Both the position numbers and the translations under genes were made by a program. A model generated the notes under the pieces. It was given only the letters and a program-made list of their open reading frames with translations. It ran no database searches and was not told the origin of the DNA. From contig OU862920.1 of NCBI GenBank assembly GCA_917880885.1, positions 1,798,001 through 1,862,000 on the forward strand: DNA of 64,000 nucleotides, written 5' to 3'. Of this stretch, positions 1 through 64,000 are shown piece by piece; positions within the stretch are counted from its first letter, which is position 1, and each line of letters starts with the position of its first letter. This stretch comes from Limnephilus marmoratus (taxonomy: Eukaryota > Arthropoda > Insecta > Trichoptera > Limnephilidae).

Positions 1-432
1 TTATGAGCTAAAAATACTTGGGTAAAATCGTGAAAATGATAAAATATGAAGCTTTTGCGATGTCCAGGAATTGTAAATATAAAAAAAAAAACAGTTTTAT
101 TTGTTAACATATGGAGCATCTTATGCCGATTATTATAAATATGCTAATAAATATACACATAAATAATTATGTTATTTTGTTTTTACAAATTAGTTATATT
201 ATTTCGTTTCCACAAATAAGCATTTATATAATTTTGTTTTTTTCAAATTAGCACTTATATTATTTCGTTTCCACAAATAAGCACTTATATTATTTTGTTT
301 TTACAAATTAGCACTTATATTATTTTGTTTATGTAAATTAACACTTACGTTATTTTGTTTTAACAAAAAAGCATATATATTATTTGGTTTTCACAAATAA
401 GCACTTTTCCACATTATTCGTTTTCAAAATTG
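1..432. repeat. degenerate ~30-bp AT-rich tandem repeat
   Basis: From about 170 to 432 a unit of roughly 30 bp recurs about eight times. Each unit has a GCACTTATATTATTT-like block followed by a GTTTTTACAAAT-like block, with substitutions and small indels between copies. Bases 1-169 are AT-rich and show nothing recognisable. The divergence between copies suggests an old array. Confidence 0.75.
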
Positions 433-533
433 CGCACTTTATTATTAGTAAGGAGATTTAAGAAACAGAGCGGCGGAGTAACGATTTTTTGAAAAGAGAG
501 AATTGTTGAAAAAACTTCAACATCCTATAATTG

Positions 534-724
534 AACCGGTCAGTGGGTGAGTGGGCATCGCGTTTGTGTCTCACCCGGGCGTCCCGTGTTCGAATCCTCG
601 GCTGGCTAAGTCCTCCATCACAACACGAGCAACATTTTCGGCTTTCTGTGGTGGTAGTAGGAGATTTTCAAACATTGTTGGGTTATTCGTAACGCGGGAA
701 TGTTTGTCTTTCTTTAAAAAAAAA
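534..724 (+). mobile_element. tRNA-derived SINE, family S1, near full length
   Basis: It starts at the CCGGTCAGTGGG block and ends in a T-rich segment followed by a run of A. A pol III B-box match, GTTCGAATC, lies at about 588-596. The body (ACATTTTCGGCTTTCTGTGG, then GGTTATTCGTAACGCGGGAA) recurs at 22.6 kb on the minus strand and at 27.1 and 32.5 kb on the plus strand. A tRNA-like head with a shared tail defines a SINE; the parental tRNA could not be assigned. Confidence 0.75.
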
Positions 725-1097
725 CGAGTGTGCTTTAGACCACACGACTGAAGTAAAATTTCTTTAGCTCCATCTATATGATAGAAAGAGAGAAAGAAAA
801 TGTGCGCGCGCACTGCTCTCTCTTGCTCCTACAGTGTGATGCAGACAATAGGCCTGCACTGTGTCTTAGATATACGAAACGTAACTGGCTATGAGAGAAG
901 GAGAGAAAGAAAATGTGTGCTCGCACCTCTTTCTCTTGCCCCTATAGTAATATGCGAAACGTAACTCTCTCTCTCTTTCTATCTATGCTAACTTATATCT
1001 CCCTCTCAACATCGTTCGCCTCGCTTTTCTTAACGCTCTCGTCGCGTATTCACCAGCGTACTCCCCAAGTCAAGGGTGCGTATAGAAGTTTTACTTA
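725..1097. mobile_element. MITE-like element with GAAGTAAAA-type inverted ends (family Q-related)
   Basis: The left part carries GAAGTAAAATTTCTTTAGC at about 750-770 and the right end carries AGAAGTTTTACTTAAAA near 1083-1099, an imperfect terminal inverted repeat. Inside are two copies of a GAGAGAAAGAAAATGTG block. A related copy lies at 34.97-35.2 kb, and similar ends occur at 18.3, 19.7, 22.0 and 35.9 kb. No transposase is visible. Confidence 0.55.
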
Positions 1098-1163
1098 AAA
1101 TAAAAAACCTTAATCAACTTGATTTTTATACATAAGTCAATGGGATATTTATTTATTTATTAC

Positions 1164-1600
1164 TAGCTGGTTCCCGGCATGCGTTGCTGTGCCATTTTAT
1201 AAAGAAGTTGTTTCTCCCTGTGTGTCCTTTCCCATTCGTCCCATTCCCTTTCCACCTCCCCTTCCTCACCCGCGTCCCCTTCCCCTCTCGCATTCCCACT
1301 CCGTCTCCTCCACTTTCCCTCTCCCCACTCCACTGCCCCCCCCCCCTTCTTCGTCCCGCGAACCCCCCTCCCGAGTCCCCCTCCCCCCTCCCAGGTTCAC
1401 CTCCTCCTCCCTCCCTCCCGCTTTCCATACATTCAGTTTTCAAATCTCGCGTGCCACCAATAGCATTTTTTTTTACAAATTTCATAATGCCAGAGCTCAC
1501 CTGAAGTTTTATAAAAACCTTTGCCTGACAATAACGAACACACAAAAAAGAATTATCCAATTTGGTGCAGTCGTTCGAAAGTTATGCGCTTAGCAACACA
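1164..1600 (+). mobile_element. dispersed element P with C-rich tract, Helitron-like ends
   Basis: It begins CTAGCTGGTTCCCGGCATGC, then has TTTCTCCCTGTGTGTCC. About 230 bp of almost pure pyrimidine (1225-1435) follow, and it ends near GTCGTTCGAAAGTTATGCGC. Three other copies carry the same head and tract: 23.65-24.29, 43.91-44.45 and 51.0-51.24 kb. Heads of this kind are widespread in Lepidoptera and are often classed as Helitron-like; that class is inferred, since no Rep/helicase is present. Translations of the tract are composition artefacts. Confidence 0.65.
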
Positions 1601-1624
1601 TTCAGCGATTCATTTTTAACCATG

Positions 1625-2002
1625 TATGATCTTGTGAGAAATGTGGAAATCCGCAAAGAATGCAAGGCTGATGTAATCGTGATGATTAAGATCAAGAAAG
1701 GAACGCTCCGATGGTTTGGGCATGTAGAGCGAATGAACGAGGAAAGGAGTGTAAGGAGAATATATGACGCAAATGTGAATGGTAGAAGAAGTCGAGGACG
1801 CCCAAGAAAGACATGGCATGACCAAGTGAATCAGATACTTGCGTCGTGCCATGTCAAGAGTCAGAATAATAGAAGAGAATGTATGAGACGTTGTATGAAC
1901 GAAACGAGGCAAGGAATGTGTGTCAAGACCGGGATGTTTGGCGGTCCGTCCTCTCTGCCTACCCCTGCGGGGAAACGGCGTGATGGTTAGTTAGTTAGTT
2001 AG
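1625..2002 (+). mobile_element. LINE 3' end, RTE-like C-terminal segment
   Basis: An open frame ends at 1990. It encodes the LRWFGHVERM motif, then GRRSRGRPRKTW, the C-terminal signature of RT polyproteins of RTE-like LINEs (family knowledge). It is followed by a (GTTA)n-type tail at 1985-2002. The 5' part, including the RT domain, is missing, as expected of 5' truncation at insertion. A second fragment with the same tail lies at 8.19-8.39 kb. The clade is a best guess. Confidence 0.7.
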
Positions 2003-3164
2003 AAGATATACAACTTGAGTTAGATCACATCGTGTGTTCTAATAAATCACTTGAAAATTGGAATTAATCGGAAACATATCATATGCATGAAAATACTTTT
2101 CTGAATAAATTATTAAAATGTATGTATATGCTTTGTTCAAACATTATTTTGACATTTGCTCAATGTGTCTCATATTTTTATAATGGCTAAATTGGTGCAG
2201 TTGTACCCTGACTGGGGTACAAATGCTAAGCTGGATTGTATGGGGATCAAGTGTGGTTACCTTTAGATACATTGATAGAAGGAATACTTACCAAGTGTGA
2301 TGGACTAATTTTAAAAGCAATGTGAACTCAATGAACGACTTTTCAAAGCGTCAAACTTTGAAGATGTCAAAGAATGTCGGTCCAAGAATTCGGGGTAACA
2401 CAATCGATAGCAGAGAGATTCCTCCTTCAGGGCGAAGGCATAAATACCAGTAGCTTAGCTATAACTTTGTTGATTGATGCGTAATATAGAGGGATAAATA
2501 AAGATAATTTTATAGGTTATATACGAGTATAATATTGATACAACTTAAATTCGAGATCCAAAAAAAAAAAAAAATATTAAACGAGTTTACAGAACTAACC
2601 CTGAACCGACCCGTTTCATAAAACTATCTAACTATGTTGTTTTTCGCATCGCAAATGACACTAAATGTGGATCGTGGTCAGAAGAAGTTGCATGATGCCA
2701 AACCTGCGAAGGTCTTCCTTCAGGGTAGTCAGTATCCGACGGAAAGCGTGTTGGGGAACGACTCCAACCATCGAAGTTCCAACCATCAACAATCTGCTAG
2801 GATTTGACAACAACGCTGGCAGCAATCTCAAAATGGTGCTCCAAAACACTGTCAGCTAATCGGCGCGGACTCGCAAGGCCGCGGGAGAACGACGGCGATC
2901 AACGTTGGTCACAATGTTGGAAATGGCCCGCAGAATTAGATACTCTGGGGAAATCGACAATTAAATTTATTAAACTTTGGGATTTATAATATTATGAACT
3001 GCTAAAAACTTTGAATAGTTACAAATCATTAAAATATTAAATACATCCCTTGTTAGAAGCCTAATAGAACATTCCATAGTCTGGAGGCTGTACTACAAAA
3101 TTCATATTCGTAATGTTGAAAGAATTCTAAGAAAAGTTCTACGCTTCGTTAATTTTAAACTTAA
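2003..3164. other. intergenic, no recognised gene
   Basis: Mostly AT-rich sequence. A perfect short hairpin (TTGTACCC...GGGTACAA) lies at 2201-2222. A more GC-balanced stretch at 2660-2950 has short open frames on both strands with no recognisable domain. I make no gene call. Confidence 0.5.
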
Positions 3165-3640
3165 CATCAAATCAAATCAAATCAAATCAAATCAAAAAAT
3201 ATTTATTGTAAAATAAAAATTACAAAAGGTGTAGCTTATGGGTAGACCCCATTTCTTCCAGCTAACCACATTTATTTAATTACAATGTTTATATAATATT
3301 ATTTGTTTTATTATAATTACAATGTTTATACAGATAAAATAACAATATACCAATGAAAAAATTAAAAAAAATACAAATATATATACCAATAAAAATAGGC
3401 GTTTCATTTACGTGAGGTATTCACTCAACGTGTAGTGACATTTATTAACAAGGAAAGTGTTTAGTGACGATTTGAATTTGTGTGTATCTTGTATTTGTTT
3501 AATGTTATAGGTTGTTATATACTTTAATGGCCATGTAGTATGGTCCTTTTTGGAATATTGTTTTGTTTGCTTTTGGCATTAATAGGTTTTCGAGCACATA
3601 AATTACCCGTCGTTAATGAATATTTTAAATATTCCAACTT
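3165..3640 (-). mobile_element. CR1/Jockey-like LINE 3' end, family K
   Basis: Read on the minus strand, the sequence encodes a degraded RT tail including FKSSLNTFLVNKCHYTLSEY. A 3' UTR with GTGGTTAGCTGGAAGAAATG follows, and it ends in a repeated ATTTG tail (ATCAA repeats at 3170-3196 on the plus strand). The copy at 15.6-15.9 kb has the same coding end, UTR and a GATTTT-type tail, which confirms the family and orientation. The copy is 5'-truncated and carries stops. Confidence 0.7.
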
Positions 3641-3976
3641 TAGAACACAGACGAAAAATAACGACCTTAACCTTTTATTAAATTGACTAAACTGTAAATT
3701 CGATTGTTGTGAACTCCTGCAATTAATAAATCTACTTATACCTATACGAACAACTAGACAAAAAATATCATTTTAATACGTACATAGTACACCTCATTCC
3801 AACTATAATTTGCATTTTCCAATACAACGTTCACACAGTATTGCTAACAAATACTACAATACGGATGTATTAGACAATAAGTTGATCTTAGCAAATCTCA
3901 AACGCCATACGTGCCAATTATGAATTTCTACCCATCTCATAAATTAATGTGAACAATTTTAAACATCGCTTACTTT

Positions 3977-4870
3977 GTGTCAACTCCTATATTTTTTGCA
4001 ATCTATGTTTTGTTTCTTGTATTTTGTGTTACCTATATTGTGTCAACTCCTATATTTTATGCAATCTATGTTTTGTTTCTTGTATTTTGTGTTACCTATA
4101 TTGTGTCAACTCCTATATTTTATGCAATCTATGTTTTGTTTCTTGTATTTTGTGTTACCTATATTGTGTCAACTCCTATATTTTATGCAATCTATGTTTT
4201 GTTTCTTGTATTTTGTGTTACCTATATTGTGTCAACTCCTATATTTTATGCAATCTATGTTTTGTTTCTTGTATTTTGTGTTACCTATATTGTGTCAACT
4301 CCTATATTTTATGCAATCTATGTTTTGTTTCTTGTATTTTGTGTTACCTATATTGTGTCAACTCCTATATTTTATGCAATCTATGTTTTGTTTCTTGTAT
4401 TTTGTGTTACCTATATTGTGTCAACTCCTATATTTTATGCAATCTATGTTTTGTTTCTTGTATTTTGTGTTACCTATATTGTGTCAACTCCTATATTTTA
4501 TGCAATCTATGTTTTGTTTCTTGTATTTTGTGTTACCTATATTGTGTCAACTCCTATATTTTATGCAATCTATGTTTTGTTTCTTGTATTTTGTGTTACC
4601 TATATTGTGTCAACTTCTATATTTTATGCAATCTATGTTTTGTTTCTTGTATTTTGTGTTACCTATATTGTGTCAACTCCTATATTTTATGCAATCTATG
4701 TTTTGTTTCTTGTATTTTGTGTTACCTATATTGTGTCAACTCCTATATTTTATGCAATCTATGTTTTGTTTCTTGTATTTTGTGTTACCTATATTGTGTC
4801 AACTCCTATATTTTATGCAATCTATGTTTTGTTTCTTGAATTTTGTGTAACCTATATTGCCTATATAATT
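3977..4870. repeat. 63-bp minisatellite, about 14 near-identical copies
   Basis: The unit (TTGTGTCAACTCC...TGTGTTACCTATA) repeats every 63 bp from about 3977 to 4855. Only isolated substitutions are visible, for example a C to T near 4616, and copies decay at the right edge. Because 63 is a multiple of three and the unit has no plus-strand stop, three overlapping frames stay open for about 300 codons. They lack any protein signature and are treated as artefacts. Confidence 0.93.
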
Positions 4871-5030
4871 TATGTAATAGAACCTATATAATTTATTTAA
4901 CCTATATTTTGTTTTTAACATAATGTATTGTGTTACCTGTATTTTGTCAACTCTATTTTTACTGTAATTAAAAAAATGTACTGCATTCTACGTAAAAGCC
5001 CTATGGGCGTTTAAATAAATAAATAAGAAA
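4871..5030 (+). mobile_element. LINE-type 3' tail with hairpin
   Basis: Degraded minisatellite units run into AAAAGCCCTATGGGCGTTT, a short stem-loop at about 4995-5013, followed by an AAATAAATAAATAAG tail. This is the usual layout of a LINE 3' terminus. A similar hairpin (AAAAGCCCATGTGGCTTTT) occurs at 50.46 kb. The minisatellite may therefore sit in the 3' UTR of a retrotransposon copy (inference). Confidence 0.45.
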
Positions 5031-5914
5031 TAAACTATTTTCCAACCGAGCGGTCATCAATATATTATTATTCCCGCCTCAATGCACGCAGGTGAAAATA
5101 ACTTCTTTCACGTTCTTAATCGACTAACCGCGACCTTGTCTTCTTCCACATTCGAGTCGGTTTTATAATGTCCTCAAAAGTTGAAGCAGCTGTCACGCTT
5201 GATGATAATTACACAGCAAAACTTGTTTATAAATACACATTTTTATAAATTAAGTGTCTAATAATATTACTAAACTTGATAACCATAAATAAACACACGT
5301 TTTCTATCCAAAAGTTGTTTTCTATTCAAGAGTTTTCTCAATTAAAAATGTACTTGATGTAGGAGCTTTAAACGAAAAGCTGAAAACAATCATCAAGGGA
5401 AACGCGAATCCCTGCAGGCAATGTTACGGTCATTTTGAAAGGGATTAAAACCAAATTTCTAGAGAAATACAGAAATAGAAAATGTTTTGAAATACAGCTC
5501 TTGTTAATATGATTGTTTTTATGAAATTTATTATTCGACTGCATTATTTTATTTTCTTCTGTGTCCCTGTCAAACATAACTCTGGTATGGACCTACCGGT
5601 GTAATCTTTAATCTATTTTTAACTCGCGTGCCACAAATGAGCAAGACGGATTTGTGTTTCCTCATTTCTTCAACACACATGATTGATTTTACGTTCAGTT
5701 CGAATAAAATATTTTTGAATTAGAAATGTTATAAATTAAACTAAAATATTAAATTAAAATAATTCAAAATTTAGGCATATTAGATTTGTCAAAGAATTTA
5801 TATACAAAAATCAGTCAATTTAAGTACACGTAGGATTACACCAAATAGATGATCATTTGTGGAAAAGCATGTAAAAGGTTAACTTATGTCTATAACAAAA
5901 TATTGTCAACTAAT
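5031..5914. other. intergenic, nothing recognised
   Basis: Low-complexity AT-rich sequence. Short frames on both strands show no motif, repeat or splice pattern that I can support. Confidence 0.5.
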
Positions 5915-6352
5915 TTGCAATTTGGGAGACGGGTATACGTATCTACCGCCGCCCTGAAACAATTTATTGGATAATTAACACCTCTGCCACAGGTCACCCC
6001 AAGTGGTTCGATACGTTTGTTGACTTAGCAAGGGTATGTCGGTTAAGGAAGAAGTGTGAAGTTTCACAGGGTCTTGGCGGCGGATGCGTCTGCCCACTAA
6101 CTGCTAGGTAGGTCGGATCGGGAGAGACTGGTGAGGGAGACCTTTTCAGCAGAACCCTCTCGGAACACCGCAGTGCGGGGAGTGGATTCTTTCGCTTGTC
6201 ACTCCTAGATTGACCCCCAGATTCCTACTCACCCCTTATACATTTTGCCTTCTCAGAACTCCTTCCTTTCTTTAATAAACTCCTCCACACAGCATCTCCA
6301 AAGATGACATAGGCCCTGAGGATTATAATTTTCCTCGGGGTTTCTTGTGTGG
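5915..6352 (+). mobile_element. non-autonomous retroelement, family N (5' body plus LINE-type tail)
   Basis: It starts GCAATTTGGGAGACGGG, then the conserved block GGTCACCCCAAGTGGTTCGA, then GCGGCGGATGCGTCTGCC, and ends in CTCCACACAGCATCT...TGTGTGGAAC. Other copies lie at 11.21, 24.73, 25.96 (minus), 26.30 and 50.19 kb. GTTCGATAC fits a pol III B-box consensus, but a convincing A box was not found. The last 100 bp match the 3' end of the LINE at 62.6 kb. Confidence 0.75.
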
Positions 6353-6727
6353 AACAAATAGTTCATTCCATCACACTTTTCCGAATTTTTTTCTATTTGT
6401 TTTTTTTCCCTTTTATTGTTCTGAAGCGGTAGCTTAAAACAATAGTTCAATTTCATCCGCGCGTTCTCTTCTTCCCGTTAGATCAAACTACCTTTTCGTT
6501 TTCGTATGTTAAAACCAAGGCCCCATACCCTTTTCTTAAAATGAGTACCCGCCCAGAATCTCCATGGTGACAGAGCATGATGGAGTAAAAGTAAAATGGA
6601 ATCTCAGAACATCACCGCAAACTACCATTTTCTCTTTATATTTTATTTTTAATTTATGACCAAATTAACCTCTAATTAATGAAGACAATATTAGTGAAAC
6701 CAATCGAAAATCTGAAACAGAAAAATC
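6353..6727. other. intergenic, nothing recognised
   Basis: Mixed-composition sequence between two repeats. No motif or repeat match was seen within the window. Confidence 0.4.
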
Positions 6728-7050
6728 GTAAAAAGATACGGTTAGATGTAGGACTCGAACCCAGGACCTATGTCTTGCCGGGGCAATGCTCTACCATTTA
6801 ACATCTTTTAGATAAAAAAAAAATAATTGCCGATCTGAACTGGATACGATCAATTCTCGCACGACTTTACAGTCACTACAATGACCGTAAGCGAAAGAGA
6901 TAGATGCATAAAACATAATATATAACAGAGAAATGCGTGGGCAGGGAGGCATGCCGTTTTTCATTCTTAAACTCGCCTGTTGCGACGATATTTGTATCAA
7001 CGTTAGATCGGTATTAAAGTTTGGTGTGTGCTTTGTTTTTGGACACACTG
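6728..7050 (-). mobile_element. probable tRNA-derived SINE with tRNA-like head
   Basis: On the minus strand, about 6738-6805 reads as a tRNA-like unit. A 6-bp acceptor-like stem (AGATGT with ACATCT) encloses AATGGTAGAGCA (D-arm/A-box-like) and GGGTTCGAGTCC (T-arm/B box). The anticodon stem does not fold cleanly, so this is not called as a functional tRNA. Unrelated sequence runs on to about 7050. I saw no second full copy in the window. Confidence 0.5.
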
Positions 7051-7089
7051 ATTTCTAGATTTATACCTTCCTACCATACCTTTTTCTTT

Positions 7090-7208
7090 GCAAAACTTCC
7101 TCTCCTTCGTTTTTTAAAAAGACACTCCACACGGCATCCGCAAAAGCGACATAGGCCATGAGGCGAATTATTTTCCTCGAGGCCTCCTGTGTGGAGCTAA
7201 TGTAAAAA
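7090..7208 (+). mobile_element. LINE family A / N 3' tail
   Basis: The segment carries CTCCACACGGCATCC, GACATAGGCCATGAGG, CCTCGAGGCCTCCTGTGTGG and AGCTAATGTAAAAAAA. It matches the terminal 100 bp of family N elements and of the LINE at 62.6 kb. Too little remains upstream to say which of the two it derives from. Confidence 0.75.
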
Positions 7209-7604
7209 AATACGTTTAAATATATATTATATCCTCATGAAATTTTTTTGGATGAAAAAAATACCCTTGTGTTAGAAGAAATAGTAATAAAGATATAATA
7301 CAGACTGCATATTGTGTTAGAAAAAGTATCATTGTTACAAAATATATTTTTAATGTCCGTAATGAATTTTTATAAATTTTTAAAATTTATTCTTGTGTTT
7401 TGCAGAATAATATTTTAGTTTGCAGCGAGCTTCAGATTTTTCTATTTTGAAAACAAATAATGAATCGTTATGTACTATTTTCAGTTGCCGCGCGTGGTAA
7501 TGTGAAATGTCATCGTGGTAGTGAAATGGCGCAATGCTTATTCAAGTTTAATTAACTTTTAATATTCAAAATTGAAACGGATAAGTAATAATCATTCCAG
7601 GCCC
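7209..7604. other. intergenic, nothing recognised
   Basis: AT-rich, with no repeat match or coding signal seen. Confidence 0.4.
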
Positions 7605-7835
7605 CCTAGCATGGTCGATCGACATAGGTTTTATCGAAAATGTCGCTAACTTGTCATCGCTCCCGAGCACGACTGCAGGCCGCTAACGAAAAAATAAAAG
7701 TTCACGTCAAATAAATTAGGAACCCTTAGTCGTTGCGAACTGTTGTTTGTTCGTTAGCGGCCTGCAGTCGTGCTCGGGAACGATGACAAGTTAGCGACAT
7801 TTTCGATAAAATCTATATCGATCGACCATGCTAGG
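7605..7835. mobile_element. foldback MITE, 86-bp arms
   Basis: Bases 7605-7690 and 7750-7835 are inverted copies of each other with only a few mismatches, separated by 59 bp. The outer ends read CCTAGCATGGTCGATCGA and its complement. The structure would fold into a long hairpin. No transposase is encoded. The target duplication is unclear because CTAG at the edge is itself palindromic. Confidence 0.85.
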
Positions 7836-8185
7836 TACCCAGATATGTTATAAAGTTGTTACCAAAACTATAATATAAATTAATAATTCTTTTTTCGAAA
7901 CATGTGTTTCTTTTGCGAAATTTCTTGAAAGATTCTGAGAGATTTCGTGAATTTTTAAATGTACTAACATTTAAAAGGTTAATTTCGTCTTTTGAAAGGC
8001 AATGATCCTAAGGCATTTATTTAGATATTTATTATTAATAAAATAATAAATCAACTTCACAAATTGTAAATTTCTTAACTCTTCTTGATTTCAAAATTAT
8101 ATTTTCTTAAAAAACAAGACTTTTATAAAAAAGAAAAATTTAAATGATTGGGATTTTTCAATTTATAATTCCGTAAATAATAATT
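7836..8185. other. intergenic, nothing recognised
   Basis: AT-rich, with no element boundary or coding signal visible. Confidence 0.4.
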
Positions 8186-8392
8186 AGGGGACGCCCGAGG
8201 AAGACATGGCACGACCAAGTGAATCAGATTCTTGGTCGGGCCATGTGAAGACTCGGAATAATAAAAGAGCATGTATGAGACGATGTATGAATGTGAAAGA
8301 GGCAAGAAGTGTGTGCCCAGATCGAGTGGTTTGGCGGTCCTTCCTCTCTGCCTACCCCTGCGAGGAAACGGAGTGATTTTTAGTTAGTTTTA
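8186..8392 (+). mobile_element. RTE-like LINE 3' fragment
   Basis: The sequence from GGACGCCCGAGGAAGACATG to the GTTAG-type tail is about 85% alike to 1795-2002 by eye. The frame is broken by small indels and the region encoding LRWFGHVERM is missing. It is a more strongly truncated copy of the same family. Confidence 0.75.
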
Positions 8393-8705
8393 AATAATAA
8401 TATATGGTATTTTTTAAATCTTAAAGTGGGATTAAACCAAATCAGCATAGAGTTAGGTTGATCTTTAGTTTAAACGGTAATTTGATTTCTCTATTTACAC
8501 CAAAAGAATACCAATGAACCTGAACGAGAACACCAAGAACCAGAATTCTCGCAAATGCTCTAGGAACGTTTAGATCAGGCGAACGAATGCTCATCGCTCA
8601 TTCTTCAACGATCAGACATGGTGCTGCATTTCATGTGCTGCATTTGTTTAATAATAATAATCACAAAAACGTTTACTTATCAATAGTTTTTTTACAATAT
8701 TTCAT
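8393..8705. other. intergenic, nothing recognised
   Basis: AT-rich spacer. A CATTTCATGTGCTGCATTTG partial duplication occurs near 8621-8650; nothing else was seen. Confidence 0.4.
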
Positions 8706-8985
8706 ACTAGCAGACCCGGCCACACGTTGCTGTGGCTAATGAAACACAACGCCATTACCCAATCTTTATAAAATCCACACCACCAGTTGCCCGCTGCCCG
8801 CTGCCTGAATTGAATATTTGAAATTCTCAGCTTTTCTCTACTATAATAAGCATGTATTATAAATATAAACCTTCCTCTTGAATCACTCTATCTATTGGGG
8901 AAAACCGCATGAAAATCCGTTGCGTAGTTCAAAAGACCTACGCGCACATATATTTTGAGCGACTTCATTTTATACTAAGTAATGA
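8706..8985 (+). mobile_element. element P superfamily copy
   Basis: It begins ACTAGCAGACCCGGCCACAC, the same head type as the copies at 1.16 and 43.9 kb. It has a CGTTGCGTAGTTCAAAAGAC block near the 3' end, equivalent to the GCCGTTTCGGAGGAG block of other copies. It lacks the long pyrimidine tract, so it belongs to a different subfamily. Confidence 0.5.
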
Positions 8986-9333
8986 TTTTGTTATTTTATC
9001 ATTGATTCTATTGACGATAAGGTAACTGCTGGTAAAAGGTAAATCCTAAATTGTAATTCAGGATTTCTCCTGGAATGCAGCTGGTTTTCAACAGTTCCTC
9101 CAATAAAAACCGAAAAAAAACTGAATTATTAATTTAAAAATAATTAAATCAAATTTATAATTCAACATACACAATATAATAAAATACAATTAATAGAAAA
9201 TAAAATTAAAAATTTAAATGATTTAAAAATTATAATTTTAATCAGAATTCAAGTTAAAGCCAAAAATCTTAAAATTAAAACTCCAACACAAAATAAAATC
9301 AATTCAAATAAAATATAAACATTTTTTTTTAAT
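8986..9333. other. AT-rich spacer
   Basis: Strongly A-rich, with many AAATT and AATAAAAT motifs. No gene or repeat boundary was seen. Confidence 0.4.
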
Positions 9334-9570
9334 AAGAAAAACTCTTTTATAACTTTTGAAGGTTATTCCCGTCACTGTAATATACCATTAAAGAAGAAGA
9401 TAGCAATAATCTAAACGAAAATACGAAAGAGAACAAGACACAGAAAAAGTAAAAAAAGACAATGCTCGCAACTGGAACTCGAACCCAGTTGGAGTTAATG
9501 GACAGACATGGACAGTGTCCATGTCCGAAACGTCCTAAAGAATGAGGTAGCGCAACACGGCATAACACCC
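9334..9570 (-). mobile_element. tRNA-derived SINE, family S2
   Basis: Read on the minus strand it has GGGTTCGAGTTCC (B-box-like), then a body with CTTGTTCTCTTTCGTATTTT. It ends GGGAATAACCTTCAAAAG followed by an AGAGTTTTTCTT tail. Both arms of the inverted pair at 42.8-43.1 kb carry the same body, and the right arm shares the tail, which fixes the 3' end. Confidence 0.7.
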
Positions 9571-10234
9571 CTAAAACAAATAACGAAAAAAACGCTCTCT
9601 AACTGTTTACACCTAAATAACTGCAAGAGCAGACTAGAATGACCATATGCTCGTTCGGTCTAATCCCACCTTATAAAAGGAAAATTTTAGTACCTACATA
9701 TTTTAAAACTAAGTATTCCAGTCCCACCACGAGATCATATGCACGTCATTGACGATCGTCCTAAAAGTCGTTCATAAAAAACTTCATTTTCTTCTTATAA
9801 GAAAACGAAAAAGACAAATGTTTCTAGAATGTTGAATATCTTTATATTCGTTTCTTTCGAATTATGAAATTATTATGGTACATATTGCCATTTTTAAAGC
9901 AAGCAAGAAAATTAAACGCTTTATTTCATAAAACGCACACTAGGTAACAAAATTAACACACGCTGAGGTAGACATTTAACGTTAATTACAAACTTGTTAG
10001 TTAATAATTTTATCCCAAAACTAACACGATATTTGGATGATTTGTTGTCGAATTGAAACTCTTAGAATAAAATGACCCAGTTTAGAATTTTTGAATTTAG
10101 AGACGCTTGAAAAAAAAGTGCCTACCTCATGTTTTTTTTTTGTGACAACGTTACTTGATGTTTTTTTTAATATTATTTGTGAAACAAAAGTAATTAAATT
10201 TTAATTCGAAAGTACTTCGTTTATTTAATATTAT
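9571..10234. other. intergenic, nothing recognised
   Basis: AT-rich with mononucleotide runs. No coding or repeat signal could be supported. Confidence 0.45.
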
Positions 10235-10396
10235 TATTCATCATTATTACTTCAGACAAACATTTTCCACTGACCAAGTAATATAGTTGCTCGTACAACT
10301 ATATGTACTAACTCGCGAGTTAGTACATATAGTTGTACGAGCAACTATATTACTTGGTCAGTGGAAAATGTTTGTCTGAAGTAATAATGATGAATA
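10235..10396. repeat. perfect 162-bp palindrome without spacer
   Basis: Bases 10235-10315 and 10316-10396 are exact inverted copies (81 bp each) with the axis in CTCG|CGAG. The next bases on the right (CTAACTCGC) repeat the centre once more. Such an arrangement can be biological, or it can be a foldback chimera from sequencing or assembly. Confidence 0.93.
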
Positions 10397-11212
10397 CTAA
10401 CTCGCTTTTTTATTTCGATTCCACCAATTTATGAATGTGTGCATTCAACTCTCATTTTATTTATCTAAATCATCGATGTAGGTACTTAATGACTTTACGT
10501 TATTAATATTTACATACATATATTGTATAGGTCCCGTCAATTACAGAAGAATGGTAATTGTCACTCATCAAGCAATTTAGGATGTTTGTTCCTTTCGAAA
10601 GCCCCACGATAACGTTGATACGTTCTCTGCCTGGTTTTACTTTATATAATTTGTCCAAAATGAAAATACCAATCATCAAAGGTCACCATGACATTGTGAT
10701 CAGCGGATTTGCCTTTGATTATTCTTTAACCAGTCTGACTATTTTGATGTTGGGTTTGTACAATTATTAAAAATTACACCTACCGTATTAAGTTCGAAAC
10801 ATTGATTGAAATGGCTTTGGCCGTGTTTTGTGACCATATCTGAAAAGACAGGTACTTCACACTTTCCTTTCCCCATCTCGTTCCCCTTCCCACTATATAT
10901 CCTAATTGGGGGTTCCATAGTCTCACGGGATCCAGACGGTTGGGTTTGCAATAGTTGGAACTCTTGAGCGGAATTCAATAATAAAAAAAATAATTAAATT
11001 ATCTGTTCTAATTTACATGATTTTTCACAATCATTTGAGTTCGTTCTATAATTAAAACTCCGATTATTGTCGAATAAACGAAAAAAACCCTCTTCCCGAA
11101 TAGAGTGTTTTAAAGAAAAAAAAATTATACAAAACCAACGAAATTTGAAAACAACCGAAAGACTTTTCGAAAATACCCTTAAAAAACGATAAGTGTAAGG
11201 AAATGTTAGGTG
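10397..11212. other. intergenic, nothing recognised
   Basis: Short frames at 10558-10770 (plus) and 10739-10978 (minus) have no recognisable domain or flanking splice sites. No repeat copy was found elsewhere in the window. Confidence 0.45.
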
Positions 11213-11552
11213 TATGCAATTTGGGAGGCGGGAATGGGTACCGCCACCCGGGAACCTTTATTGGATAAACAACACCTCTGCCATAGGTCACCCCAAGTGG
11301 TTCGCTACGTTTAGTTATTTAGCAGGGGTGCCCGGGTTCATGGGGGTGAGGTTTGTCTAGGTCTTGGAGGCGGATGACCAGGACACACTCAACCCCAGAA
11401 TCCTACCCACCCCTTAAACCCTTTTCCTTTCAGAACTCTTCTCTCATTTCTTTCCTTAAAAAAACCTTCACCCAGCATCCCCAAAGATGACATAGGCCCT
11501 GAGGGAAATTATTTTCCTCAAGGCCTCCTGTGTGGAGCTCATGTAAAAAAAG
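11213..11552 (+). mobile_element. non-autonomous retroelement, family N
   Basis: It opens with GCAATTTGGGAGGCGGG and contains GGTCACCCCAAGTGGTTCGC and GTCTTGGAGGCGGATG. An internal deletion follows relative to the 25.96 kb copy. The 3' tail (ATGACATAGGCCCTGAGGG, CCTCCTGTGTGGAGCTCATG, short A run) is nearly intact. It is the best-preserved copy of both ends. Confidence 0.8.
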
Positions 11553-12737
11553 GCGAATTTAGTCGTGATATGGAAAATATCCTGATCATGATCTCTCAAG
11601 TTCTTAGCCGATAGTACGTACCTTACGACATTTCCCTAATATTATTTATAGATTACGTTGTTCTTACGCGCGCAGTTTAGATTGTCGTAAAGTAGTAGAA
11701 ACACGATAAACATTGTTTTGAAACAAACAACATTAATTGAATGGAAGTTGAAGGCCAGAAAAAATAAAATATGTGATTTAGAGTTACAATTTATTGGATT
11801 AACGTATGCAGAATAGAAACACACGCAGTAAAAACTGTGTGCAGTAAAGGCAGGGCGCAGTTTAATTGATGTTTCCCATCCAATGTCTTTGCTTTACAAT
11901 TACTTTAGGAGCGACCCGTGCCATTCAGCAAGCGGTAAATTACTGAAGGCATTGGAAAAAACACAATAAAAGTCAACTCATTGCGATGGTCATCGATGGC
12001 ATTCGACGTCGTGTGTTTGCACGAGCGATCAAACATGGGTGGGACCGTAATCTGTATTTCGGAAGTAAACAAAGCGGAGTTTCCACGAGAGCAGGCTCTA
12101 TAAAACTTGATGTAGGGCCGCCACTGCCGCTACTGAAGGCATAATCTTCACTATGACTGGAAGTTGATGATGATGAACGGCTCTCATTATGAGCTGATGT
12201 TCGACGGCAAAAATACCTCCATCCGAGGAGTTCATTTTCCTTCCCCGTGGTTCAGGTTGACGTTTAATTTGTTGTTAAAATTGGCATGGCACAAACATAA
12301 CTACGTTACGCGGAATGCACTTTGTACACTTTCACAAAGGATTTTTCCACTTGCGTGTGTGACATTTTCGGTTGTCGCATTCCGTTTAGCAAAAATAATT
12401 ATTCTGTTGAAATGTCTAGAACATAATTTCTGAGCAGGGCTAGTGTAAAATAGTTTTTTCAATAATTATTTCTGGCTTTTACTCTTCGAGGGTGTAATAG
12501 GCCAACATTTTAAAAGCATGGAGGAAAGAAAGGTAAATTGATGTATTAATTTTATTTAAATAGGAAAATTTCAAAATGATGTGGAAAATTGGAGTCGAGT
12601 TCAGATTTTACATAACTCTTGACAGAAGAATCTGGGGAGATAGCGATATGAATTTTAAAAAGGTGGTGAAGAACGAAAAAATGCCTGATTCTCATTCGAA
12701 GTGAGAATATTTATTTTTTGGCAAATGGAAGAATTGT
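11553..12737. other. intergenic, no gene supported
   Basis: It contains a GC-richer patch around 11990-12140 with TATAAAA near 12100 and a short open frame at 12164-12433. No domain, splice site or repeat match supports a gene call. Confidence 0.4.
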
Positions 12738-12985
12738 TAAAATTGGAAAAATCCTTTGTATTGAGGCATGGCAGGCTCCCTTAGATTAACTACTAGCAAT
12801 GTGCCAATACTCTGCCCAAACCAATGAAAATGTGGTTTATGAGGGTAACAGCAGGGCTGGACGCTCCTTGTTTTGCCAAGGTATCCGCAATATCCATGAT
12901 GCCAACAAAGCCAAGTCCAGGAATCCCAAACCGAGTTACGGGTTTTCCAGAGGGCATATAAAATGATCATCGGGAAGAAGAAGAC
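12738..12985 (-). mobile_element. Jockey/R1-like LINE fragment, RNase H domain remnant
   Basis: On the minus strand one frame reads VTRFGIPGLGFVGIMDIADT then LAKQGASSP, a decayed version of the RNase H block WIPGHxGIxGNxxADxLAK found in LINE ORF2 proteins. Downstream, WAEYWHIAS matches the same words in the plus-strand fragment at 21.2 kb. The His and other conserved positions are mutated, and stops and frameshifts are present. Confidence 0.65.
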
Positions 12986-13309
12986 TAGATTGGGAGGGGA
13001 TTGAGAAAGTCAGAGAGAACAAGAGAATGTTCGAAATTATTTTTGATTATTTATTTGAGAGATTGAATTATTGCACTGCACTCGGTTGAGAATATTGAAA
13101 AATGGTTAAAATTTAACTTTTAAAAAATTGGTCAAATTATACAAAACGGTATGTACTCGTAAATGCCAGATTTAGAAGCAGAGCGTGTTTTTCTGAACAT
13201 ACATCTGACATTAAATTATTATCAGTCAACGGCCAGACAGAGGTAGTATAGATAACTACTGGCTATTCAGAACGCGTCAAGCGATGCACTATTTATTTTT
13301 ATTTTTTTA
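12986..13309. other. intergenic, nothing recognised
   Basis: AT-rich, without coding signal or repeat match. Confidence 0.4.
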
Positions 13310-14125
13310 TTAGTAACTATTTATTTTTTTTAGTAACCACATATTTATTTTTTTTACATTTTTATATGAAACGTTTAGGAATATACACAAAATAGAAATT
13401 ATATTCGTAGTCCTCCTCATTAGGCCATCCTGTACTGAGGGGGACTATGCTTTGGATAAGTTTTCAGCGACTTCTATGGTTTAACTTCATGGTTTGGATA
13501 AGGTTTTCCAGAAACTTCTACGGCAATGTCTTAAGTATACAAGAAAGTTCATTTTCCGATAGTTCCTTCAGCCACCTTTTAATGTCCTTAATGTAGCTAT
13601 TTGTGTTTTAATTTGTTTGATACTAAGTGGGAGTTTGTTAAATAATTTTACTGCTAAATATTCAGAACTTTTTTGTCCAAACGAAGAGTTACACTTTGGT
13701 GTATTAAGTATGTCTGTTTGTTTGGCTCTGGTTTTAAGAGCATGTGAGGTGTCTGCCTCTGAATCATTTTTGTGGTGATATACTTGAATGTTTTTGGCAT
13801 AGATTTTCTGTATGCTTGGAACATCAAACCGTTTAAAAATTTCTGTTGACGTCCTTATGGGGACCTTTAGTAAGGTCTTTATGATGCAATTCTGAGTTAC
13901 CTTCAGTTGTTTTATGTGTTTATAAAAAAAATATATTTATTATATTCGAAAAAATATAGTGAATATGAAATATTATAATTAATTAGCTGCAATATGAAAT
14001 ATTATAAATAATTAGAAATTTGTAAACTTAAATGTACAAATTACTAAAATAAATTATTATTATTATTATGTTTAGATGCTGCTGAGCCCCATCCTATTAC
14101 TCCATATTCACTATGTTTCGCCCTA
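13310..14125 (-). mobile_element. Jockey/CR1-like LINE 3' portion, family E
   Basis: Minus-strand translation gives an RT thumb-like region: YMLSCLYRAKHSEYGVMGWG, then after an interruption KVTQNCIIKTLLKVPIRTST and SSEYLAVKLFNKLPLSIK. The 3' UTR holds the conserved hairpin at 13406-13449 and an A/T-rich tail near 13310-13380. Bases of about 13920-14070 are an AT-rich insertion that splits the coding part. The 31.3 kb element is a sister copy in the opposite direction. Confidence 0.7.
13406..13449 (-). promoter_or_regulatory. LINE 3' UTR hairpin (copy E)
   Basis: On the plus strand, CGTAGTCCTCCTCA pairs with TGAGGGGGACTATG around the loop TTAGGCCATCCTGTA. The loop has the TAGG...CCTG signature of the six other hairpins in the window. 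It lies between the RT coding remnant and the tail, where RT recognition structures are known in other LINEs. Confidence 0.7.
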
Positions 14126-15354
14126 TACAAGCATGAAAGCATATAAAACATTTTGAATTTTTTTAACTAATGAATCACTTCATGGGGGTATCACCAAATA
14201 TGTGGTGTGGTAAATGCATTCTTAATACCAGAGTCCGAAAATATGATTATTGGTTAACGAAATTTTTAGATAAAATATTTGTTTCTAACGTTTTAGGTTA
14301 TTTAATTAGATTTATTTTTGGTTATTTATTGTTATATTTCGGTTCTCGAATCGAACTATCTTTTTTTTAATAAATTACATTGTTTATCACAAATTTTCTC
14401 CACATTAGGTTTAAATACACCCCACAGTTGGATTACATGTTCTTGATTGATGTATTAGAAGCTTTACCGTCCAGCTAGTATACAACGAAACACTGTACGA
14501 GGTTTTGTTTCGGAATGGTGGTCTACAGAGCAATACTTAAATAGTCAATAGTTATACCAATTACTAATTGTTTCTTCGAACAGCCCATATATAAGATGCA
14601 TCGATTTCCACACCTGGCATGATGGTACATCGGTAAACATATTAAATAGATTACCTTTTTGTGTGAGTGGTAAGAGATGCCGTTTCCTCATTAGCTCTCC
14701 TCATACTTTGACCTTAATTGTGAAAGCTTAACAAACACGTGCTTCAACTCCAGCAATAGCTCGTGATCGATTAGGGAAAATCTTCGTGTTAAAACCAGTT
14801 TGATGCGAAAATATCCGGTTTCCCGATGGCTACCTCTACCTGCCCGCCTTAATTATACCCAGGACCTAAGTCGTACAGTTTTCGGATCAAAGAACCTCCT
14901 GGTACCATTGTTTGACATCTTGAAAAAGCGCCGAATCTCAACTACCAATAGTTTATGCACATTTTAGATGTTTCTAATTATCTCTTTTTTTATAAATCGT
15001 GAACAAAATTTCCTCCGAATTCACAAGATTTGTGAGATGCTACTTAAAAACCAATCCAACTAATTATAAATCACAATATATTTTAAGTAATATTTTTTAA
15101 ATTTCAAATAAGAAATTATACAATTTGTACAAATAAACGTCACTATCTCAAAGATAATCCTTTTTTTTTCAAATTTTCTTCAGTGCATCGGTACCAAGAT
15201 ATTGAAAACATGCGAATAAGAATGTCCAAATAAACGTGACGATTTTAGATCTGAAGAAAGAATCTTTACTGAACCACTAGGACACCATCTTCAACCGGAC
15301 ACGGAACGTACACACTAATTTAGAGACAGACGAAATGCAAGACGATTGAGTTCT
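14126..15354. other. intergenic, no gene supported
   Basis: AT-rich sequence. A short frame at 14170-14370 has no recognisable feature. Bases 14610-14960 look like degraded repeat material, but I cannot match them to another copy here. Confidence 0.4.
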
Positions 15355-15475
15355 TTCTAATTTCTATTTTTATTTATTTATTTAGTACAAGGTTATACAC
15401 GTACCTACATAATTTATGATGTGTTTTGACTGCCCAACTAGGATGATTCCCGTTTTAGGACAGTCAACTTAAAAC
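15355..15475 (-). mobile_element. LINE 3' tail with conserved hairpin (copy G)
   Basis: A TTTATTTATTTATTTAG tract at 15368-15384 is the complement of a (TAAA)n tail. It is followed by the hairpin at 15426-15467 (TTGACTG...CAGTCAA, loop with CTAGGATGATTCC). Polarity matches the other minus-strand LINE ends. Little coding sequence is recognisable upstream. Confidence 0.55.
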
Positions 15476-15599
15476 TTAGTTAAAACTGCACTTGGCAAAG
15501 CAAAATCAAAATGGAAAAAAAAACTAATAGTTTCTATATCAAAGAGGTACCGACATAATAATTCATAATAATTAAAAAAAATCATACCTCCGTATTTTA

Positions 15600-15893
15600 A
15601 TACGGGAAAATTGGAAAAAAAATATGCATCTATGGAAAATTCAAATCGTCACTAAAAACTTTCCTTATAAACTAATGTCATTTCACTTTAAGTGAATACG
15701 TCACATAAATGAAATATCTATTTTTGTATATTTATATTTTCTTATTTCCATTAACATTTTAATATTCTTCTTTGTAAAAACATAATAATATAACATGTAT
15801 GTGGTTAGCTGGAAGAAATGGGGTCTACCTATAAGCTACACCTTTTGTATTTTTTATTTGTAATAAATACTTTTTTGATTTTGATTTTGAATC
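15600..15893 (+). mobile_element. CR1/Jockey-like LINE 3' end, family K
   Basis: The sequence parallels 3170-3460 in the opposite direction: coding end AATTCAAATCGTCACTAAA, stop region, UTR with GTGGTTAGCTGGAAGAAATG, and a TTTTTGATTTTGATTTTGA tail. The pair defines the family and its simple-repeat tail. Confidence 0.75.
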
Positions 15894-16727
15894 GTGGCTC
15901 CCTTATCAGGCACAAGGGCTACTCTTTTTTGAGAAGGTATACATGATTAAAAACGACCTTTAATTTAATATTTTGAAAAATATGTATATGTACAAATATA
16001 CTATAACTAATATTTTTTACATTACAATAAAAAAATGACATCCCGTGATTTTTAAGTGTAAATATTCCTTATCAGTAAGCACTTACACTTGTAAATAAGA
16101 AAACTATAACTCTTCACGTGGGAGAAGGTAAATGAGTGTTATGAATCCTTACAAAGTTGTTTTCGGAAGACTGAAATACCGCATTTTCTATTATGGTGTA
16201 ATGAATTTTCCGTGAGTAACAAAATAGTAATATTTTTTCAATTAAATTCGCTTTGTATTTAGAGTGCACGCGTGGAACTTCCCGCGGGATAATAAAGTCA
16301 AGTAAAGGTCAGGGGCCCCGATGTGCGTGTTAATTGTTCATTTAAAACTGATCGCTCGCGCTGGAACCAGTAAGGTAAGGAGCCTCAATCTTTGAGTGCC
16401 CAACTCTGTTATATAAACACTATCGACAATTGTTGCCTCTCATTGTGGTGAGATAATTTTAATGCATGGACTTATGTTGGTAAATAGGTTATTTCGTTGC
16501 ATATATCTTAAGGATTTCCAAGCACCAAATTGCATTAACCTTTCAAGCTAATTTTTTCGATTTTCGGAAAAACTCAAACAGGTCTCATAGAAATCGTTGT
16601 GTCTCTCTGACTTTCATAGTGAGAAATGATCCAAACGGTATTAGAAACAGAAAACATCCATCTATATATTAAAATATAAAAGATAATCTATAAAAATATT
16701 TAAAATGTAGGTACAGCTTTATAGAAA
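15894..16727. other. intergenic, nothing recognised
   Basis: Mostly unique-looking sequence, with a GC-richer patch at about 16260-16400. No exon with supported splice sites and no repeat match was seen. Confidence 0.45.
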
Positions 16728-18210
16728 AAAGTAGTGACCGACCGAAGGTTCGGTTTCGAATTGGGCAAGTTTCGGCATCAGTTTCGGTTTCGGCAGAAAA
16801 ACTGCCGAATCTTCGGCCGCACCTAGACTCTGCGTTCGTGAATTAATGCGCGTCGAGTGAGATAATGGCTCTAGTGTCACCAGCCATCATCAGCAAAATA
16901 CCCAATTAATGAGGTCCTTCCTTTATAATTTAAATGTTAAATATTGACAATTTTTTGTTCAAAGAAGTAGTTAACATGTTTGATAATTTTTGTTTGTTTT
17001 ATAGCAGTAATATCAAAAAAATAAATAATTATTTTTTCACACTTCAATTATTATTTTATATTTCATTTAAAACGTGTTATAAGAATGTTGTGATTGAAAA
17101 CCCAATTAAAATTAAAATACTCAATTAATGAGGTCCTTCTTTTATAATGTTGTTAGTGTTGATTATTGACAAATTTTTGTTCCCAAAGTAATTTTCAAAT
17201 ATTTTTTTTTTTGTTTTATAGCAGTAACATAAGAAATATATACATATACAGCTGATCCGACAAACGTTGTTCTGCCATATAAATTATTTCTAGTGAATAT
17301 TTTGGTTGTTAAATAAAAAAATATATGTATCGTAAGTGTGTGGGGAAGGGATCTACGGCAGAAAGAGGAATGGAGCGCTGTAGACGATGAACGGCGAAAA
17401 AAAATCACCAACCATTAATTTTCTCATTTCATTGCATTTTATTAAAGTAATGAACATATTCATTGTTTGGTCTCATAAAACTAAAATATAAAGTAAAAAA
17501 GTAATACATTTTTTATCCTGAAGTAGGAAAATGATATAAAGAAAATCAATATTAATTTCGAAGAGCAATTGAGTGTACGATATTTTTTGTCAGTCCGTCT
17601 TTAGCCAACAAAAATAAGCTCGATGGTTTACCCACGCGAGAACGTGATGCCGAATGAAATATCAAAATGACGCGACGCTTCTTGTGAAAGTCTTGCGCAT
17701 GTGTGTTGAAACAACATAAATAATTTCGTTCTGTTTGAAATACGAACGACGACGGTTAAATTTGTTCATACAAAAATAGTGAAATTGCGATTTAAAATGG
17801 GATGGGATGAGAATTTGGGGTTAAAGATATTTTTTGATGCCAAATGAAGAAAAATACAAAAAAAAAATGTCAAAAAAATGGAAAAAAATGTCTGGTTAGG
17901 GACACCCTTAAAAATTTCTTAAAAATCGGTCAAGTCGGTTAGGAGGAGTGCGACCACAAACACCGTGACAAGAGATTTTTATATATAAGATTATTTTTTT
18001 CACATACTTCAATTATTGTTTTTTATTTCATTTAACACGTGTTAACTGTGTGTATAAGTGAAAAAATTGCCAAATTTCAGTAAACAATAGATTTTTAACA
18101 TATCTAAAATAGTTTCGATTTCGGTTTCGGCCCAAACTGTGACAGATACCAAAGATTCGGTTTCGGTTTCGTAAGAAAGTCCGGTTTCACAAAAATTTCC
18201 GACCCTGAAA
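16728..18210. mobile_element. composite element with TTTCGG-rich ends and internal direct repeats
   Basis: Both ends carry clusters of GGTTTCGG-like words (16735-16825 and 18110-18205), suggesting subterminal repeats of one element. Inside, a block starting CAATTAATGAGGTCCTTC occurs at about 16902 and 17124. The second copy is split by the element at 17249-17990, after which its sequence resumes (CACATACTTCAATTATTG). No transposase frame was seen. Confidence 0.6.
17249..17990 (+). mobile_element. element P-related insertion (subfamily GTTGTTCTGCC)
   Basis: It begins CAGCTGATCCGACAAACGTT followed by GTTCTGCCATATAAATTATT, and ends GACCACAAACACCGTGAC, then GAGATTTTTATATATAAGAT. The same ends bound the shorter copy at 38.09-38.51 kb. 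It interrupts the second direct repeat of the composite element, and the uninterrupted first repeat serves as a paralogous empty site. Confidence 0.7.
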
Positions 18211-18820
18211 AAATTATAAAACTTCGTTACCAGTAATTTTAGTTAGAAAAAAAAAGTGAGCCATTTTAAAAATTTTTCAAGTTTAGGTACATAGATTTTT
18301 TTTATATTTAAAAAATTACATGTTTATTAAAGGGAAAACTTCTTTAGCACCGCTGTGATTTGAAACTCAATGAAACGAAAACGAGCGACACTAAGAAGAG
18401 ACAAACACGTACATTTATAGGATTTGGCCTGCGAGACAATGAGGTAGACTAATCGATCTCCTCTTTGTGCGATGCTTCGTAGCCTCCCCACTCTTGTCTA
18501 CTTTAGTTTTCTGTAGGTTTTACTTCTGCCGCGTGTGAACTGCACACATTTTTAAAATAATAATATTTGAAGGAGCGTATCATCACCTTTCAAAAACAGT
18601 TTTGAGATACGTTAAATAATATTCTACTTATTTGGATTTTATTGCAAAGTGAAAATATTCTGACCTACTGACAGAATATCGTCGAGGTCTGAGGTCTGAG
18701 GGGTCACAATTTTCTAATTTAGTCGTGTACGCACTAGACAGAAAAACAAAAACAAAAATATTCTGTATCCCGAAGCACTTCAATAAACAGATTTAAAACA
18801 CAAACGCTTTTTTTTCTTTG

Positions 18821-19150
18821 AATGGCATTGCAATACGCGCCCGGTACTCGCTAGTAGTTAATATTTGCCAAATGGAGTGACATTGCAACACGTGCCGGGT
18901 ACTCACTAGTAGTTAATATTTGCCAAATGGAGTGACATTACAACCCTTTCCGGGTACTCGCTAGTAGTTAATATTTGCCAAATGGAGTGACATTGCAACA
19001 CGTGCCGGGTTCTCGCTAGCAGTTAATATTTGCCAAATGGAGTGACATTGCAACACGTGCCGGGTACTCGCTAGTAGTTAATATTTGTCAAATGGAGTGA
19101 GATTGCAACACGTGCCGGGTACTCGCTAGAGGTTAATATTTGCCAAATGG
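18821..19150. repeat. 55-bp minisatellite, six copies
   Basis: Exactly six units of 55 bp, each with CATTGCAACACGTGCCGGGT, then ACTCGCTAGTAGTTAATATT, then TGCCAAATGGAG. Point differences mark the individual units. The CGTGCCGGG...CTAGT core resembles the complement of the element P head (for example ATGTGCCGGGAACCAGCTAG at 24.27 kb). Confidence 0.92.
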
Positions 19151-19436
19151 ATGTTTCAATAAAACTCAGTCATTCATTATTTGTACATACTATTAGACAT
19201 CTATAAGCATACTCACACATACACACACACCTACCTGGTAATTACTAAATATACATACCATATATAAGACACTACAACGAAACATATCATAGGTACCCAC
19301 CATGTAAATATATCTGTAAATATTCTCACTATTATAATCAATGCACTGTTTGTTTGTACATAAATAAATAAAAAATAAAAAGAATCGAGTGCAGTTCACA
19401 CGCGAATGTAGTGAAATCTTCGCACACACATTCTCA

Positions 19437-19640
19437 ACCAATAGGAGCCTTGAAAAGTGAGGTCATAATCAAAGCTACCAATGAACGCAGTCTGAGGCTC
19501 CGTAGGTACCGTAATGCGTCATTTCCGTTTCATATCTCAACAATAGGAGCCTTGAAAAGTGAGGTCATAACTAAAGCGGCCAATGAGCGCAGTTTGATGC
19601 TTCGTAGGTAGCTACTGTGATGCGTCATTTCCGTTTTATC
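19437..19640. repeat. 107-bp direct duplication
   Basis: The block starting CAATAGGAGCCTTGAAAAGT occurs at 19439 and again at about 19546. Both copies continue through a CGTAGGTA block and TGCGTCATTTCCGTTT. Divergence is modest (small indels and substitutions). It lies in the right part of the family Q element. Confidence 0.85.
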
Positions 19641-19690
19641 CGAATTTGAAATTACGACGGGGCTAAAAATGTTTCACTTCAAAAAATAAA

Positions 19691-20084
19691 ATAATGTCAG
19701 CATACCGCATTGAATGAAATTAAACTACGTTGAGGTCACATATGAAACACAAATAATGCTTGGTTGGATGAAGAAACGTACTTACTCGAACATCCATCTA
19801 TTGTATTGTCAGGTGGTCACGGACATCATGATATCACTGAGGATTAGAACCTGCACCAAATTGATTTGCAACATTTTATTTAATGTTCTTTATAGACGTT
19901 CCAGAAGACATTACGTACGGACTAATTATTATTGTCATCGCCATACATCATCTCATTGGTAGTCGTGAATCAATTCACAATCACTAGTCAAATATTATTA
20001 TTTGGTAAACTAAAACTTGTTTAAATAATTATATTATTTTCTCGTGTGCAACAGTGGAATGCTTTCTTTATCTCTACATATTAT
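19691..20084. other. intergenic, nothing recognised
   Basis: A short open frame at 19714-19962 shows no domain. No repeat match was found. Confidence 0.4.
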
Positions 20085-20290
20085 AAATTAAAGTTCTCCG
20101 CCGCGTCTGTCTGTCTGTAAACGATAAACTCAGAAACTACTAAACGGATTATCATGCGGTTATCACTAATAGATAGAATGATTCTTAAGGAAGGCTTAGG
20201 AATATAATTTGTGTAAATATGTCGAAAAACATCTCTATAATATAGCGGACTCAACCGGCCAGGTAGAGGTACCAACAATACTTATTTATG
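20085..20290. mobile_element. degraded Helitron-like or element P-like fragment
   Basis: The text CCGCCGCGTCTGTCTGTCTG, CAGAAACTACTAAACGGATT, then ATCATGCGG resembles the conserved 3' blocks of dispersed Helitron-type repeats in insects (family knowledge). No terminal hairpin or CTRR end could be identified, so the class is uncertain. Confidence 0.35.
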
Positions 20291-20504
20291 CGTGTAGCTT
20301 AAATTTGTGATGGATCAAAGACGCAAACCTAAATTATGCCGACATAAATGTGATAAACGGATGAATCAACCATCTAGCGGTGAATTTGGAAAACCAAACG
20401 CATGTGTATGTATGTCAGTCGACGAAGTTGTATGTAAATTATTGTAAATGCGACGTGGCTATTAATTAATTTTCTTTCTATTTTCGCCATTTTGAAAAGG
20501 CGAT

Positions 20505-20550
20505 TGAAAACCACTAAAGGTCCATTTATATTAATAGAGACGACTTAAAT
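20505..20550 (+). mobile_element. Penelope-like element 3' scrap
   Basis: TTATATTAATAGAGACGACT matches ATTCATATTAATAGAGACGA at 60.63 kb, the last codons of the Penelope-like endonuclease domain. The segment is too short to say more. Confidence 0.35.
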
Positions 20551-20599
20551 GTTTAAATTTTAAATGTCATCAGGTTATTCCCAGAGTCTCGTTATTCAA

Positions 20600-21690
20600 C
20601 GACTCAAGACTTTCATATACAATCAGAGCTCGAACTAAACCTCTTCCTGCCATCTGTAAAAATTTTCAGTCTCTCTCAGAGCTTCAAATTATCCAAAACG
20701 ATCTTCTTCCCTTATACAAATTAAAATATCTACAGTCTTGTCAACTTATCCCCAACAATTTTAGAAGGGATCTGTGTCCTTAAAAGTCGTGCCAATCTCC
20801 AATAATATGTTCAATGACATTATTTCACTTAAATGTCCCAACTTTTCTCTTTTATTTACTGATGGCTCTGACTCTCCTAACTGTGGTGTAGGTATAAACT
20901 TTAACAATAAAAAATCTAATGTCAGAATATTTCATTCAATTTCATATCAATTTTAATCCGATAGCATTGCAATAATTGAATCTTTCAAATACGTTAAAAT
21001 TATGAAAATTCCCTTGCTTTATCTGACTCTCTCAGTTCCCTCCAAAAATTTAAATCCAGTCCTTTTCTTCAACCTGATGATAACTTTATACGCCATATTC
21101 GAGTGCTGATAGTCTGGAAAATAAAGCTCTGGAAAAACCGTTACTCTGATTTGGATTCCTGGGCATGATGGCATCGTGGGTATCGATACTACGGATTCCT
21201 TGGCAAAACAACGTTCCTCTAACTAACATTTTTTCTATTTTCAAAGATAGATCTCGCAATATTTGGGCAGAGTATTGGCATATTGCTAGTCAATCCAGTA
21301 AAGCCTGTTATACTTCAATATAAAGGACTACCCTATCATAACCGTGGTTTCAACAATTCCTCCATTTTCCCAAAAAATTAATTTCCTTATTTGAATGAGA
21401 ATTGGACATCGTTCCATTCCTTCCCAAGATTTAAAATTGAAGTCTTCCGATTCCTCATATTGAACTTTCTATGCTTTAGAAATGGGAACTTCAGATTACA
21501 TATTTTTTGGTTATCCCTCTCCAAACAAATATCCTTCTTCTATTCTATTAAGCCGTATCTAAAATTGCCTCCTCGCCATTCAACATCTCAACCCTTCTAA
21601 GGAACTCCAATCTTCCGTAAATTTTTACAATTTATAAAATTAACATATAAATTCAACTTTCCTCTTCCAATAAATTGAAATGATGGAATA
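20600..21690 (+). mobile_element. Jockey/R1-like LINE fragment, RNase H domain and 3' part
   Basis: A plus-strand frame reads LFTDGSDSPNCGVGINF, the first catalytic Asp block of RNase H. Shifted frames then read LSDSLSSLQKF and VTLIWIPGHDGIVGIDTTD followed by SLAKQR, the C-terminal RNase H motifs. The order of domains fits LINE ORF2 C-termini. Stops and frameshifts show it is dead. The minus-strand scrap at 12.74 kb shares the WAEYWHIAS segment. Confidence 0.7.
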
Positions 21691-21831
21691 GAACACCCTT
21701 GAAGGGTAAAAGTTAGAAACATTTGAAAAAAAAAACAGAGTTAGAAAGTCGCTTTCTTTTTTTTCGCATGTTTATTTTAATGTGGTTTGAAGATTGGATA
21801 TTGATTTCACAAAAATAAAAATGTTATTTTT

Positions 21832-21935
21832 TTTTTGATTTCGTAGGATTCGAACCTCCGTTCGCTGGATGTCTGTCTCTCTGGCCGCTGAGACTTGTCA
21901 AGCGCCTTACCCGCTGCATTACCGGAGGCTCGCGC
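21832..21935 (-). mobile_element. tRNA-like SINE head, family S3
   Basis: TTTCGTAGGATTCGAACCTC then CTGGCCGCTGAGACTTGTCA, GCGCCTTACC and a trailing CATTACCGG. The complement has a GTTCGAATC B box. It matches the tRNA-like unit at 36.00-36.11 kb in opposite orientation. The spacing between arms resembles a class II tRNA with a long variable arm, though no functional tRNA is claimed. Confidence 0.55.
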
Positions 21936-21969
21936 CGATTTACCGCATTATATTAAAAACGAGGACCCG

Positions 21970-22050
21970 TCGAATAATAAATTTTAGTGACGCACTTCCG
22001 TTTCATCCGAATTTCAAATCACTAACGGGGCTAAAGAAGTTCAATTGAAA
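21970..22050. mobile_element. solo end of family Q
   Basis: GACGCACTTCCGTTTCATCC, AATTTCAAATCACTAACGGG, then GCTAAAGAAGTTCAATTG match the right terminal region of the element at 18.34-19.69 kb. The other end is not present nearby. Confidence 0.55.
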
Positions 22051-22630
22051 AAAATGATAATTTAAAAAAAATCCAGTTCTAAGATTGCATAATGCATATT
22101 AACTCTCAGTACTTTCGCAAGTAATCTTCTAATAAATGTAATATCAATAGCAAATGAGGATAAAATGACTTCAACTCTAAAATTAGACAATGATCAGTAT
22201 TTTTATTGTTATGTCCTCTGCGTGCATAATCTTAATATGTCCCACTGTATTTATCTAAAGTGACCTGCCGTGTGAGTATCATTTCTGTATCCGTTGGAAC
22301 ATAATTAGAGAAACCCCAGGAAATGATACATATTTACGTTACGTAAGCGCCCTTGAGGTGAGTTTTCACAAAAACAACGCTATACAAAATATACTATTAC
22401 CGGAATTTTAGCACGACCGCGATCAGGATACCTTTGAATCAGAAACCTCGCATCAGTATAGTTAGATTCCGTTTCGGAGTTATTCGCTGTGGTGAGGCTA
22501 ATTTTGCTTCGCCCTTTGATGTTTCAAATAAACTTTGTGTAATTTACTTTGCGAAATACGGGACAGGAATTTCATAGCTGAGAACTTAGATTAATTATAT
22601 TAAAATTAAATTGGTCTATGTTCCAAAGGA
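22051..22630. other. intergenic, nothing recognised
   Basis: No coding signal. A short TGAGTTTTCACAAAAACAAC segment resembles one at 23.62 kb; its meaning is unclear. Confidence 0.4.
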
Positions 22631-22820
22631 GTTTTTTTTTAAAGAAAAACAGACATTCCCGGGTTAAAAAAAACCTGACAATGTTTGGAAATCATCTAAT
22701 ACCACAGAAAATGGAAAATGTTGCTTGTGTCGTGATGGAAGACTTAGCCAGCCTAGGAATCGAACACGCAACGCATAGTGGTGGCGATACCAACTCAGCC
22801 GCTTACCGAACGATATCCTC
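22631..22820 (-). mobile_element. tRNA-derived SINE, family S1
   Basis: On the minus strand the order is the same as the 534-724 copy: tRNA-like head with GTTCGATTC B box (22757-22765 on the plus strand), CATTTTCCATTTTCTGTGG, a GACAATGTTTGG-type block inverted, CGGGAATGTCTGTTTTTC, then an A run. It is moderately diverged from the first copy. Confidence 0.7.
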
Positions 22821-23222
22821 TGTAGTCTATACAATAAACAATATTTATATTCCGATATTTAAAAAAAAATGCAATCATCATGGTATTCATGGGGTGTAAT
22901 TGGGATGTACCTATCTATGGGCAGGGCTGGGCAGTATTTGAATTACTTGTAATTGAAATACGTATTTTGTATTTGTATTTAAATTACTTCCTAAAAATGT
23001 ATTTTGTAATTGGTATTTTAATTACCTGCTGCTGAGGTATTTTGTAATTTGTATTTCAAATACTCATGACTTCAAAATACATTTTCAAATACATTTAGCG
23101 ATCTTAATAATGATAATGAAAAATAAACACACATCTATATTACATAGACTAAAAACGCTAGAATCCTGTACTATTGTCCTTTGCTATAGCACTCTCACTA
23201 ATGATTATTTGTAGTTCTCTTA

Positions 23223-23385
23223 GGGGGCATACATTAATTACGTGAGCTCAAAAAGGGGGGGGGGTCCAGCAAAATCTCACGTTACTTGAAAAGAATAAAC
23301 GAAGTGACCCTAATTTATCTCGTCATCAAGCGGCCGGGGGATCTAGTTTGGAAAAAAACTGCTCACGTAATTAATGTATGCCCCC
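23223..23385. mobile_element. PIF/Harbinger-like MITE
   Basis: Inverted ends GGGGGCATACATTAATTACG and its complement are flanked on both sides by TTA (23220-23222 and 23386-23388), the 3-bp duplication typical of PIF/Harbinger. The element is 163 bp, lies inside the hAT-like element, and has an internal G run. A partial internal match (ATCTCACGTTACTTGAAAAG) occurs at 54.07 kb. Confidence 0.82.
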
Positions 23386-23644
23386 TTATCATTGCTTTAT
23401 AATGTACTGTACATTTTTTTACGTCATGCTAGTTACTATTTTTGTCCTCTGCTACAATAGCACTGTTATTGTACGTTTTGTATCATATTATATTATACTT
23501 GTCATTGCTTTGTATTGTACATTTTTGTATCATAGTATTAGATGAAGCACTATAGGAATAATTTGACTGAATACTAGATTATTTCTAAGTTAATTACTGT
23601 AGAGCGCACTTGAAGTGAAATAACACAAAACTGCGCTATACAAA

Positions 23645-24292
23645 TGTCATCCATTTATATATAAAAATGAATCCTTGTTTCCCTTGGTCACGCCATAACT
23701 TCAGAATGACTTCACCTATTTCATTATTTTTTTTAAAGTTTTCTAATACTTTGTAGAAGGATCTTACGGAAACAAAAATTAAGAATATTACGCAGAAAAT
23801 TTGATAATTTCAGAAAACTTAACGACTATTTTAACTTCGCACGTTTGACAGTTCGCGCGTTTGATGAAATTGAATTTAGCAGGCAGCTATTTTTTTTTGT
23901 AACAAAAGAATTGTGTATGGATTTTTAAAATTGTAGATATATATTAAATAGGTACCTATGTTAGTTACCAGATTTGATTGATTGTTCTTATAATATAGAA
24001 AAATTAATATTTGTAATATGTGAAAATTTGAATAAAAAAATTGTAATAGCTGGCACGCGAGTTGTTTGAAAACTGTATGTACTGGGACTAAATACATGGA
24101 ACGCGGGAGAGGAGTTGGTGGGATGGGGAGCGGGAGAGGGGAGAGGGTAGGCGGGGAAAGTGGAAGGAGAATGCAAGAGGGGAACGGGGATGCGGGAGGG
24201 GAACGGGAAGCACGGAAAAGGACATGCAGGGAGAAACAATTTATTTCTTTGAATATGGCATTCAACATGTGCCGGGAACCAGCTAGTGTTAA
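23645..24292 (-). mobile_element. element P copy with purine-rich tract, nested in hAT-like element
   Basis: On the minus strand it begins CTAGCTGGTTCCCGGCACAT, has TTGTTTCTCCCTGCATGTCC, then the pyrimidine tract (24066-24230). It extends to a conserved far end near 23650 (AATGAATCCTTGTTTCCCTT, TCACGCCATAACTTCAGAAT). Open frames across the tract reflect base composition only. Confidence 0.65.
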
Positions 24293-24734
24293 TATAATAA
24301 TTATTAATATTAACATTATCATAATAACACTATTATTATAATTATTATTATAATCTAACACCTAAGTCCTATACCACAAAACTTTACTAGTGAAGCGGAG
24401 ACGAGATGTGTCTTCTGAGCAATATGATTGGTCAATTTTAGCACGTCTCTGTTTCACTCTGCTCAGCTTTGCTTCTATTGAAATGCAACCTTGGATATGG
24501 GCATTTACGACAATTTATTGCAACCAAAGGTTCTACCAAAACCAAATGTATTTTGTAATTTGTATTTTGTATTTGAAATTAAAAAATGGTTAAAATACTG
24601 TATTTTGTATTTCAAACACACGCCTTGAAAGTATTTTGTATTTCGTATTTTAAATACATGCGAAAAAGTATTTTGTAATTTGTATTTTTATTGCAGCAAA
24701 GCATGTATTTTGCCCAGCCCTTTGTATGGGTAGC

Positions 24735-25100
24735 ACCCACCCCACCCCACCGCACCGCCTTGGGTTTAATTTATTTGCATCTGCCATATGTCACCTTAAT
24801 TGGTGACTTAGCAGGGGTGTCTGGGTTTATGGGGTGAGGTTTATCTAGGTCTTTCGACTTCTCTTTCGGGCTCTCGATTCACAGCCTTGCACTGCAATGA
24901 GGGGGATGGATTCGTACGTCCGTCACTCCTGGGCTCACTGACCCCCAGAAACCTGCACACCACTTTTTCATTTTTCTAAACAGAGCTTCATTTCTCTCCT
25001 TTTCTTAGAAAACCCTCCACTCGTTATCCCCAAGGATAATACAGGCGGTGAGGGAAATTATTTTCCTCAAGGCAATTTGTAGTTTAAGATGATAATGTAA
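24735..25100 (+). mobile_element. non-autonomous retroelement, family N, diverged
   Basis: It has TCTGCCATATGTCACCTTAA, TGGTGACTTAGCAGGGGTGT, GTTTATGGGGTGAGGTTTAT and the CACTCCTGGGCTCACTGACC block. The tail (GGTGAGGGAAATTATTTTCC) decays after TCAAGGC, where the TGTGTGGAG motif is lost. It abuts the hAT-like element at 24722. Confidence 0.72.
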
Positions 25101-25904
25101 AAAAATGTGAAAGATGTAAAAGCGAATGTTAAAAAAAGACGCAAAACATTTAAATACGTATGTTACTTCTTACCAAACACACTCTTGGTAATATTTACAA
25201 AATTACTAATTTTGGAAGCGTAAACTAATTTAAAGTAAAAGTTTTATCTTTGAATTTGCTACTTTAATAAAGTTTAAATTCAACTAGTTGAAGTGGCGAC
25301 CGTGGAAGTATTTTATAATTTGTTAATTATTCATTTATTCTAAAAAGTATCCATGTATTATAACGAGTTGGTCTATGGCCTGGTGTAGAGAACGTAAAGA
25401 GGGATATTTTTGCAAAACTGACTTCTTCCACCCGAACGTTTAGCTGAGAAATCGCAAAAAACTGATACAAGTAACAAATATGTGATTTTAAGCCTTTTTT
25501 GTAACTGTTGTGATTTTATATATACTTTTTAGAAATAGATAACACTTAAACAAATATTGAAAAATAATAAGATATTTACAATTTGCGTTTGCAATTAGTC
25601 TGTTTTAGAATAATCAATCTAGGAAACACAACTGACAACAACTTTCATACAAATCAACTAGGCGGCCATTTTGGCTCGTGACCAAATGCTTTGATGGCTG
25701 AAATGGAATAAGCTTAAGGTAGGGAAGTACCGGGCTATTCAGATCTGGTCACCAAACAACAAACACTAAAGCCATTTCAAGCAACTTCCTATTCTGAATC
25801 GCGGTCGGAGTATCTTCCACCCTGGAAGGTTCCACAAATATACTGTATATTATTTTAAATGATTTAATTGTGAAATAACACAAATTAATAAAATAAAATT
25901 TATT
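25101..25904. other. intergenic, no gene supported
   Basis: AT-rich. It includes a weak candidate terminal exon on the minus strand at 25789-25842, discussed among the rejected items. Nothing else was recognised. Confidence 0.4.
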
Positions 25905-25970
25905 TGCCACGCCGGAATTAGATTCCGCGGCCTTCAGATTGCGAGTCAAGAGCCTAACGGAAGGAAAAAG
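25905..25970 (-). mobile_element. tRNA-like fragment
   Basis: GCCACGCCGGAATTAGATTC, CGCGGCCTTCAGATTGCGAG and TCAAGAGCCTAACGG read on the minus strand like a degraded tRNA-derived head (anticodon-arm-like and T-arm-like segments). The B box is weak. It directly abuts a family N copy. Confidence 0.35.
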
Positions 25971-26305
25971 ATGTGGTGTGGGTAGGAATCTGGGGGCAGT
26001 ATGTCCAGGAGTGACGGAAATATGAATCCATCCCTCCCGTTGCGGTACAAGGCGATGTTCCAGGAGATTCCGGCTGGACAGGATAAAAGACTTCCCTCTA
26101 CCATTCTCTCCCGATCCGGCCTGCCATGCAGCGGGTCGGCAGACGCATCCGTCGCCAAGACCCGGACAAACCACACCCCATGAACCCGGACACCCCTGCT
26201 AAGTCACCAAACGTAGCGAACCACTTGGGGTGGCTTATGGCAGAGGTGTTGGTTATCGAATAAATGGTTCCCGAGGCAGCGGCACCAGCACCCGCTTCCC
26301 AAATT
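25960..26305 (-). mobile_element. family N copy, 5' body, minus strand
   Basis: On the minus strand it carries GGAAGCGGG, CTCTGCCATAAGCCACCCCA, AGTGGTTCGCTACGTTTGGT, GGCGACGGATGCGTCTGCCG, and the CACTCCTGGACATACTGCCC region. The LINE-like 3' tail is absent; instead the copy ends near 25960. It stands head to head with the copy at 26300. The open frames seen here are probably part of the repeat and not a host gene. Confidence 0.72.
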
Positions 26306-26435
26306 TATTGGATAACCAACAAGAGGTTCGCTACGTTTGGTGACTTAGCAGGTGTCCCCGGGTTCTTGGTGTGAGGTTTGCTTAAGTCTTGGCGGCGGAT
26401 GCTTTTGCCCACCTACTACGTTGCGGACCGGATCG
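26295..26435 (+). mobile_element. family N copy, partial, plus strand, head to head
   Basis: TTTATTGGATAACCAACA, GGTTCGCTACGTTTGGTGAC and TCTTGGCGGCGGATGC match the 5' body of family N. It begins at the same internal word as the minus-strand copy, so the two form an inverted pair joined at CCCAAATTTATTGG. It is truncated after GGACCGGATCGTGAC. Confidence 0.7.
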
Positions 26436-26663
26436 TGACTTAAATCTCCTATCTTGTATTAGCAGGGTCGCCTAAGACAACGGTACTTTTACGTCGAATT
26501 AGATGACATCCGCAATGTTGTGTTATAATATAATGTATTCAAATTAAATACCCTTTTTTGTATATGTTTTTATCATTTTATTTGAGTATATTATAACATT
26601 ACATCATAATTCCGTAATGCTATTTTTGAGAAAATATTATACCTATACATAATATTGGTTCAA

Positions 26664-26798
26664 TCACAACTCAGAATCATGCAATGTCAACAACCCTTTG
26701 AAAAGTCATTAAAAGTTACGATATTATTTTTTAATATTTTTTTACTATTAATGACCTTTCAAAAGAGGTGTTAAAATTGCCTGATTCTAAGTTGTCCG
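26664..26798. mobile_element. small inverted-repeat (foldback) element
   Basis: ACAACTCAGAATCATGCAAT followed by CCCTTTGAAAAGTCATTAA is mirrored by TTAATGACCTTTCAAAAG, then AATTGCCTGATTCTAAGTTG. The arms are about 48 bp with roughly 80% pairing and an AT-rich centre. No coding capacity. Confidence 0.65.
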
Positions 26799-27094
26799 GT
26801 AACGATAAAAATCTGATACAATAGTTAATTGTACAAATCAGAGACACTCGAGAGACGTCATGTAACAATCAACTGAATCAAATGCATGAGCCAGGTCGTA
26901 TCGAGAGTCAAAATAACAATGCAATATGGTGGTAGCCCATTTATCTTTTTTTTAAATTTAGATGTTTACAAGATTTTTTCACACGTCTTGTAGGAAAAAA
27001 TACATGAAACACAAAATAAAAATATTTTATAATACAGTTAACGAAATAACACAGGTAAAAGAGTAACTAAAATTATTTTGATAATAAATATGAC

Positions 27095-27200
27095 AGGTCA
27101 GTGGCTCTGTTGGCATTTCCGCTTACTGTCATGGTATTGGGAGATTTTTCAAATATAGTCAGGTTATTCGTCATCCGAGAATGTTTAATGTTTTTACGGA
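27095..27200 (+). mobile_element. SINE S1, internally deleted copy
   Basis: It has GGTCAGTGGCTCTGTTGGC, then TCCGCTTACTGTCATGG, then CAGGTTATTCGTCATCCGAG. The B-box segment of the tRNA-like head is missing. It runs into the hairpin at 27194-27236. Confidence 0.6.
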
Positions 27201-27236
27201 GCGCTTAAAAAAAAATAGAATTTTTTAAGCGCTCCG
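27194..27236. repeat. short inverted repeat (ACGGAGCGCTTAAAAAA)
   Basis: ACGGAGCGCTTAAAAAAAAA and TTTTTTAAGCGCTCCGT form a 17-bp stem with a short A/T loop. It could be a tiny MITE relic placed at the tail of the SINE copy. Its function is unknown. Confidence 0.75.
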
Positions 27237-27681
27237 TGCAAACAATTTAATCCTAGGAAAAATGCCAAAACTTCAGACTTCCTTTAAGGCTTTTTTTTGG
27301 TGGGTTATTATAAGGTCTTTCCTTATACCTTTTGTAAAACAGCAGTTTTGTGTGCATGTAAGTGTAGTTTTGGGAAGCCCTAAATTCCGTATGACGATTA
27401 TGAATATCTTCATGGTACATAATATTGGTTTAATTAGGGAGCATTTAGGCTTGTAAATTATTTAATTTGTAAGGTATTATATATTACTTAATATTATTAT
27501 CGTTACTAGGCGCGATGCAATGGTCAAAAGAATATCATCAAATCCTCATACTGGGAGAATTTATTACTAAGTTTCTAAGGTTATATGCAACTTGGAGTAC
27601 CTTTGAACAATCTTCGGACTCTCGCGGTGTAATTGCATCCACAGTTTATTAAAAAATCTGCGTAAACCAATCTTATGGTAT
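27237..27681. other. intergenic, nothing recognised
   Basis: A short plus-strand frame (27262-27456) has no domain or splice support. Confidence 0.4.
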
Positions 27682-27910
27682 GACCAGTGGCGTAGCTGGC
27701 ATGGGTGGCACCCGGGGGCATAACGTGGTATCACATTTTGCCTTCAATCCAATCCCCCCAATTTCGACTTCATGAAAAATAAAAACCTCACAAGTACAAC
27801 ATTACATTCCGGGATGGCTAGAAAATTTCAGAAATAGGCTATTTTCGCCTATAAAAAGACCGTCAGACACAAAATTCTCCCGTTTCGGGGCACTCCACAT
27901 AGAGCTAAGA
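27682..27910. mobile_element. hAT-like MITE end (CAGTGGCGTAGC)
   Basis: CAGTGGCGTAGCTGGCATGG followed by CACCCGGGGGCATAACG is the typical start of a widespread CAGTGGCGTAGC-ended hAT-like MITE family. The right inverted end was not found, so the copy is truncated or decayed. A relative lies at 51.38-51.56 kb. Confidence 0.5.
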
Positions 27911-28951
27911 ATATGTATATAAATAACCCCTGTTAAATATTTTTGTGACAATATCTTTCGTAATTTTTTTTCACGGTCGTGTGTCGCCCTCCGTCCGGTG
28001 TGATGTCACAAAAGTCCAACCCCTGAAAGGAAAAGATTACAGAAGGCGGTGTTTTATTTTTTTTCAGTTCTATCTAAAATTGTTTTTTAGAATTTAATTT
28101 GTCTTCGAAGATTTGGTAAAATTTAAATAAAAAAATAAAAAAAAAAAACAAAAAAATGTAAATAAGTTTGAATCCAAAGCATGATAGAAAACAACTGAGA
28201 AAATAATTGCTATTGGACCAATAATTTTTAACGAAGATTGACGAAGATATCATATCATATAAATCTAGTCTCTCAAGAACTTACACACATCTATAATTCG
28301 GTTCTGTAGTTTAAATACCAATGTATGAGATTCTTAAAATAAGGATCGAATTAAGTCTGTACATGGATTGCCCACACTTACCCTCTGCAATCTTGGGCGA
28401 GTCAAATTAGAAACATTAAACGAGGGTTTTAACAGAAGTTACGACAAATTTATTTTAAACATCAACAACGTCCTTAAAGAATCTTTCCTCTTGCCCAGAA
28501 TGAAAATCAATAGAATTCACCGTTGACTAAGAAACCACCAAACTTTCCATATTCCTTTCCAAAGAACTTACATAATCGTCTTCCAACATCGAGTGCGAAT
28601 GTGTCGACATATTTTACGTTAGCCTTCAGGACTCTAAGAACATTTTTTTTTATCTCTTGTATTTTTTTTTAAATTTCTTTTTTTTTTGTTGATTCCCATA
28701 TTGTTTTTCACAAACATATTGGCACACACTGTTGGAATTAAACTTATTTTGTCGTTAAATTTAAATTTATTCGCCGTAATTTTTTAACAATAACCGTCTG
28801 TTGTGCACATTGATATACAAAATAAAAACAATAAAAACTCTGACTCATAAATATAATGACTTGGATATATACACTCGTTAGTAACAAATTCAAGTCGTGT
28901 TGTTATGACATGTAGTAATGGTGAAATGAGTAAAGAAACAAAAATCCTTAC
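27911..28951. other. intron or 3' side of the host gene, nothing recognised
   Basis: The region lies downstream (minus strand) of the splice donor at 28951. It is AT-rich with long A and T runs. I could not identify a following exon, polyadenylation context or repeat in it. Confidence 0.4.
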
Positions 28952-29642
28952 CTCCGAAAGATCTTCACTACTCGGTCTGAATCCATATTCTTCAATTGAA
29001 TCTCTCTTTTCTATGTTTCTCTGTTGTCTGGTTGGATGATGAGTGGGAGAAGCAGACACATTAGTCGACACCTGGACACTGCTTCCTTGGAGATTTCTGC
29101 CATTATCCGAGGTCATGCCAGACGCAGCACTAAAGTGCCACGGCCCATCATTCCTCCTCTGTGCATACATTCGATAGTCCTCCGCAAGCCGGATTTCTTC
29201 TTCTATCAAGGCTTGATTCCACCTGGACTCTGACAGATTTGGCACAGACCTTCCTCTTCTGTGTACGTAAGGCACGTAGTTCTGCGGCGTGGGGAATCTA
29301 CTGGGTGTTTCATACCTAGATTCTGATCTCGCGGGTGAGTGGATGCTTTGCGATAGGGAATTTCGCGAGTGCTTTTGAGTACCTGTGGTATTGTAAACTC
29401 TTCTGATTGGTGAAGGCTGAAGGAACTGGCTGGCGGGGGCAGAGAGGGGCTTTAGTTTGCAAGGAGTGTTCCAGGTCTCCACTTCGTGGTCCATGGAGTT
29501 GGGGTGGGTCAGGTTCTGCGGGATGTACGGGGGGTACTGGCGGGAGCTGGACGGGTACACGTTCGAGAGAAGTCCGACACCGGGATACTCACCCCGGTTC
29601 ATCAGATTGGACCCGGTGTTGGTGTTGGTGTTGAGGCCCAAC
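28952..29642 (-). CDS. exon of a host membrane-protein gene, Ser/Pro-rich cytoplasmic tail
   Basis: Read on the minus strand, a splice acceptor (TTTTTTTCTGCAG) precedes 29642 and a donor (GAG|GTAAGG) follows 28952. The 691-nt exon completes a codon split with the upstream exon and adds 230 codons. The product starts LGLNTNTNTGSN and is rich in Ser, Pro, Asn, Arg and Tyr. It contains SVPNLSESRWNQALIEEEIR, then LAEDYRMYAQRRNDGPWHF, a charged stretch that may be helical. No membrane segment or enzyme motif is seen. The high GC and lack of stops contrast with the flanks. I do not recognise the gene; a tail of a multi-pass insect protein is likely. The exon ends in phase 0 with no stop, so at least one more exon must follow. 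Confidence 0.82.
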
Positions 29643-30100
29643 CTGCAGAAAAAAAATGATAAACTAAACGGAGACCTTCTATTTTTGAATAGATTATTAC
29701 ACGGTGAATTGATAATATACAAACATCTTCAAATATAAATGTATTCCGTGTAAATTTGGATGGAATCCAATTTAGCCACGGATTTAAATATTCTACCTAA
29801 TAATATAACAAAACAGAACAATATCAAAAATACGTGAATACCTCAAAACAGATTCTCATAAAGAGGCCGTGTTAACGAAACACTTTAATTTACTTGACAC
29901 TACTCGCATACACATTACACATACTATACAAAAATATTATATCCAATGAAATATTAATCGAATTTAATGTTTAGATATATGAGTACATTAAATTATAATT
30001 CCATGAATTTAACTGCGGAATAAATGGAAATTTATACTAATTAATAACTATAATAATGGTACTGCACAACAACACGATGAAAAAATAAGTGTGGACTCAC
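29643..30100 (-). other. intron of the host gene
   Basis: A 458-bp AT-rich intron with donor AC|GTGAGT at 30100 and acceptor CTGCAG ending at 29643. The phases of the two exons match (2 nt plus 1 nt), which supports the pairing. Confidence 0.78.
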
Positions 30101-30186
30101 GTAAACACATCGGAGGGTGGTTCAGGCTCCGGGAGAGACCTGCGTCTTTCCCTGCGAGTTGCTGCGAGGATGTACGCCCACATTAT
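30101..30186 (-). CDS. exon of the same host gene, membrane-segment end and basic stretch
   Basis: This 86-nt exon is bounded by an acceptor (TTGTTGCAG before 30186) and a donor (GTGAGT after 30101). It encodes IMWAYILAATRRERRRSLPE followed by PEPPSDVF, and its last two bases begin a Thr codon completed at 29642. The hydrophobic IMWAYILAA followed by RRERRR fits the inner end of a transmembrane helix under the positive-inside rule, which would place the long tail of the next exon in the cytoplasm. It starts in phase 0. Exons upstream of it, at higher coordinates, could not be found in the window, so the 5' part of the gene probably lies beyond large repeat-filled introns. The start of translation is unknown. 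Confidence 0.75.
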
Positions 30187-30530
30187 CTGCAACAATATTA
30201 ATAATCTGATTGCTAAATCTGAATTTTCATTACATCTAGTCTATTTTATAGGACCTTCTAAACTCAGGACCTCCATTCTGTTGAACTGGTCTTCAGAGAG
30301 TTCGATATTAATTGTTGGATAATAGGTATTGTTGTTACATGATAGTGAAGAACAGATTATTTATAATAAAACAATATTTATTTGACAACCGATTTTTACA
30401 TATTTATATACCTAATTTCTTTTTTGTTACATTGGTTCTATTGATAAAAGGGTCACTGCACAGCTATTCATTCCGGATTTCTCCCGGAATGTAGTTGGTT
30501 TTCAGCAATGCCTCTAAATGTATCAATGCA
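30187..30530. other. intron sequence, nothing recognised
   Basis: AT-rich, upstream of the 86-nt exon on the minus strand. CCGGATTTCTCCCGGAATG near 30475 resembles AGGATTTCTCCTGGAATG at 9.06 kb, so a short unnamed repeat is shared. Confidence 0.4.
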
Positions 30531-30790
30531 GGGCGTTAAGGGACGTACTTAATTTTTTTTTTTTTGTTTATGTTTCTTTATTCTTTGAATTGTTCGTTAC
30601 ATTGATTGGGGATTTTTCGACCACCATACTAGGCACATGCCTGTGTTGTGGTAGTCGACAAGTTAACAAGTGATTTTTGGAATTATTGGGTTGACGGAGT
30701 TTACAAACCCAGATGTAATGAGATTTATAATACCGGCCACAACTGCATTTTTTCCTGAATTCCTGGAAAGACCCAAAACGCACAGACCAT
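30531..30790 (-). mobile_element. LINE 3' end with conserved hairpin (copy A), next to a mariner-like MITE end
   Basis: CAGGGCGTTAAGGGACGTAC at 30531 matches the terminal repeat of the MITE at 48.97 kb. A T-rich tract then serves as the complement of a poly-A tail, followed by the hairpin at 30618-30657. Upstream on the minus strand an open frame of about 70 codons has CSCGRYYKSHYIWVCKLR, which I do not recognise; it may be a LINE remnant. Confidence 0.5.
30618..30657 (-). promoter_or_regulatory. LINE 3' UTR hairpin (copy A)
   Basis: CGACCACCA pairs with TGTGGTAGTCG (one C/A mismatch) around CTAGGCACATGCCTGTGT. The loop signature is the same as in copies B-G, while the stem sequence is different. 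Confidence 0.75.
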
Positions 30791-31289
30791 TACTTTGACA
30801 AATTGAAATTCACAAAATTTCACAAATACAGCTTAATAGTTCTTAATATCCGGTAATTGACAATTACACCAAAACTAAACGCAGAAAATCATTTTTTAAT
30901 TATACTGTAATACCAGCAGAGAGGGTAGTTAACAAGGATTTTATTCAATTTATTTGATTTTTTCATCTTTGTTCGCACGTCGTCTTTGACGATTGGATTT
31001 GTAGTTATTTGTACACAAATTGGATCTTTAGTATGCTGTGATTGTTCTTTCTTATACCGCTGTTTATTTCTACTTAACTTTGTTAGGTATCTAAATTATC
31101 TCTCTGTATTTTTGTACTACACTGGTCTTGTGAACTTTATAATTTTATTTACACTGAAATTTGAAAAATTTATTTAACCTCACACTATGGATTGTAAATT
31201 CCTCCCGCCCCAAAATTAGATTTGTAACTCATCAGGATTGCCATGTAACAGTAAAATAAAATAAAAATACATGACACTTAAAATAAATT
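30791..31289. other. intergenic or intronic, nothing recognised
   Basis: A hydrophobic plus-strand frame at 30986-31177 reflects T-rich composition. No splice pattern or repeat match was seen. Confidence 0.4.
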
Positions 31290-31740
31290 AATCACCTCCC
31301 ATGCTCATAAAACCAGAGCCAAACAAACAGACATACTTGATATACCAAAGTGTAACTCTTCGTTTGAACAAAGACGTTCTGAATTTTTAGTAGTAAGGCT
31401 ATACATATAACCAACTCCCACTTAGTATCAACCAAATTAAAACAAAAAATAGGACATTAAATGTTGGCTGAAGGAACTATCAGAAAATGAACTTACTAGT
31501 ATACTTAAACATCGTCGTAGAAGTTTCTGGAAAACCTTATCCAAACCATGAAGTTAAACCATAGAAGTCGCTAAAAACTTATCCAAAGTATAGTCCCCCT
31601 CAGCACAGGATCTCCTAGTGAGGAGGACTACGAATATAATTTCTATTTTATATGGATACCTAACATCTTTCATATAAAAATGTAAGAAATAATAAATATT
31701 TAGTTACTAAATAACAAAATAATATATTTATTTATTACCG
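31290..31740 (+). mobile_element. Jockey/CR1-like LINE 3' end, family E sister copy
   Basis: The coding remnant has AAACAAACAGACATACTTGA, then a decayed SSFEQRRSEFLVVRL frame, parallel to the minus-strand copy at 13.6 kb. The 3' UTR shares CATGAAGTTAAACCATAGAA and the hairpin at 31590-31632. The end is AT-rich near 31700-31740. Confidence 0.7.
31590..31632 (+). promoter_or_regulatory. LINE 3' UTR hairpin (copy F)
   Basis: ATAGTCCCCCTCA pairs with TGAGGAGGACTAC around GCACAGGATCTCCTAG. In the element's sense strand this is the same orientation as copies A-E and G. Confidence 0.72.
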
Positions 31741-32469
31741 TATAAATACAGTTCCTACTTTTCTACTTTGTTCATATACAGAATAATTTAAGTTTAAGCT
31801 TACAGTGCATTTTAAAACTTTTTTCTCCGCTTGCTCGAGATTTTCAGAGATCATTTTTTGAATTTTTCGCTAACATTAAAAAAAAATTATGTCTTCGAAT
31901 TTTAACATGGAGACATGAAAACTTATTATAGTGCTATATAGCCAATGAATTAACCTGTATTTTACCGTTTATCTCATATTTGTGGGATTTATAAAAAAAT
32001 ATTAAAAAAAATCGTTAAATTTATAACCGCGCAAATCCTGCATGTTTGTTACATTGAAACTGCGGTGAGATGTACTTATTCGAGTCAACATAGAATATTT
32101 TCAATTTCTGTATAATATTGTCTGTGATATACTTGATAATGAAAGATGCATATATATGGAGAAGGACTTATTTTTAACCGTAAACAGCTGATCAGAATTG
32201 CTGCGAGAAAAAATATTTTAAAAATTTATTTTTAACATCGTTAGAAGAAGTTCGGATTTGCAACATCTATGGTCACAATAGATATAACATTTCAATAGCC
32301 TCTTTTAAGTCTAAAACAACAAACGTGGGAGCTACAATATTTTAAAAAAAATGCCTAATCAAGGATATAATTGCCTTCTTTATGATGATCGGAGACATTT
32401 AAAATAGCGGCAATATATGGCAAAAATCACTCCAGTGGTTAAATATCAAAAACATAATTCGTATTATTT
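31741..32469. other. intergenic, nothing recognised
   Basis: AT-rich. No element boundary or coding signal was seen. Confidence 0.4.
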
Positions 32470-32600
32470 GACCGGTCAGTGGCGAAGTTTTCTATCACGA
32501 GATAAGCAACATTTTTCGCTTACTGCGGTGGTAGTAGGAGAACCTCAAATATTATCAGGTTATTCGAACCCGGTAATGTTTGTCTTTCTAAATAAAAAAT
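32470..32600 (+). mobile_element. SINE S1 copy, head degraded
   Basis: ACCGGTCAGTGGCGAAGTTT, then CTTACTGCGGTGGTAGTAGG and AATGTTTGTCTTTCTAAATA align with 534-724. The tRNA-like head is shortened and its B box is lost. Confidence 0.65.
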
Positions 32601-32990
32601 GTAACTGTTGAACAATTACGGTACGTACTTAAATGTATTGGAAACATGACTGTTTTGTATCTAGTACCCTCATGTTCCAGTTCCACATATCCCCCTCGTT
32701 CAAAATACTAATTTATCACTGTCTTACATGGCACATTTAAAATTGCGTTTGGTTCGGTAATACATATTTATAAGTACCTACTTGTTCGCGAATATCGATT
32801 GGAGGGGATTAAAGGATTCCCTTCTCGGTACATCGTAAAGCATTGCGTTTATGTTCAAGGACCTTATTGTTGTAAATAAGGCAAAATAAGTACATTTTAA
32901 AAGAAATACATAAATTTCGAATTACCGAACGAAATTTGGACTCCCTAAATTTAAAGTAAGAAAGTTCCTAATTGCATCTAATTTCTGCGT
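32601..32990. other. intergenic, nothing recognised
   Basis: No coding or repeat signal could be supported. Confidence 0.4.
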
Positions 32991-32994
32991 TGAT

Positions 32995-33480
32995 TTTTTT
33001 TTTACATTACCACACAGGAGTAGGCCCCGAGGAAAATGATTTCCCCTAGGGCCTATGTCATCTGGTATGCTGTGTGGAGGGCCTTTTTGAGGAGAAGAAG
33101 GAATGAACATTGATCTTGAAGAAACCCATGTTGAAGGAAGGTTAAAACACAGAGGCCCGCAAATCGTTCCATAGCCGTGCTATTTAACTAAAGAACGAGT
33201 CGAAGAAGCAGGCCGTTCACATGTGATAAATGTCAGTTGATAAATGTACACATGCGTTTCCCGACTATGCACCAGTGCCGAAGGGATCAATAACGCTAGT
33301 TCCTCGGAGCATCTTCCATTGAAATTCCGGTAAAACAAGGATAGCATTCCCGCCCGTGCTCTAAAGTTTGCAATCCGTTTGTTAAGGTATAAGAATCTAT
33401 CAAACTGACAGTCCGTTTCTACACAGAGTCGAGGGTTTTTTCAGGTGTTTTGGAGCTTCTGATCAAAGGTGGCTGGTATC
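32995..33480 (-). mobile_element. LINE family A 3' end, decayed copy
   Basis: The sequence parallels 62640-63130: tail TTTTTTTTACATTAC, CCTAGGGCCTATGTCATCTG, then GCTGTGTGGAGGGCCTTTTTGA and the coding end of the RT ORF on the minus strand. Frameshifts and small deletions disrupt the reading frame. It stops near 33480, just before the (TTTA)n tract. Confidence 0.8.
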
Positions 33481-33539
33481 ATCGAGTCATCGCGGATGCG
33501 GCCTACTCGTAGTACTCATTGATGGCATACCCCATTGAA

Positions 33540-34494
<955 letters not shown>

Positions 34495-34499
34495 TGGAA

Positions 34500-34698
34500 A
34501 CATTTCTACAAATTTTCTAATTTTTTTATAATTTTACTTTAAAATGTTTACATTTACTTGACTTCATTTCAAAATAACTATCCTCCATTGGTCACCATGA
34601 TACAGGCAGCTGCCTAGTTTGGTGACCTAATGTATCTTCTCAAGTAAATGTATTAATCATATTACATGTACTTATAAATAAAAAATAAATAAAAAAAA
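34500..34698 (+). mobile_element. LINE 3' tail with conserved hairpin (copy D)
   Basis: A short 3' UTR segment contains the hairpin at 34586-34632 and ends in ATAAATAAAAAATAAATAAA at about 34676-34695. Hairpin polarity and tail agree on a plus-strand element. No coding part is recognisable next to the microsatellite. Confidence 0.6.
34586..34632 (+). promoter_or_regulatory. LINE 3' UTR hairpin (copy D)
   Basis: CATTGGTCACCA pairs with TGGTGACCTAATG (one bulge) around GATACAGGCAGCTGCCTAG. It has the longest GC-containing perfect stem of the seven, with a stem sequence unlike the others. Confidence 0.78.
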
Positions 34699-34966
34699 GT
34701 TGTTTATTAGTAATAATAAATTATTACTAACCCCGTGTAATGTAATAATTTCAACGTGCACATCTTCTTTTCCTTTTTCTTGCTTTAAACCCACACAGGG
34801 AGGCTCCGAAAAAAATATTTTTTGGTTGGTTAACTTTAACGTACCCTGAATTATTTACGTCTTTTTAGGGTTAAACAGCTGATATCATCCTAGTAATTTG
34901 ACCTAAAATATTTCAACTTCAGACACGATTTACTCGAAAACAAAAACTCAAATTAAAAAAAGAGTG

Positions 34967-35195
34967 TGCTTTAGACCACACGACTGAAATAAAAGTTCTT
35001 TAACTTATATCTCCCTCTCAACTTCCGTTCACCTCGCCCGACCGTTCGCCTCGCCCGATCACACTTTTCATAACGCTGTCGTCACGCATTCATCAGCTTA
35101 CTCCCCAAGTCAAGCGTGCGTAAAGGCCCGACCGTTCGCCTCGCCCGATCACATTTTTCGTAACGCCCTCGTCACGCATTCACCAGCTTACGTAT
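34967..35195. mobile_element. MITE-like element related to 725-1097
   Basis: GAGTGTGCTTTAGACCACAC and GACTGAAATAAAAGTTC match 725-770. ACTTATATCTCCCTCTCAAC follows directly, as at 990 but with the middle missing. A segment of about 90 bp (CCGTTCGCCTCGCCCGATCA) is then present twice in tandem. Confidence 0.6.
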
Positions 35196-35864
35196 GTTAC
35201 GATGTAGCACAAAATCAGCTCGAAATTTTATTTAGATTCACCTTTCGCTTGGATTACGAGTTTCCGGACACCGTGTGCACATTTATGGTAATATAAATAA
35301 GTGTTATCATAAAAGCTGCTGCGTGACCATGAAAAACCTCAACAATTCCCTTTGAGGTGATTATTAAATATGATTCCGCGTGCTCCGCTCACTTATGTAC
35401 CTTTTGCCGAATTAATCGGAAGCTTAGATAACGGAAGCAATAATTGGCGGCAGTAGTCGGTAGTGCCCGTCACTGTGGTATGGGTGTAACATGATATTGT
35501 CTATGCGGGCTTCGCGGGAAATGCTGTGTGTTATCTGCTGGCAAATATTTACCGTTCCAACGACGGCTAACACTTTTGGACGCGGGTCGCGAGTGCGGCT
35601 AAAGTTATGCCAAATCGTTTGGGTTCACCGTCTCTCTAGAAATGAGAATACTAGATAATCTCAGTTCGCCCTGGTGAAAAATCTCCGATCAGATTCGAAC
35701 CCTTGCGTTGCTTGAAATGGCATAAGCAGTGTTTTTATGACAAGATCCCTTTCTTTATCTCGTAACCTCTCCCCGATGCCGCCTCACATATTCCAATTAT
35801 TGTGACGGCCGTAGTCCTATTGGCGTCGGGTAATTGCTTCTCTTGTTCAAAATCATTTTTTTTT
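35196..35864. other. intergenic, nothing firmly recognised
   Basis: A GC-balanced patch at 35430-35650 looks unique. CAGATTCGAACCCTTGCGTT near 35690 is T-arm-like, probably a worn tRNA-derived SINE head. No gene call. Confidence 0.4.
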
Positions 35865-35999
35865 AAGTGAAACCTGTTTAGCACTGTTGTGTAAAAACAG
35901 ACAAACACACGAGTCTGTAGGATTTAGCCTGAGAGAGAATGAGATAACAATAAAATATTTATTTATTTCATGGGTACTCGGTTCCAATATAAAATGATA

Positions 36000-36110
36000 A
36001 ATCTACCCACGCAAGCTTCCTGTAGTCTAATGGTATAAAGCGCCTGACAAACCTTAGCGGCCAGACATTCAGCGGACCAAGGATCGTATCCTACGAAATC
36101 CAAAAAAAAA
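36000..36110 (+). mobile_element. tRNA-like unit, family S3
   Basis: CTGTAGTCTAATGGTATAAA then GCGCCTGACAAACCTTAGCG, GCCAGACATTCAGCGGACC and GGATCGTATCCTACG. The arms suggest a class II-like tRNA with a long variable region, but pairing is incomplete. It matches 21832-21935 in opposite orientation. Confidence 0.5.
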
Positions 36111-36139
36111 TCAATTTCCAATCTTGAAAACCACTCCAA

Positions 36140-36292
36140 AATGAACAGGCAAAGAAAACACAAAAAAGCGACATCTAGTGATTCCGAAGAAGAAAACACA
36201 CAAACTAATAAAATTACCAAATATATAGGAAAAGGTGCACCGGAATTCGACGACAAAAATATTAAAAAAATCATCCTTCACATTGATTAACA
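36140..36292 (+). mobile_element. Penelope-like element 5' coding fragment
   Basis: A frame starting MNRQRKHKKATSSDSEEEN runs on to KIILHID and a stop at about 36290. The KATSSDSEEENT stretch is shared, at DNA and protein level, with the start of the Penelope-like element at 59.52 kb. The RT region is absent. Confidence 0.5.
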
Positions 36293-36375
36293 AAAGACTT
36301 TGTAGTTTTTCCTTTCTTCTCTACTTTAGTTTTCTGAAGGTTTCACTTCTACCGCGTGTGAATTGTAGGTACACT

Positions 36376-38091
36376 CTGATTTTTTTTAAACTATATAACA
36401 CATTTAGATAAGTCAATAACGGTCACTCCATTGTTAAACACAATTAAGAACACATTAACATTTAATTTGGGGAAAACAGGTATCAAAGTACCCCACAAAA
36501 TTGAGACTCTATTTTAACTATTAATTTCTCAGTAATTCGGTTTAACCGGTGTAAATCAATTTAAGCACCTTCAAAATTGAAATTTGGAATCCTATAAATA
36601 AGTCGTCTCAAAGTGGTATAACCACAGTTTGAAAATGGCCTTGTAAGTCGAAACAGCTACAACAAACTGTCACAATAAACAAAAAACTAAAACACTTGCA
36701 GAACATAATAATACCATTTCAAAGCTTGCAATAATCAAAAATTGATTTGATAAACGTAAATGTTCAGCACACTACGCTTGATGACATAGAAACCAACGAC
36801 ACTAAAGCTGCAAATAACTCGCAAATTACTCGCGCAATCACAACGTAATCCACTAGGAAAAATTATTAAGACATTTTTCGTGATTCCTTGCTAACGCACA
36901 AAAATTATAATTTATTACATTTCTTAGCTTAGCGTGATATAAATTATTTTTAAACTACTTACGCTTAATTTTTCATTAAACTTTTATAATGAGTACATTA
37001 AAATTCATGGGAAATATTTCTTGATTTCAAAGAAGTGTGTGGAGACATGCTTCACACACTTTTTTCCTTTTTTATTATTATTGGCTACTCACATATTATT
37101 CATTAATAAAATTTTCAGAACTGTTCTCATTTCCGGCGAAATTACCTACCGATATTCCACAAACTTTTGAGATAGGTACCTACGTACATAGCATCATGTG
37201 TTATAAACAAATAAATAAATAAAATTATCTTGAGACCATTGAATCAGAGTTAAGCAGAACGTACAAACCACCAAACCTTGTAGTTTTGATAATACGGGTG
37301 CCAATCAATGAATTAATTATTTGAAATTTTCGCGTTTCATGATTTGAAAATAAAAATCTTTCTATGAACGGGTACAATCAATCAATCGGAGGTGTCGTAC
37401 GGTAAGTGTTTCTACATAATGGTAGAGGTAAATAAATTGCTTTTTTCGAAATTTCAATTTAATTTCATTCATTTTTTCTTAGAAGTTTTTTTTTCTTATT
37501 TTTTTTTAGAAAACTACTCGTACCTTAAAAACTTGGAAATTTAAAAAATATATTTATATATTTTATTTTGCACAACAATCATTTACTTATAAAGTATCAC
37601 TTGGGATCGCCTGGACACCTTTTATAGTATCATATTAGGCATGATGTGAACATTTGTTATTGGGTTGTAACCTAATTATTATAATTTATTGTTTGTTTAA
37701 TGCATGTAATGTTATTAACCTGTAAATGTTCCTAATAAAATAAAATAAAAATAAAAATAAAACTTCGCTCAGGACAACATTCGAGGGTGTTCTGGAATGT
37801 TCCGCAGCGATGTTCCACGACACACTCCGCCACTACTTCCAGAACTTTCTAGAGTTCTCTCAAATCTTCTAGAACTTTCCGGAAGACTGTTCTAGGAATT
37901 TCTTGAGGGCGAAACTTCCAACCCTTAGGTATATCTTCAAAAGCACGCCCTTTACGTAAAAAACGGGAACCGTCATCCTGGAGGAAGCATAGAGATCTAC
38001 CACACCATATAACTCCCTTGATCGATCCGGGATTCGTTTCTAAGTTTTTGCGGGACGCACGTTTTTTTTTACTTTTTTTTATAATATCTAC
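36376..38091. other. intergenic, no gene supported
   Basis: Mostly AT-rich unique-looking sequence. A LINE-like tail (AAATAAAATAAAAATAAAAATA) ends near 37762. A GC-richer segment at 37770-38060 has a 90-codon minus-strand frame without recognised domains. Confidence 0.4.
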
Positions 38092-38512
38092 TAGCTGTCC
38101 CGGAAAACGTTGTTCTGCCATATGAATTATTTCTAGTGAATATTTTAATTGTGAAATAATTTAATTGTAAGTGTGTGGGGATGGGATCTATGACAGAAAG
38201 AGGTTTGGAGCGCTGTAGACGATGACCGCCGATAAAAACAAAACACCACCATTCATTTCCTTAATTCAATATATTTCATTAAAGTAACGGACATATTCAT
38301 TGTTTGATTTCTTAAAAGTTAAATGTAAAGTGAATAAAAGTCATATATTTTTAATCCTAAAGTAGTAAAATGAAATTTAAAAAATCAATATTAATTTCGA
38401 AGAGCAATTGAGAGTACTTATTTTTGGTCAGTCCGTCTTTAGCCAACACGTTTCGGAGGAGTGCGACCACAAACACCGTGACACGAGATTTTTATATGTA
38501 TAGAAGATTGAT
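38092..38512 (+). mobile_element. element P-related copy, internally deleted
   Basis: It starts TAGCTGTCCCGGAAAACGTT followed by GTTCTGCCATATGAATTATT, and ends CGTTTCGGAGGAGTGCGACC, ACAAACACCGTGACACGAGA, then TTTTTATATG. It matches the ends of the 17249-17990 copy but lacks about 320 bp of its middle. Confidence 0.7.
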
Positions 38513-39446
38513 GATTAAATTCCGATACTTCCATAATTAGTCTTGGACAGAATGGACAGGTTGCTGTATGAGTTTTGACTGTATATTTTGGATAAGTAAT
38601 AATGCAATAACCACTGGGGTGATATGATCAATTTCAGCCTTAAATGCTAGGAAATTGTTAAGCGTTCGATTTGTAAATTCCCCACCTTCATTCAAAAAAT
38701 CATTCCTCCGAATTTTAATATGGAGAAATATAAACTGCATATAGTGTTAGAGAGCCATTGAATGCCGACAACACATATACTTTACCGTTTGTTCCATACG
38801 TTCAGGATTCTTTAAAAAATGTATTGGTAAATTTAAAAATGCAAGAATTTTGCGTATTATTTAATTTAAAATTGCCGTTAATATTGTGACTTATGTATGT
38901 TTTCTGGCCTAATAACAGATATAAATTTGAAATCGAAAATGTATTTTATTCAATGTCATTTACAAAAAATTAAGAATATATAAAAAAAAACTTCTCTTGT
39001 TAAACTTGAAACTGCTAAGTTAGCCTTTTAATTAGCCAAAGATCGCGCGGGAACTTTAAAAAAATTCCAAAAAATGTTTTAAAATATCTTTTAAAATTGG
39101 TAACATTTTCGGCCAAAAACGCTGCAGAGATGGACAAGTTTTTTGAAAAAATATCTCAACTAACATTGGGCAAATATATAAAAATTAAGGAATACCTACC
39201 TAGAAATGCATAGGATTCCTTTGTGTTCGAATAATGAACTGCTTTTCAAATGTCATTCATTGATGTGTTGTCATGGTGACATACAAACAGATTATTATTG
39301 TTTTTGATTAGCTATGTAGCAGACCTTGGAGTAATCAAAATATTAGAAAAATAATTTCATAAGTTCATAAGTGTTAAAGTGTTATAATGTTTTTATGATC
39401 GACAAATAAACTTCAAATGTAGTTTCTTTGTTAACAGAGCAACATA
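38513..39446. other. intergenic, nothing recognised
   Basis: AT-rich with no recognisable domain or repeat. The minus-strand frame 38537-38740 is unsupported. Confidence 0.4.
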
Positions 39447-39589
39447 TTAGGGGGCGTTCAAGTATTACGTAACGCAATATTTTAAGTTTTTTGACCCCCC
39501 CCCCCCTCCCCCCATGAAACGCGCCGTAACGTTTTTCCGTCCTCTCCCCCCCCCCCCTCCTAAACGTTACGTAACACCCAAGTGACAAT

Positions 39590-39885
39590 TTTGATTTATT
39601 TATATATATGTATATATATTTATTCTTAATACACCTACATTACAAAGGTATAATATATTGTCCTCCACACTAGGAGTTCACCTGTGTTGTAGAGGACATT
39701 TTTCAGTTGTAAATTTTTACCTGAAAGTCACAATTAAGTTGCGCAAATTACTGGAAAGTCGCTTAAATACCTTTTTTCTTGTTTTAATCGCATTTGCGGT
39801 AATAAATAAAACAAGAGATTTCGAGAACGAAAAGGATTGCCAACTTGGAAGATTTTAATTCCCTATTTTTTTAAATCTAAATGTA
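39590..39885 (-). mobile_element. LINE 3' end with conserved hairpin (copy B), nested
   Basis: A T-rich start (TTTATTTATATATATG) is the complement of the tail, followed by the hairpin at 39660-39697. The rest (to about 39885) encodes nothing recognisable. It sits inside the MITE. Confidence 0.5.
39660..39697 (-). promoter_or_regulatory. LINE 3' UTR hairpin (copy B)
   Basis: GTCCTCCACA pairs with TGTAGAGGAC (one C/A mismatch) around CTAGGAGTTCACCTGTGT. The mismatch position is the same as in copy A, though the stem sequence differs. Confidence 0.75.
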
Positions 39886-40008
39886 GAAAAACATGTTACG
39901 TAACGCGTTGTTCGAACCCCCCCCCGCCCCCCCCCCCCCGCCCCTCGTAACGCACAGTAACGTTTCACAAGATCCCCCCCCCCCAAGTAATACTCGAACG
40001 GCCCCTTA

Positions 40009-40403
40009 TTTGTTTTGTCATCACCAATATAAAAATACAACAAATAGACAAATTGTCTTGTATAGATATTAAACGTAAAATTATTAGCATCCACGATGAC
40101 ATGAGCCACATAAGTTAATATTAATAAAAAAAAATAAAGTATTAAATAACGTAGGCATTCATCTGATAATAGCTAATTACTAATATCAAACTTCTCAAAC
40201 GCCCTGAATTAACTTAACGAAAGCCGAACCGCTTTAACCATCACTTTACTTCACTCAAAGACGTGCACAAAAGAGATTTAATTTTAAATATGAATACTCT
40301 GTACTGTAATATTTAAACATAACATTTCAAAAATAATTATTAACTTGTAACAAGAAAAACGTTAGATAAAATATTCACTGCACCTCTTGAAAACATACAA
40401 AAT
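40009..40403. other. intergenic, nothing recognised
   Basis: AT-rich, no support for a gene or element. Confidence 0.4.
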
Positions 40404-40500
40404 TATTTCAGAAAAATGAAACAATACAACTTTGTATAAACCACTTATATAATGTGCAAATCCATTATATAAGTGGTTTGTATTGTTTCATTTTTCTATA
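40404..40500. repeat. inverted repeat with about 34-bp arms
   Basis: GAAAAATGAAACAATACAA, a 9-bp insertion, AACCACTTATATAATG, a spacer of 8 bases, then CATTATATAAGTGGTTTGTA and TTGTTTCATTTTTC. Apart from the insertion in the left arm, pairing is exact. It looks like a young hairpin; nested or chimeric origin cannot be told. Confidence 0.8.
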
Positions 40501-41524
40501 ATGGATAACCACAAAGTAATAGCTACATTCAAAAATATAATTTTATTTCAATTTCTGCAAAGGAACGTTCCACATAATATATGAGCACCGAAAACATTTG
40601 CGATTCCACCTTTAATGCCACAACCTTCAGATAACGAGTAGTATTTGAAACAGTATCCATCACGTAATTTCTGTCATGCCAATTATCATAACGATACAAG
40701 TAAGGAAACCAAAATAATGATTCCACTACCCAGCAGATCTGATGCTACTTCGGTTGTATTTCAAATCGACGCTCCTCTTGACAAGATGCAGATCCTATGT
40801 CTATAAAACACAAATGTCGGCTCGGAGTGTTCGGCCCTAAGGAAGAATAGCGAAAGAGAAATTGACAATTAAAAGAGTATTATTTAGCAGGTTGTTTCAA
40901 AATGGGTGTGCTGCAGTTATACACTTTAATGGGAAAGTACTTGAAGGATCTTTTTCTGTGAGTTTTGTGTATATTTTATGGATAAGGTATGCGATAATTT
41001 GTAAGACGGTCACGAATGGTGGTTAAAAGATCTGTGTTTTTATAACCTTTTTTCAATATTTTCTAGTACTGAAACAAACACCTGTTTTTGTAGATGAGAT
41101 AAATGTTTTTAAAGTTTTCAGAAATAAATTGGATTGGGCTTGTTATTAGGATATGTAGTTTTTAATCATCTACGCACTTTCGAAGAAAACGTAAAATCGC
41201 CAGGACACCATACACAACAAGTATTTTTTAATCGCACGGATTGTTGTTGAATGTTGAATGTTGCAAACATCTTCAGGAAATGTATGTAGGACCAGAATTA
41301 TAAAATGTCACTTACACTAAATTTTACAATACACTCATGTTTGGTTTAATTACAATCCTGTGGGTATGCTGAATTTCATTTAACCATGGCTTCATAATGC
41401 GACTTGTTTCAAAGCACATTTTTATCTTTCTAAAGTTGTGAACGTTTTCAACGTTGAAAATATAATAAATCTTTTTCTTTTCGAAATAAAGATGTTGTTT
41501 GTAAATATTTAGGATTTTTTAAAA
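40501..41524. other. intergenic, nothing recognised
   Basis: No repeat match. A short frame starting ATGGGTGTGCTGCAG at about 40901 has only 19 codons and no known family match that I can support. Confidence 0.4.
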
Positions 41525-41835
41525 ATTAACTCCACGCAGCAGATCCTGAGGAAAACAATTTCCCCTCAGGAGCTTTCAACATTGAAGATGTTATGTGGAG
41601 GATCTTTTTGAGGGAAGGAAGGAGTGCAGGGGGGAGGAAACACAGAGGCCTTCAAATCATTCCCCAGCCGCGCTGTTGAACTAAAGAACTAGTCAATCTA
41701 GTCATAGAATCGACCCGTTTTCATGTGACAAATTTCAACCGTGTAATGGGTGCGCTTTTGGCGTTTCGCGACTACGCATCGGTGACCTGAACGCTCTGCT
41801 GCGAAATTCACCAACAGTTTTGGCCCACACCGATG
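41525..41835 (-). mobile_element. LINE family A 3' end, strongly decayed
   Basis: TCCACGCAGCAGATCCTGAG, GAAAACAATTTCCCCTCAGG, then TTATGTGGAGGATCTTTTTG, GAAACACAGAGGCC, AATCATTCCCCAGCC and TGGCGTTTCGCGACTACGCA match 62650-62940. Many indels; the RT frame is lost. Confidence 0.75.
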
Positions 41836-42706
41836 ACTCCTACTCGCCACCTTAGATTTTATTGATTTGTTTTTAGGTTATGAGAGGGAAAGGATGGAAG
41901 GAAGGATCGGGGGTACGTAGATACATATTTCAATTTCGAGTGTTTTTATCTTCCGCTTTAATTACCTAAAAAACCAAACATCTTCTGTCTATTTACGTTA
42001 ATTATTAATAATAACACTCGCTTGAAATGTGACGCTCGCTTTGTATGAACCACTAATTTATTAATCGCCCACCGGTCCCATTAGAACATAATCTCCGCTA
42101 GAGTCGAAACCAATAAGAGACCAATATCAGATGGCGCAAAAGTCATCACCCAAGATAAAAATGCTCTCAATTTTGGAAATGGTCTTACATCATCGCGGCT
42201 TTGTTATTTGTGAAGTAAACATTTGCGCAATACTAATTGACGAACCATGGATCGCCATAATCCAGAAGAAAGCAAAATATTTCTTTTATAATATTTATTT
42301 TGTTTGTAAAGTTGTAGCCTTAGGAAATCGAGTGAGAACTTTTGCGCCACCTTGTGTAATCAATTCTTTACTCGCATAAAGTGCATCTTTAATTTCATAT
42401 ATTACCAAAAGGTACAATGAAAATAAAAGCTGTTCAAACTATTACATCGATTATTATTCTTATAATAAATTTAAATATTTTCGTATTTTTATTCAATATA
42501 AATAGTAAAATGAATCATTATCAGCAACCCAAGGGAATCAATGATATCATTCAGTAGGTAGATACTTAATAATAATTTTATCTTATCGGAACATTTTAGT
42601 ATTAATTTCATTAAAGTATATATTTGATAGAGAGGCACAATTAAGAGGATGATTGAATAATTCATAAAAAAAGCGTGAACCCCTGAGACTTTCCTGACTG
42701 AATTGA

Positions 42707-42711
<5 letters not shown>
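41836..42711. other. intergenic, nothing recognised
   Basis: AT-rich with a short plus-strand frame (42131-42379) lacking recognisable domains. Confidence 0.4.

Positions 42712-42780
<69 letters not shown>
42712..42780. repeat. (AT)n microsatellite
   Basis: About 34 perfect AT dinucleotides. They directly precede the inverted SINE pair. Confidence 0.97.
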
Positions 42781-42783
<3 letters not shown>

Positions 42784-42823
42784 ATAACTTTGATTGAGTT
42801 GGAAGAAAAGTAGTTACATATTT

Positions 42824-43130
42824 TATTGAAGAAGAAGATACAATAATAATCTAAACGAAAATATGAAAGAGAACAAGACACAGAAAAACATAAAAAAGAC
42901 AACGGTCGCAACTGGGACTCGAACCCAGACCTAACTGAGTCTAACTGGGACGTGCGCGTTAAAAGTCATTCGAGTCCCAGTTGCGACCATTGTTTTTTCT
43001 GTTTTTCTGCGTCTTGTTCTCTTTCATATTTTCGTTTAGATTATTATTGTTATCTTTTCTTCAATGATATATTACATAATGGGAATAACCTTCAAAAGTT
43101 CTAAAAAAGAGAGTTTTTCTTATAAAAAAA
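42824..43130. mobile_element. inverted pair of SINE S2 copies
   Basis: A minus-strand copy (42824-42921) and a plus-strand copy (42971-43130) face each other head to head across a 49-bp spacer. Each arm has the GGGACTCGAACCC / CGAGTCCCAGTTGCGACC region and the TCTTGTTCTCTTTCATATTT body. The plus copy continues to the GGGAATAACCTTCAAAAG tail. The DNA or a transcript could fold into a hairpin of almost 100 bp. Confidence 0.82.
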
Positions 43131-43907
43131 CGAATAGTTACATATTAGGTACTTACTACACTTTACAGTCACCCTGATTACTGCTCTGATTAAATTCACT
43201 ATATTGTGACTATTTGTTAACGAATTGGTTCAATATCTTCAACATCTGCTTGAAAAATAAGCACCGTAAAATGGGGTGACCGATTAATTTTTAACTTTGA
43301 AACTAAATAGTTTTCTTGTGCAAACATTTGCCTGGTAAAAAAATTGTAGCATATTTGTTGTACGTGTTTAAAATATCGAATTATTTTTATTCATACTTTG
43401 AAATATTTACAGAGTTTTACAGAATTATTACAGTAATAAAATTGCCTTTGGGATGTGCTTAGATATTAACACTCCAATTAGAAATGTTCACTTCGTGCGT
43501 AATCAAGGTTTAGTTGTTAATAGACGGAGAAGCTAGTATTGTAATAACAGAAATAATAATAATCAAAATTAAATATAAAAAAATAGTAGTGTAAAACATA
43601 ACCTGAAGAGAAAGAGAAGAAATAAAGAAAAGTCATTTTAATAAAGCAAGTACATAATTGTTCTCCGTGACACATAATAGAGAAATACGTGAGAATGTTT
43701 GCGTAGATATCCATATTATGGTCACATACGGTGGTATTTTCAGACGACAAATTCAAGGCAATGGTTGAAGTATGCAATTTATTTATTTATTTAATTATTT
43801 CTATACATTACAGTATTTACCTCTTTGTTGACATTTTCACATAATACATTTTGAAAACATTTTTACATGATATATTTTTACATGATTATTATAGATACAC
43901 TAGCTGA
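43131..43907. other. intergenic with a LINE-like tail
   Basis: A TTTATTTATTTATTTAATTA tract at about 43777-43796 is probably the complement of a LINE tail. No hairpin or coding sequence was recognised beside it. Confidence 0.4.
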
Positions 43908-44453
43908 TCCGGCGAACTTCGTACCGCCTCAAAATCAAAAACTGTTGTCAACTTAGTAGCTGAATTGATCTAAATTGTTTCTCCCTGCGTATACCATACC
44001 TTGATCTAAATTGTTTCTCCCTGCGTATCCTTTCCCCTCTCGCGTTCCCTCTCCCTCTCCCTCTCCCCACTCCACTTCTCCCCTTCCCCCGTCCCGCTAA
44101 CCCCCCTTCCTGAGTTCCTTTTCCCCCTCCCCCCTTCCCCCTCCCCCCTCACCCTCCCCCCTCCCCCCTGCCCCCTGGCCCTCCCCCGGTTCACAGTTCA
44201 ATATTATACCCCTTACAATATTGCTGCAGTTCTTTCGAAATAGGAGAATTCGTTCCATACAAAATGTATGGGGAAAATAATTTTCTTCGGAGTGGAACAC
44301 CCTTTACTTTTAGGGGTATGAAAAATTGATGTTGGTCGATTCTCAGACCTACCAGATAAGCACACAAAATTTCATCAAAATTGGTCCAGCCGTTTCGGAG
44401 GAGTATGGTAACAAACACCGTGACACGAGAATTTTATATATTAGATATACGTA
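43908..44453 (+). mobile_element. element P copy with C-rich tract, both ends present
   Basis: It begins CTAGCTGATCCGGCGAACTT, has a duplicated TTGATCTAAATTGTTTCTCC, a pyrimidine tract at 44020-44190, and ends GCCGTTTCGGAGGAGTATGG, ACAAACACCGTGACACGAGA, TTTTATATATTAGAT. It is the most complete copy for the 3' end. Open frames across the tract are compositional. Confidence 0.7.
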
Positions 44454-44564
44454 TATATACATACATACATTACAATACACACATATACAAATTGTAAGTC
44501 TATGTATAGTTGGTGAATACTTGAAAAACTATTTAATTATTTAGTTTATTTAATTTTATAATTT

Positions 44565-45425
44565 TTATAGTTTTGTTATGTTTGGTTGGGGATTATAATG
44601 TTTTGTATAAAGTAAATTTTTAATCCAGGTAGTGATATGTTTTTTGTGAATATTTGTAGATGTATTTGCAGATAGTATTTGTTTCAAAGTAGTGTGCATA
44701 CAATTAAAAAGTTTGGTTGCATAATATTGAAAGTGTCTTTGTCCATGTGTGGTGTGTGTTATCGGTATGTTTAGTATTTTATTTATTGAGGACCTGGTTT
44801 TTATTATGGTTTTTAGTTGAATGGGTATATGTAGTTTGTTTTGGAGTAGGTGTAGTATAAAAGATTTGGCATAAAGTTGTGTGATTGACATGACTTCTAA
44901 TGTTTTGTAAATTTAGCTAGAATCTGTTTGAAATGGTACTTGCAAGATGAGTTTAATTATCGCTTTTTGTATTTTTTGAATAGGTTCAATTGCTATGTTT
45001 GTAGCACTTCCCCAAGCTAGTATTCCAAATGTGGCAATGGATTGACAAAGTGCGAAATAGATGGATCTTAGCATTGTATGTTGGAAGATGTTTTTAATGT
45101 ACTTTAATAGGTGCATGACTCGTTTGAGTTTATTTGTGATGAAAGTAATGTGTTCAGTCCAGCGTAAGTGTGAATCCTCCAGGTATTTTGTTTGTTTTGC
45201 TCTTTCTATAAGTTCGCACTGGCAGTTGGATGAAGTACAGTCATGTATAAGCAAGTCTAGGTTTGGTGGAGGTTGACCTCTTTGTGTAATTGTTTAGCCA
45301 TTTTTTTACAATTGATAAACTTTTTTCGGCTGTTATAAATACATCTTTCAGTGTGGCTGCTTGACAGAGAAAAACTGTATCGTCGGCAATATTGTCATAG
45401 TTTTATATTATTGCTTTATGTGTTT
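44565..45425 (-). mobile_element. Jockey/CR1-like LINE fragment, RT domain C-terminal half
   Basis: On the minus strand, frames give IADDTVFLCQA (the second half of the YADD catalytic box, with Tyr lost), then SHLRWTEHITFITNKLKRV, YFALCQSIATFGILAWGSA, and GQRHFQYYATKLFN near the C-terminus. Order and spacing are those of a LINE RT palm to thumb. Frameshifts occur near 44900 and 45260. The fragment at 53.34 kb shares the GQRNFRYFATKLYD segment. Confidence 0.75.
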
Positions 45426-45690
45426 TAAAGTTTCGTAAGTTTGAGGAGTCACAAAAACGCCGTCAACACATACGACGTCGCACACACCGTCGACTTTTAG
45501 GGGGACGACTGTAATACAATCTATCGTTTTTGAAAAAATATACACAACAATACGCAAAACCCAAAAAAAATTGGTAAAAAAAGGCAAGATCGAATATTCA
45601 AGTTTGTCGTTATATTATATTATATCGATAGACACAGATATATTTTACAATGAAAATGACTAAAGACATATTATATATGTATATATACAT
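45426..45690. other. intergenic, nothing recognised
   Basis: Contains CGTCAACACATACGACGTCG / CACACACCGTCGAC, a short imperfect inverted motif. No gene. Confidence 0.35.
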
Positions 45691-47663
45691 TAAGGTGGTC
45701 CAGGCCTAAATAGTAAATTTTATTTTTTCAAATGTAGATGTAGCCACCCATTTTATTTGTTACACCTATCATTCCTATTACGGGTAAAAAATTTCAGCCC
45801 CCTATCTTATATACAAGGGGGTGCTCATCGAGTTAGAAGTTTCTGACAAAAGTTATGGATTTTAAGTAAAACACGTAATTTATGGTTTATTAATATTTCA
45901 AGTAATTTAGTCAAATAAGGATAAAACTATTTAAATTTGAACAAAATTTGGTAACAAAGCAATAATTAACATAATATTAGTCGCAATCTTTCAAAACCAT
46001 GTTTGTTAACTCCTTTTTGAATGTTTCAGTAGAAACGATTTTTCTGTTTTGTTTAACGATGTAAAGTAAAAATTGCTTTTGTTCCTCATTCTTAGTGAGT
46101 ATCGTGTTGTAATCTTCAAATAGTTTAACACCTCTCTCCGCTGAATCATTAACAACATGCAAATTTTTGACTCAGCTTTTGCCTTGAAGGTAATCAACAT
46201 TGTTAATCCAAGTCTCAGGAGGTAATTACAAGAAAGAGTCCTTGACATCAAGAACTAAGAGCGTTTTCAACGTTGTTTGTGTTGCAAAAGCTTCTAATGT
46301 AACCTCTGAGGCAAGCTTAGCAGAATCACCTCGTACTGAACGATTACTGCCATCAGAATTTATTTTTTGAACAATGGCCTGTTTCTCAGCGTCAGACAGC
46401 TTCTCAGTAAACAAGGTAAATGCGACTAGTTAATCTGACAAATACCATTAGTGACGCTCTAAGACACCCCTAGCTGCTACACTGATTTCGGAATCAATGA
46501 CTTCGGACAATTTTAAGCTATTCCAAAGTATTAAGTCATTTACAGGTGCATCTGCTGCCAAAGACGCTTCGATTCAAACTTTGGTGTAGATGATAACTTA
46601 CAAATCGAACAATTTGTTTTTCTTCTCTCTTGATTAGTTTAAATCTTGTTACGATCAAGCGCACTGGTAACGTATTGTGTAAATATGTCACTTGTAGACA
46701 ACTCAACGCACTACAAACCCATCTTTGGACTTATCCTCTAATATGCTAGCATTACTAGAAGTGCTACTGAAGCTGCACTCAAGTTCTAACTCTTGTCTCG
46801 ACACCACCGAAGATGAAGCATTACTTTCAGCAGCCATTTCTTTCAATTCTTCAGATCTTTGTTTCCGTTTTAGAGAACTTTCTTTGACCTTTTCTAGTTT
46901 TTTGTCAATTGAGGTCATAATCATCTTACGTTCTCATCTTTGATCGATGAGAAACACTCTGTCTTCCGTAATTTTGTATCAAATTCAAAGCGCTTGTATG
47001 GGCAATATCAAAAAGTTTGTCTAGTTCCTTTTTAAACAAATACTCTCCTTTTCTTTGTGCTTCAGAATTTCTTCCTCTATTTTTATTCAATAGCAGCCAG
47101 TTCATAAAAAACTTAATCAATTTTTCAATGCAGTGATTTTGTTGTCTGGTCGGAATACTAGATTTACTCCATACTTTTATAAGTTCTTGAATAAGTACAT
47201 GCGCGGAATCTTTCACGTTTTTGGAATCATTTAATATGTAGTGATATCGGAGTAAAACTTCCGAAGAGTAGGATGTTGGTTAAGCCTTATCAATGGCTCA
47301 ATATCTCGAACCCCAAGTAGAAAAATTTCGTATTTTTTTCGAGTAGATGAACACATTTTACTACACTGATTCACTTCACAGTCTACTAAATAAGTATCAA
47401 ATACTGTTCAAATTTGTCAATAAAACTCTTTAGTAGTTTATTTTAATATTTATTTAATAGTTTAACACACGAAACTGGCCTGTAGCAAAAAGTAAAAATT
47501 AAGCATTTTACACAAAAAATTCAAAAACAACACTCGATTGAGCACCCCTTTCTACATGAGCTATCTCGCTGAAATTTTACTATGTTATTTCTATGAATAC
47601 GTGTAACAAATTCACGTGGTGGCCAAATGAAAAATAATGAAAAAAAATTTTTGGACCACCTTA
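45691..47663 (-). mobile_element. DNA transposon with 8-bp target duplication and a decayed, uncharacterised protein
   Basis: Terminal inverted repeats TAAGGTGGTCCA / TGGACCACCTTA are flanked by perfect 8-mers ATATACAT (45683-45690 and 47664-47671). The minus strand holds the remains of one long ORF. N-terminal block 47290-46926: LIQELIKVWSKSSIPTRQQ, then KKELDKLFDIAHTSALNL. A second block at 46924-46703 has SIDKKLEKVKESSLKRKQR. A middle block at 46550-46226 has VAARGVLERH and FTEKLSDAEKQAIVQKI. C-terminal block 46190-45977: VVNDSAERGVKLFEDYN, then EEQKQFLLYIVKQNRK. The blocks resemble uncharacterised arthropod proteins that I recall but cannot name. An 8-bp duplication fits hAT-, P- or Mutator-like mechanisms, but no such catalytic motifs are seen. 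Stops and frameshifts show it is dead. Confidence 0.8.
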
Positions 47664-47671
47664 ATATACAT

Positions 47672-48962
47672 ACATACATATATTTGTTGAAGAATTTATA
47701 AAATACTTTCACATTTCTTCTGTATGTCTTTTTTCGTAGCGCCTTTATTTATTTATTGGCTCGCCAATGGAAAATATCACATCATAATATATTATTTGAT
47801 TAATAATCATTTTCAATTTGGTTAAAGCGATGTATCCAATTATAGGTGAGCTGACCGCTCATCTCTCTTACTTTATTCTTAGTATGACTACGGGTTGTAA
47901 TACATAATAATAAATCAAATTACAAGTAGGTACATCTTTGTATCCAAGTTATCGAAAAATAAACATTACAAAAGTCGCCTCCGATTCAAAAGTCGCCCCA
48001 TTTTACGGAACCCTTGTTCTCATTTAGTTTAATTATATTAAATGTGAGAAAAAACAGCAGAAGCGCCGGCCACCAAAAAGTCTTACCGGGTATTCTTCTT
48101 CTTGTTCCACGCGCCAAACTTTTCTCGTAAACTTTTTTACTTTGATAAAACAACACTAAACTTTGAAACTTTCGACGGTTGGATGAAAAACTATTGGAAA
48201 GCGTATCGTAAATCGATGTTTATGGATAACAACAATCAACACTAAAACATTTACTTTTTAAAAATTACAAGTTTAGTATGAAATCTATTTTTATTTTGTT
48301 TTGCGTTAATCCAAAGATACGAGAAAAAGCGGTGTAAGTAAAAATTGAATAATAAGTCACTTTGTTTTTTTTTTATATCGATTCGGTTAATGTCGATGAA
48401 ATCGATATGATAAGTGTAAGTTAATGTTGAATAATAAATCACTTTGTTTCTTATTTTATTTTTAAGTTTGTTATTTTGTATTAAGTTTTCGAAGTGTTTT
48501 GACTCTACAGGTTCTTGTTAACGCCAGGACATGATTGCAGTGCAGATTCGGTGGCAGACTCGCGACCGCGGCGGTTAGCACAGAACAGGAAACAAGCAAG
48601 TAGCCAAGAACGGTGAAAAGGCTCGACCACCCTCTTCCCCCGACTCCTCCCAGTGCCTCCCAGTGCCTCCCAACTCCCCACAACTTCCCACTCCCGCATG
48701 TACGGATCTGCCGCCCACGCATCCAGTAGCCATTGCTTGGTAAAGTCGACAGGTTGTACTGTGGCAACTGGCAACCAACCATCGTTACTACTTACTACCG
48801 CCACACATCACTGCATCGATACTTTTATTTATTTTAATTTTCAAGCCCAGTTGGCTTTTCCGTGTTTATTTTTTTAGGAAAAATTACACCTACATGTTCA
48901 CAACAATATAAAAACAAAATAACTTACAATGCATGAAGGATAAATAGTAGAATAGGAATTAA
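47672..48962. other. intergenic with small repeats
   Basis: TTTATTTATTTATTGGCTCG at 47746 is tail-plus-hairpin-like. An 80-bp direct duplication (AATAATAA-TCACTTTGTTT) occurs at about 48345 and 48430. A GC-rich patch at 48500-48800 with CCCAGTGCCTCCCA duplications has overlapping open frames but no domain or splice support. A LINE-like tail (TTTATTTATTTTAATTTTC) is at 48825. Confidence 0.45.
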
Positions 48963-48964
48963 TA

Positions 48965-49311
48965 CAGGGTGTTAATGGACGTACTTGACTTACTAATCAG
49001 TGATTCCTGACATTATTTGGAGTAAAAAAAATGTAAATAAAATTTTGTCTCCAGTGACATTTTTGGTGTTTTTTTTATTTTTGGTAGTTGTTGGACGTTG
49101 GAGGCAGGGTTAGGGGTTGGTCGGTTACTCGGCTGTGTGACCAGTGACGAATTGCAGAAGATTTTTTTTTCGTTGATTTTGGAGAAAAAAAAATTGAAAA
49201 AAAAGTCATCCAAAAAGTCACCGGAGACCAAAATTTTGTTAAAATTTTTTACTCCAAATAATTTCAGGAATCACTGGTTAAATTAAGTCAGGTACGTCCC
49301 TTAACACCTTT
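48965..49311. mobile_element. mariner-like MITE with long inverted ends
   Basis: Left end CAGGGTGTTAATGGACGTAC, right end the complement of GTACGTCCCTTAACACC, with TA on both sides. The inverted similarity continues inward for about 95 bp (CAGTGATTCCTGACATTATT, CTCCAGTGACATTTTTGG). TA target and CAGGGTGT start fit Tc1/mariner. A solo end occurs at 30531. Confidence 0.75.
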
Positions 49312-49364
49312 TATAAGGTTCATTTGTATATGGCGGGCGGCGTGGATTTGATTTGATTCTACAT

Positions 49365-50190
49365 TTTTTTTGCAAGGTTGTTGTTGGACATTTGACCTTC
49401 AAAACAAAGGCAAGATCACTATCTATATGAGATTTCGAAAAATAGCCACCTTCCTCTTTTTTACACACCTTAAAGCAGTATTTTTATACTTTTTATGTTG
49501 AAATATTGCAAAATAAAAGGAAAATTACTGTCTACATCTGATTTCGAAAAACTTTGCACAAAGCCCGGGTAACACCGGGGATATCAGCCGGGGTGTGGCT
49601 TTATTTTTCGTACAAATACACAGTTTTATTTCTAGATTGATGAAATTTAGCACATTTAACTTTTAAAATAAGATAAAGGTTAGGAACCGTTTAACTGAAA
49701 TTTCGAAAAACTACCCCATCCCTTTTTCCCATACTTTAAGCAAACTTTTAATACTACTGGGTAAAATTTTACAAATTGGGCTTTCAAAATTAGAGCAAAA
49801 TTACTGTCTATGTCTGATTTCGAAAACTAGGCGTAATGATCGGGCAACGCCGGGGATATCAATATATATTAATCCGAGATCTTCAATTATATCTATCAAT
49901 ATATATTCAATAAATCCGAGATCGATAAAATTTTCCACATTCGACTTTAAAAACAAGAGGAAGGTCACTGTTTATATGAGATTTAAAAAATACCACCCAT
50001 CCACTTTTCCCACCCAGTTCAGATACAACTCGATATTTTTTTTTTTACATTTGACGTTCAAAATAAGAGGAAAATTCCACTCCACATTTGATTTAGAAAA
50101 ATGCTGCATAAAACCCGGCAACTCTGGGGATGTCAGCTGTATAGACATCTTGTTTTTCATAGAAGTACAAACCAATGGTTTTATTTCGCG
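49365..50190. repeat. 275-bp tandem repeat, three diverged units
   Basis: The word CCGGGGATATCA, or a close variant, recurs at about 49575, 49850 and 50125, exactly 275 bp apart. Each unit also has TTACTGTCTA-GATTTCGAAAA, ACAAGAGGAAGGTCACT-like and CCCATCC-TTTTTCCCA-like blocks. Divergence between units is high. The CCGGGYAAC-CCGGGGATATC core looks like a variant of the element P terminus in reverse. Confidence 0.7.
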
Positions 50191-50440
50191 ATTGAGAGGC
50201 GGGAACGGGGTGACACAGCCCCAAGTCACACAAGGTGGTTCGATACGTTTGGTGACTTGGCAGGGTTGCCCGGGTACATGAGGTGAAGTTTGTCTGGATC
50301 TTGGCGTCGAATGTGTCTGCCATCCACTGCGTGTCGGGCCAGATCGGAAAATACTGGTTGGTGGAGACCTTTTAAGCTCTCAGGCCGCACTCCTTTGATC
50401 CATCCACTTGCACGCAGTCAGGAGAGACGGACGGACTCAT
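50191..50440 (+). mobile_element. family N copy, 5' body only
   Basis: GATTGAGAGGCGGGAACGGG, CCAAGTCACACAAGGTGGTT, GATACGTTTGGTGACTTGGC, then CTTGGCGTCGAATGTGTCTG and GGCCAGATCGG match the 25.96 kb copy. The 3' LINE-like tail is missing. It follows the 275-bp array directly. Confidence 0.65.
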
Positions 50441-50994
50441 CTATATATTTTTTTTATTTGTTTAAAAGCCCATGTGGCTTTTAAATAAATAGTACCTTTA
50501 CCAAAAGTACCTTCATCTCAGACACTATTAAGTCCAACGATACTGTTTTGAGCTGAATTTGTAGAAAATTTAATATCTATATACCTACTTTTTCTTCGAG
50601 GTAGAGCCCAAACTCGCTTACTCCTTGTAGTGCAAATCTTAACAAATAAAAATGAATATTTCTTTGCTTGATTGTTGTGCGCAACCTTAACCATTCTTTC
50701 GATTGCAATGAAACTTTGGCGATTTGTCGTGCGCATACCCGCAAAGGTTTCTGTATATAGTGCTAAGCTCTAGCGTTATACAATTATTTTTCCTATACCT
50801 TTCATCCGATTGCAATGAAACTTTGGTTATTTGTTGTGCGCGTGCCCTCAAAGGTTTCTGTGTGTAGTGCTGAGCTCTAGTGTTATAAAATTATTTCCTA
50901 TACCGTTCATCCGATTGCAATGAAACTTTGGTAAATTTTTGTGCGCACGCCCGCGAAGGGATCTATGTACATTGGTGAGCTCTGCCGTTTTTAA
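50441..50994. repeat. LINE-type hairpin tail and ~100-bp direct repeats
   Basis: A perfect hairpin TTTAAAAGCC-CATG-TGGCTTTTAAA lies at 50460-50485. Downstream, a block with ATTGCAATGAAACTTTGG recurs at about 50703, 50812 and 50917 together with AGGTTTCTGT and GAGCTCT words. These are three diverged repeats of roughly 105-110 bp, leading into the next element P copy. Confidence 0.65.
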
Positions 50995-51236
50995 ATTTGT
51001 ATAAAAAAAGCAAGAAGGAAAACGGGGAAGCTGGATGAGGAGGACGGGAGGTGGGAGGTAAGTACTTGAGGGGAGAAGGAAACGTAATGGGGGAAAGCGG
51101 GAGGGTGGAGGGGAAAGGGGGAAGATGGAGGGCATGGGGACGCAGAACGGGAAGGGAAGGCGGAAGGGGAACAGGGATGAATGGGAAAGGATACGCAGGG
51201 AGAAACAATTTATTTGCATGCCGGGAACTAGCTAGT
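50995..51236 (-). mobile_element. element P copy with purine-rich tract
   Basis: On the minus strand it begins CTAGCTAGTTCCCGGCATGC, then TTGTTTCTCCCTGCGTATCC and the pyrimidine tract (51010-51185 on this strand is purine-rich). The repeats at 50.7-50.99 kb may be its 3' side. Confidence 0.65.
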
Positions 51237-51374
51237 GGTAAATAAATTACAATCTTAACCGGTGTTAATGGCATATCAATTCTAATGGTGATGAAAATTA
51301 CATATTGTTATTCAAATTTAATTGGATAAATGTGCTCGTCTCTCTTTGCACAGCTCTGAAAATTGCACAGCTCG

Positions 51375-51562
51375 ATTTTAGCTCTACCTAGCATGGGTGG
51401 CAAGGGGCGGATAACATGGTGCCCCTCCCCCCATTAAAGTTGACAAAAGAAAATTTTGACTTCATAAAAAATTGGTCCGTCTTGGGAGGGGGGTGGCTAG
51501 AATTGTGCTCCCCCCCCCTTCCCCCCATCGGGGGCACCCCCCCCCCCCTCGCTACGCCTCTG
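51375..51562. mobile_element. hAT-like MITE with GTAGC ends and G/C runs
   Basis: AGCTCTACCTAGCATGGGTG GC-rich head and CCCTCGCTACGCCTCTG tail form a weak inverted pair (CAGAGGCGTAGCGAGGG in reverse). C runs and CCCCATT-like blocks lie between. It is related to the partial copy at 27.68 kb. A poly-T run follows at 51563-51587. Confidence 0.45.
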
Positions 51563-53199
51563 TTTTTTTTTTTTTTTTTTTTTTTTTAATTTGACGTAGA
51601 TACGGAAGTCTGTCGAGACCGAAAACTTCACCTCCATCATGAACAACCTAGCAAATAATAATAAAAAAATAAAACTAAATAAATTAAAAAAATAAAAACA
51701 CATAATATTAACACAAGAGTACACGAGTGGGCCACATATGTAGCCCAGGGTATTATTTTTGTTCATAATTTCGTGAAATCGCGTGATTTAACTTCGAGTC
51801 TCTAGCTAGGCTCCGATTAGTTGTTGCTCGACGCATTCAGTGTGGCGTGAGCGAGTGTGCTACGTGTTCCGCCAGTGCACGTTTGGGCTACATGAAATCT
51901 TGGAAAACTTGCTCGAAATGCTACAGGCGTATATGTAATGATTACCAAATTTTAATTTGACCTTATGTAATGATCACCAAATTTTAATTTTGTGCTTCGT
52001 GTAATGAAATTTTTTAAAAAAGTAAAAAAAAAATGTCAGAATTAAACCAAAAGTTGATTGATCTCAAATAATTAAAAATTATATGATTTTTTGAGAAGTC
52101 TGAAGTTTTGTTAATATTTTAAGTTTAAGAAAGAGAAGATATTTTTTTAACTTCGGTTTACTAAGTAAATGTCATTATGTTGAAAATACTAAAAAATTAA
52201 ACGATTATCTTTCAGTATATTTCAATTTAAAATGGGCTACAAGTGAAGCCCACGCGAGCACTCATGAACGTTTTAGAGGCGCGTGTACCGTAGTGTTAAC
52301 TACCCCATTTGACTTAAGGCGGGATGCTTAAAATTACTGTTCTATAATATATGTATAACATATATATTTAATGATATCTCCAGGTCCCTTGACATTTTCA
52401 ACATTAGTCTTGAACGTTTCAAGAGTAATTTTAGGCAAGAGCTCTAAAATATGTATTATTGTAATTTTATTTATGCAATCAGATGATGTGATACACAATA
52501 ATGTATTTATGTTGTATGTACAATGTACCTACATGTACGTAATCCAATCTAATATTCTATGTGTATTTTAATAGGATTATATTAATCTGTAATGCACAAA
52601 AAAAAAATTATAATGGATATCTCTTTTCGTGTATTTGGAATTGATGACCATTATTTTGTATTTCAATAATTATTTCATTTATTTAAGTTTATTAATCAAA
52701 TTGCATGCAATGGTTACTACGCGAAGTGTCTAAAACCTGTTGAAAATAATATTACAAATCTGTCCATTGAATTAAACGTAACTTCATGAATTGATTATTC
52801 GTTTTTACCTAAATGAAGTGCACTTTTGTTAATATCTTGATTAGATATTTTTTATCTTTACGCGCGAGCTGATTTATCTATATCTACATCATATATGTCG
52901 ATTGTCACGTTTACAAATTATTCGACCAAGGAAATAGCAAAAATATCTGTCTATATTCGCCAATGATTGACTTGTCGCATATAAATATATATTTTAAGTA
53001 GAGTCTCCACCGACCTCAACAAAAACAACATAAATAAAACCTCGAAAACATTTGCTTACACATCTTTTTTTTCTATCTCCTCCGTTGTGGCCACACACAT
53101 TTTGTCTAATAGTGGTTTGTGGTGAAGACTTGTCTACGTACTCAACACTCCAATTAATTACGGCTAGCTACATTTTAAATTATTATTTTTTATTATTAT
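51563..53199. other. intergenic, nothing recognised
   Basis: AT-rich. A direct repeat of about 30 bp (TGTAATGATTACCAAATTTT / TGTAATGATCACCAAATTTT) lies at 51932-51985. No gene or named element is supported. Confidence 0.4.
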
Positions 53200-53710
53200 C
53201 TTTATTTATTATGTTACATCAATGTATGTATAGGTGATTGTGCTGTGCCTGTCTCACTAGGAATTCCTGTGTTGAGAGCAGGCGCATTTTAGCGTAAATA
53301 GTTTAAACAAAAATAAGGATAACAACAACAATGTTATTTAAATTTAAAGTAAAAGTACAAGGACAATCAGCATCGTATCAATGGGAAAGAATGCATTTGG
53401 AGGTTCGAAAAATATTGTTAAAATATGATCTGTCTTTACTAGTGATCCAAACTTGGTATCTGATTTATATTTTACATAATTATTGGGCTGTCTAATGGTC
53501 AGTGGAAGTGTGTCATAAAGTTTTGTTGCAAAGTACCTGAAATTTCTTTGACCAAACATTGTTTTGGCAAAAGGGATAAGTTAGAGATTTTGCCCTTTGT
53601 TTCTCGTATCATGAACAGTTTGGATATTGTCAAAAATAGTTCTATGTTTGAATAGATGAATTAGTGTATTTTTGGCATAAAGTTGCTAAATTAAAACATA
53701 AAACATTGTT
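53200..53710 (-). mobile_element. Jockey/CR1-like LINE 3' end with conserved hairpin (copy C)
   Basis: Minus-strand coding remnant: QLYAKNTLIHLFKHRT, then MFGQRNFRYFATKLYDTLPL, TIRQPNNYVKYKS, matching the C-terminal RT region at 44.57-44.89 kb. The 3' UTR carries the hairpin at 53244-53286 and an AT-rich tail near 53175-53220. A frameshift separates the two coding pieces. Confidence 0.7.
53244..53286 (-). promoter_or_regulatory. LINE 3' UTR hairpin (copy C)
   Basis: TGTGCCTGTCTCA pairs with TTGAGAGCAGGCGCA (small bulge) around CTAGGAATTCCTGTG. The stem is the most GC-rich of the set, while the loop keeps the CTAGG...CCTG signature. Confidence 0.78.
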
Positions 53711-54062
53711 AAAAAATAAAAAGGCTTGTTTTTCATATATTTACTTAATTAGCAACAGTTTGAAATTATAATGCACTAGTAATCCCTTGATGAAGTAAGC
53801 ACCCAATAATTAAGTTGGTTGCTACGTATCAATTCAAATTGAAATTTGAATTCCTAATTGAAAATATTCTTTGAACAAATCGAATCCAGCTTTTCTTTTG
53901 TTGCCCAAAACATACTACGAACAATAGAATTTTTCTTCGGAGAGTTCCAAGTAGGCCAGAGTTTCCGGAAGTTTGTTTCAACGTGAGAAGGCACATACTT
54001 TGGTGAAATCGCCATTACCTGTGAACTAAAATTTCGGTTAGTTTTGAGTTTTTTGAAAAATA
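53711..54062. other. intergenic, nothing recognised
   Basis: AT-rich spacer without supported features. Confidence 0.4.
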
Positions 54063-54115
54063 AAATCTCACGTTACTTGAAAAGAATATACGAAGTGGCC
54101 CAAATTTAGTCCCAA
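54063..54115. mobile_element. fragment of PIF-like MITE interior
   Basis: AAATCTCACGTTACTTGAAA followed by AGAATATACGAAGTGGCCC matches 23270-23315 inside the MITE at 23.22 kb. The inverted ends are missing. Confidence 0.6.
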
Positions 54116-54600
54116 AGTACCAGTGGAGGCAACATCTTTTTCTGATTTTTCTGTCTCCAGATTTTCGATTGAGTTTCGCTAATTCTTCATTTAATTTGAG
54201 ATTTTACTCATAAAGTTATAAAATAAAAATAAATAACTCGACTTTGTTTTATATATTAAAGATGAGGGATACCCCAAAAATGAGGCTGAACTTATGTTGT
54301 TAAAGCTTGTATGGGGGTGTCTTATTACAATTTATATTACATTGCATGCATCAGCATACATCTCAATCTTAATATAATAAAATAGTAGTCGGTACATGTT
54401 TATAATACAAGACTAACTGCAATTGATGGATTTGTAATTCCCAGATACATAAGTAAATATCCGGTCAGAGAACTCTAGAAAACCTTGTTCCAATAATTTA
54501 AAACATGTTACCCAATTTTAAAAAAGCTGTGAATTGAGTTTCAGAAAGAAATCCTTACTAAAAAATGGTTATGTGGAAGAAATTGAAAGAATGAAAGGGA
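54116..54600. other. intergenic, nothing recognised
   Basis: No coding or repeat signal was seen. Confidence 0.4.
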
Positions 54601-55430
54601 AAAAAGAGCGTTCATCCGTTCGCGTTGTCTCTGAATTTGTCCCAATAGTTGTGCTTGGCGTTGAGATCTCCTAGTACAACAATGGGGCGCGAAATAAGTC
54701 ATTTATCCAAAACCAGATTTTTGACATTTTGGCAGTAGGCGGCGATGAAGGTATGCGCTCTCACCTCTATGATTATTTCGATAATGGTGGCTTCAGTGTA
54801 CTTCAGCTTCGGAGTAGGGATTCTTGTAGAAGTGATGGATTGATGAATATGGCGGTACCGCCAACTCCTCCTTCCGATCGGTCGTCTCTGGTGAATTTCG
54901 GACACTCTTAGCGGTATGTCGTGTTTTAAATGTGTTTCCGATAGAATTATATCTGTGTTTGTGTTGTTTGTTGTGGGCGTTCCACAGAAGGATGCATCAG
55001 GATGAACATCTTCTCATGTGGGGTGGTGCAGCGGGCCAGCTGCGATCAAGCCAGCTGCGTAACCCCTGCAGCAGGGTCATCGGCTCTCGTGGTGGCTGCT
55101 TTGTGCGGGGTTGCGAGCGGAGCTGCTGTTCGGGCTGCTGATTGGCTGCCGCTCTGCAGGCTACGTTGGTCCAGGTGTGTCCATATGTCCTCCACTGCTG
55201 GCTTGAGGATGTGGCCTGCTATTGCCTGTTGCTGGGCGATGGGGCTGTATCTGGCGCTGTTGAAGCGAAGAGAGTAAGCCACAGGGAGGCAAGGCTGTTG
55301 GTGGAATGGGGGCCCCCGCAGTTGCAGCACGCGGCGGGCTCTACCAAGCACTTCACGCACCTGGCAGCAGTAACTTGAGTGATTGTTTCGGTGATTCCGC
55401 AGTCGGATCCAGATTTAGTATTATTCACTC
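54601..55430 (-). mobile_element. Jockey-like LINE fragment: end of ORF1 (zinc knuckle) and ORF2 endonuclease
   Basis: On the minus strand the upstream part (55430-55220) encodes ARCVKCLVEPAACCNCGGPH, a CCHC zinc-knuckle region typical of Jockey-type ORF1 gag-like proteins. Downstream (54905-54620) lies ORF2 endonuclease sequence: YTEATIIEIIIEVRAHTFIA, AYC, then, after a frameshift, IVVLGDLNAKHNYWD and FRDNANG. GDLNAKHxxW is the catalytic Asp/Asn block of AP-type LINE endonucleases. The stretch between is GC-rich and may hold ORF1 sequence. Stops and frameshifts show a dead copy. Confidence 0.75.
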
Positions 55431-55729
55431 AATATTTTTAACAGATGTGCTCAAGACGTCATGACAGATCAAAGATTATTTTTCGGCACCTGCGGTACGT
55501 AAACATTATTAGAGGTGCCATTATAATTACCTACATCCGCTTACCGATCACGGCTTATTTGGTTCATAGCTGACCTCAAGGCAGAAACTTCAAATTAAGC
55601 CTTTATTAAGTAATAATAAACTTTAGCTAATGCGATATCGCCCCACCGAGTTACGCAAAAAATGTTCACAAAAGGAAAAATGTCTTGGGATCATGCTTGA
55701 TATTACTCTCTATAGATTTAACATAATTA
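55431..55729. other. intergenic, nothing recognised
   Basis: Spacer between two LINE-derived fragments; no features supported. Confidence 0.4.
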
Positions 55730-55915
55730 CGGAATGCTATATGAACATTTCGTCAACTGTTTTGAGTTCACTAAACTTTTCATATTCGCTTTGATTACCA
55801 GTAGCTTTCAATTTTTTATGGTGAGCATGTTTCATCTCAATGTTCACGATGGTATCTCTAGAGAACCACTTCGGATATCTACGACCACCTTTGTTGGGAG
55901 GTTTTCTTGGGAAAC
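55730..55915 (-). mobile_element. Jockey-like LINE fragment, endonuclease-RT linker
   Basis: Minus-strand frame: GGRRYPKWFSRDTIVNIEMK, then HAHHKKLKATGNQSEYEKFS and ELKTVDEMF with a stop. The YPKWFS...K...H.K.K.....Y..F pattern occurs between the endonuclease and RT domains of Jockey-clade ORF2. It adjoins the mariner remnant directly. Confidence 0.55.
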
Positions 55916-55919
55916 AAAT

Positions 55920-56570
55920 GTCAACCGCAGACGTAGGCTGGCGACTTCACATGTCCCTTCAGAAAATAATCCAAAGGCATTAAATCACACGATCTTGGAG
56001 GCTAATTCACAGGTCAACATTATGCGCTCAGTGTTTCCTTCAGTAAGATTGTAGCGCCCGCTGTGTGTGGAATCTTATTGAAACCAAAGCTCTACCCCAT
56101 TAATTCCATAATTCCATCCAATTGGAGAACGAGAAAGTTAGGAATCATGGATCTATAGCACTCTCCCATGAATGAAACGTTGTGGCCGTCATCGTTTTTT
56201 AAGCGGCCTACACACGACACTGCATGTAGTGACTGCGGCAGTGACTACAGAGAGCGTGGAGTTGAGCGAACTAGCGCTGTCTCGTTTGTTAAAGGGCCGC
56301 TAGAACGAGACAGCGCTAGTTCGCTCAATCCCACACTCTCTGCAGTCACTGCCGCAGTCACTACATGAAGTGTCGTGTGTAGGCCGCTTAGAAAAATGGA
56401 CCAATGATTACACCAGCCAATAAAGCACCCCAAACAGTGACCTTTGCGGATGTGATGATGTCTCAATAATGGCTTGTGGATTTTATTTGCTCCGGAGCCA
56501 GATAGAATGGATGACCGGAAGACAACATACTTCCCTAGCTGCTCAAAAGAGTGTTAAAAATTGGACCAAT
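55920..56570 (-). pseudogene. mariner transposase remnant, interrupted by a foldback MITE
   Basis: On the minus strand, AKVTVWGALLAGVIIGPFF (56460-56395) is the block before the second catalytic Asp of mariner transposases. After the MITE insertion (56201-56389) the sequence resumes with KNDDGHNVSFMGECYRSMI, QLDGIMEL, FGFNKIPHTAGAT (decayed QQDGATCHTA), ILLKETLS, and PPRSCDLMPLDYFLKGHVKS, which holds the third catalytic Asp (SCDL-P-LDYF). Frameshifts and lost residues show the copy is inactive. The N-terminal DNA-binding part was not found. It ends next to a LINE fragment. Confidence 0.8.
56201..56389. mobile_element. foldback MITE, 86-bp arms, inside mariner remnant
   Basis: Bases 56201-56286 and 56304-56389 are inverted copies (AAGCGGCCTACACACGACAC outermost) with few differences and a 17-bp spacer. 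It splits the mariner transposase between GPFF and KNDDG, so it inserted after the mariner. The exact target duplication is not resolved. Confidence 0.88.
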
Positions 56571-57351
56571 AAGTCAAAACCATGGCAAACATCACGATTT
56601 CTTATGTGTTTTATTTCATTTTAAAGTTCGATTCCTCTAAAAAAACACTTCGAAAAATAAATTACCTCATTCGGAACGTACAACCAATATTAAAAGCTGT
56701 TTTAGTTTAAAGTGGTCATGTCATGTCGGTAAAAAGGTTGGTAGCCACCGTCACAAATAATGCTCCCGACCATATCCGGACTAATAGAACTCTGGCTGGG
56801 TGAAAAGTAACTATATGTATGACATTCCTACAGGCCATAGACAATCAATGTGAGCTGACAGCGGAGTTCCCGGATTCAGAGAACTTATAAAGATTTTGCT
56901 AAAATAATGTACGTTTCTGAATAAAATGTACCGGCGTCAATTTCCAAAGATGTCGAGAATGGAAACACATAACATTCTGCTACATAAGGAAAAAATTTTG
57001 CACGATTTTTATAACTCCATACTTACTTTGTTTGAGACACGAAGTATCGGCGAACTACGCGGAAAGTTGATTGTGTAATGCCTGTCCTACACTCTCGGCG
57101 GACAGCCCGAAATAAAGTTTGAGCAAACCCGGAAAAGATATTTGATGAAGAGGGGTGGTGTGGGGACGATGGTGGTGTGATCACTGTTCACTCCAAAATA
57201 ATTATAAATAAGTACCTAGGTAAATAATATTTATCAACACATATAACTTTTGTGTAATATAAGATATAACGAAGTTTTAATACCTAATTACGGTATTAGT
57301 TTATAGTCCTCCAAACGCCTCCTTGTTGCCTTGATCAAATTCTTAACAAGG
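56571..57351. other. intergenic, nothing recognised
   Basis: It may include further worn mariner sequence at its left side, but no motif could be supported. Confidence 0.4.
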
Positions 57352-58047
57352 CTTTAAGGGGGGGGGGGTAAAGTTTTAAAACTTTTTAGTATGTTGAGTA
57401 TTGTGTCAAAATTTCAAGTAAATCGGAGCAAAACTAACGAAGGTACAAGCGTTTCAAGCGACCGGCCCTCATGCTTGATTCAAGTAAATATTTCGAGCCA
57501 AATAAAATTTAAATCGGATTTCTCGCAAAAAACATTTCTGATGTTTGTGAACATCATAACTCAAAATCTTGACTTGACTTGACCGATGCTTTTGAAATTT
57601 TGTACACTATTTCTACACATAAATCAACAGGTAGTCAGAGGGAGTTTTTTTTTACCATTTTATGATAACAAATTCACCGAAATTTTTTAGCAAAAATCGC
57701 GCTTTTCACTTCAAAATGCTGCCAAAAATAATAAAAAAAATTTAAAAACTTCCCCTGACTACATATTAAACATATTACCTTTTAAACGCACTTCGATTTT
57801 TTTTGTTTCAAATGATCCGGTGACGAGTTATGGAGTTCACCGCATAACAACTTTTTTTCGAGGCGTCTCCGGAGATTCGCTCTCACGGACTTATTTATTG
57901 ATATTTTTAATTGAATTTTTTTTTCCAAGATACTTCAGATGTTATATTATAAAATGTGTATGAAATAAATAAAACCAACATTATTCATAAATCAAAAAAA
58001 ATATCATGACAATATACCTTTATTTCGCCTTTAAAACCTCCTTAAGG
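57352..58047. mobile_element. possible MITE with TTAAGG-type ends, inserted in a repeat
   Basis: The left flank CTCCAAACGCCTCC, TTGATCAAATTC, AACAAGGCTTTAAGG (57309-57360) recurs at 58.69-58.76 kb, where ACACTGCAAAAG follows directly. Here a G run starts after TTTAAGG, and about 690 bp later CCTCCTTAAGG, then ACACCGTAAAAA resumes. The 58.7 kb copy thus resembles an empty site. No transposase. Confidence 0.45.
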
Positions 58048-58498
58048 CACCAGGACACCGTAAAAAATACTTTAAGCTTGCTGCATTTGTCTTGTAATTA
58101 AACATGTGGAATGTGAATATGAAATGCTATCTATCTGTGTTCTATGCTATCTATGCAGTACCGGATTATCCCTAAGGCAGAGTAGGCAACTTCCTACTCA
58201 GACAGGCCTACGCGTCCCGAGAAAAATGACTTGCTTCAATTAGTGAGCAACGAAGTTTTGGAAAAAGTCAGTTTTTAAGGTGTTTTAATTTTTTATTAGG
58301 AACATTTACAGGTTAATAACATTAGGTACACGCATTAAAAAACAACGAATTATAATAATTCGGTTATAACCCATTAAATAACTTATGTTCACATCATGCA
58401 CAAATAATAAATAAAAAGTCTATAATTTAAGCAAATATGTAAACAAAGTTGTGTTATACTTTTCTTTCCTTCTATTTGTTGCAACATTACTTAGTATC
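58048..58498. other. spacer with a partial MITE end
   Basis: CAGTACCGGATTATCCCTAA then GGCAGAGTAGGCAAC at 58157 resembles the start of a hAT-like MITE whose other end is missing. A LINE-like tail in reverse (TTTTATTAGGAACATTTACAG) is near 58292 and resembles the complement of the 37.7 kb tail (CTGTAAATGTTCCTAATAAA). Confidence 0.45.
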
Positions 58499-58501
58499 TA
58501 A

Positions 58502-58658
58502 GGGAACGTACCCATACTACGTGACACGTTTAGGGGGGGGGGTCTTCAAAATGTCACGCTTGGTACAAATGAGCGGCGGCGGGCTTAGGTTTTTGGTCAC
58601 CGGGGGAGGGGGGGTTAAAAATTGCAAAAAGTTGGTCACGTAGTATGGGTACGTTCCC
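58502..58658. mobile_element. PIF/Harbinger-like MITE
   Basis: Ends GGGAACGTACCCATACTACG and its complement are flanked by TAA on both sides (58499-58501 and 58659-58661). The element is 157 bp with internal G runs and inner TIR extension GTGAC/GTCAC. Confidence 0.85.
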
Positions 58659-58784
58659 TAAAGTGATTGAAGGTGCCGTGTGTGGTTTATTTACTCTGGA
58701 GGGCCTCCAAACGCCTCCATGTTCCCTTGATCAAATCCTAAACAAGGCTTTAAGGACACTGCAAAAGAAATGTTATTTTTATTT

Positions 58785-59465
58785 TATTTTCTGAAAGATG
58801 CATTTGTTAATAATGCTCTCACCATTTGAGGAAATTGGTAAAATTGATGGAGATACATCATTTTATATGAAACCATTTTAAACAGTTTGAATGTTGAATT
58901 ATCCTCAGCAAAACTTTGAAAGCGTTTCTCTCGAAACTACGTTTTTCAAATTGGTTGCAAAATCTAAAATCGTATCTGGTTGACAACATATTAGAAATAC
59001 TATACATATATTCGATTTGCATGCACTAAGTCATATACAGTTAGAAAATCCTATGGCACCACTTCGGGATTTTTTATGAAGGTCTATTTTTTTAATGAAC
59101 AATGAAAATTTCCCATAAAAAATCGAAAATAAAATTCGCTGGCCCGCCATTTTTTATTTTTTTTTAGATATCAAAATTCCCCTACGCATGTAGATTTTGA
59201 ACAGATTAAGACTTGGTGCATGCAAATCGAATGTATAGTTTTTTTTTAATATGTTGTCAAACAGGTTGAAAAACGTGTTAAAAAAGTTTCGAGAAAAACG
59301 CTTTCAAAGTTTTGCTGAAGATATAGATATAGATCAACATACAAACTGTTTCAAATGGTTTCATATAAAATGGTGTATCTCCGCCAATTTTTCGAATTTC
59401 TTTAAAAAATTGGTGAAAGCATTTTTAACAAATGCGTCTTTCAGAAAATGAAATAAATAAAAAAA
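58785..59465. mobile_element. long inverted-repeat element, ~250-bp arms
   Basis: 58785-59035 and 59205-59465 are inverted copies, about 80% alike by eye: ATTTTCTGAAAGATGCATTTG against CAAATGCGTCTTTCAGAAAAT, CATTTTATATGAAACCATTT against AAATGGTTTCATATAAAATG, and GATTTGCATGCA against TGCATGCAAATC. The middle 170 bp is not mirrored. No coding capacity. Divergence suggests an old insertion. Confidence 0.8.
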
Positions 59466-59519
59466 ATACAAGTTATAAATATTTGTTTCTGTTTATAAAT
59501 AAATAAATAAGAGAAAGGA

Positions 59520-60665
59520 AAGCGACATCTAGCGACTCCGAAGAAGAAAACACAAATGCAAATGGATGGGAAAACAATCAGTCTTCTAGAAGACTCCATG
59601 ACAATGCTCAGGGAGATATGTGAGGAAGACATTGGCAAACTTTTTAAACACTGCCTCAAAACGGGATATTTTGCAATCCAGGGTGAACTTTTTGAGCAAG
59701 TGGAAGGAATTGCGATGGGCAGTGCGTTGACGCCAGTACTAGCCAACTTTTTTTCTGGAGAAATTTGAAGAAGCGGCATTCGACACAGCTTCGGCTATTC
59801 CCGTGGAATGGTGGCGTTATGTCGATGATGTCTTCGCCATCTGGCCTCATGTACAGAGAAACTGAACGAATTTCTGGATCATCTTAATTCACTCCACATT
59901 AAAATTAAGTTCACAATGGAAGTGGAAAACGATGATAAAATCCTGCCTTTTCTAGATGCGGAGGTGATGCGAAAAGAAGATGGTAATCTAGGACATACTG
60001 TATATAGAAAACCAACGCATACAAATCGGTATCTACACGCCGATTCGCATCACCACCCAGTGCATAAAAGAGGTCTTATTCATACGTTGGTTACCCGAGC
60101 GATCAGAATATATGAAGAAATGAAAATCGGAGCAGAACTCGCAAAGCTGACCGATGACTGGAGCTCAACGGTTACCCGTCAAGGCAGGCAAGGCAAATCA
60201 TAAGAGCCAAATCTACACCAAACGAAGACAGAGTTTAACAAGAGTCAAAAGGCTTCGCTTCCCTGCCCTACGTTCACAAAGTGACAGACAGAATTGCCAG
60301 GCTTTTGAGAAAATTGAGAAAAGAAAGCATCAAGACTATCTTCGGAACCACAACTAAAATTCAAGATCTACTGTCTGCAAAGATTAAGTTTCTTCTGGAA
60401 GCAGAGATGTAGTGTATAAACTCAGCTGTTCCGGATGTGACTAGGTTTATGTAGGCCCTTTCGTGATTGTAAACTCAGTCACCCTGGTAAATCGGTAATC
60501 GCGGAGCACTTAATCGACGCCGGCTATTACTTTGGAGTTGTTCCTGAGGTCCTGGGAAGACCCAGAACTCATAGAGCACGCCTGATTACGGAGGCAATTG
60601 AAATCTACAAAAATCCAATTCATATTAATAGAGACGACGGAGCTTCAATACCAATATTTTATTGA
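59520..60665 (+). mobile_element. Penelope-like element: RT and GIY-YIG endonuclease remnant
   Basis: It begins KATSSDSEEENT, then LREICEEDIGKLFKHCLKTG, YFAIQGELFEQVEGIAMGSA, LTPVLANFF. After a one-base shift near 59750, WWRYVDDVFAIWPH carries the RT catalytic YVDD. Next come LPFLDAEVMRKEDG and VYRKPTHTNRYLHADSHHHP, typical of Penelope RTs. After 60230 a frame reads ASLPYVHKVTDRIARLLRKL. The C-terminal GIY-YIG-like part (60414-60665) has VYKLSCSGCD, VYVGPF, KSVIAEHLIDAGYYF. Several frameshifts, stops and an internal deletion inactivate it. Confidence 0.85.
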
Positions 60666-61157
60666 GACAGTACCAATATTTTGTGATTTTTGAGTTTACA
60701 TTGCCTCTACTTCTAAATAACTTGCGTATGATGGCACTTACTTTGTTATTTTTTATGCTGATATCACCAATGACTCTTTTAAGAAGTGGAAACACTAGTA
60801 AAGTATCATATCTCTCAAAAATTTAATGTTATTTCCACTTGGCCAGCATTTTTCTGAAAACGCGTAATCGAGGCAGGGCCGTATTTACACTTTTCATTGG
60901 TATAGGCCACTTCATTTGCCCCTTCCTCCTTCTTAGAAGTTGCCACCTATCCGCACTCACCTGTAGGCTTTTATTAGGTGACGCACAATTATTTTTAAAA
61001 TAAATATTCAAGCAAAGGTTAAGTAGATATTCAAAAATTAAATAAAGAATTAATTATTCGTAAAATAAAAGTGTAACATGAAACAAGAATTAGAATTGGA
61101 ATAGACCTTGGTATTTTTTCATTCGCTTTAAACAGGAAAAACTCCAGAACAATTTGT
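60666..61157. other. spacer with partial MITE ends
   Basis: GGCAGGGCCGTATTTACACT at 60872 resembles a hAT-like MITE terminus. No partner end or coding sequence was supported. Confidence 0.4.
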
Positions 61158-62197
61158 GGCCGGAGCAGCCCCGGATCTTCGTTTTTTTTTAGGCGGGGCA
61201 AAAACTGAAAAATGCCGCCCCCGCCCACTTAGGTATCTATATTTATTTTAACCTTGCTGGGGGGGGGGGGGGGGGCGTTTTCGAATCAAAGAACTGGTTT
61301 TACTGTAACTAACTAACATGCAAATGGTTTTCCTTAAATTCTGGCTGCATATAGTCTGCAACCAGAATTTTAAAACTGCACTTTGAACACGAGAATGGTT
61401 TCCATCAAAATGCTTCAGCAGATGAAATCACAACTGAAATTTATCTTGCTGGCTGCTTATTCGTTTTAAACTGCTACATTGCATTGTATTTAAATAAAAG
61501 CTGAAATAAAAAGGCTGTTTTACTTCTCAGTCATATGATGGCTGCCATCGTGTAATAAACAAATCATGACACGCATAACGACGTAAAAATTTTAAGTAAG
61601 TTTGAATAATGACGAATTGACAACGTAAGTGATTGCACGTATTAAATTGAGTTTAAAAAATAAATATAGTAACTTAAAAAGCATAAGATAGTTATATAAA
61701 ATACTTACCCAGAAAAGCGATCGATGAACTGTGATAGATTTATTGATGCGACACTAATGACATCAGTATTGTACCTTCGGTTGATCAACAAGTACTAAAG
61801 AGTAAAAATAAACAACACACTTTTGACACATTTTTAAAACAAAACACTGTCGTGGAGAGAGATCGACGAGGGAGTTTTCGAATATAGCTTCATCTCTTTC
61901 GCACGCACGGTAACCAGAGCAGACGCGTGCTGCCGCGATCTGTGGTTCCTGCGGGCGAGCGGGTCGGGTGCGTATTTTGAACTATGCCTACGCGCCTCGC
62001 GAATAATAAATGTTCGTGCAGCACGTCTCGCTCAGGGCTCTGGGTATCAGTCGAGTTAATATAGCCGTGAAATTTCTCTACTTGTTACTTGTACTATTAT
62101 TTATTCCGTGGTCAAAGTTGAGTTTGGCCGCCCTCTGAACTTGCCGCCCGGGGCATGGGCCCCGGCTTGCCCCCCATTAGATCCGGGGCTGGGCCGG
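61158..62197. mobile_element. hAT-like non-autonomous element (CAGCCCCGGATC ends)
   Basis: The left end GGCCGGAGCAGCCCCGGATC and the complement of the right end AGATCCGGGGCTGGGCCGG form an inverted pair. Subterminal segments on both sides are G/C-rich with GCCGCCC and GGCGGGGC words, including an 18-base G run at 61259. The interior is AT-rich with no transposase. The target duplication was not resolved. Confidence 0.55.
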
Positions 62198-62634
62198 AGT
62201 GCAAAGTGCGATGCGGAAGGCTATATCCAAGTTTGGGTAAACGTTGCACAGAGATGGTTACCTCAAAAACTTTCCTTAAAAAGATTTAGTTATGATGTAG
62301 ATTCAGGTTTCTCTGCCGTCTTATTAGAGGAAATGTGACCTTGAAAGTGTTCCCATTCCTGAACTAAATCGTCTTCTAAATCATTGCACAAGAGACTGAG
62401 CTTTTTCTCAGACTCTTTGTGTTGAAAGTTCACCCATTTTTTTTTTTTTTTTTTTTTTTTTAAAGTATTATGCCTTCATACTATACCTTATGCCTTCGCA
62501 TATGCCTTACCTCTAATTCAGATCTCAGTCAGGAAGTTGTTTCAATATCTTCATTCGATGTTTCGTCTATAAATTTTTCCTCATAGGGTCATCTTACTCT
62601 GAATGTCGCCCTGATATTGCTAAAGTGTTTTTTT
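62198..62634. other. spacer, nothing recognised
   Basis: It contains a poly-T run at about 62436-62460. A GC-balanced stretch follows the element end, without recognised features. Confidence 0.4.
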
Positions 62635-63700
62635 TTTTTTTTTTTTTACATTAACTCCACACAGGAGGCCCTGAGGAAAATAATTTCCCTCAGGGCCTAT
62701 GTCATCTGGGATGCTGTGTGGAGAGTCTTTTTGAGGAGAGGAAGGAATGAACATTGGTCTTGAAGAGACCCATGTTGTAGGAAGGAGGAAACACAGAGGC
62801 CGGCAAATCATTCCACAGCCGAGCTGTTGAACACAAGAACGAGTCGAAGAAACGACCCGTTCTCATGTGACAAATGTCAACCGTGTACAAATGTTGGGCA
62901 CGCGTTTGGCGTGTTTCCCGACTATGCACCGGTGCCGAAGGGATCAATGATGCTAGTTCTTCAGAGCATCTTCCATTGTAATACCGGTAGAACAAGGATA
63001 GCATTCCCACCCGACGCCTGTGCTCTAAAGATTGCAATCCGTCTGTTAAGATGGGAGAATCTATCAAACGGACCGCCCGTTTCTGCACAGAGTCGAGGGT
63101 ATTTTTCAGGTATTTTGGAGCTCCAGACCAGAGATGGCTGCCAAATTCAACCGTGGGGCGTACTTGTGATTTGTACAAGGTTAGCAGTTGTGTACTATTA
63201 AAGTATCTGCGGGCCCTGTACAGTACGCCCAGTTTTTGGGAGGCTAACTTTACTCTGGCTTCGATGGAGCCCCCATACCTGAGCTGGTCACTTAGGGTTA
63301 CACCAAGCATATCAATGGAGGGCCTGTTCGGAAGATTGCTTCCGTTGAAAGAGACTAGATTTTCATTTCGATCCCTTTTAGACGTAATCAGACAAGATTG
63401 GGTCTTTGAAACATTAAATTCAACGAGATTATTTTTACCCCAAGAGAAAACACTCTCGAGGTAACCGTCCATTCTTTGCTTCAAAGCCCTACGAGCTGTT
63501 GGAGTTTGTGAGCCCTTTGGGGGCTTGTCAAACAAAAAGCTATCATGAACTGTACTGTCATCCGCGTAACAGTGAATTGGTGCACATGACAAAAGGTCGT
63601 TGATGTGCAACAAAAACAAAGTCGGAGACAGAACCGATCCCTGCGGGACGCCAGCATTTATCGAGTGTGAGGAAGAAGTGAAAGTGTGCTCATTTCAATT
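62635..63700 (-). mobile_element. LINE family A: RT C-terminal half, 3' UTR and poly-A tail (5'-truncated)
   Basis: The longest intact repeat frame in the window. On the minus strand it reads GVPQGSVLSPTLFLLHINDL (RT motif before the catalytic box), CYADDSTVH (YADD box), EFNVSKTQSCLI, LGVTLSDQLRYGG, LYRARRYFNSTQLLTLYKSQ, VRPTVEFGSHLWSGAPK, RRVGMLSLFYRYYNGRCSEE and ARLWNDLPASVF, and stops at 62702. The reading frame starts upstream of any Met, so it is a 5'-truncated copy. The 3' UTR is about 60 bp with CTCCTGTGTGGAGTTAATG and an A run. The stop codon lies in the tail segment shared with family N. Clade: Jockey/CR1 group, not resolved. Confidence 0.88.
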
Positions 63701-64000
63701 GAACTTTCTTCGAAATAATCAAAGTTTTCTTACTCTTGTATAATATACTCGAGAAGAAATCCATAAAAATCAGATACCGTCAGTACATCAACAGATGAGC
63801 TCTGAATCTGAGCACTCACTTTATTTAGTTTTTCCAAAATAGCATTCCAAAAAATGATTATTATACAAACATTTTTTTGAGAAATATTCTCAAATAATCG
63901 ACGCAATCCGCGGTCCCATATGGGATCACTGGGCGTCTAAAGGTTGCTTTAAGGGGGGAAATAGGCCTAGAGCCTTCAAAAAATTTTTTTTTTCATAAAT
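63701..64000. other. window edge, possible start of another transposon
   Basis: AT-rich, then TTTAAGGGGGGAAATAGGCC at 63949, which resembles the end of the DNA transposon at 45691 (TTAAGGTGGTCC...AGGCCTAAATAG) and other TTAAGGG ends. The other side would lie beyond the window. Confidence 0.3.

What the first reader, a model, noticed from the sequence alone, without database searches (positions are those of the whole stretch)
13406..53286. Covarying 3' UTR hairpin shared by at least seven LINE copies
Seven LINE 3' ends (13406, 15426, 30618, 31590, 34586, 39660, 53244) carry a stem-loop. The loop is nearly constant (CTAGG or TTAGG, 4-8 bases, CCTG), with a weak inner AGG/CCT pairing. The outer stems differ strongly between copies (GTCCTC, CGAC-ACCA, GCCTG-CTC, GGTCACCA, TTGACTG, TAGTCC-CCTCA), yet both sides changed together. 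That is compensatory covariation, the signature of a functional RNA structure. In copies A and B even a C/A mismatch keeps its position. Every hairpin has the same orientation relative to its tail, and in E, F and C relative to the RT coding remnant. The likely role is recognition by the element's RT, as known for other LINEs.
Basis: partly seen in the sequence, partly recalled or inferred. Interest (0 to 1): 0.85.

Follow-up and report, generated by a model that had tools for sequence, protein, structure and literature searches.

The report
Shared bulged hairpin ending insect LINEs
Several different jumping genes (LINE retrotransposons) in an insect-like genome end in the same oddly bulged RNA hairpin, whose stem letters have been replaced in matched pairs, so it is almost certainly a working RNA tag, most likely the one by which each element's copying enzyme finds its own RNA.

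Summary
The seven hairpins are real and far beyond chance. The exact core ACAGG-N4-8-CCTAGT occurs 5 times in the window (0.03 expected) and 24,158 times in the 1.63-Gb source genome, against 918 for the reversed pattern. Without one bulged A there is no excess: 3,159 sites against 3,329 control. The seven represent six families. A 300-kb genome sample gave six more hairpins: 13 copies, nine families after dropping kin. In the nine, 88.7% of stem cells pair, against 34-49% with the partner slid, and 9 of 16 pairs changed on both sides. AATAAA or eight A lies within 130 nt downstream in 12 of 13 copies, upstream in 2 of 13. Reverse-transcriptase C-terminal coding lies 121-441 nt upstream on the same strand in 6 of 13. 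The constant letters sit at an asymmetric internal loop with a bulged A; the apical loop varies, unlike ZfL2 elements, where the loop carries specificity. Best reading: the 3'-tail recognition element of a stringent-type LINE lineage, a new variant with a shared bulge code and drifting stems. Binding by the enzyme was not tested.

The parts
13405..13450 (-). 3' UTR hairpin, family A (variant core CCTAATG)
   Evidence: R1 47.7 bits, E 1.5e-10 at 13406-13450; fold z -3.07
13571..13936 (-). RT C-terminal coding remnant, 121 nt upstream of hairpin 13406
15424..15470 (-). 3' UTR hairpin, family B (variant core AACGGGA..TCCTAGTT)
   Evidence: R1 49.5 bits, E 5e-11; fold z -4.47
30615..30661 (-). 3' UTR hairpin, family C
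   Evidence: R1 53.1 bits, E 5.5e-12; fold z -3.76
31294..31459 (+). RT C-terminal coding remnant, 129 nt upstream of hairpin 31590
31588..31632 (+). 3' UTR hairpin, family A (second copy)
   Evidence: R1 54.0 bits, E 3e-12; fold z -3.22
34585..34633 (+). 3' UTR hairpin, family D
   Evidence: R1 49.0 bits, E 7e-11; fold z -3.79
39658..39699 (-). 3' UTR hairpin, family E
   Evidence: R1 46.2 bits, E 4e-10; fold z -4.42
53243..53287 (-). 3' UTR hairpin, family F
   Evidence: R1 45.1 bits, E 8e-10; fold z -4.11
53488..53685 (-). RT C-terminal coding remnant, 201 nt upstream of hairpin 53244
44568..45402 (-). related RT coding remnant behind which no hairpin was found

Best explanation
The hairpin is a cis-acting RNA element in the 3' UTR of a large group of LINE retrotransposons of the endonuclease/RT type, placed between the end of the RT reading frame and the A-rich (often TAAA-repeat) tail. 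Most likely the element's own protein grips the asymmetric internal loop and bulged A (conserved sequence ACAGG..CCUAGU) on top of an outer stem of about 9-12 bp whose sequence is free as long as it pairs, and so selects its own RNA and places the tail for target-primed reverse transcription. Shown here: the structure, its covariation, the bulge conservation, its place and orientation, its copy number. Inferred: binding by the element's protein and the role in priming.
For: Nine families: 88.7% of 141 stem cells paired, against 34.0-48.9% for six slid versions; covariation score 0.514 against 0.195 shuffled (0 of 500 shuffles reach it); 26 cells with a change on both sides against 8.6 (0 of 500); 9 of 16 pairs with such a change against 5.8 (11 of 500). 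Ten families and all 13 copies give the same picture. Genome: 24,158 exact cores against 918 for the reversed pattern; bulge-less form 3,159 sites against 3,329, no excess. AATAAA or eight A within 130 nt: downstream 12 of 13, upstream 2 of 13; random 130-nt pieces 4,614 of 19,864. RT coding on the same strand 121-441 nt upstream in 6 of 13 copies. 27 viral-contig stretches with an exact longer core score at most 23.2 bits with the model, against 45-54 for the window copies. RTs linked to three of the hairpin families share 41-44% amino-acid identity, so the core outlives much protein divergence. Published precedent: 3'-tail stem-loops bound by the ORF2 protein, bulge required in UnaL2 (PMC4176376 abstract, introduction and discussion; PMC5135761 passages and section 7).
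Against: No binding or retrotransposition data. 7 of 13 hairpins have no RT coding within 2.5 kb upstream at E 1e-4 (5' truncation would explain this but was not shown case by case). L044 has no A-rich tail in the 130 nt after the hairpin, and three tails are only 12-13 A of 20. Of ten related RT C-termini by my reading, two (L036, window 44676) have no hairpin found behind them, and two (L048, L040:3775-5046) have a hairpin of another sequence, so the core is not universal in the group. The exact pairing inside the internal loop is ambiguous: a 3-nt 5' bulge plus bulged A, or a 4x2 internal loop, score alike. The outermost stem pairs are often broken. No partner SINE was found. For UnaL2 changed stem letters did lower retrotransposition (PMC4176376 discussion), which does not sit easily with a freely drifting stem.
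Confidence: 0.8

Rival explanations
1. The hairpin serves RNA metabolism rather than enzyme recognition: it marks or protects the 3' end of the transcript (cleavage/polyadenylation, stability, export, or binding of a host protein).
For: The A-richest stretch, often with AATAAA, starts 30-49 nt behind it in 10 of 13 copies, and structural conservation alone does not say which protein reads it.
Against: Related LINEs (L048, L040:3775-5046) carry other cores on stems at the same place, which suits an enzyme-specific code better than a general host signal; published LINE 3' stem-loops of similar layout are bound by the element's protein (PMC4176376).
Confidence: 0.12
2. It is a structural end of a DNA transposon-like or Helitron-like element, or a short palindromic repeat, and the LINE link is accidental.
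For: Helitrons also end in a 3' hairpin (recalled); 7 of 13 copies show no coding nearby; a separate short palindromic repeat occurs near L040:1814-1880 and L057:4082-4116.
Against: Same-strand RT coding upstream in 6 of 13, one-sided A-rich tail in 12 of 13, and a piece in L057 (4165-4225, 90% over 61 bp) that matches the 3' end of the 34586 family from the last bases of the hairpin on, as a 5'-truncated LINE copy would.
Confidence: 0.04
3. The seven likenesses are inherited from one recent ancestor or arise by chance, with no selection for structure.
For: 13406 and 31590 are one family; 34586 with L053:8776 (74% over 148 bp) and 53244 with L040:2061 (73% over 100 bp) are kin, and 15426 with L041 look so by their letters.
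Against: With one of each kin pair dropped, the outer stems of nine families are unlike each other yet paired, and shuffling and sliding do not reproduce it; core far above chance.
Confidence: 0.02

Closest known systems
3'-tail stem-loops of stringent-type L2-clade LINEs (UnaL2, ZfL2-1, ZfL2-2)
   Same: Stem-loop near the 3' end before the tail; a bulge in the stem; stems could be exchanged between ZfL2-1 and ZfL2-2 but not disrupted (PMC4176376 discussion; PMC5135761 section 7).
   Different: There the apical loop carries element specificity; here the apical loop varies in length (4-7) and sequence, and the constant letters sit at the internal loop and bulged A, shared by at least nine families. 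In UnaL2, unlike the drift seen here, changed stem letters lowered retrotransposition (PMC4176376 discussion).
R1-type SART1 3' UTR stem-loop of the silkworm
   Same: Insect LINE with a 3' UTR stem-loop reported as taking part in RT binding (PMC5135761 section 7).
   Different: SART1 targets telomeric TTAGG repeats (PMC7265360, start of abstract in a search listing); nothing in the window points to telomere targeting, and TTAGG appears only on the antisense strand of one loop (13406).
Lepidopteran RTE and CR1B elements
   Same: Single-ORF endonuclease/RT LINEs of moths and butterflies with simple-sequence or polyA tails (PMC2887409, PMC1925062, passages).
   Different: 'hairpin', 'stem-loop' and 'secondary structure' do not occur in the main text of either paper; BmCR1B's 3' UTR is given as 53 bp. 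Whether the present elements belong to either clade was not tested.

Membership tests
Stringent-type LINE 3'-tail stem-loop (general kind) | Element encodes a non-LTR reverse transcriptase | tested here: met
   RVT_1 in the three proteins checked, linked to hairpins L051, L053:1204 and L044; among the 120 listed relatives of L051 most are about 950-1000 aa and many carry Exo_endo_phos + RVT_1; L1 and R2 ORFs among solved structures
Stringent-type LINE 3'-tail stem-loop (general kind) | Stem-loop close to the 3' end, before the tail, in RNA orientation | tested here: met
   AATAAA or eight A downstream 12 of 13, upstream 2 of 13; coding upstream on the same strand in 6 of 13
Stringent-type LINE 3'-tail stem-loop (general kind) | Asymmetric bulge a few base pairs from the loop | tested here: met
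   Bulged A 3-4 bp from the loop in 13 of 13; bulge-less form not enriched. The published distance is 4-6 bp (PMC5135761), so the match is close, not exact
Stringent-type LINE 3'-tail stem-loop (general kind) | A partner SINE sharing the 3' tail | tested here: inconclusive
   None recognised, without a systematic search; no tRNA gene in the window (bacterial settings)
Stringent-type LINE 3'-tail stem-loop (general kind) | Element protein binds the stem-loop; mutation lowers retrotransposition | not testable with these tools
   needs binding and cell assays
L2 clade (UnaL2/ZfL2 type) | Specificity in the apical loop | tested here: not met
   By conservation only: apical loop varies in length and sequence among nine families, internal loop is nearly constant
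L2 clade (UnaL2/ZfL2 type) | RT groups with L2 in a tree | not tested
   no named clade references were at hand
Telomere-targeting SART1/R1 | Insertion in TTAGG telomeric repeats | tested here: not met
   window copies only: tandem repeat scan shows no TTAGG array in the window

The most novel reading that the evidence does not exclude
One internal-loop RNA code is held in common by many LINE families (at least nine sampled here) whose proteins have diverged to about 40% identity and whose stems have turned over fully, so that enzymes of one family could copy RNAs of the others: a shared ticket for mutual mobilisation across a whole retrotransposon guild, in contrast to the loop-based private codes of L2 elements.
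Probability: 0.2. Interest if true: 0.75.

Novelty: new variant of a known kind. Interest (0 to 1): 0.6.

Why it matters
How a LINE enzyme tells its own RNA from others is worked out for only a few elements. Here is a natural experiment with about 24,000 exact copies of one short motif: conserved bulge, drifting stem, several divergent enzymes. It makes the bulge-code idea directly testable, offers a covariance model for marking LINE 3' ends in related genomes, and could supply a compact RNA handle for target-primed insertion tools.

Tried and rejected
Rfam: no curated family covers the hairpins at E up to 1 (three weak matches elsewhere). A protein search with the window's 122-aa remnant found nothing; the 814-aa ORF of L051 did. 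Pfam found nothing in the one hairpin-linked window remnant scanned, 13571-13936. Viral contigs were scanned as an outside control: 27 stretches with the core; the model gives 26 matches up to E 5 in them, the two best (L003 E 0.0026, L023 E 0.0044) with a partial stem only; six alignments were looked at. A SINE origin for the coding-less copies was considered: the repeat shared by L040, L057, L045, L055, L032 and the window looks like a separate short palindromic repeat. A telomeric reading of TTAGG in the loop was dropped. Planned but not run because the genome search did not complete: counts for other bases at the bulge, and a 2x2 count of the closing outer pair across the genome. Nine paper searches gave no paper that I recognised as describing this hairpin; the library lacks most subscription journals, and searches used forms such as '3 utr' or '3 end' that may miss papers printing a prime sign. 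One count call failed for a wrong string length; one fold was placed on wrong coordinates of L048 and was redone. A first count of ten families was redone with nine, because 53244 and L040:2061 proved to be kin.
Full report
What is there. Seven hairpins at the stated coordinates were confirmed. Written on the RNA strand they read: outer stem, three bases (CAA, CAG, TGA or TAA), CAC-AGG or a variant, 4-6 nt, CCU-A-GUG or a variant, outer stem (alignment A1). RNA folding gives -18.5 to -21.5 kcal/mol, z -3.07 to -4.47 against shuffles. RNAalifold finds the same 16 pairs unaided, 8 of them with a change on both sides, and the count with controls agrees: 90.1% of 111 cells paired against 36-51% for slid partners, covariation 0.470 against 0.199 shuffled. 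A model built from the seven (R1) finds those seven and, apart from their opposite strands, nothing below E 0.29.

Chance. The exact core occurs 5 times in the window, 0.03 expected, 0 of 100 shuffles reaching 5. In the whole source genome (1,629,871,801 bases, 67 contigs; window = C30:1798001-1862000) it occurs 12,102 + 12,056 times; the pattern read backwards 452 + 466 times. The same pattern without the bulged A, which would be the plain perfect hairpin, occurs at 3,159 sites against 3,329 for its control (it is its own reverse complement, so both strands give the same sites). So the bulge is part of what is kept. These are the only two genome-wide counts that the machine answered.

New copies. 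A 200-kb sample from the first 190 kb of contigs C1 and C2 gave three hits, E 3.3e-06 to 1.7e-04; a 100-kb sample of ten scattered places gave three more, E 4.7e-04, 0.0023 and 0.038. The sample holds 2,500 N. A second model from all 13 (R2) finds the 13 at 36 bits or more and the next at 17 (the 13 match by construction). Six in 300 kb would mean some 33,000 in the genome, in keeping with the 24,158 exact cores (extrapolation from few hits; two of the six carry the exact core).

Covariation in independent families. Kin pairs are 13406/31590 (86.8% over 440 bp), 34586/L053:8776 (74% over 148 bp), 53244/L040:2061 (73% over 100 bp) and, by hairpin letters only, 15426/L041. One of each was dropped, leaving nine. 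On these: 88.7% of 141 cells paired, slid 34.0-48.9%; 26 cells with changes on both sides against 8.6 shuffled; covariation score 0.514 against 0.195; 0 of 500 shuffles reach these three. Pairs with double change 9 against 5.8, reached by 11 of 500; further pair types 23 against 16.2, reached by 1 of 500. Ten families, with L040 kept, gave 88.5%, 29 cells and 0.525; all 13 copies 88.3%, 39 cells and 0.525, though there the number of pairs with double change (10 against 7.5) was reached by 44 of 500 shuffles. The weakest pairs are the outermost (4 of 8 lettered rows unpaired at 4-46, 3 of 8 at 5-45), partly because bulges in single stems put them out of register. The internal region can be drawn as a 3-nt 5' bulge with CAC/GUG and a bulged A, or as a 4x2 internal loop with two more outer pairs; both score alike. 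The first keeps 10 of 13 at its variable pair 17-36, with three double changes, the second 8 of 13 at 14-36.

Link to LINEs. AATAAA or eight A lies within 130 nt downstream in 12 of 13 and upstream in 2 of 13; random pieces 4,614 of 19,864. The A-richest stretch starts 30-49 nt behind the hairpin in ten, 93 and 105 nt in two, and L044 has none. With four RT queries at E 1e-4, coding on the same strand lies 121-441 nt upstream of 6 of 13: window 13406, 31590 and 53244, and L044, L051 and L053:1204. For 39660 only a weak match 1.2 kb upstream was seen. L051 holds an 814-aa and L053 a 562-aa open frame with RVT_1. Between families the RT parts share 41-44% identity. Of 3,770 related proteins the best 120 were listed, mostly about 950-1000 aa, many with endonuclease and RT domains; the two listed with an organism come from Colias eurytheme and Plutella xylostella, hence the guess of a lepidopteran source. 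Taking the reverse view, I read ten related RT C-termini out of the 23 coding groups; groups whose matches stop short of the C-terminus and the 62702-type LINE were left out, and what follows those was not examined. Six of the ten have this hairpin behind them. L048 has a hairpin with another core (3034-3078). The LINE at L040:3775-5046 has a third hairpin at 5119 just before its tail. For L036 and window 44676 none was found.

How it likely works. In ZfL2 elements a region between endonuclease and RT binds the stem-loop, a conserved part reading the stem and a variable part the loop; a bulged nucleotide in UnaL2 is required, and there stem letters matter too (PMC4176376: abstract, introduction, discussion read). 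The general layout given for LINE 3' stem-loops is a loop of 5-7, a stem of 8-10 bp and a bulge 4-6 bp from the loop (PMC5135761: passages and section 7 read). The hairpin here comes close to that layout, but the constant letters are at the internal loop and bulged A while the apical loop is free. I therefore infer recognition by the element's own protein through the bulge, with the outer stem as a sequence-free handle, leading to target-primed reverse transcription at the tail. Position, polarity, covariation and bulge conservation are shown; the binding partner is inferred.

Novelty. The kind (3' stem-loop of stringent LINEs) is known. A code at the internal loop kept by at least nine families with replaced stems, about 24,000 exact copies in one genome, and sister LINEs with other cores at the same place, I did not find described in nine searches of the open library, which lacks most subscription papers; repeat databases were not at hand. 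I file it as a new variant of a known kind; clade membership was not tested.

Noticed in passing
window 62664-62700, 33017-33059, 41541-41574, 6309-6345, 7153-7185, 11494-11526; L048:3158: A second, plain hairpin class (GGCCCTGAGG ... CCTCAGGGCC and variants, no bulge) follows another LINE (RVT_1 ORF 62702-63694) and also ends shorter repeats, perhaps a LINE/SINE pair sharing a 3' end.
   Followed up: partly
L048:3034-3078 and L040:5119: Related LINEs carry hairpins with other cores at the same place; both fold with a 4-nt unpaired stretch on the 5' side, and L040's lies right before a TAAA tail: the architecture may be older than the core.
   Followed up: partly
window 10231-10400 and 56195-56395: Very long near-perfect inverted repeats (170 bp at 98.8%, 203 aligned bp at 88.7%); the first matches the mir-754 model below its gathering score.
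   Followed up: no
window 33540-34495: A 956-bp (TATT)n array ends about 90 bp before hairpin 34586; it may have grown from a LINE tail.
   Followed up: no
window 3975-4859: Fourteen near-identical copies of a 63-bp unit, open in three frames on the + strand.
   Followed up: no
G000:C1:1445061-1445337: Three hairpin cores spaced exactly 131 bp apart on one strand, as if a LINE 3' end had become a tandem repeat; letters could not be fetched.
   Followed up: no
L040:1814-1880, L057:4082-4116, L045:277-342, L055:5851-5891, L032:4940-4990, window 22346-22388: A short dispersed palindrome-like repeat (in L040 GCGCCGTTTTTGTGAAAAATCACCTCAAGGGCGC) at unrelated places.
   Followed up: no
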